Positions 1 to 23,687 of a DNA stretch of 23,687 nucleotides are shown here, in pieces. Every line of letters starts with the position of its first letter. Positions within the stretch are counted from its first letter, which is position 1. The stretch spans positions 1-23,687 of the forward strand of contig CAIYZZ010000272.1 in assembly GCA_903930805.1 (NCBI GenBank). Reading direction: 5' to 3'. The DNA comes from an uncultured Rhodocyclaceae bacterium (GTDB lineage Bacteria; Pseudomonadota; Gammaproteobacteria; Burkholderiales; Rhodocyclaceae). The position numbers and the translations under genes were made by a program. The notes below the pieces were generated by a model. It had not been told where the DNA came from. It saw only the letters and a program-made list of their open reading frames with translations, and searched no databases.

Positions 1-195
1 GCTGGCCTGCGCCGGATCGGCGACGATGGCATTGCAGGCGGCGGCGACGCCTGGTGAATAAGCCAGCGCGAGGTCGCGTTGATTGGTCAAACCCTTGGTC
101 GGAACGACGGAGATTTTTCCGGGGGTGGGAAACTCGTGGTATTCGAGGGCGGCGGTGGCGAGATCCGCGCTCGACTCGCTGTTTTCTGGGGTCAT
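1..195 (-). CDS. maeB: NADP-dependent malic enzyme, N-terminal fragment (cut by the window edge)
   Basis: The first 65 codons of a gene that runs off the left edge on the minus strand. Malic enzyme oxidatively decarboxylates malate to pyruvate with reduction of NADP+. The visible part has the family's N-terminal signature: LEYHEFPTPGKISVVPTK, then NQRDLALAYSPGVAAAC, matching the start of MaeB-type enzymes that carry a C-terminal phosphotransacetylase-like domain. That C-terminal domain is outside the window, so the long MaeB form is inferred. The start is the ATG at 195; the conserved region begins about 18 codons later, which is the usual distance. No strong Shine-Dalgarno sequence is seen. 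The gene diverges from the ParA gene, with 80 bases between the starts. Confidence 0.92.
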   Translation of the reverse strand, partial: MTPENSESSADLATAALEYHEFPTPGKISVVPTKGLTNQRDLALAYSPGVAAACNAIVADPAQAS

Positions 196-275
196 GTGAA
201 GAATACAGTTTGACAAGGAAGGCGCAATCTTACCCCTGTGCGAAAATGGCGCATCTCTCAATGGACGGGAATGCC
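196..275. promoter_or_regulatory. Divergent intergenic region between maeB and parA
   Basis: Eighty bases separate the two divergent starts, so promoters for both genes should lie here or just inside the genes. A perfect TTGACA hexamer is at 210-215 on the plus strand, but no convincing -10 box lies 16-18 bases downstream, so a promoter is only suggested. A purine-rich stretch, GGACGGGA at 263-270, sits about 5 bases before the ParA ATG and is the likely ribosome binding site that decides that start. Confidence 0.35.
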
Positions 276-1070
276 ATGAAACGCGTTGTCTTTAATCAAA
301 AGGGGGGGGTTGGCAAGAGCACCATTACCTGCAACCTGGCCGCCATTGCCGCCGCACGCGGCGCCCGTACGCTGGTGGTCGATCTCGATCCGCAGGCCAA
401 TTCGACCCGCTATCTGCTGGGTGCGGGCGCCGATGAGCTCGAATCCACGGTGACCGAATTCTTCGACCAGATGCTCAATTTCAAGCTGCGGCCGAAGGCA
501 ACGGAGGATTTTATTCACACTACGCCCTTCGAGAATCTTTTCGTGCTGCCGGCCGACGCCGCACTCGAAGAGTTGCAGGCCAAGCTCGAATCGCGCTACA
601 AGATCTACAAATTGAAAGAGGCGCTCGACAAGCTGGAGTTCGACGAGATCTGGATCGACACGCCCCCCGCGCTGCACTTCTATACCCGCTCGGCGCTGAT
701 TGCTGCTGATAGTTGTCTGATCCCCTTCGACTGCGACGAATTCGCGCGCCGCGCGCTCTACACGTTGCTCGATAACGTCGCCGAGATTCGCGCCGACCAC
801 AATCAGACACTGGCGGTCGAGGGCATCGTCGTCAATCAGTTCCAGGCGCGCGCCAGCCTGCCGCAGCAGGTGGTGGACGAACTGCGCGCCGAAGGCCTGC
901 CGGTGCTGGAGCCTTACCTCTCGGCTTCGGTGAAAATCAAGGAATCGCACCAGCACGCCAAGCCGATGATCCACCTCGACGCCCGCCATAAGCTGACAGA
1001 TGAGTTCAATCGCCTGTTCGATACGCTGGAAAAGGCACGTCAGCCCGCGAAGCAGAAGAAACGCGCTTAA
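276..1070 (+). CDS. Orphan ParA-family P-loop ATPase
   Basis: A 264-residue ATPase of the ParA/MinD class, which uses ATP-dependent dimerisation to position DNA or protein cargo. The deviant Walker A motif KGGVGKST is at residues 9-16, the A' motif VVDLDPQ at 34-40 and the Walker B-type IDTPPA at 127-132. The tail is lysine-rich. The open frame extends upstream to 54, but that extension lacks family character and overlaps the divergent promoter. The ATG at 276 puts the P-loop right at the N-terminus, as in ParA, and has a GGACGGGA sequence upstream. No parB, parS-like site or replication gene is adjacent, so this is an orphan ParA rather than the chromosomal parAB pair. Its cargo is unknown. 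Confidence 0.88.
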   Translation: MKRVVFNQKGGVGKSTITCNLAAIAAARGARTLVVDLDPQANSTRYLLGAGADELESTVTEFFDQMLNFKLRPKATEDFIHTTPFENLFVLPADAALEELQAKLESRYKIYKLKEALDKLEFDEIWIDTPPALHFYTRSALIAADSCLIPFDCDEFARRALYTLLDNVAEIRADHNQTLAVEGIVVNQFQARASLPQQVVDELRAEGLPVLEPYLSASVKIKESHQHAKPMIHLDARHKLTDEFNRLFDTLEKARQPAKQKKRA

Positions 1071-1107
1071 CTAAACTCGATGGCTGACGTTGTAGTGGCC
1101 AGCCCCT

Positions 1108-1141
1108 CGCTAAACGCCAATATTCGGGCTAGGGCGTAGCG
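1108..1141. repeat. Imperfect inverted repeat downstream of parA
   Basis: CGCTA-aa-CGCC at 1108-1118 can pair with GGCGTAGCG at 1133-1141, giving a 9-pair stem with a two-base bulge. No T-run follows on either strand, so a rho-independent terminator is not supported. The rest of the 1071-1220 gap shows only an AT-rich patch (AAATATAT around 1182-1189) that could belong to a promoter for the cyclase gene. Confidence 0.3.
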
Positions 1142-1220
1142 ACGTCTCGGCATTCGGGGCACATAGTAAGCTGCACGTTACCAAATATATCCTGCGCCAT
1201 TGGCATCCGCATTGAATACA

Positions 1221-2672
1221 ATGACGAGGATGACAAAGCTCGGTGCCACAGACAGCGGTTCCCTGGTCAACAATGCAGACGATGAGTTGCGGCGTTTGCG
1301 TGCTCGGCTGGAGGCCGAAAGTGCTACGCGCCAGGGGGTAGAGCAGCGGCTGGCACAGGTGCAATCAGCCTACTCCCGCTTTGTGCCGCCCCAACTCCTG
1401 GAACTACTGGGCAAGGAAAGCATCCTTGATGTCGATTGGGGTAACCAGGCCGAGAAGAAGATGACAATCCTGTTCTCCGACATTCGCGGCTTTGCCTCGA
1501 TGTCGGAGCGGATGTCGCCCCAGCAGTGTTTCGATTTCATCAATGCCTACCTGAGCTTCATGGAGCCCGTGGTGCTGGCGCATGGTGGCTTCATCGACAA
1601 GTACATCGGTGATTCGGTGATGGCCCTCTTCCCGGCGCGTGGTGACGATGCCCTGCGTGGCGCACTGGGCATGCTCACTGCACTTGACCAGTTCAATGCT
1701 CAGCGTTCCATCTTGCAAAGCGAACTGCCTTTCGAGAATCCGGAACGGCGCTGCGGGAGCGATGTCCATATTGGCATCGGCATGAACTCCGGTCTGCTGA
1801 TGCTCGGGGTCATCGGCGGCAGCAACCGCATGGAGGTCACGGTGATCAGCGATGCGGTGAATCTCGCTTCGCGTGTCGAGACGCTGACCAAGACCTACCA
1901 AACGCCGATTCTGATCACCCAACATACCCTTAACAGCATTCGCTTTCCAGCCGATTTCTCGATCCGCTTCATCGATCGTGTGCGGGTGCGTGGCAAACAC
2001 CTGGCGCAGTCGATCTACGAAGTTTTCGATGCCGATCCCGCGCCGCTGAAGGCCGCCAAACTAGCCAGCCGCGATACCTTCGAGGATGCGCTCGCCCACT
2101 ATCATTTTCTCCGCATGGAACAGGCGCTCACGCTGTTCAGCGACTGCCTGGAGCACACTCCCGGCGATACGCCGGCGGCGGTTTACTGGCAACGTTGCCG
2201 CCAGGCCAACCGTGCCCACCAGGGTGAAGCAGGCGAAACCGACAGCGCTACCCACTGGCGGCAGGAATACCTGCTGGATTTTCCTGGCCTGGACGAAATA
2301 CACCAGGTGATCTTCAGTCACATTGTCGCCCTCTCGGAAGCCCTGCAACGGGAAGCTGCCGGAACCGCCGAGCAACTGGTGCTGAAACTGGTCGACTTGA
2401 CGAACGAACATTTTGAATCGGAAGATCGCATGATGGAAGCGCATGGCTACCCGCAATCGCCGCTCCTCGAGCACCGTCACCAGCACCAGAAATTTTGCGA
2501 ATTTCTCGGTACGCTGGCGAGCGAAATTCAAGGTGGCAAGACTGCTGCGTTGCGCCTGGCTTTCCGCTGCCAGTTCCTGTTGCTGGACTGGTTCATCAGT
2601 CACATCAGCATTACCGACCGCCACCTGCAGCGCTATCTGGTCGGCCGCGTCACGCCAGACAGTTCGGCCTGA
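1221..2672 (+). CDS. Class III adenylate cyclase fused to a C-terminal bacteriohemerythrin domain
   Basis: About 483 residues. Residues 20-50 form a short charged coiled coil, then comes the linker RFVPPQLLELLGKESI common in stand-alone bacterial cyclases, then the catalytic domain (about 80-270). Metal aspartates are D87 (FSDIRGF) and D131 (KYIGD). Purine-selecting K127 and T207 fit ATP rather than GTP, and transition-state N214 and R218 are present. Residues 275-335 resemble a TPR-like linker. Residues 350-475 are a hemerythrin four-helix bundle with H361, H397, E401, H418, H422, H461 and D466. The H-to-H gap of 36, the HxxxE, the HxxxH and the HxxxxD all match bacteriohemerythrin di-iron ligands. 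A di-iron sensor (oxygen, NO or redox) controlling cAMP synthesis is inferred. The frame is open from a TTG at 1200; ATGs at 1221 and 1230 are both plausible and neither has a clear Shine-Dalgarno. The next gene follows after 38 bases. Confidence 0.88.
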   Translation: MTRMTKLGATDSGSLVNNADDELRRLRARLEAESATRQGVEQRLAQVQSAYSRFVPPQLLELLGKESILDVDWGNQAEKKMTILFSDIRGFASMSERMSPQQCFDFINAYLSFMEPVVLAHGGFIDKYIGDSVMALFPARGDDALRGALGMLTALDQFNAQRSILQSELPFENPERRCGSDVHIGIGMNSGLLMLGVIGGSNRMEVTVISDAVNLASRVETLTKTYQTPILITQHTLNSIRFPADFSIRFIDRVRVRGKHLAQSIYEVFDADPAPLKAAKLASRDTFEDALAHYHFLRMEQALTLFSDCLEHTPGDTPAAVYWQRCRQANRAHQGEAGETDSATHWRQEYLLDFPGLDEIHQVIFSHIVALSEALQREAAGTAEQLVLKLVDLTNEHFESEDRMMEAHGYPQSPLLEHRHQHQKFCEFLGTLASEIQGGKTAALRLAFRCQFLLLDWFISHISITDRHLQRYLVGRVTPDSSA

Positions 2673-2698
2673 TCCATTAGAATGCCCACATCACCCTT

Positions 2699-2704
2699 GG
2701 GGAG
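2699..2704 (+). promoter_or_regulatory. Strong ribosome binding site for the HD-GYP regulator
   Basis: GGGGAG lies 6 bases before the ATG at 2711 and fixes that start. An out-of-frame ATG at 2706 lies between them. The site falls in the 38-base gap after the cyclase gene, consistent with a shared transcript. Confidence 0.6.
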
Positions 2705-2710
2705 CATGCC

Positions 2711-3760
2711 ATGAATGTCGTCATCGTCGATGATACCCAGATCAACGTGACGCTGATGCAGGCGCTGGTTAACCGCATCGACGGTTGCAAACCGGTTTGC
2801 TTTACCGAATCCGCCGCCGGATTGGCCTGGTGCCTCACCAACAACCCGGATCTTGTCATCGTCGACTACATGATGCCAGCACCCGATGGCATCGAGTTCA
2901 TCCAGCGTTGCCGGGCTGAACCAAGCAAGGCGGAAGTGCCGATCCTGATGGTTACTGCCGACCACGAGAAGGAAGTGCGCTACCGCGCCCTGGAATCCGG
3001 CGCCAACGATTTCCTGACCAAGCCGATCGACCGCATCGAATTCACCTCGCGGGTGAAGAACATGCTGGCCATTCGCCGCAGCCATCTGGCGTTATCTGAT
3101 CGCGCTGTCTGGTTGGCAGAAGAAGTTAACAAGGCTACTGCCGGCATTCGCGAGCGCGAGCGCGAAGCTGTGTTCCGCCTGGCGCGCGCCGCCGAATTTC
3201 GTGATCCCGAAACCGGCGCCCACATTCAACGCATGGCGCACTATTCACGCCTGATCGCCAAACAACTCGGGCTGGACGAAACGCAACAGGAGTTGATCCT
3301 TGAGGCAGCGCCGATGCACGATGTAGGCAAGTTGGGCACGCCCGACATGATTCTGCTGAAGCCGGGCAAGCTATCCCCCGAAGAGTTTGCCGTGATGAAG
3401 CAGCATGCCAGTATCGGTTGGGAAATCCTGCGCGATTCCGCCGCACCGACACTGCAAATAGCCGCCGAGATCGCCCATACCCACCATGAGAAGTTCGACG
3501 GTTCCGGTTATCCGCGCGGGCTCGCCGGTGCGCAGATTCCCCTGTTTGGCCGCATTGTCGCCGTCGGCGATGTTTTCGATGCCCTTACCTCGGCGCGCCC
3601 CTACAAACCGGCTTGGGAGTTCGGGCGAGCCTGGGAGTTCGTTGTCGCCCAGCGCAGCACGCATTTCGATCCGGATTGTGTCGATGCCTTCCTCGCCTGC
3701 CGTGACGGCGTCATCGCCATCCGTGAGCAGTTCCGCGATCCGGACGAAGAAAAAGTTTAA
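2711..3760 (+). CDS. Response regulator with receiver and HD-GYP c-di-GMP phosphodiesterase domains
   Basis: A 349-residue RpfG-type protein. Residues 1-120 are a CheY-like receiver: acidic pair D7/D8, phospho-acceptor D52 in VIVDYMMP, T82 in MVTAD and K104 in LTKPID. A helical linker with a run of RERERE joins it to the HD-GYP domain (about 150-340), which has HDVGKLG from 203, HHEKFDGSGYP at 258-268 with the diagnostic GYP at 266-268, and DVFDALTSARPYKPAW. All expected metal and signature residues are present, so activity against cyclic di-GMP is likely. No histidine kinase is nearby. It follows the cyclase gene by 38 bases, so cAMP and c-di-GMP signals may be set from one operon. Its stop overlaps the stop of the convergent YgjP gene. 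Confidence 0.93.
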   Translation: MNVVIVDDTQINVTLMQALVNRIDGCKPVCFTESAAGLAWCLTNNPDLVIVDYMMPAPDGIEFIQRCRAEPSKAEVPILMVTADHEKEVRYRALESGANDFLTKPIDRIEFTSRVKNMLAIRRSHLALSDRAVWLAEEVNKATAGIREREREAVFRLARAAEFRDPETGAHIQRMAHYSRLIAKQLGLDETQQELILEAAPMHDVGKLGTPDMILLKPGKLSPEEFAVMKQHASIGWEILRDSAAPTLQIAAEIAHTHHEKFDGSGYPRGLAGAQIPLFGRIVAVGDVFDALTSARPYKPAWEFGRAWEFVVAQRSTHFDPDCVDAFLACRDGVIAIREQFRDPDEEKV

Positions 3761-4503
3761 AGCAGCGGTAACGCGGTACCTTGCCGGCGCAATGCCTCCC
3801 GCGCGCTGCGCCAATCGGGGCAGAGTCGCTCCACCACGATCCAGAAGCGCGCGCTGTGGTTCATCTCGACAAGATGTGCCACCTCGTGGGCGATTACATA
3901 GTCGATCAATTCCGGCGCGAGGTGAATCAGGCGCCAGTTGAGGCGGATGCCGGTGCGTGCGCTGCAACTGCCCCACCGCGTGCGTGCCGAGCTGAGTGTG
4001 AGCGCAGGTACCGCGTGCCCAATTTTCTCCACCGTGCTGGCCAGGCGTGGTCGGAAGTGTTCGAGCGCGCGCCGTTGCAAGGCACGTCGCGCCAATACGG
4101 CGAGATCGGCCGCCGGACGTGCCGCCAGCCATAGCTCATCGGCTTGCCAGAAACCCCGATTGCCACCAGACGTCACACGTACGCGCACCTCATCCCCCAG
4201 CACCGGCAGGTGCGCACCATCATGAATCGGTAGGTGGCGCGGCACCGTGCGGCTGGCGAGTTCGCCAAGTTTCTGTAGTACCCACTCGCCATGGTTTTTT
4301 ATGAAGCTGTCGATATCGGCGAGCGGAACAGCGCGTGGCGCACCGACGCGCAGACCGCGCTCGTCGATGCGCAATGTCAGGCGACGGCGATCACGGCGCA
4401 AGGCATAGCTGATGAGTTGGCCGGCGAGGATGATGTGCCGCGCTTGCGGCGTGCCGCCATCGAGCAATGGCGGCAGACGGAAAAGCTCGAGCTGCTCCAG
4501 CAT
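3757..4503 (-). CDS. YgjP-like zinc metallopeptidase (DUF45, M48-related)
   Basis: A 248-residue cytoplasmic protein of the YgjP/DUF45 family, putative zinc peptidases related to SprT and WLM proteins. The zinc site HEVAH is at 206-210, with a likely third ligand H216 in MNHSARFW. The family signature RTRWGSC is at 174-180, followed by LNWRLI and the DYVIAHE helix. The N-terminal part (residues 25-130) is the usual beta-rich region. No signal peptide is seen, and the substrate is unknown for the family. It is the last gene of the long minus-strand unit, 3 bases after the stop of a catalytically dead paralogue. Its stop overlaps the stop of the convergent HD-GYP gene, leaving no room for an intergenic terminator. 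Confidence 0.88.
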   Translation of the reverse strand: MLEQLELFRLPPLLDGGTPQARHIILAGQLISYALRRDRRRLTLRIDERGLRVGAPRAVPLADIDSFIKNHGEWVLQKLGELASRTVPRHLPIHDGAHLPVLGDEVRVRVTSGGNRGFWQADELWLAARPAADLAVLARRALQRRALEHFRPRLASTVEKIGHAVPALTLSSARTRWGSCSARTGIRLNWRLIHLAPELIDYVIAHEVAHLVEMNHSARFWIVVERLCPDWRSAREALRRQGTALPLL

Positions 4504-4506
4504 CTA

Positions 4507-4980
4507 TCAAGCCAGGGCGAAGAGATCGTCGCAAGCCGGTGCCGGCTGCATCCCCGCCAAGGCGCTGGCCAGCACCTGCTCGATGATGGCCGAAGATTGC
4601 TCAATCAAGCGCCAATGGCAGCGCAAGGCTTCACCCTCGCGGCGTACCCAGTCGCTGCGTTTGCCGAACGCCAGCGTGATTGTGGAAGATGGGCGTCCCG
4701 CCAGCGCCGACTTTTTCGCAATGATCGATGAAAAAGTGCGCAGGGCTTCGTCACGCAGCCAGCTTTCGGCGGCGTCGCGAATCTGGCGTGGCGCGGCTGC
4801 CGGCGGCAGGGGCAGGTGCAGTTCAGCCCCGACACGGGTAGGCTCGCGACAGGTAGTGTCGAGAATCAGCTTGAGCGTTGTACCCAGATGGGCAATGTCT
4901 GCGCCAGCTTGCCAGCACGCGTTCGCACCAGGGGCGTCGGCCTCAAGCCGCAGGGCAAGTTGCGGGGTGCGTGACTTCAT
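4507..4980 (-). CDS. Degenerate YgjP-like paralogue lacking the zinc site (probable pseudo-enzyme)
   Basis: A 157-residue protein with no obvious standard name. Read beside the next gene, it aligns along most of its length. IAHLGTTLKLIL (29-40) matches the LPVLGDEVRVRV region of YgjP. An arginine/alanine-rich helix follows. ITLAF...RSDW (101-111) matches LTLSS...RTRW. CHWRLI (121-126) matches LNWRLI, and AIIEQVLASAL matches LIDYVIAHEVA. In that alignment the catalytic HExxH residues become S139, A140 and G143, so peptidase activity should be absent. A copy of the 25-base dispersed repeat encodes KKSALAGR at 89-96. The ATG at 4980 is preferred because upstream codons run deep into plsC; even so the gene overlaps plsC by 38 bases. 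The frame is intact, so a retained pseudo-enzyme is more likely than a dead gene. Confidence 0.7.
   Translation of the reverse strand: MKSRTPQLALRLEADAPGANACWQAGADIAHLGTTLKLILDTTCREPTRVGAELHLPLPPAAAPRQIRDAAESWLRDEALRTFSSIIAKKSALAGRPSSTITLAFGKRSDWVRREGEALRCHWRLIEQSSAIIEQVLASALAGMQPAPACDDLFALA
4692..4716 (+). repeat. Dispersed 25-bp repeat, copy 1 (inside the YgjP pseudo-enzyme gene)
   Basis: Matches 24 of 25 consensus positions (core GTCCCGCCAGCGCCGAC then T5). Antisense to its host gene, where it reads KKSALAGR. Confidence 0.85.
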
Positions 4981-5701
4981 TATTTGGGTACAAGTGGGGG
5001 CTGATACGGCGCATTTCGGCTTCGATCCAGCTTTCGGCCGCAGCATTGATCTGGTCGGCTGCCTTCCCGCCCGGATCGATAGTGGGGCCGATGCTGACAG
5101 TCACCGTGCCGGGGGTTTTGAGGAAAGCCTGGCGGCGCCAGTATTCGCCGGAATTGAGGGCAACCGGTACCACCGGCACGCCGGACTTTGCAGCGAGCCA
5201 GGCACCGCCGATCTTGTAACGTCGATGTTGGCCAGGCGGTACGCGCGTACCTTCCGGGAAGACGATGACGCTGTAACCCTCGGCCAGACGCTGCTTGCCG
5301 CGCTCGGCCACCTGATTCAGCGCTGCCTTGCCTGCGGCGCGATTGATGCCGACGAACGGCATCAGCTTGATGCCCCAGCCAAAGAAGGGCAGCCAGTGCA
5401 ACTCCTTCTTGTAGACGAACGCCGTGAGCGGAAAGATGATCTGCAGGGCGAACGTTTCCCATGCCGACTGATGCTTGCAGAGAATCACGCAGGGGGTCGC
5501 CGGAATATTCTCCGCGCCCAGAATGCGCTGCTCGATGCCCAGCAAGTGGCGGATCAGCCACATCACCAGTCGTACCCAGGGCATGACAAAAAGTCGGCGC
5601 TGGTGTGACGGCAGCCAGAACACGCACAGCAGCGCCAGCACGATCAGCGGCGTGGTGATCAGCATCGCCAGCATGAACAACGAAGAGCGCAGGAAGATCA
5701 T
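4943..5701 (-). CDS. plsC: 1-acyl-sn-glycerol-3-phosphate acyltransferase
   Basis: A 252-residue inner-membrane LPLAT that acylates lysophosphatidic acid to phosphatidic acid. Residues 5-30 form a hydrophobic membrane segment. The catalytic motif is HQSAWE at 77-82, an Hx4E form often seen in betaproteobacterial members instead of Hx4D. The phosphate-binding FPEGTR is at 148-153, and VPVVPVALNSGEYW is the later conserved strand. The start ATG overlaps the gmhB stop in an ATGA, as expected for translational coupling. Copy 6 of the dispersed repeat lies in residues 30-38, just after the membrane segment, and reads PSHQRRLF there, a frame not used by most other copies. Confidence 0.92.
   Translation of the reverse strand: MIFLRSSLFMLAMLITTPLIVLALLCVFWLPSHQRRLFVMPWVRLVMWLIRHLLGIEQRILGAENIPATPCVILCKHQSAWETFALQIIFPLTAFVYKKELHWLPFFGWGIKLMPFVGINRAAGKAALNQVAERGKQRLAEGYSVIVFPEGTRVPPGQHRRYKIGGAWLAAKSGVPVVPVALNSGEYWRRQAFLKTPGTVTVSIGPTIDPGGKAADQINAAAESWIEAEMRRISPHLYPNNEVTHPATCPAA
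5588..5612 (-). repeat. Dispersed 25-bp repeat, copy 6 (inside plsC)
   Basis: Matches 24 of 25 positions on the minus strand (one change in the CCC). Sense to plsC, reading PSHQRRLF after the membrane segment. Confidence 0.8.
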
Positions 5702-6231
5702 CCGGTGAGTTTTTTTACGGCAGCGGCAAGGTCGGCAAACACTTGCGTGTCCTCGGGCAGTGCCGGATTGAGTTTTGTCGACTTGCCCTTGCCCGTCAGC
5801 ACCAGTAAGGGTTGCGCGCCAACGCTGACGGCGGCTTGCAGGTCGCGCAAGCTATCGCCCACTGCTGGCACACCGGCCAGATCGACGTTGTAACGCGCAG
5901 CAATTTCATCGAACATGCCAGATTTTGGCTTGCGGCAGCCACAGTTGTCGGCATTGGTGTGCGGGCAGAAGAAGATGGCGTCGATGCTGCCGCCGACATG
6001 CGAAGCCGCCTTGATCATCTTGTCGTGAATGGCGTTGAGCATGTCCATGCCGAACAGTCCGCGGCCGATACCCGACTGGTTAGTGCAGACGACGACGCGA
6101 TAGCCCCACTGGTTGAGACGCGCGATCGCCTCCAGGCTGCCGGGCAGCGGCAACCATTCTTCCGGCGACTTTATGTAGAGATCGGAGTCGTGATTGATGA
6201 CGCCGTCGCGGTCGAGGATGATGAGTTTCAT
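5698..6231 (-). CDS. gmhB: D-glycero-beta-D-manno-heptose 1,7-bisphosphate 7-phosphatase
   Basis: A 177-residue HAD-superfamily phosphatase of the ADP-heptose pathway, which supplies the LPS inner core. The nucleophile motif LDRDGVIN has D7 and D9. CTNQSGIGRG is motif II. The zinc-binding cluster that distinguishes GmhB from histidinol phosphatase is present as C89, H91, C97 and C99. VGDSLRDLQAA is the late acidic motif. Length is typical for the family. AGGA about 8 bases before the ATG may be its ribosome binding site, inside the end of glyS. It starts 2 bases after glyS and overlaps plsC by 4 bases. Confidence 0.95.
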   Translation of the reverse strand: MKLIILDRDGVINHDSDLYIKSPEEWLPLPGSLEAIARLNQWGYRVVVCTNQSGIGRGLFGMDMLNAIHDKMIKAASHVGGSIDAIFFCPHTNADNCGCRKPKSGMFDEIAARYNVDLAGVPAVGDSLRDLQAAVSVGAQPLLVLTGKGKSTKLNPALPEDTQVFADLAAAVKKLTG

Positions 6232-6233
6232 GC

Positions 6234-8354
6234 TCAGTTTCCTACCGAGAGCCTGGAAATGTCGGCAACCTGGTTCATCGCCAGATGGAGCATGGCGAGG
6301 AGGCCTAGCCGGTTGGCGCGCAGCGCCGGATCTTCGGCATTGACCATGACGTCGGTGAAAAAGCTATCGACTGGTGCGCGCAGCGCGGCCAATACCTGCA
6401 ACGCGGTGGCGAAATCGCCGGCGGTGAAGGCGGCATCCGCCTTGGGTTTGATCTCAAGCAGCGCAACATTGAGCGCAATTTCTGCAGCCTCCTGGAGCAG
6501 GGCCGTATCCACCTTGGCGGTGACTGTGTCCGCCACTTTCTTCAGGATGTTGCCAACACGCTTGTTGGCGGCGGCGAGACTGGCGGCTTCCGGCAGCACG
6601 GCAAAGGCACGCACGGCGGCGAGGCGTTTTGGAATGTCACCGAGGCGCTGCGGTCGCTGCGAGACGACGGCATCGACTTCCTGCGCCGTGTAGCCATGCT
6701 CGCGAAGGCTGCCGGCGAGGCGTTCATAGATGAAATCGGCGAGCGCAGTTTCTGCCGGCTTGAAACCGTCGACCGCAGCAAACGGCGTGGTGGCGGTCAC
6801 GAGCAAAGTATCCAGCGGCAGGTCGAGTTCGTTCTCGGCCAGCATGCGAATGACGCCCAGCGCATGGCGGCGCAGCGCGAATGGGTCTTTGTCACCGGTG
6901 GGGGTCTGGCCGATGCCGAACATGCCGACCAGTGTTTCCAGCTTGTCGGCCAGCGCGATGACAATGCCAACCTGGCTGCGCGGCAAACTGTCACCCGCGA
7001 AGCGGGGCTTGTAGTGATCCTCGACGGCATCGGCGATGGTGGCGGTCAGCCCGTCATGCAGCGCGTAGTAGCGGCCCATGATGCCTTGCAGTTCCGGGAA
7101 CTCGCCAACCATGTCGGTCAGCAGGTCGGCCTTGGCCAGCACGGCGGCTTGTTCGGCCTGTAAAGCGAGCGGCTCGCCACCCAGTTTGTCTCCGATGGTG
7201 CGGGCAATGGCGGCGACGCGCTGCATACGCTCGCCCTGGGTGCCTAGCTTGTTGTGATAGACGACCTTGCCCAAACCGGCCACACGGGATTCGAGCGACT
7301 TCTTTCGATCCTGGTCAAAGAAAAACTTGGCGTCGGCCAAGCGCGGACGCACGACGCGCTCGTTGCCGCCGATCACTGCGCTGGGGTCGGCCGGACTGAT
7401 GTTGCTGACGACGAGGAATTTGTTGGTGAGTTTGCCAGCAGTATCCAGCAACGGGAAGTATTTTTGGTTCGCCTTCATCGTCAGGATCAGGCATTCCTGC
7501 GGCACAGCAAGGAACTCTTCTTCAAACTGGCCGATCAGCACATTCGGACGCTCGACCAGTGCGGTGACTTCGTCAAGGAGCGCGTCGTCTTCGATCGGTT
7601 GCAGGTTCGGGCCGGCCTGGGTGGCAGCGGTGGCCAACTGACGTGAAATTTCGGCACGACGCTCGGCAAAGCTGGCGATTACAGCACCTTGTGTTTTCAG
7701 GGTTGCGGCATAGCTGTCGGCATCGGCGACGATGAGCGGATCGATCGTTGCTTCAAAGCGATGACCATGCGTTGCACGGCCCGAGCGCAGGCCGAGAATG
7801 GCGAGCGGCACGACATCGGTACCGTGGAGGGCAAGCAGGGCATGCGCCGGGCGGACAAAATTCACGGTGCTCCAGCCGTCCTGCAGCTGGTAAGTCATCA
7901 CTTTCGGGATTGGCAGGGCCGCCAGAGCGGTTTCGAGCGCTTTTTGCAGGCCCTCGGCCAGGGTCGCACCCTTGGCCAGACTGTCGTAGAACAGCACCTC
8001 GGTTTTGCCGTCATTCTCGCGGCGCAGCTTGGTTACAACCGATGGATCTGCGCCCAAAGCAGCAAGTTTCTTCAGCAGCGCCGGCGTGACGTTGCCGCCG
8101 GCATCGAGACCGACGGCCACCGGCATCAGCTTCTGTGCCACGGGCTTGTCGGCAGCCACGGCCGCAACGTCGGTGATATGTGCGGCGAGGCGGCGAGGCG
8201 AGGCGTAGGCGGTAACCGTGGCAGATGACTTGGCGAGGCCGGCGCTGGTCAGTGATTGTGCAAGCGTGTGAGCAAACACTTCGCCTAACTTCTTCAGTGC
8301 CTTGGGTGGCAGTTCTTCGACGAACAGTTCAACCAGAAGATTTTTCGCGGGCAT
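6234..8354 (-). CDS. glyS: Glycyl-tRNA synthetase, beta subunit
   Basis: A 706-residue beta subunit of the alpha2-beta2 glycyl-tRNA synthetase, which charges tRNA-Gly together with GlyQ. The N-terminus NLLVELFVEELPPKAL is diagnostic. Further family blocks include ATHGHRF, FLAVPQECLILTMKANQKYFPLLD, NERVVRPRLADAKFFFDQDRK, VYHNKLGTQGERM and the DALALRR-like DPFALRRHALGVIRML. The C-terminal helical part is the tRNA-binding domain. The open frame extends upstream to 8531, but that part overlaps glyQ and lacks homology. The ATG at 8354 begins MPAKNLLVEL one base after the glyQ stop and is clearly the start. Confidence 0.97.
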   Translation of the reverse strand: MPAKNLLVELFVEELPPKALKKLGEVFAHTLAQSLTSAGLAKSSATVTAYASPRRLAAHITDVAAVAADKPVAQKLMPVAVGLDAGGNVTPALLKKLAALGADPSVVTKLRRENDGKTEVLFYDSLAKGATLAEGLQKALETALAALPIPKVMTYQLQDGWSTVNFVRPAHALLALHGTDVVPLAILGLRSGRATHGHRFEATIDPLIVADADSYAATLKTQGAVIASFAERRAEISRQLATAATQAGPNLQPIEDDALLDEVTALVERPNVLIGQFEEEFLAVPQECLILTMKANQKYFPLLDTAGKLTNKFLVVSNISPADPSAVIGGNERVVRPRLADAKFFFDQDRKKSLESRVAGLGKVVYHNKLGTQGERMQRVAAIARTIGDKLGGEPLALQAEQAAVLAKADLLTDMVGEFPELQGIMGRYYALHDGLTATIADAVEDHYKPRFAGDSLPRSQVGIVIALADKLETLVGMFGIGQTPTGDKDPFALRRHALGVIRMLAENELDLPLDTLLVTATTPFAAVDGFKPAETALADFIYERLAGSLREHGYTAQEVDAVVSQRPQRLGDIPKRLAAVRAFAVLPEAASLAAANKRVGNILKKVADTVTAKVDTALLQEAAEIALNVALLEIKPKADAAFTAGDFATALQVLAALRAPVDSFFTDVMVNAEDPALRANRLGLLAMLHLAMNQVADISRLSVGN

Positions 8355-8355
8355 A

Positions 8356-9276
8356 TCAGGCAACCTTCTTTTCGATCTGGGCCAGCACTTCGGCGGCCCA
8401 TTCCTGCGGCGCCATAGGGAAGCCGAGACGGGCACGACTATCGAGGTAAGCCTGGGCGACACTGCGTGCCAGATTACGGATGCGGCCGATATAGGCGGCG
8501 CGTTCGGTGACCGAAATTGCCCCGCGTGCATCGAGCAGGTTGAAGGTGTGGGCGGCTTTCAAAACTTGCTCATAAGCCGGCAGCGCGAGTTGCGCACTCA
8601 TCAGGTGCTGGGCCTGTTTCTCATGCGCACCAAAAGCGGTGAACAGGAATTCGGCATTACTGTGCTCGAAGTTGTAGGCCGACTGCTCGACTTCGTTCTG
8701 ATGATAGACATCGCCGTAGGTCAACCCGGCTGTCCAGGTCAGGTCAAAGACGTTTTCGACGCCTTGCAAATACATCGCCAGACGCTCGAGGCCGTAGGTG
8801 ATTTCGCCGGTGATTGGTTTGCAATCAATGCCGCCGACCTGCTGGAAGTACGTGAATTGCGTCACCTCCATGCCGTTCATCCAGACCTCCCAGCCCAGCC
8901 CCCAGGCACCCAGCGTCGGGTTTTCCCAGTCGTCCTCGACGAAGCGCACATCGTTTTGCTTCAGGTCGAAACCGAGGGCTTCGAGCGAGCCGAGATAGAG
9001 TTCGAGGATGTTGGCCGGGGCCGGCTTGAGTACCACCTGATACTGGTAGTAATGCTGCATGCGGTTCGGATTTTCGCCATAGCGGCCGTCCTTGGGACGC
9101 CGCGAGGGTTGAACATAGGCGGCCTTCCACGGTTCAGGTCCGATGGCGCGCAGGAAGGTGGCGGTATGACTGGTACCAGCACCAACCTCCATGTCGTAAG
9201 GCTGCAAGAGCGCACAGCCTTGCTGGTTCCAGTAATCCTGCAGGCGCAGGATGATTTCCTGAAAAGTGGGTTTCAT
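8356..9276 (-). CDS. glyQ: Glycyl-tRNA synthetase, alpha subunit
   Basis: A 306-residue class II aminoacyl-tRNA synthetase subunit that makes glycyl-adenylate. Conserved blocks are all present: [50 protein letters not shown] (motif 2 region), [46 protein letters not shown] (motif 3) and [15 protein letters not shown]. The start is placed at the ATG at 9276, which gives MKPTFQEI and lines up with the family. An in-frame TTG at 9297 would add 7 residues and is less likely. Neither has a clear Shine-Dalgarno. It lies 31 bases after lnt. Confidence 0.96.
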
Positions 9277-9307
9277 GAGCTCAGGAGGGATTTTCAAAAT
9301 GGCGATT

Positions 9308-10819
9308 CTACCGGCTCCGGCGGCGTCGATAAGCGCCCAAGAGCGCGGGCAAACAGGCGCAGATCGCTAGTAGCAGCGCGAGTCCGTTACCCCAGCGGGT
9401 ATAGGGGGTTAGACCTGTGTAGCCTTGCGCCGTGAGATGAAGCGCGCCAGCGGTAAAGGGTGGCAATGCGGCGAGCACCCGACCGTCGGGCGCGATGGCC
9501 GCCGTGATGCCGGTGTTGGTGGCGCGCAGCATCATGCGGCCGGTTTCTAGCGCGCGCCAGCGGGCAATCTGCAAATGCTGCGGCTGGGCCAAGGAATCGC
9601 CGAACCAGGCGGTGTTGGAAAGATTGATCAGCAAGGTCGCGGCCGGCAGGGACTGGATAATTTCCTCGCCGAACAGATCTTCGTAGCAGATATTGGCGGC
9701 AATCTGCTGCCCGGCAATCTGCAGTGGTAGCTGCGTGGCCGGCCCGGCGGAAAAATTCGACATGGGGATACGCACGAGATTGAAGAACCAGGCGAAGCCC
9801 GGCGGCACGTATTCGCCAAAGGGCACGAGATGCCGCTTGGCGTAAGTCTGCACGCCCGTATTTTGTGCCGGAGGGATGACGCCGGCAGAAGTCGGTGCTG
9901 GCGGAATGGCGGATTGAATCGCCACAGCACCATTCACATAGCCGCCTTCACGGTGCCGCACCGCGACACCCAGCAGCAAGGCACCATGCCGCGTCAGCGC
10001 CTGCAATACGTCGCGTGGCACCTCGTTGAAAAACAGCGGAATCGCGGTTTCCGGCAACACGGTAAGCGCGGCGGGGTGGGCCTGTGCCAGCCGGATGTAG
10101 GTGTCGAGCGAAAGCGGCAGACGCTCCGGCTCCCACTTCAGGCTTTGCGGGATATTGCCTTGCAGCAGGCTGACGGAAAACGGCGCACCCGTGGGTTGCG
10201 TCCAGTCCATGTTTCTGAGCAGGGCGCCACTGCCCATGAGGCCGACGATCAGCAACCATGTTGCCCGCCGCTGCGGGCCAAACGCAAGAACTGCGGCAAT
10301 CAGTGCGGCGAGAAAACCGCTGCCATAGACGCCAATCACCGGAGCGAAGCCTGCCAGCGGGCTCGGCGGCGTTTGTGAGTAACCCAGTGCCAGCCAGGGG
10401 AAACCGGTAAACACCCAGCCACGCAGCCATTCGGTCAGTACCCACAGCCCCGCTGCCAGTAGTGGATTCCGCCAAAAAAAATCGGCGCTGGTGGCACGGC
10501 TGTTATACAAGTACCCCGCCAGTGCAGGAAACAGCGCAAGAAAGCTGCAAAACAACAAGGTGGCAATGATGGCCAAAGGCGCAGCCAAACCACCGACATC
10601 GTGCAGGCTGACATAAACCCAGGACACACCGGCGAGGAAAAATCCCAGACCCCAACTCAGGCCCAGCAGTGCCGCGTCACGCGGTGATTCAGCCCGCTGC
10701 CATAATCGGAGCAACAGTGCCAGCGAAAGGATGGGCAGGGGAAACAGCTCGAGAGGTGCAAAGCCGGCAACGGCGCTGCTCCCCATGATTGCCGCCAGCA
10801 ATGACGGCGGCATCTTCAT
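9308..10819 (-). CDS. lnt: Apolipoprotein N-acyltransferase
   Basis: A 503-residue inner-membrane enzyme that adds the third acyl chain to lipoproteins. Several membrane segments fill residues 1-205, followed by a periplasmic nitrilase domain with the catalytic triad E257 (LPETAIP), K328 ([11 protein letters not shown]) and C378 ([10 protein letters not shown]), then a C-terminal membrane helix at about 477-495. Two copies of the dispersed repeat fall inside. Copy 7 encodes RATSADFF (108-115) in a loop between membrane segments. Copy 9 encodes IPPAPTS (305-311), inside a stretch of about 20 residues inserted between a nitrilase strand and the lysine block. Typical Lnt proteins have a shorter link there, so both may be insertions. 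The start overlaps the corC stop in ATGA. Confidence 0.95.
9886..9910 (-). repeat. Dispersed 25-bp repeat, copy 9, diverged (inside lnt)
   Basis: Matches 20 of 25 positions. Sense to lnt, reading IPPAPTS in a loop that is longer than usual for the family. The weakest of the nine copies at base level, but the encoded peptide is like that of copies 2 and 8. Confidence 0.6.
10476..10500 (-). repeat. Dispersed 25-bp repeat, copy 7 (inside lnt)
   Basis: Matches 23 of 25 positions. Sense to lnt, reading RATSADFF in a loop between membrane segments. Confidence 0.78.
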
Positions 10820-11670
10820 GAGGTGACGTCGAGCGGCAGCCCTTTTTGCAGATCGACCAGTAGGGTATGCACACGCCGGCTGTCGGCGCGCAGCACCTGC
10901 AGGCGCAGGCCGTCGATCTCTACCACCTCGTTGCGCTTGGGCAGGCGACCGAGATGTTGGATGACCAGACCGCCGACTGTGTCGAACTCTGCGTCGGAGA
11001 AGTTGGTGCCGAACGCAGCATTGAAATCCTCGATCTCGGTGGCGGCCTTGACGCGGTAGTGGCCTGCGTTGTCGAGCACGATGTTGCCGGCCGCCTCGTC
11101 GAAATCGTATTCGTCCTCGATGTCGCCGACGATCTGCTCGAGCACGTCCTCGATGGTGACCACGCCGGCGACGCCGCCGTATTCGTCCACCACGATGGCC
11201 ATGTGATTGCGCGAAGCTCTGAATTCACGCAGCAACACATTCAAGCGTTTCGATTCGGGAATGAACACCGCCGGACGCAGGCTGTCGCGCAGGTCGAATT
11301 CCTTGCCGGCAAAGTGGCGCAGCAGGTCTTTCGCCAGCAGGATGCCGACGACATCGTCCTTGCTTTCGCCGATGGCAGGAAAACGCGAGTGGGCGGTTTC
11401 CAGCACGAAATCCACCAGCTTCTCGGGTGGCTCGGAAAGCGAGATGACGTCCATCTGCGCGCGCGGCACCATGATGTCGCGCACCTGCATTTCGGAAACA
11501 GATAGCGCGCCCTCGATGATCGAGAGCGCGTCGCCATCCATCAAGTTGCGCTCGTGGGCGCCACGCAGGAGTTGCAGCAGTTGCTCGCGGTCTTCAGGCT
11601 CGCCGAGCAGCAACATCGAGAGCCGTTCAAACAATGAGGGTCTGGGGTGTGGGGGAGGGCTTGGGTCCAT
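10816..11670 (-). CDS. corC: CorC/YbeX family CBS-domain transporter-associated protein
   Basis: A 284-residue cytoplasmic protein linked to magnesium and cobalt efflux or ribosome quality in other bacteria. Two CBS domains occupy roughly residues 65-185 (MVPRAQMDVISL, then SKRLNVLLREFRASRNHMAIVVDEYGG). A C-terminal CorC_HlyC domain follows (about 200-280) with YRVKAATEIEDFN and EFDTVGGLV. Unlike HlyC/CorC membrane proteins it lacks the DUF21 membrane domain, matching the short CorC form encoded beside ybeY and lnt in many proteobacteria. It starts 3 bases after the ybeY stop. Confidence 0.93.
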   Translation of the reverse strand: MDPSPPPHPRPSLFERLSMLLLGEPEDREQLLQLLRGAHERNLMDGDALSIIEGALSVSEMQVRDIMVPRAQMDVISLSEPPEKLVDFVLETAHSRFPAIGESKDDVVGILLAKDLLRHFAGKEFDLRDSLRPAVFIPESKRLNVLLREFRASRNHMAIVVDEYGGVAGVVTIEDVLEQIVGDIEDEYDFDEAAGNIVLDNAGHYRVKAATEIEDFNAAFGTNFSDAEFDTVGGLVIQHLGRLPKRNEVVEIDGLRLQVLRADSRRVHTLLVDLQKGLPLDVTS

Positions 11671-11673
11671 AGG

Positions 11674-12114
11674 TCACAGGTAGGGATCGGGGATGCCGAA
11701 ACGGGCAAGAATTTCGCGCTCTTTTGCTTCCATCCGCGCGGCGTCCAGCTTGTTGGTTTCGTGCTCGTAAGCTTGCAAATGGAGCATACCATGCACGATC
11801 AGGTGCGCCAGGTGCGTCTTGACCGGCTTGCCTTGCTCCTTTGCTTCGTGCAAGACGACTGGCAGGCAGATCACGAGATCACCCACCACAGGTGCGCTTT
11901 CATAGATAAACGACAGCACATTGGTGGCGTAGTCCTTGCCACGATAGTCGCGGTTCAACGCTTGCCCCTCATCCGCATCGACAAACCGGATCGTGACCTG
12001 GGCGGGGAGTTCCTGCGCGGCACGCACCCAGCGCCGTACTTGCGGCCGCAAGGGTAACCGCGCATCTTTACAACCATATTGCACCGCCAGCGCCAGCTCA
12101 ATCTTTTTTGGCAT
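11674..12114 (-). CDS. ybeY: Endoribonuclease YbeY (rRNA maturation and quality control)
   Basis: A 146-residue metal-dependent endoribonuclease involved in 16S rRNA 3' end maturation and 70S quality control. The metal-binding signature [11 protein letters not shown] has the three histidines of the HGxLHLxGYxH motif, with A in place of the usual [18 protein letters not shown] is the conserved upstream block. The frame is open to 12219, but the ATG at 12114 ([14 protein letters not shown]) gives the usual length and overlaps phoH by only 17 bases. It lies between phoH and corC, its standard neighbours. Confidence 0.93.
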
Positions 12115-13099
12115 GACTTTGGCTACGGCCCACGCCCGCTTTGCGGGCATTACCCTGCGCCGAAACTTCGTTTTCGTATGCTGCAACGATGCGTGCCACC
12201 AGCGGATGGCGCACGACATCGCCGGCGTCGAAATCGGTGAAGGCCAACCCGCGTACGTCGGCGAGGATGCGGCGCGCTTCGACCAGGCCCGACTTCTGCC
12301 CCTTGGGCAGGTCCGTCTGTGTCACGTCACCGGTAATCACTGCCTTCGCACCGATGCCGATGCGCGTCAAAAACATCTTCATCTGCTCGGGCGTGGTGTT
12401 CTGTGCTTCGTCGAGAATGATGAAGGCGTGATTCAGCGTGCGTCCGCGCATGTAGGCGAGCGGGGCGATCTCGATGCTTTGTTTCTCGAACATCCGAGCT
12501 ACCTTGTCGAAGCCCATCAGGTCATAGAGTGCGTCGTAGAGCGGACGCAAATAGGGGTCGACTTTCTGTGTCAGATCGCCCGGCAGGAAACCGAGGCGCT
12601 CGCCCGCCTCGACGGCGGGGCGCGTCAGCACGATGCGTTGCACCTGGTCGCGCTCGTAGGCATCGACGGCGGCAGCTACCGCGAGATAGGTCTTGCCGGT
12701 GCCGGCCGGGCCGATGCCGAAGGTAATGTCATGTTCCTGAATCTGCCGCAGGTACTCGACCTGATGCGGGGTGCGGCCATGCAGGCCACTCTTTTTCGTC
12801 AGTAGCCCGGCACTGGCGGGCACCGCCTGGCTGCGATTTCTCAACTCGATCAGACCAAGCTGGATGGCGTCGACGGAGAGCGGGTCGGTAGCCTGTTCGT
12901 AAAAATGGTGTAAAGCCGTTGCGGCCAGTCGTGCCTGCGCTAGGCCACCGTCGATGCGACAGTGCTCACCGCGCCGAACAATCATCACGTCGTAAGCCAT
13001 CTCGATCTGGCGCAAATTTTCGTCAAGCGCGCCACACAAGTTCGCCAGCCGGGCGTTATCGAGTGGTTCGAAAGTGACCGCGAGGTTTTTGGACTTCAC
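12098..13099 (-). CDS. ybeZ: PhoH-like ATPase (YbeZ)
   Basis: A 333-residue PhoH-family P-loop ATPase, thought to be an RNA helicase-like partner of YbeY. The N-terminal 100 residues form a KH-like region. [13 protein letters not shown] is the Walker A loop, [18 protein letters not shown] the family block, and [11 protein letters not shown] the Walker B motif. [12 protein letters not shown] and the C-terminal [12 protein letters not shown] block complete the fold. The spot reading AVPASAGL, in the linker before the ATPase domain, is a possible decayed copy of the dispersed repeat. The gene follows the small unknown gene by 6 bases. Confidence 0.94.
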
Positions 13100-13105
13100 G
13101 CCAGA

Positions 13106-13459
13106 TCAGCGGTTCTCAGGCAGGCGCGCCTCAGCGGCGGAGAGAATCCAGACCCGATGGACTGCGCCGGTGAAATCTGTCTGGTAACGCACCTTTGAAG
13201 GTGCCTGCACCATCATCGGCATGATGATCATGTTGAGTTCGTTGCGGATTTGCGCTCCGGGCGAGAGGGCATAGGTTTTACCGTCTATCTGCACCTGGCC
13301 CCATTGCGTAGGCGGCAACATTTTGCCTGTCTTCGTCTCCTCCGGTAGGATGCGCACGATGCCCATCGCCGGCTCGACGGGCGCTGGTGTGAGCGCCCCC
13401 TCGACGACCGAGCTGATGACGGAACTGATAATGGCGGAAGTTATCGGATCAAGCGGCAT
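13106..13459 (-). CDS. Small conserved-looking protein of unknown function
   Basis: A 117-residue protein I cannot name. The first 20 residues (PLDPITSAIISSVISSVV) are mildly hydrophobic but do not make a clean signal peptide. The middle, PPTQWGQVQIDGKTYALSPGAQIRNELNMIIMPMMVQAPSKVRY, resembles unnamed betaproteobacterial proteins as I recall them, and HRVWILSAAEA closes the fold. The start is the ATG at 13459, because longer versions would run into msrP. No Shine-Dalgarno is visible. It is the first gene of the minus-strand unit, 6 bases before phoH, and diverges from msrP with 40 bases between. ALTPAPVE at about residues 24-31 may be a decayed copy of the dispersed repeat. Confidence 0.7.
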   Translation of the reverse strand: MPLDPITSAIISSVISSVVEGALTPAPVEPAMGIVRILPEETKTGKMLPPTQWGQVQIDGKTYALSPGAQIRNELNMIIMPMMVQAPSKVRYQTDFTGAVHRVWILSAAEARLPENR

Positions 13460-13499
13460 GCGGGGATGATAATCCGAACCGGACTGAAATGAGAAATCT

Positions 13500-14429
13500 A
13501 TGACGCGCGATCCCCTGTCCGCCGAAATCACCCCGCCCGAGATCTACGCGCGCCGCCGCGAATTCCTCAAGACTTCCATTGGTGCGGCCTCCTTGCTTGC
13601 CGTCCCACCAGCGCCGACTTTTGCAGCCACTGCCGCCTTCGGCGCTGGCGCGAAGCAGAGCGCGTTCTCCACCGCCGAGATGCCCACGCCGCTCAAGCAC
13701 ATTACCGGCTATTGCAACTTCTACGAGTTCGGTACCGACAAGGAGGATCCGCCGCGCCGCGCCCATCGGTTAGTCACCCAGCCATGGCAGATCACCCTCG
13801 AAGGCCTGGTGAAAAAGCCCCTGACGCTGGACATCGAGGAAATTCTCAAACTCGCCCCCATCGAGGAGCGCATCTACCGCATGCGTTGCGTCGAGGGTTG
13901 GAGCATGGTGATTCCGTGGCTCGGTTTTCCGCTGGCAGAGTTATTGAAGAAAGTCGAGCCGCTCGGTAACGCGAAATATGTCGAATTCGTCTCGGCGGTG
14001 CAACCCGAAACCATGATCGGCGTGCAATCCCGTGTGCTCGACTGGCCCTATGTCGAGGGTCTGCGTCTGGATGAGGCGCGTCATCCGCTGACCTTGTTGG
14101 GCGTGGGCCTGTATGGCGAAGTGCTGCCCAAACAAAATGGTGCGCCCCTGCGGCTGGTCGTGCCCTGGAAATATGGCTTCAAGAGCGCCAAGTCCATCGT
14201 CGCCATCCGCTTCGTCGAACACGAGCCGCGAAGTGCGTGGATGAAGTCCGCGCCGGGTGAATACGGTTTCTATTCCAACGTCAATCCAACGGTTGATCAT
14301 CCGCGCTGGAGCCAGGCCAGCGAACGGCGCATTGGTGAATTCACCAAGCGCAAGACGCTGATGTTCAACGGCTACGGCGAGCAGGTCGCGAGTTTGTATG
14401 CCGGCATGGATCTGCGGAAACATTTCTGA
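13500..14429 (+). CDS. msrP: Protein-methionine-sulfoxide reductase, catalytic molybdenum subunit
   Basis: A 309-residue periplasmic molybdopterin enzyme (formerly YedY) that reduces methionine sulfoxide in envelope proteins. A twin-arginine signal, RRREFLK at 18-24, precedes a short hydrophobic stretch. C130 in [13 protein letters not shown] is the molybdenum ligand. [29 protein letters not shown] and the Tyr/Asn-rich C-terminal region are typical. The dispersed repeat encodes AVPPAPTF at 34-41, between the hydrophobic part of the signal and the mature domain, where the AxA-like cleavage site should be. This may move the cleavage point but leaves the catalytic domain intact. Its stop and the msrQ start share one base (TGATG). 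Confidence 0.94.
13599..13623 (+). repeat. Dispersed 25-bp repeat, copy 2 (inside msrP)
   Basis: Matches 24 of 25 positions (T4 instead of T5). Sense to msrP, reading AVPPAPTF at the signal-peptide junction. Confidence 0.85.
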
Positions 14430-15001
14430 TGTCGCTGGCTGTACTGAAAACACTGGCCTTCCTGTTTTCCCTGCTGCCGCTCGGCTACTACGCCTGGAGT
14501 GCCTGGCACGATACGCTGGGGGCGAATCCGATCGAAGCGGTGACGCGCGGCCTCGGCACCTGGGCTCTGAATTTCCTGATTATTACGCTCGCCGTGACGC
14601 CCTTGCGCAAGCTTACCGGCTGGTACATGCTGATGCGCCTGCGGCGTATGCTTGGGCTGTTTGTGTTTTTTTATGCCCTGCTGCACCTGACGAGCTACCT
14701 GTGGTTCGACCAGTTTTTCGACTGGGGCAAGATTGCAAAAGACATTCTCAAGCGCCCCTTCATCACCGTCGGCATGGCGACCTTCTTCCTGCTGGTGCCG
14801 TTGGCCGCCACGTCGAATCAATTCGCCATCAAAAGACTCGGTGGCCGCCGCTGGCAGAATCTGCACCGCACGGCCTACGCTTGCGCCATCCTTGCGGTGT
14901 TGCACTACAGCTGGCTGGTGAAGGCGGACCAGTCGCAGCCCTTGCTCTACGCCGGCATTCTTACGTTACTGCTGGGCTTGCGCGCCCTTCATGGCTTGTG
15001 A
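14429..15001 (+). CDS. msrQ: Heme-binding membrane subunit of the methionine sulfoxide reductase system
   Basis: A 190-residue integral membrane protein that passes electrons from the respiratory chain to MsrP. About five to six hydrophobic segments are visible. Candidate heme ligands are the histidines in LLHLTSYLW, NLHRTAY and LHYSWLV, which match the ferric-reductase-like fold of MsrQ. LGANPIEAVTRGLGTWAL and TPLRKLTG are family signatures. It overlaps msrP by one base, indicating coupled translation. Its 3' end overlaps the convergent bioC gene by 13 bases. Confidence 0.94.
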   Translation: MSLAVLKTLAFLFSLLPLGYYAWSAWHDTLGANPIEAVTRGLGTWALNFLIITLAVTPLRKLTGWYMLMRLRRMLGLFVFFYALLHLTSYLWFDQFFDWGKIAKDILKRPFITVGMATFFLLVPLAATSNQFAIKRLGGRRWQNLHRTAYACAILAVLHYSWLVKADQSQPLLYAGILTLLLGLRALHGL

Positions 15002-15810
15002 AACCTGACGATGGCGCGACCATCCTCTGCCAGCCTGGGTGCGGCCTTCCAGGCATGGCCATAAATGATTTCGAAACGCGCCGGGAGCAATCCATCCTCG
15101 CGCCCCCAGGCTGTGAATACCTGCCGCCACTGCTGCCAAGGCAACTGCCCCAGCAGACTGTTGCGCACGCCGAGATGGCGCTGGTCGGCAAGAAAGCGGC
15201 GCGCACTGGTGTAGGTCAGCGTCAGCATTTCCATTTCCATGACCGGGTCGGCGAAGCCTGCCGCTGCCAGCATGTCACCGATGTCGTGCATGTCGAGAAA
15301 AGCTGGCGCCGTCCCGCCAGCGCCGACTTTTTGGCGTGCCACGCGCAACTCTTTCAATGTGTCCGGCCCGAGCATGGCGAACTGCAACAGGCCGCCCGTG
15401 GCCAGAACGCGGTGTAGCTCGGCGAAGGCCGGTCGTGTATCCGACAACCAGTGCAGCATCAGGTTCGACCAGACCAGATCGAGGCTGCCGTCAGCCAAGG
15501 GCAGGGCGCACACATCGGCATTCAGGCAACGCGGTTGGTGGCCACGCAGGCGCGCCCACCAACCGGCACGTGCCTGCACCGTCGCCAGCATCGGTCGGGC
15601 AAAATCCACCGCCAGCGGCAAGGCTTCCGGATAGCGACGCTGCAGCTCACGCACGCCGTCGCCGGTGGCGCAGCCGATGTCGGCCATGCACTGCGGTGTC
15701 AGGCGCACAAAATCGAGCCGGGCCGCCAGGCGCCGACCGACTTCACGCGCCAGCACCGCCGCACTGTCATAAGATGCAGCTGCACGGGGAAAATTTTCTC
15801 GCGGGCTCAT
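14989..15810 (-). CDS. bioC: Malonyl-[acyl-carrier-protein] O-methyltransferase
   Basis: A 273-residue SAM-dependent methyltransferase that disguises malonyl-ACP as its methyl ester to start pimelate synthesis for biotin. The N-terminus RENFPRAAASYDSAAVLAREV is typical. SAM motif I is ADIGCATGDG (43-52). NLMLHWLSD, LLQFAMLGPDTLKELR and FLDMHDIGDML are BioC blocks. Copy 3 of the dispersed repeat encodes KVGAGGTA (161-168), just before FLDMHDIGD, in a region that links the Rossmann core to a variable part. The frame extends to 15972, but the ATG at 15810 begins at the conserved N-terminus. No other biotin gene is in the window. It diverges from comF with only 23 bases between starts. Confidence 0.92.
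   Translation of the reverse strand: MSPRENFPRAAASYDSAAVLAREVGRRLAARLDFVRLTPQCMADIGCATGDGVRELQRRYPEALPLAVDFARPMLATVQARAGWWARLRGHQPRCLNADVCALPLADGSLDLVWSNLMLHWLSDTRPAFAELHRVLATGGLLQFAMLGPDTLKELRVARQKVGAGGTAPAFLDMHDIGDMLAAAGFADPVMEMEMLTLTYTSARRFLADQRHLGVRNSLLGQLPWQQWRQVFTAWGREDGLLPARFEIIYGHAWKAAPRLAEDGRAIVRFHKP
15308..15332 (+). repeat. Dispersed 25-bp repeat, copy 3 (inside bioC)
   Basis: A perfect 25 of 25 copy, antisense to bioC, reading KVGAGGTA there. A 7-bp inverted repeat is formed with the flanking sequence: GCTGGCG (15302-15308) with CGCCAGC (15315-15321). Confidence 0.88.
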
Positions 15811-15833
15811 TGCCCGATTATCCACCATCAATA
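15811..15833. promoter_or_regulatory. Very short divergent gap between bioC and comF
   Basis: Only 23 bases separate the two ATGs, so at least one promoter must lie inside the opposite gene. The gap is AT-rich, but no -10/-35 pair can be called in it. Confidence 0.3.
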
Positions 15834-16544
15834 ATGGTCCAACCCTTGTCAATTTCATCGCTCCTCGATCTGTTACTGCCGCGCAGTTGCCTGCTCTGCG
15901 GAGCATCGACAGTGTCGCCCCCGTTCGCATTGTGCCCTGGCTGCCTGGATGATTTGCCGCGCCTGCCAGCAACCGCCTGCCCGCTTTGCGCCACGCCGCT
16001 CGGTGCGCCTGCGCCTGCTTGTGGTGCCTGCCTCAAGTCGCCACCCGCTTACGATGCCACGTTTGCCGCACTGCGCTATGGTTTTCCGGTCGATCGACTG
16101 GTGCAGAACCTCAAGTTCAATCACCGCTTGGCAACTGCTGCCTGCTTTGCTGATCTTCTGCTGTCCGGCGCGCATCCCGTAGGTGATGTGATCGTACCCG
16201 TGCCGCTGGCGCCGCTGCGGCTCCGGGAGCGCGGTTTCAATCAGGCGCTGGAAATTGCCCGCCCCCTGGCGCGTTCCCTGCGTCTGCCGCTTGACCCGAC
16301 GACGCTTGTGCGTGCGCGTGAAACCGTGCCACAAAGTCTGCTGCCGTGGCGCGCCCGCAAGGGCAACATGCGCCACGCCTTCGGCTGTCGTGGCGATTTT
16401 TCGGGCAAGGCGGTCATCGTCGTCGATGATGTCATGACCACTGGCACCACCCTGGATGCTGTCGCGCGCGTGCTCAAGGATCATGGGGCGGTGTGCGTCA
16501 CGAACTGGGTCACCGCGCGCGCGGTGAGAGAAAGCCTTACCTGA
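15834..16544 (+). CDS. comF: ComF family phosphoribosyltransferase-like protein
   Basis: A 236-residue cytoplasmic protein of the ComF/GntX family, needed for natural transformation in several bacteria. The N-terminal zinc-finger region has paired cysteines: SCLLCGA, LCPGCLDD, CPLCATP and CGACLKS. The C-terminal half is a type I phosphoribosyltransferase fold with the PRPP loop VVDDVMTTGTTLDA. VPVPLAPLRLRERGFNQA is the family block between them. The frame is open further upstream, but the ATG at 15834 (MVQPLSISSLLDLLLP) starts just before the typical N-terminus and does not overlap bioC. Its 3' end overlaps the convergent mshN gene by 8 bases. Confidence 0.92.
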   Translation: MVQPLSISSLLDLLLPRSCLLCGASTVSPPFALCPGCLDDLPRLPATACPLCATPLGAPAPACGACLKSPPAYDATFAALRYGFPVDRLVQNLKFNHRLATAACFADLLLSGAHPVGDVIVPVPLAPLRLRERGFNQALEIARPLARSLRLPLDPTTLVRARETVPQSLLPWRARKGNMRHAFGCRGDFSGKAVIVVDDVMTTGTTLDAVARVLKDHGAVCVTNWVTARAVRESLT

Positions 16545-17574
16545 GCTTTTGTTCGATCACCGATGCCATGTCGGCCGGCAGGTTGCCGACTTCCCTGGCC
16601 CGGGCATAGGCGTCTTTTGCCTCGCCACCCTGGCCGGCGTTTTCGAGTGCAAGCCCGAGCCCAAACCACCAGCGACCTTCATTGGGGCGCAAGGCCAACG
16701 CGGCTTTGAAACGTTCCGCCGCTTCGGCAGAGCGCAGCTGTTTTTGCAGCAGATAGGCAAAGAGCCCCTGGTAGTCGGCATCCGCGCCGGCGTAGGCGGC
16801 ATGGTGGCCGAGGGTTTCCACTGCGGCAGCCGTGTTACCCTGCTCGAATTGCAGACGGGCGAGGATGACGGCCCAACCGGACTGCGCCGGATCGAGTGCA
16901 AGACCGCTTTTTGCCACCCGCAGGGCATCTCCCCACTGCTTGCCGCCGACCAGCACCGACAACAAGGCCTGACGCGCCTTGGCCAGTGCGGGATCGTACT
17001 CAAGTGCCCGCTGCAGGAATGGCTGGGCGGCGGGATTATCGCCGCGTTTCACCGCCTGCATGCCTTTGCGATATTCGGCCTCGGCCAATTCACGACCCTG
17101 ACCGCTGCGCGAGCGCTTGTCGATCTGCGCATCGGCGAGGTTGGTTGCGGCGGCGGGCACTGCGGGTTGCGCCGCAGGTTTGGTTTCGCGAGCGACGCTT
17201 GCTGGTTTGGCTGCAGGGGGTGCAACTTGTCCCTGCGACAGCAAGGTGGATAGCTTCATTTCACCCAGATCAATGGGTGGTGGGGGTGGTGGGGGTGACG
17301 GCGGCGCCACAATAGTCGGCGCTGGCAGGACGGCAGCCACTGCGGTGGAGGGCGTTGCAGACGGGGGTGCCGCTGCGGGTGCCATGAATACACTCACCAG
17401 AATGCCGGTGATCAGCGCGCCGACGCCCATACCGAGTGCCAGCGTGTGCCAGGCTTGCCGCCGACTTGTCGATACGGGCGGCAAGGTACGCAGACGCGCA
17501 GGCAAGCCGGCGCGCTCCTGATCACTGGCCTGGCGCGTGTCCAGGTCGCGCAGCATTTGATTGATGACGCTCAT
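16537..17574 (-). CDS. mshN: MSHA biogenesis protein MshN, TPR protein
   Basis: A 345-residue inner-membrane protein. MSVINQMLRDLDTR is the classic MshN N-terminus. A single membrane helix lies at about 43-64. A long proline/alanine-rich periplasmic linker follows (66-130, including PPSPPPPPPP), then tetratricopeptide repeats from about 165 to the end (AEAEYRKGMQAVKRGDNPAAQPFLQRAL and later repeats). It is expected to scaffold pilus assembly. Copy 8 of the dispersed repeat encodes AVLPAPTI (81-88) in the linker. The gene is separated from mshM by an 88-base gap holding a REP-like repeat, unlike the coupled genes before it. Confidence 0.88.
   Translation of the reverse strand: MSVINQMLRDLDTRQASDQERAGLPARLRTLPPVSTSRRQAWHTLALGMGVGALITGILVSVFMAPAAAPPSATPSTAVAAVLPAPTIVAPPSPPPPPPPIDLGEMKLSTLLSQGQVAPPAAKPASVARETKPAAQPAVPAAATNLADAQIDKRSRSGQGRELAEAEYRKGMQAVKRGDNPAAQPFLQRALEYDPALAKARQALLSVLVGGKQWGDALRVAKSGLALDPAQSGWAVILARLQFEQGNTAAAVETLGHHAAYAGADADYQGLFAYLLQKQLRSAEAAERFKAALALRPNEGRWWFGLGLALENAGQGGEAKDAYARAREVGNLPADMASVIEQKLR
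17310..17334 (-). repeat. Dispersed 25-bp repeat, copy 8 (inside mshN)
   Basis: Matches 22 of 25 positions. Sense to mshN, reading AVLPAPTI in the proline-rich linker. Confidence 0.72.
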
Positions 17575-17590
17575 TGCCTATACTTTCGTC

Positions 17591-17660
17591 GGGCCGCCCC
17601 AAGGAGGCATGCACCCCCTGTAGGGGACAGCGAGCCGGGTTTACGAGCGTGGGGCCCCAT
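17591..17660. repeat. REP-like GC-rich intergenic repeat between mshM and mshN
   Basis: This gap element has nested inverted symmetry: outer GCCCC (17596-17600) with GGGGC (17651-17655), and inner CCCC-TGTA-GGGG (17615-17626). The layout GCCGCCCCAAGGAGGCATG, then CCCCCTG-TAGGGGACAGCGAGC, then GAGCGTGGGGCC, resembles, from memory, intergenic repeats common in Burkholderiales and Rhodocyclales genomes. A folded RNA here could stabilise or attenuate the mshM-mshN transcript. There is no T-run, so a simple terminator is not supported. Confidence 0.6.
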
Positions 17661-17662
17661 TC

Positions 17663-18496
17663 TTACCATGGCCACCAGCGCCTGGCCTGAACTGCGCTGC
17701 CGGTATCCCTGGCGGCCGTCTTGACGTGCCGGGTCTCAACGTGCAGTTGCCCCTCGCCGAAGGCTGCCAACAGGGCCTTGTGCGCGAGGATATTGACCAG
17801 GCGCGGGGTGCCGTCAGTATGGAAGTGCAGGGCTTTCACCGCCGCCGAAGAGAACACCGGGTCTCCGCTGTGTCCGGCAATGCGCAGGCGCTGCTCGAGA
17901 TAATTACCGGTTTCGTCGGTATCAAGCCGCCGCAACTGGTGATGGAAGACGATGCGCTGCTTGATCTGCCGCGCCGAATGCGCTTCCAGCATTTCGTCCA
18001 GTTCCGGCTGACCGAAGAGGATGATATGCAGCAACTTGCGTTTTTCGGTTTCGAGGTTCGACAAGAGGCGCAAGCTTTCGAGGGTCAGGCGTGGCATGGT
18101 CTGTGTTTCGTCGATGCATAGCACGACTTTCTTGCCGGCGCGTGCCAAGTCGAGCAGCCGGCGGTTCAGGCGCTTGACGACATGGGCGGCCTCGGGCTCG
18201 CCGTCGTCCGTGCCGAGATCGTCGGCCACCTCGCGCAGGAATGCGCGCGGCTCCATCTGCGGGTTGGGCAGATAGGCGGCCTTCCAGTCCGGTCCCAGTT
18301 CAGCGAGAAAATTCCGGCACAGGAGCGTCTTGCCGGTGCCGACTTCGCCGACGACCTTGATGAAACCCTCGCCGCTCTCCAGTGCGAAATGCAGCAGGTT
18401 GAGCGCCTCCAGATGACTCTGGCTCGGGTAGATGAACTCGGTGTCGGGAGTGACGCCGAACGGAGCCTGGTTGAGGCCAAAGTGCGCGAGATACAC
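17663..18496 (-). CDS. mshM: MSHA biogenesis AAA+ ATPase MshM (ExeA/GspA-like)
   Basis: A 277-residue ATPase. The GTG start at 18496 is chosen because MYLAHFGLNQAPFGVTPDTEF is the exact N-terminus of MshM/ExeA-type proteins, and it begins 2 bases after the mshL stop; the open frame upstream overlaps mshL and has no homology. Walker A is GEVGTGKT (50-57), Walker B is VVLCIDETQTM, and LHIILFGQPEL is the sensor region. The protein ends ARRWWPW. ExeA-type ATPases help assemble the secretin in the envelope, which suits its position next to mshL. Confidence 0.9.
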   Translation of the reverse strand: MYLAHFGLNQAPFGVTPDTEFIYPSQSHLEALNLLHFALESGEGFIKVVGEVGTGKTLLCRNFLAELGPDWKAAYLPNPQMEPRAFLREVADDLGTDDGEPEAAHVVKRLNRRLLDLARAGKKVVLCIDETQTMPRLTLESLRLLSNLETEKRKLLHIILFGQPELDEMLEAHSARQIKQRIVFHHQLRRLDTDETGNYLEQRLRIAGHSGDPVFSSAAVKALHFHTDGTPRLVNILAHKALLAAFGEGQLHVETRHVKTAARDTGSAVQARRWWPW

Positions 18497-18498
18497 GG

Positions 18499-20241
18499 CT
18501 ATCGCGGCGGGAGAGCGAGCGGGGGCAGGTCGAAATTTCGCAGGCGCTCGTTGCTTTGCTCGATATCCTTCACCCAACTGTGGTCGTCATGGATGACGGT
18601 GGGTTTGAGCAGGATGACCAGTTCGCGCTTGCTGTAGGAACTGCCGCGCTGGCCGGCGAGCGCTCCCGCAGACGAATTGATCGTACCCGGCAGTCCGCTG
18701 CGATCGCTGGATTGTCCCTGGGTCATGAGGCCGCCGATGGCTACGATGTTGCCGTCCTGCACCCGCACGATGCTGTCGGTCTCATTGACGCTGGAGGAGG
18801 CCAGCGGCAACTTGAACTGGCCCATCGTGCCAAGGTCGATCAGCTTTTCCTTTTCCGCCACCGTGCTGATCGCCGGATGCACATGCAGGATAATGTTGTT
18901 ATCGTCATCGATCTGGGGTGTCACGTCGAGCGAGATGCCCGAAAAATAGGGCTGTAGCGTCAGGCTGGGCGTTGCCGTGGTTCCTCCCGCCGTGCTGGTG
19001 GTCGTGGTCGTCGTGACGTTGGTGACGAATAGTTCGTCGGTGCCGACCTTCAGTACCGCCTTTTGGTTGTTGATCGTCGCGATGCGCGGGCTCGACAACA
19101 CCGAAACCGTACCCTGAGTTTCGAGGAAACTCAGCAGCGCAGCGAAGTTGGCCGTCTGGAACGCCAGGCCGATGAAGCCCTTGCCGAGGGCGGAGGCAAT
19201 CACCGAACCAGCCAATCCTGGCGTGATCGTCGCCGTTGAGTTACCGACAAAATTAGCCGAAGAGGTTGAGGTTCCCGTCGTGGCGTCAGTGGTGATCTTA
19301 ACCCCGTTGGGCATCAGCGTCGCGCCTGGCTGGGCAACCCCCATGCTCAGACGGTTGCTGTTGCTGTTGAACGATGACCAGTTGATGCCGGCTTGGTACC
19401 CCTGATTGAGCGACACCTCGAGGATCTTCGCCTCGAGCATCACCTGCCGCTCGACCATGACCTGGGTGGCCTTGAGGTATTGTTCGACGGAACGCATTTC
19501 GCTTGGCAGGGCACGAATCACCACCACGCCGGAAATACTATTCACAACGACGCTGCGGCCCTCCCCGGCGACGATGGTTGTCAGGGCCGACTGCATGTCG
19601 CGCCAGAAATCGGTATCCGAATTTGTCTGGACGCGGCTGGTCGTGCTGCCGCCCCCTGTTCCCCCGCTGCCGGTGCCTGCGGGTACCGGTGTCGCCCCGG
19701 TACTGGGCGTGGATGAGCCTGCCGCCCCGCTACTGGCAATCGAACTGGATGTCACGCGCAGTTCAGTTGTCCCCTGGCGGCGGCTGGCCAGATAGTTAAC
19801 CTGGAAGACGCGTGTTTGCAGGGTGTTCGGCTGAATCGTGATGCGCGACCCCTTGATGTTGAACTCGTAACCGTAGAGTTCGCGGATGGATTCCAGCACC
19901 TCCTTTACCGTTACATCCTTCAGGTTGACGGTGATGCTGCCGGTGACTTCGGGGCCGACCAGCATGTTATAGCGTGTGCCGGTGACGATCGCCATGAAGA
20001 CCTGTGTCGCCGGCGCATTGACCACCGAGAGATCGAAGCGCGTCTCACTGTTCTCGTGTTGCGGCATACTGACTGTCAGCGGCGCGAGCACGCCCATTTC
20101 AGCAGTTTCCCGGCTCTTGCGGTTGCTGACGGCCTGGGTGAGTTCTTCACCGATGCGTTCCCTGACCATGTCGGGACGCGCTGGCGGCGAGCCGCAGGCA
20201 GTCACCAGCAGCGCTACAAGAACGACCAGTAACGCGTTCAT
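18499..20241 (-). CDS. mshL: MSHA outer-membrane secretin MshL
   Basis: A 580-residue secretin lipoprotein, the outer-membrane channel through which the pilus passes. The lipobox LVTAC places the lipidated cysteine at residue 16. An STN/N0-like domain (about 80-150) precedes a low-complexity Ser/Gly/Thr linker (about 175-215). An N1-type region follows, with VVVNSISGVVVIRALPSEMRSVEQYLK. The C-terminal secretin domain contains VSVLSSPRIATINNQKAVLKVG, ISLDVTPQIDDDNNIILHVHP and KRELVILLKPTVI. It overlaps the mshK stop in ATGA and is followed by mshM after 2 bases. Length is normal for MshL. Confidence 0.93.
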   Translation of the reverse strand: MNALLVVLVALLVTACGSPPARPDMVRERIGEELTQAVSNRKSRETAEMGVLAPLTVSMPQHENSETRFDLSVVNAPATQVFMAIVTGTRYNMLVGPEVTGSITVNLKDVTVKEVLESIRELYGYEFNIKGSRITIQPNTLQTRVFQVNYLASRRQGTTELRVTSSSIASSGAAGSSTPSTGATPVPAGTGSGGTGGGSTTSRVQTNSDTDFWRDMQSALTTIVAGEGRSVVVNSISGVVVIRALPSEMRSVEQYLKATQVMVERQVMLEAKILEVSLNQGYQAGINWSSFNSNSNRLSMGVAQPGATLMPNGVKITTDATTGTSTSSANFVGNSTATITPGLAGSVIASALGKGFIGLAFQTANFAALLSFLETQGTVSVLSSPRIATINNQKAVLKVGTDELFVTNVTTTTTTSTAGGTTATPSLTLQPYFSGISLDVTPQIDDDNNIILHVHPAISTVAEKEKLIDLGTMGQFKLPLASSSVNETDSIVRVQDGNIVAIGGLMTQGQSSDRSGLPGTINSSAGALAGQRGSSYSKRELVILLKPTVIHDDHSWVKDIEQSNERLRNFDLPPLALPPR

Positions 20242-20639
20242 TGTGCCGCTCCATTTTTCGCCGTCCCACCAGCCCCGACTTTTATGATCTTTTTCTCGGC
20301 GGCCGGAATCAGGCGCAGGGTTTCCTCGCCGCCAGGTCCTTTCAAAACCACTGCATCCTCACTCACTTTGACTAGCCTGGCCTCGCCCACCTTGCCACCC
20401 AGTTCGACGACCTCACCATTGATCAATGCGGCCGGGTTGCCTTGTTTTCTCAGGATTACCGACTGCAATCCACTCGCGTCAGGAACCGAGCCACCCGAGG
20501 TTGCTTCCGCTGCTTTTCTGGCATCTGCGGGCGGACGCGTCGGGTCTGCCAGTTGTGCATTCACAGCGCCCGGCAGTCCGGCCGGCACCAACACCATGAT
20601 AGCTATTCTAGCAATGATCGCCGTCACACCACGAGCCAT
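20238..20639 (-). CDS. mshK: MSHA biogenesis protein MshK
   Basis: A 133-residue exported protein. The ATG at 20639 starts a hydrophobic signal ending AVNA, followed by the mature start QLADPTRPP, which is the MshK/PilP-like signature. LQSVIL, ALINGEVVELGGKVGEARLVKVSEDAVVLKGPGGEETLRL form the small beta domain found in PilP and MshK pilotin-like partners of the secretin. The last residues, KVGAGGTA and a short tail, are encoded by copy 4 of the dispersed repeat, so the natural C-terminus may have been replaced or extended. The frame is open far upstream, but that part is antisense-free shadow of mshJ in another frame. It overlaps mshJ by 16 bases and mshL by 4. Confidence 0.85.
   Translation of the reverse strand: MARGVTAIIARIAIMVLVPAGLPGAVNAQLADPTRPPADARKAAEATSGGSVPDASGLQSVILRKQGNPAALINGEVVELGGKVGEARLVKVSEDAVVLKGPGGEETLRLIPAAEKKIIKVGAGGTAKNGAAQ
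20260..20284 (+). repeat. Dispersed 25-bp repeat, copy 4 (3' end of mshK)
   Basis: Matches 23 of 25 positions. Antisense to mshK, where it encodes KVGAGGTA close to the C-terminus. Confidence 0.8.
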
Positions 20640-21334
20640 GCCGCCTCCAGGCTCAAGGTATAAATGGTGAGGGTCAGTTCGCTCACCGGGTATTGCTGCA
20701 CCACCAGGCGCATGGCGCCACGTATCAATTTTTGTGGCCCGCTTTCGAGGTCGGTGACATACGCCAGCAGGTCGTGATAGTTGCCGGCGATCTTGATCTC
20801 GATGCCGTGCTTGTAAATATTGCCACCAAGCATCACGGCCTTTTCTTTCTTGGCGGCGTCCGGCGCGCTCTCTTCCTTGCCCCCCTTTTTTTCCGGTGGT
20901 GCAATCAGCGGCTGTGGCGTCAGGGTATTCAGGCTCACCAGCGACAGGCCACGGTGCCGTGTCAAAAGGGTCTGGAGCAGGGCGGGGGCTTGCTGCGGCA
21001 TCACCAGTACGCGGTCGAAACTGTGGATGTCGCGATCGGTTTCGCTCAACTGCTGGTGCAACTGCTCCAACACGGTACGGTTGGCCGCATCCGGATCCTT
21101 CCCTTGTGCTATCAATACTGCCAACTGGGCACCCAACTGCCCCTGTTCGTTCTGCTGCTGTTCGATATTCTTTTTCAACCGGACTTTCTGCAACTGTGCC
21201 GGCTCGATCCATAACGAGTGGCCGCCGAAGAGGATCGCCACCAGCAGCGCACCGATTATCAGCAGCTTCTCGCGCTGTTGCATGGTGGTAAAGCGCGCCG
21301 ACCATCCAGCCCATTGTGTCTTGATACCGCTCAT
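20624..21334 (-). CDS. mshJ: MSHA biogenesis protein MshJ (PilO-like)
   Basis: A 236-residue bitopic inner-membrane protein of the pilus alignment complex. A short cytoplasmic N-terminus (WSARFTTMQQREKLL) leads into one membrane helix at about 23-40. A coiled-coil stretch (50-115) with many Gln and Lys residues follows, then a ferredoxin-like periplasmic domain (GNIYKHGIEIKIAGNYHDLLAYVTDLES). A lysine-rich linker (PPEKKGGKEESAPDAAKKEK) separates the two halves. The start overlaps the mshI2 stop in ATGA, and its end overlaps mshK by 16 bases. Confidence 0.88.
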   Translation of the reverse strand: MSGIKTQWAGWSARFTTMQQREKLLIIGALLVAILFGGHSLWIEPAQLQKVRLKKNIEQQQNEQGQLGAQLAVLIAQGKDPDAANRTVLEQLHQQLSETDRDIHSFDRVLVMPQQAPALLQTLLTRHRGLSLVSLNTLTPQPLIAPPEKKGGKEESAPDAAKKEKAVMLGGNIYKHGIEIKIAGNYHDLLAYVTDLESGPQKLIRGAMRLVVQQYPVSELTLTIYTLSLEAAWLVV

Positions 21335-22020
21335 AAGGTTGCGCCCTTGTCACCGGCTCTGACCTTGACGGGAATCAGCGTGAACTCATGGTAAGGCGCG
21401 CGCAAGGTCGTACCCGTTGGGGGCTGCGGTGTTTTCGTAGCAGCTGCGACGCCAAGCGGCGCATCGGGTTTCCCCGCATCGAGCTTGAGCGCAGCGAATT
21501 CCCGCCCCTGGAAGGCCGCTTCCTTGTTCAGCCGGCGAATGTATTCGGGTAGCAGGGCAGGATCAATAGTGCGTCCCTTGACTTCCATGCTGCCGCTGCT
21601 CGCATCGATGGAAAAATTCATCAACCAGAGTCCGGCAACCGTCTGGCGGGCAAAGCCCTGCAGGTAGGCGGCAAACGAACTGCCTGCCTCGGGCCCCAGG
21701 CTCTGGCGCAGCATGACCAGCACCTCGCCGCGGGCTCCCAGCAGCAGGCGTTTGGCCACGATTTCCTGCTCGAGGCGCGGGTCAGGCTTGCGGGTGGCGA
21801 CTTGCTGACCAAGCTCGGTAATCTGTTTGCGCGTGGCCTTGAGCTGGCTCTCGCTGGCGTCAGCCTGAGCCGTGAGTGCTGGCAGATCAAGCCGCTCCAG
21901 ATATCCCGTGGCACTGACGGCAACTACCAGAACAGCCATTAGCATCACCACATTCCCCAGTGCCAGCCAGTCGCGCTTGCGGAGGAGTGCGGGGTCGTAG
22001 AGGTTGATCTGCTGAGCCAT
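21331..22020 (-). CDS. mshI2: MSHA biogenesis protein MshI2 (PilN-like)
   Basis: A 229-residue bitopic inner-membrane protein. AQQINLYDPALLRKRDW is the PilN/MshI2 N-terminal motif that binds the PilM-like partner in the cytoplasm. One membrane helix lies at about 20-40, followed by a coiled coil and a periplasmic PilN-like domain (LWLMNFSIDASSGSMEVKGRTIDP). The open frame extends to 22119 but would overlap mshI by 89 bases; the ATG at 22020 sits 10 bases after the mshI stop and starts the conserved motif. No Shine-Dalgarno is evident, so translation may be coupled to mshI. Confidence 0.87.
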   Translation of the reverse strand: MAQQINLYDPALLRKRDWLALGNVVMLMAVLVVAVSATGYLERLDLPALTAQADASESQLKATRKQITELGQQVATRKPDPRLEQEIVAKRLLLGARGEVLVMLRQSLGPEAGSSFAAYLQGFARQTVAGLWLMNFSIDASSGSMEVKGRTIDPALLPEYIRRLNKEAAFQGREFAALKLDAGKPDAPLGVAAATKTPQPPTGTTLRAPYHEFTLIPVKVRAGDKGATL

Positions 22021-22030
22021 GGATTTTATT

Positions 22031-22957
22031 CTACTGTCCCCGCAGGGCCGCGCCCAGCGCCAGCCAGCTTTCCGCTTGAGTAGCGATTTCGGCGAGACGA
22101 GGCGTTGCCTCGATGTCAAACACGTCCGCCAGATTGGCGCTCGCTACCGGCAGGGACAGGTTGGTGCGGAGATACTCGACAAAGGCCTCTCCGCCGGGCA
22201 GTGGTCCGACCAGCAGCCGTGTCAATGGCACAGTGCTGTAGTTGCGATCAAAGTTGTCGAGGGAGCGCTGGATGTCGAGCAGAACGCGCTCGTGCAGGGT
22301 TTCGGCCTGTGGCCCGACCAGTTCCGGGCCGCTCACGTCAATATGGCGCGTCATGAACAACTCACCCTGATAATTAATGGTGAGCAAGCCACCCTTGCTG
22401 TCGAAGGACACCAGTGCCAAGCCACGGTTGGGCTCTTCGAAAAGGGCGGCAAGATTGCGTTGCGCCAGTTCGGGGACATCGATCGCGGCCAGCGGCGCTT
22501 TTGCATCCTGAAACAGATGCGCGCGCGGCTGCAGGACATCATGGCTCGCCACCACAACCCAAAGCTGCTGTGCGCGGCCGCCCGGTGCGGGAATATCGAG
22601 AATGTCGAGGTTCGCTCGATCGACGGGAAAATCGACCATTTCTTTCACCCGCCAGCGCAGGGTTTCGCGCAATTCATCGCGCGGCATATCTTTCGCGTTG
22701 TCGGGGGCATCGACCTGCAACAACTGGTATTGACCATGCCACAACAACGTGGTGCAGCGGTTGCGGGCCAGTCGCTTGGCGTTCCTCAGGCGTTTCAGGG
22801 TATCGAGCTCGCTGCCTTCGCGGGCGAAGCTGTCGCAGGCGTGCACGAGCGGCCGCGCGTCGCGCCGGAGCGTCACATCTGCAATTGCAATGCGGTCGTC
22901 ACCGAACACCACCGATGTCCAGCCGTCCGCTTGCGCCTGTTTTTGCCAAAAAGCCAT
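22031..22957 (-). CDS. mshI: MSHA biogenesis protein MshI (PilM-like)
   Basis: A 308-residue cytoplasmic protein related to PilM, with an actin-like fold. TLRWRVKEMVDFPVDRANLDILDIP matches the PilM/MshI helix-strand block. LALVSFDSKGGLLTINYQGELFMTRHIDVSG resembles the second actin-like subdomain, and LLDIQRSLDNFDRNYSTVPLTRLLVGP the C-terminal block. It is the first gene of the msh run. The 131-base gap upstream would hold its promoter, and that gap also contains a repeat copy and a hairpin. Confidence 0.87.
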   Translation of the reverse strand: MAFWQKQAQADGWTSVVFGDDRIAIADVTLRRDARPLVHACDSFAREGSELDTLKRLRNAKRLARNRCTTLLWHGQYQLLQVDAPDNAKDMPRDELRETLRWRVKEMVDFPVDRANLDILDIPAPGGRAQQLWVVVASHDVLQPRAHLFQDAKAPLAAIDVPELAQRNLAALFEEPNRGLALVSFDSKGGLLTINYQGELFMTRHIDVSGPELVGPQAETLHERVLLDIQRSLDNFDRNYSTVPLTRLLVGPLPGGEAFVEYLRTNLSLPVASANLADVFDIEATPRLAEIATQAESWLALGAALRGQ

Positions 22958-23088
22958 ATCCGGGCCTGTTCTACCTTGTGCGCTGAGTCTAACTTTCAGC
23001 TAAATGACGAACTGTTTGAAAAGAAGGAGAAAAATCAGCTAGATGTGTTGCGGGACGGTACCCGCGCCGTCCCGCCAGCGCCGACTTT
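22958..23088. promoter_or_regulatory. Intergenic region upstream of the msh operon
   Basis: The gap between the acyl-CoA carboxylase stop and mshI is 131 bases. From the carboxylase side it holds repeat copy 5, a GC-rich hairpin, and an AT-rich tract (23010-23040, with runs of T on the minus strand). A TTAGACT sequence on the minus strand (revcomp of about 22984-22990) could be a -10 box, but no matching -35 box is clear. The msh promoter most likely lies in this AT-rich part. Confidence 0.35.
23050..23075. terminator. Perfect 9-bp hairpin downstream of the carboxylase gene (possible terminator)
   Basis: GCGGGACGG (23050-23058) and CCGTCCCGC (23067-23075) are perfect inverted arms around an 8-base loop. 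The right arm is the first part of repeat copy 5. On the minus strand a run of T occurs only about 15 bases past the stem, so this is not a classic rho-independent terminator. It could still act as one, or as an RNA-stabilising 3' end for the carboxylase transcript. Confidence 0.45.
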
Positions 23089-23090
23089 TT
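23066..23090 (+). repeat. Dispersed 25-bp repeat, copy 5 (intergenic, touching the pccA stop)
   Basis: A perfect 25 of 25 copy. Its last two T bases are part of the pccA stop codon complement, and its first bases form one arm of the 9-bp hairpin at 23050-23075. The only copy outside a coding body. Confidence 0.88.
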
Positions 23091-23687
23091 ACTTGAAGCC
23101 GATGATCGGTTGGTCAACCGCGAGGCTTTCGCCCGCCTTCGCCAGCAGCCCATCGACGATGCAGTCGCGATCCGCTTTCAGTATGTTCTCCATCTTCATT
23201 GCCTCGATTTTTGCCAGCACCTCGCCAGCCTTGACTTCCTGGCCGGGGACGACGGCGATATGGGTCAGCAGGCCCGGCATCGGCGACAGGAGGAATTTCG
23301 ACATGTCGGGCACAGCCTTGATCGGCATCCTTGCCCTTAGTTCCGCAGTGCGCGCCGACATCACCTGAATGTCGGCCTGCACGCCCCAGTGGAACAGGCG
23401 ATAGAGCAGCCCGCGCCTTTCCACCTGCATGCAGATCGGCTGGCCATTGAGCGTGCCGACATACAGCGGGTCGCCGAACTGCCAGTTCGAGCGCAGTTCA
23501 TAGCGCTCGTCGGCGAAGCTTACATCCCAGCCAGCTTGTGCTTTGAGCACCTTGACCGGATGTTGTGCGCCTCCCAGAATGACTACAAAATCTTCACCGG
23601 CGACGAATGCGTGACCAGGCATCTGGCCGGAAATCGTTGCATTGCGCGCCAGATATTGGCGATGGATCGCGGCGGCGACCGCTACCA
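23089..23687 (-). CDS. pccA: Acetyl/propionyl-CoA carboxylase alpha subunit, C-terminal part (cut by the window edge)
   Basis: The last 198 residues of a gene that enters from the right edge; the frame is open to 23687, so the ATG at 23622 is internal. The end is a biotin-carboxyl-carrier domain: LLSPMPGLLTHIAVVPGQEVKAGEVL, then EAMKMENI, whose lysine is biotinylated. Upstream, the block VERRGLLYRLFHWGVQADIQVMSARTAEL is the BT-type domain found in PccA. The enzyme carboxylates propionyl- or acetyl-CoA with bicarbonate and ATP. The PccA assignment rests on this C-terminal pattern; the related methylcrotonyl-CoA subunit is less likely. The stop codon overlaps repeat copy 5. Confidence 0.82.
   Translation of the reverse strand, partial: VAVAAAIHRQYLARNATISGQMPGHAFVAGEDFVVILGGAQHPVKVLKAQAGWDVSFADERYELRSNWQFGDPLYVGTLNGQPICMQVERRGLLYRLFHWGVQADIQVMSARTAELRARMPIKAVPDMSKFLLSPMPGLLTHIAVVPGQEVKAGEVLAKIEAMKMENILKADRDCIVDGLLAKAGESLAVDQPIIGFK

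Follow-up and report, generated by a model that had tools for sequence, protein, structure and literature searches.

A dispersed 25-bp word in Rhodocyclaceae genomes as a candidate DNA uptake-type recognition sequence

Nine copies of the word in one contig

The window, i.e. the whole stretch of 23,687 nucleotides analysed from an uncultured Rhodocyclaceae bacterium (genome G000), carries nine copies of a sharply bounded unit of about 25 bp, YGCCGTCCCRCCAGCGCCGACTTTT, five on the plus and four on the minus strand (Table 1). A 25-mer search recovered every copy listed in the original prediction, two of them perfect and the remaining seven having 1–5 mismatches, that is, matching at 20–24 of 25 positions. 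Searching the window for the 17-mer core at ≤3 mismatches yielded 10 matches, against an expectation of 0.47 from 100 dinucleotide shuffles, none of which gave more than 2; the tenth (13638–13654, minus strand, 3 mismatches) had no 25-mer extension at ≤7 mismatches and is probably a chance match. Eight of the nine copies fell within ORFs, as had been proposed, and the ninth between two ORFs.

Pfam supported the assignments of the host genes as Lnt, acyltransferase (PlsC), molybdopterin oxidoreductase (MsrP) and methyltransferase (BioC), while the other proposed names fared less well: ‘MshN’ gave TPRs only, the YgjP relative a sub-threshold match, and ‘MshK’ no Pfam match; MshN and MshK are names of the original prediction. 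Rfam covariance models gave no match in the window at the gathering threshold.

Table 1. Copies of the 25-bp word in the window
Feature	Position	Strand	Mismatches	Location	Reading
Repeat copy	4692..4716	+	1	Within ORF 4507-5046 (-)	KKSALAGRP
Repeat copy	5588..5612	-	1	Within PlsC-like acyltransferase ORF 4943-5701 (-)	LPSHQRRLF
Degenerate copy	9886..9910	-	5	Within Lnt ORF 9308-10819 (-)	
Repeat copy	10476..10500	-	2	Within Lnt	SRATSADFF
Repeat copy	13599..13623	+	1	By N-terminus of MsrP-like ORF 13500-14429 (+)	AVPPAPTFA
Perfect copy	15308..15332	+	0	Within BioC-like methyltransferase ORF 14989-15972 (-)	QKVGAGGTA
Repeat copy	17310..17334	-	3	Within TPR protein (‘MshN’) ORF 16537-17574 (-)	AVLPAPTIV
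Repeat copy	20260..20284	+	2	Close to 3′ end of ‘MshK’ (ORF on -)	IKVGAGGTA
Perfect copy	23066..23090	+	0	Intergenic; touches stop codon of biotinyl-domain ORF 23089-23622 (-)	

Orthologues were aligned for four of the eight in-gene copies (4692, 5588, 9886 and 10476), and the expectation that the 25 bp would be extra to the host genes held for one of them and failed for another. The copy at 9886 sits in an extra stretch of ∼17 residues in Lnt that is absent from most of the 18 aligned orthologues, while the PlsC copy at 5588 faced gapless orthologues in 14 of 14 genomes, several being near-matches. The second Lnt copy, 10476, was common at 1–2 mismatches to eight of the nine other genus members aligned, with G006 as the exception, and the place orthologous to 4692 holds perfect copies in two other genera (G026 and G055).

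Abundance, reading frames and distribution

The word proved abundant throughout the genome of the window, far above the reversed-pattern control: at ≤3 mismatches to the 17-base core, 706 copies (366 forward and 340 reverse) were found versus 40 (23 and 17), and at ≤1 mismatch 442 versus 0. Likewise, 85 copies versus 0 were found in a 302 kb sample of G000 using the 25-mer at ≤4 mismatches, and 402 (201 on each strand) versus 0 in the complete genome G017. Among over-represented 10-mers, listed without bias, the word ranked first in four of the five genomes sampled; the exception was G002, where a CRISPR array headed the list and the word took its place once the array was masked. Neighbouring copies were not grouped by orientation (81 of 164 oriented alike), and the 100 forward copies listed were evenly distributed across the first half of the complete G017 genome. 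The specificity of the word summed to ∼40 bits, a value inflated by hit selection, with ∼13 bits at the unselected positions. A solo word was predicted to be unstructured (folding z 0.04). Inverted pairs within 150 bp at ≤4 mismatches numbered one among the 85 copies of the G000 sample and none in nine other genome samples. One 3.5 kb piece of the window queried against plasmids gave no match; viral contigs held 27 stretches with an exact match, a density count only.

Among 335 copies assigned to crude ORF calls (longest, GC-contrast-weighted), which include orthologous copies of sister species and are therefore not independent, 249 were located in ORFs and 86 (26%) outside, though non-ORF DNA makes up just 6.6% of the sequence. 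The in-ORF copies used all six reading frames (73/40/15 opposite to the gene and 59/44/18 along it), most commonly those reading KVGAGGTA or AVPPAPTF, and were unbiased in orientation (121 along versus 128 opposite). With six frames in use, a shared protein motif was ruled out as the cause, and chance or composition as the source was dismissed by the shuffles and reversed controls. GC-rich words are indeed common at 59% GC and two of the frames read a bland linker, yet with no reversed match against 442 copies and with 0–5 copies in 77 of 82 genomes outside the genus, an origin of the word in composition, codon use or a common protein motif can be considered refuted.

At least 35 copies at ≤1 mismatch were present in 18 of 19 genomes of the genus but in only 3 of 42 from other genera of Rhodocyclaceae, and G006, of the same genus, had a single copy. 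The word is thus patchy between genera, with some orthologous sites common to several genomes. A scan of named genomes returned at least 80 loci from 32 assemblies (counted by accession prefix); all of these were titled MAG, so no cultured carrier can be named. For the motif-poor relatives, another dialect as the main word was considered and discarded, no dominant word of this kind appearing in samples of G040 (100 kb) and G006 (40 kb), and a search with the ends only gave 0 matches in G006, 4 in G016 and 10 in G040. The G040 10-mer list includes part of the repeat, GGCGGGACGG (7 versus 0.6).

Turnover between sister genomes

The sister genomes G017 and G002, with 87% identity over aligned DNA, carry 259 and 129 copies at ≤1 mismatch, respectively. 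Of the copies in this closest pair having ≥4 mismatches in the partner, 33 of 36 were aligned without gaps (27 of 29 from G017 to G002 and 6 of 7 alignable cases in reverse) and three with small gaps, and no partner gap of ≥20 bases occurred among the 36. Of the 33 gapless members, 12 had moved only from 3 to 4 mismatches, and the BLAST-based projection loses DNA that changes fast, with 35 of 87 and 17 of 45 copies unaligned or poor-flanked. One of the small-gap cases looked essentially intact. Copy differences between the sisters were mostly substitutions in place, often of several adjacent bases. At the 16 strongly changed gapless sites from G017 to G002, each of bases 11–14 of the 25 differed at 9–12 sites, and bases 1–4 at none.

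The original prediction had placed selection or spread at the DNA level and had read the copies as insertions into tolerant positions; the former was borne out, while the latter was mostly wrong because changed copies mostly keep their length, with the Lnt copy at 9886 and a G004 copy at 11369, which lies opposite a large gap in each of two sisters, as the cases that fit it. In three sister pairs pooled, with gapped pairs left out, identity was 0.936 in the motif versus 0.761 in the flanks, the motif being higher in 20 of 20 gapless comparisons; the G017-to-G002 direction was weaker (motif higher in 11 of 17 and lower in 4, p 0.11). Such conservation above the flanks would imply purifying selection or continual conversion. 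Copy density was not lower in sister-unaligned DNA (0.215 versus 0.145 per kb, p 0.12). At two sites where the G002 copies were changed, the outgroup G004 keeps the word, in a comparison of G004 with its sisters limited to copies with at most 2 mismatches.

A recurrent variant of the word centre was found in G002, having 8 copies in four frames versus 0 over a comparable length of G017, and 20 matches in the whole genome versus 0–3 in each of 100 others. It resembles the DUS dialects of Neisseria, and minority dialects make up 7–12% in Neisseriaceae according to passages of PMC3630211.

Candidate explanations and the competence setting

Several components of a competence machinery are present in the clade. 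ComEC was found in G000 and 17 of 18 genus mates (55 of 61 genomes overall), a ComP-domain pilin (PF16732) in G000 and 16 of 18 genus mates (53 of 61, motif-poor ones included), PilQ in 8 of 8 genomes, and DprA above the cut-off in 6 of 8, being sub-threshold in G019 and not found in the incomplete genome G000. No TIGR00426 match for a free-standing ComEA rose above the cut-off in the eight genomes, the complete sister G017 included; PF12836 did so in 6 of 8, every match lying in frames of 795–836 aa, of which that in complete G017 is a Tex-like protein, and G002 had an additional sub-threshold PF12836 match in a 234-aa frame. The motif-poor G006, with its one copy, also has ComEC, PilQ, DprA and the pilin, so the machinery does not discriminate between motif-rich and motif-poor genomes.

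In Pasteurellaceae, AT tracts accompany the USS core (AAAGTGCGGT), and in the present word, too, the core runs into a T/A tract; the reverse complement of the repeat starts AAAAGTCGGCG, superficially like AAAGTGCGG, with no sequence homology claimed. Intragenic copies and an apparently random spread are further likenesses to the USS as described in portions of PMC2346458. The word differs in lacking ORF orientation bias, whereas one orientation is favoured in the known uptake-sequence cases according to PMC2346458. The Neisseriaceae DUS (ATGCCGTCTGAA and dialects) likewise occurs in many copies, in both orientations and within genes at permissive places, and its first letters are alike (TGCCGTC plus C or T), a likeness that may be due to chance. 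Passages of PMC2397512 describe in-place DUS differences in Neisseria that exceed single point mutations and are multi-base, and parts of PMC3630211 report dialects whose words partly coincide, minority dialects within one genome, and ∼1900 copies in 2.2–2.3 Mb. By comparison, the Rhodocyclaceae word is twice as long as the 10–12 bp DUS, has a consensus without the CTG core, occurs in several-fold fewer copies, belongs to another family of bacteria, and was not accompanied by a detected free-standing ComEA. Inverted DUS pairs are frequent at terminators, while those of the present word are few outside the G017/G002 clade, where composites include an inverted arm that is more degenerate; and density in sister-unaligned DNA, lower in Neisseria, is not lower here. 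The 10-mer DUS of Neisseria itself, GCCGTCTGAA, was not enriched, with 1 match in 2.28 Mb (ten samples summed) and 3 for the reversed control.

Those composites recall a dispersed mobile element. They are made of the word, an inverted degenerate word and another copy of the word, repeating every 54 bp; stretches of 533 and 526 kb from G017 and G002 held 7 such loci (9 units) and 4 loci. REP/MITE repeats are dispersed, palindromic and inserted with a length change, and a transposase-copied hairpin of this kind could leave the 25-bp word as a solo remnant after direct-repeat collapse. One composite is predicted to form a strong hairpin (z −4.7), four loci bear a composite in one sister and a single word in the other, about one 54-bp unit apart, the extra Lnt stretch and the G004 copy opposite a gap in both sisters fit an insertion, and the copies unaligned or poor-flanked could conceal more. 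Arm matches revealed, however, no composite in 302 kb of G000 or in samples of G026, G055, G001, G012, G008 and G010, and G004 had a degraded trace only; the prevailing form is a 25-mer without structure, mostly located in ORFs, that usually changes without a change of length, which makes a mobile origin unlikely. Rickettsia palindromic elements, in-gene inserts of extra codons in different frames, are similar in this variety of frames, whereas most of the comparable Rhodocyclaceae copies are not extra.

The clustering of sister differences at bases 11–14 between matching ends, together with the recurrent replacement centres in G002, would also suit a selfish word without cellular function, spreading by ectopic gene conversion or template switching as end homology lets copies overwrite near-match middles; the conservation sharper than that of the flanks and the two changed G002 sites where the outgroup keeps the word, which a self-spreading word does not predict, render this quite improbable. 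Hundreds of near-exact, DNA-constrained copies, even where listed, could also mark binding sites of a chromosome protein acting genome-wide (Chi-, KOPS- or nucleoid-occlusion-like, or a nucleoid-associated protein). Chi/KOPS-type motifs show strand polarity along the replichore, and a motif of that type is unsupported since no polarity was seen in G017 or G000 or between neighbours; the even spread of forward copies over half a genome also speaks against such a site, and a patchy occurrence among genera, with the word nearly missing in G006, is odd for a core chromosome function, so that we regard this account as about as doubtful.

On balance, we lean towards a USS/DUS-like role for the word, as an uptake-type recognition sequence in Rhodocyclaceae DNA, i.e. 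outside Pasteurellaceae and Neisseriaceae, a reading drawn from genome comparison and held with little more than even confidence. It may serve as a tag for recognising kin DNA, because it spreads mostly by rewriting existing DNA, as uptake signals do elsewhere. A putative receptor on the cell surface, possibly a minor type IV pilin, would recognise the word in free double-stranded DNA, which a PilQ-equipped pilus would then draw in; ComEC and DprA would hand the DNA on to recombination, and biased exchange would push the word to high copy number. Counting against an uptake function are the lack of a free-standing ComEA above cut-off, the weak DprA result in G000 and G019, a machinery that motif-poor G006 has as well, the missing CTG core and unenriched Neisseria DUS, the rarity of close inverted pairs outside the G017/G002 composites, the non-significant G017-to-G002 conservation, the density in unaligned DNA, and a specificity of ∼40 bits, which exceeds the apparent needs of a receptor. 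More tentatively, and with odds that we put below even, these bacteria might have evolved a 25-bp kin tag of their own that works with no classical ComEA, G002 being midway through a switch of dialect and the G017/G002 clade giving rise to palindromic derivatives.

Uptake sequences have been described for two bacterial families, in the portions of PMC1939737 and PMC2346458 concerned. Literature searches with pieces of the word, two translations, and uptake terms with Rhodocyclales or Rhodocyclaceae returned nothing relevant at partial coverage, and longer pieces of the word were found in no paper searched, in agreement with the original statement that no named family with this sequence was known; a 12-base piece occurs in one probe-assay paper. 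If the uptake reading is true, the word would be a third, independent case, in environmental Betaproteobacteria, and sequence-tagged DNA exchange would be something that evolves repeatedly. The origin of such a word, the shifting of dialects and the choice between a selfish and a useful role would then become testable, the G017/G002 pair with its roughly two-fold copy difference and differing centre being a natural experiment, and the word might offer a practical handle for transforming Rhodocyclaceae.

Dispersed copies and their distribution

The original prediction of a dispersed ~25-bp repeat was confirmed: a 25-mer search bore out the position of each of the nine predicted window copies, and the 17-base core at ≤3 mismatches had 10 matches in the window versus 0.47 expected by chance. 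Throughout G000, the 3.25-Mb genome (558 contigs) to which the window belongs, 706 core copies were counted at ≤3 mismatches versus 40 of the reversed control (the word read backwards), and 442 versus 0 at ≤1 mismatch. Alignment of 77 copies from 302 kb of G000 yielded the consensus YGCCGTCCCRCCAGCGCCGACTTTT, at times with a fifth T, having sharp edges and no clear signal beyond its ends; ~13 bits, summed from this alignment, are carried by the nine positions outside the selection core. The same word emerged from samples of G026 and G055, which belong to two other genera, and in a prior-free analysis of over-represented 10-mers the word supplied the leading ones in G000, G026, G055 and the complete genome G017 of the same genus, and also led in G002, the closest sister species of G017, after masking of a CRISPR array.

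At ≤1 mismatch, 35–502 copies were found in 18 of the 19 genomes of the genus and one copy in the other, G006. Of 42 further genera in the family, each represented by a single genome, three were motif-rich (G019, 268; G026, 368; G055, 311), two had 17 and 10 copies and 37 had 0–5, while 40 genomes of other families had 0–4 each. G006 and the 35-copy G016 of the same genus are natural negatives for a receptor-gene search. In a named sequence collection, the titles among the matches listed (80 of 109 stretches) included Rhodocyclaceae, Sulfuritalea, Sulfurisoma, Propionivibrio, Azonexus and Thiobacillus, some being resolved just to class, one of them Gammaproteobacteria; two G055 loci were 100% identical to MAG GS19 across 6–8 kb. 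The exact 21-mer also occurred in 27 stretches of IMG/VR viral contigs (L148–L174), which may come from phages of these bacteria or from flanking host DNA; their 40 copies in 238 kb (0.168 per kb) are an inflated density, since each stretch was chosen for a copy.

Constraint on the word at the DNA level

Among 335 copies (≤3 mismatches) in 1.88 Mb of ten genomes, where ORF calls span 93% of the sequence, 249 lay in ORFs and 86 (26%) outside. Copies in ORFs were unbiased in orientation (121 versus 128) and used all six frames, the commonest giving the bland peptides KVGAGGTA (73) and AVPPAPTF (59) and the rarest the basic KSRRWRDG (15) and PSRQRRLF (18). Between sister species, word identity was 0.936 versus 0.761 for the flanks, and the word was the higher in 20/20 gapless comparisons from three pairs; in the G017/G002 pair the contrast was weaker in both directions, at 0.953 versus 0.866 from G002 to G017 and 0.889 versus 0.836 (p 0.11) from G017 to G002, with changed copies in G002. 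At the 4692 site, perfect 25-mers were found in G026 and G055 despite protein identities of just 52% and 46%, and the aligned orthologues of G040, G006 and G045 were without the word. The earlier proposal that the word acts at the DNA rather than the protein level thus agrees with the use of six frames and with conservation above its own flanks, and a DNA-level constraint is well supported.

Turnover in place and composite derivatives

Insertion into tolerant positions had been suggested as well. For the closest pair G017/G002 (87% identity across ~400 kb aligned), 87 G017 copies were projected onto G002: 29 did not align, 6 had poor flanks, 23 were kept, 27 stood at ≥4 mismatches without a gap and 2 had a small gap; for the 45 projected from G002 onto G017, these numbers were 13, 4, 21, 6 and 1. 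No partner gap of at least 20 bases lay opposite a copy in either direction, and 12 of the 33 gapless changes were merely from 3 to 4 mismatches. Orthologue comparison reached four window copies (4692, 5588, 9886 and 10476): the PlsC copy 5588 aligned without gaps with 14/14 orthologues, several being near-matches to the word, and small indels lay close to the Lnt copy 10476 and the 4692 site. Because the changed copies are nearly all gapless and PlsC 5588 is so too, the word generally overwrites DNA that was already there, and insertion is not its normal mode of gain; insertion would fit the Lnt copy 9886, within an extra stretch missing from most of 18 orthologues, and one site of G004, the outgroup of this pair, opposite which both sisters have a large gap.

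At sites with the word in G017 and without it in G002, the two species mostly agree at the ends, and the differences, several bases together, lie in the centre; at two traced sites it was G002 that changed, because G004 retains the word. A variant centre, NAGCC ahead of GCCGA, occurred in 8 copies and four reading frames in 526 kb of G002 versus 0 in 533 kb of G017 (Fisher p 0.0006); across 101 genomes it had 20 matches in G002 (7 exact), where it is a minority among the copies, and 0–3 in every other genome. G002, the species with fewer and reworded copies, is also the host of the CRISPR array.

Some G017/G002 loci are composites of a word, an inverted degenerate word and a second word with a 54-bp period (9 units at 7 loci in G017; 4 loci in G002), one of which folds into a strong hairpin (z −4.7). 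These are the best argument for an origin from mobile palindromic repeats of the REP/MITE kind. Four loci have a single word in one sister versus a composite in the other, about one unit apart, and G004 has a degraded composite at one of them; samples of the window genome and six other genomes contained none. We take the composite as a lineage-specific offshoot of the word.

Coordinates of features named in the text
Feature	Location	Strand	Remark
ORF with double zinc ribbon and phosphoribosyltransferase domain	window 15336-16544	+	adjoins the BioC copy; ComF-like by its domains
Composite hairpin form	L309:520-720 and other G017/G002 loci		word, inverted degenerate word, second word
Two 54-bp composite units read as protein (KVGAGG..VPPGAASSRR twice)	L328:2814-2946, G017		C-terminal end of Tex-like protein
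CRISPR array, 57 copies of TCTTAATCCCTTTGAAATCAGGGCATGTTTCCTAC	G002, joined block 175195-179138 (within loci L246-L255)		

Competence genes and a putative uptake role

PilQ was found in 8/8 genomes, ComEC in G000 and 17/18 of its genus mates, a ComP-domain pilin in G000 and 16/18 genus mates, and DprA over the cut-off in 6/8 genomes, being not found in the incomplete G000 assembly. No free-standing ComEA turned up in the eight genomes; PF12836 matches over the cut-off sit in frames of 795–836 aa, that of G017 being an 826-aa protein which we take to be Tex. This machinery permits competence and does not prove it, because PilQ, ComEC, the pilin and DprA are also present in motif-poor relatives.

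A strand-polar role like that of the chromosome motifs Chi or KOPS is spoken against by even strands in the complete G017 (201/201) and by neighbouring copies being alike in orientation in just 81/164. The Neisseriaceae DNA uptake sequence (DUS) offers likenesses: the variant centre of G002 resembles the dialects and minority dialects described for it (PMC3630211), and the multi-base differences at changed G017/G002 sites resemble those of new DUS, which are reported to be often too many bases off their homologues for point mutation (PMC2397512). Further points against the uptake reading are that the CTG core of the Neisseria DUS is missing from the word and that copies are not rarer in sister-unaligned DNA. 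Neither 15-base pieces of the word and its two main translations nor its 12-base core had a match in the non-subscription literature searched, and none of the matches listed there linked uptake sequences with Rhodocyclales. To our knowledge, uptake sequences are the sole case of hundreds of orientation-neutral, in-place copies that lie mostly within genes and have dialects. On balance, we lean towards a putative uptake-type word in Rhodocyclaceae, not previously described as far as searchable, as the most likely explanation.
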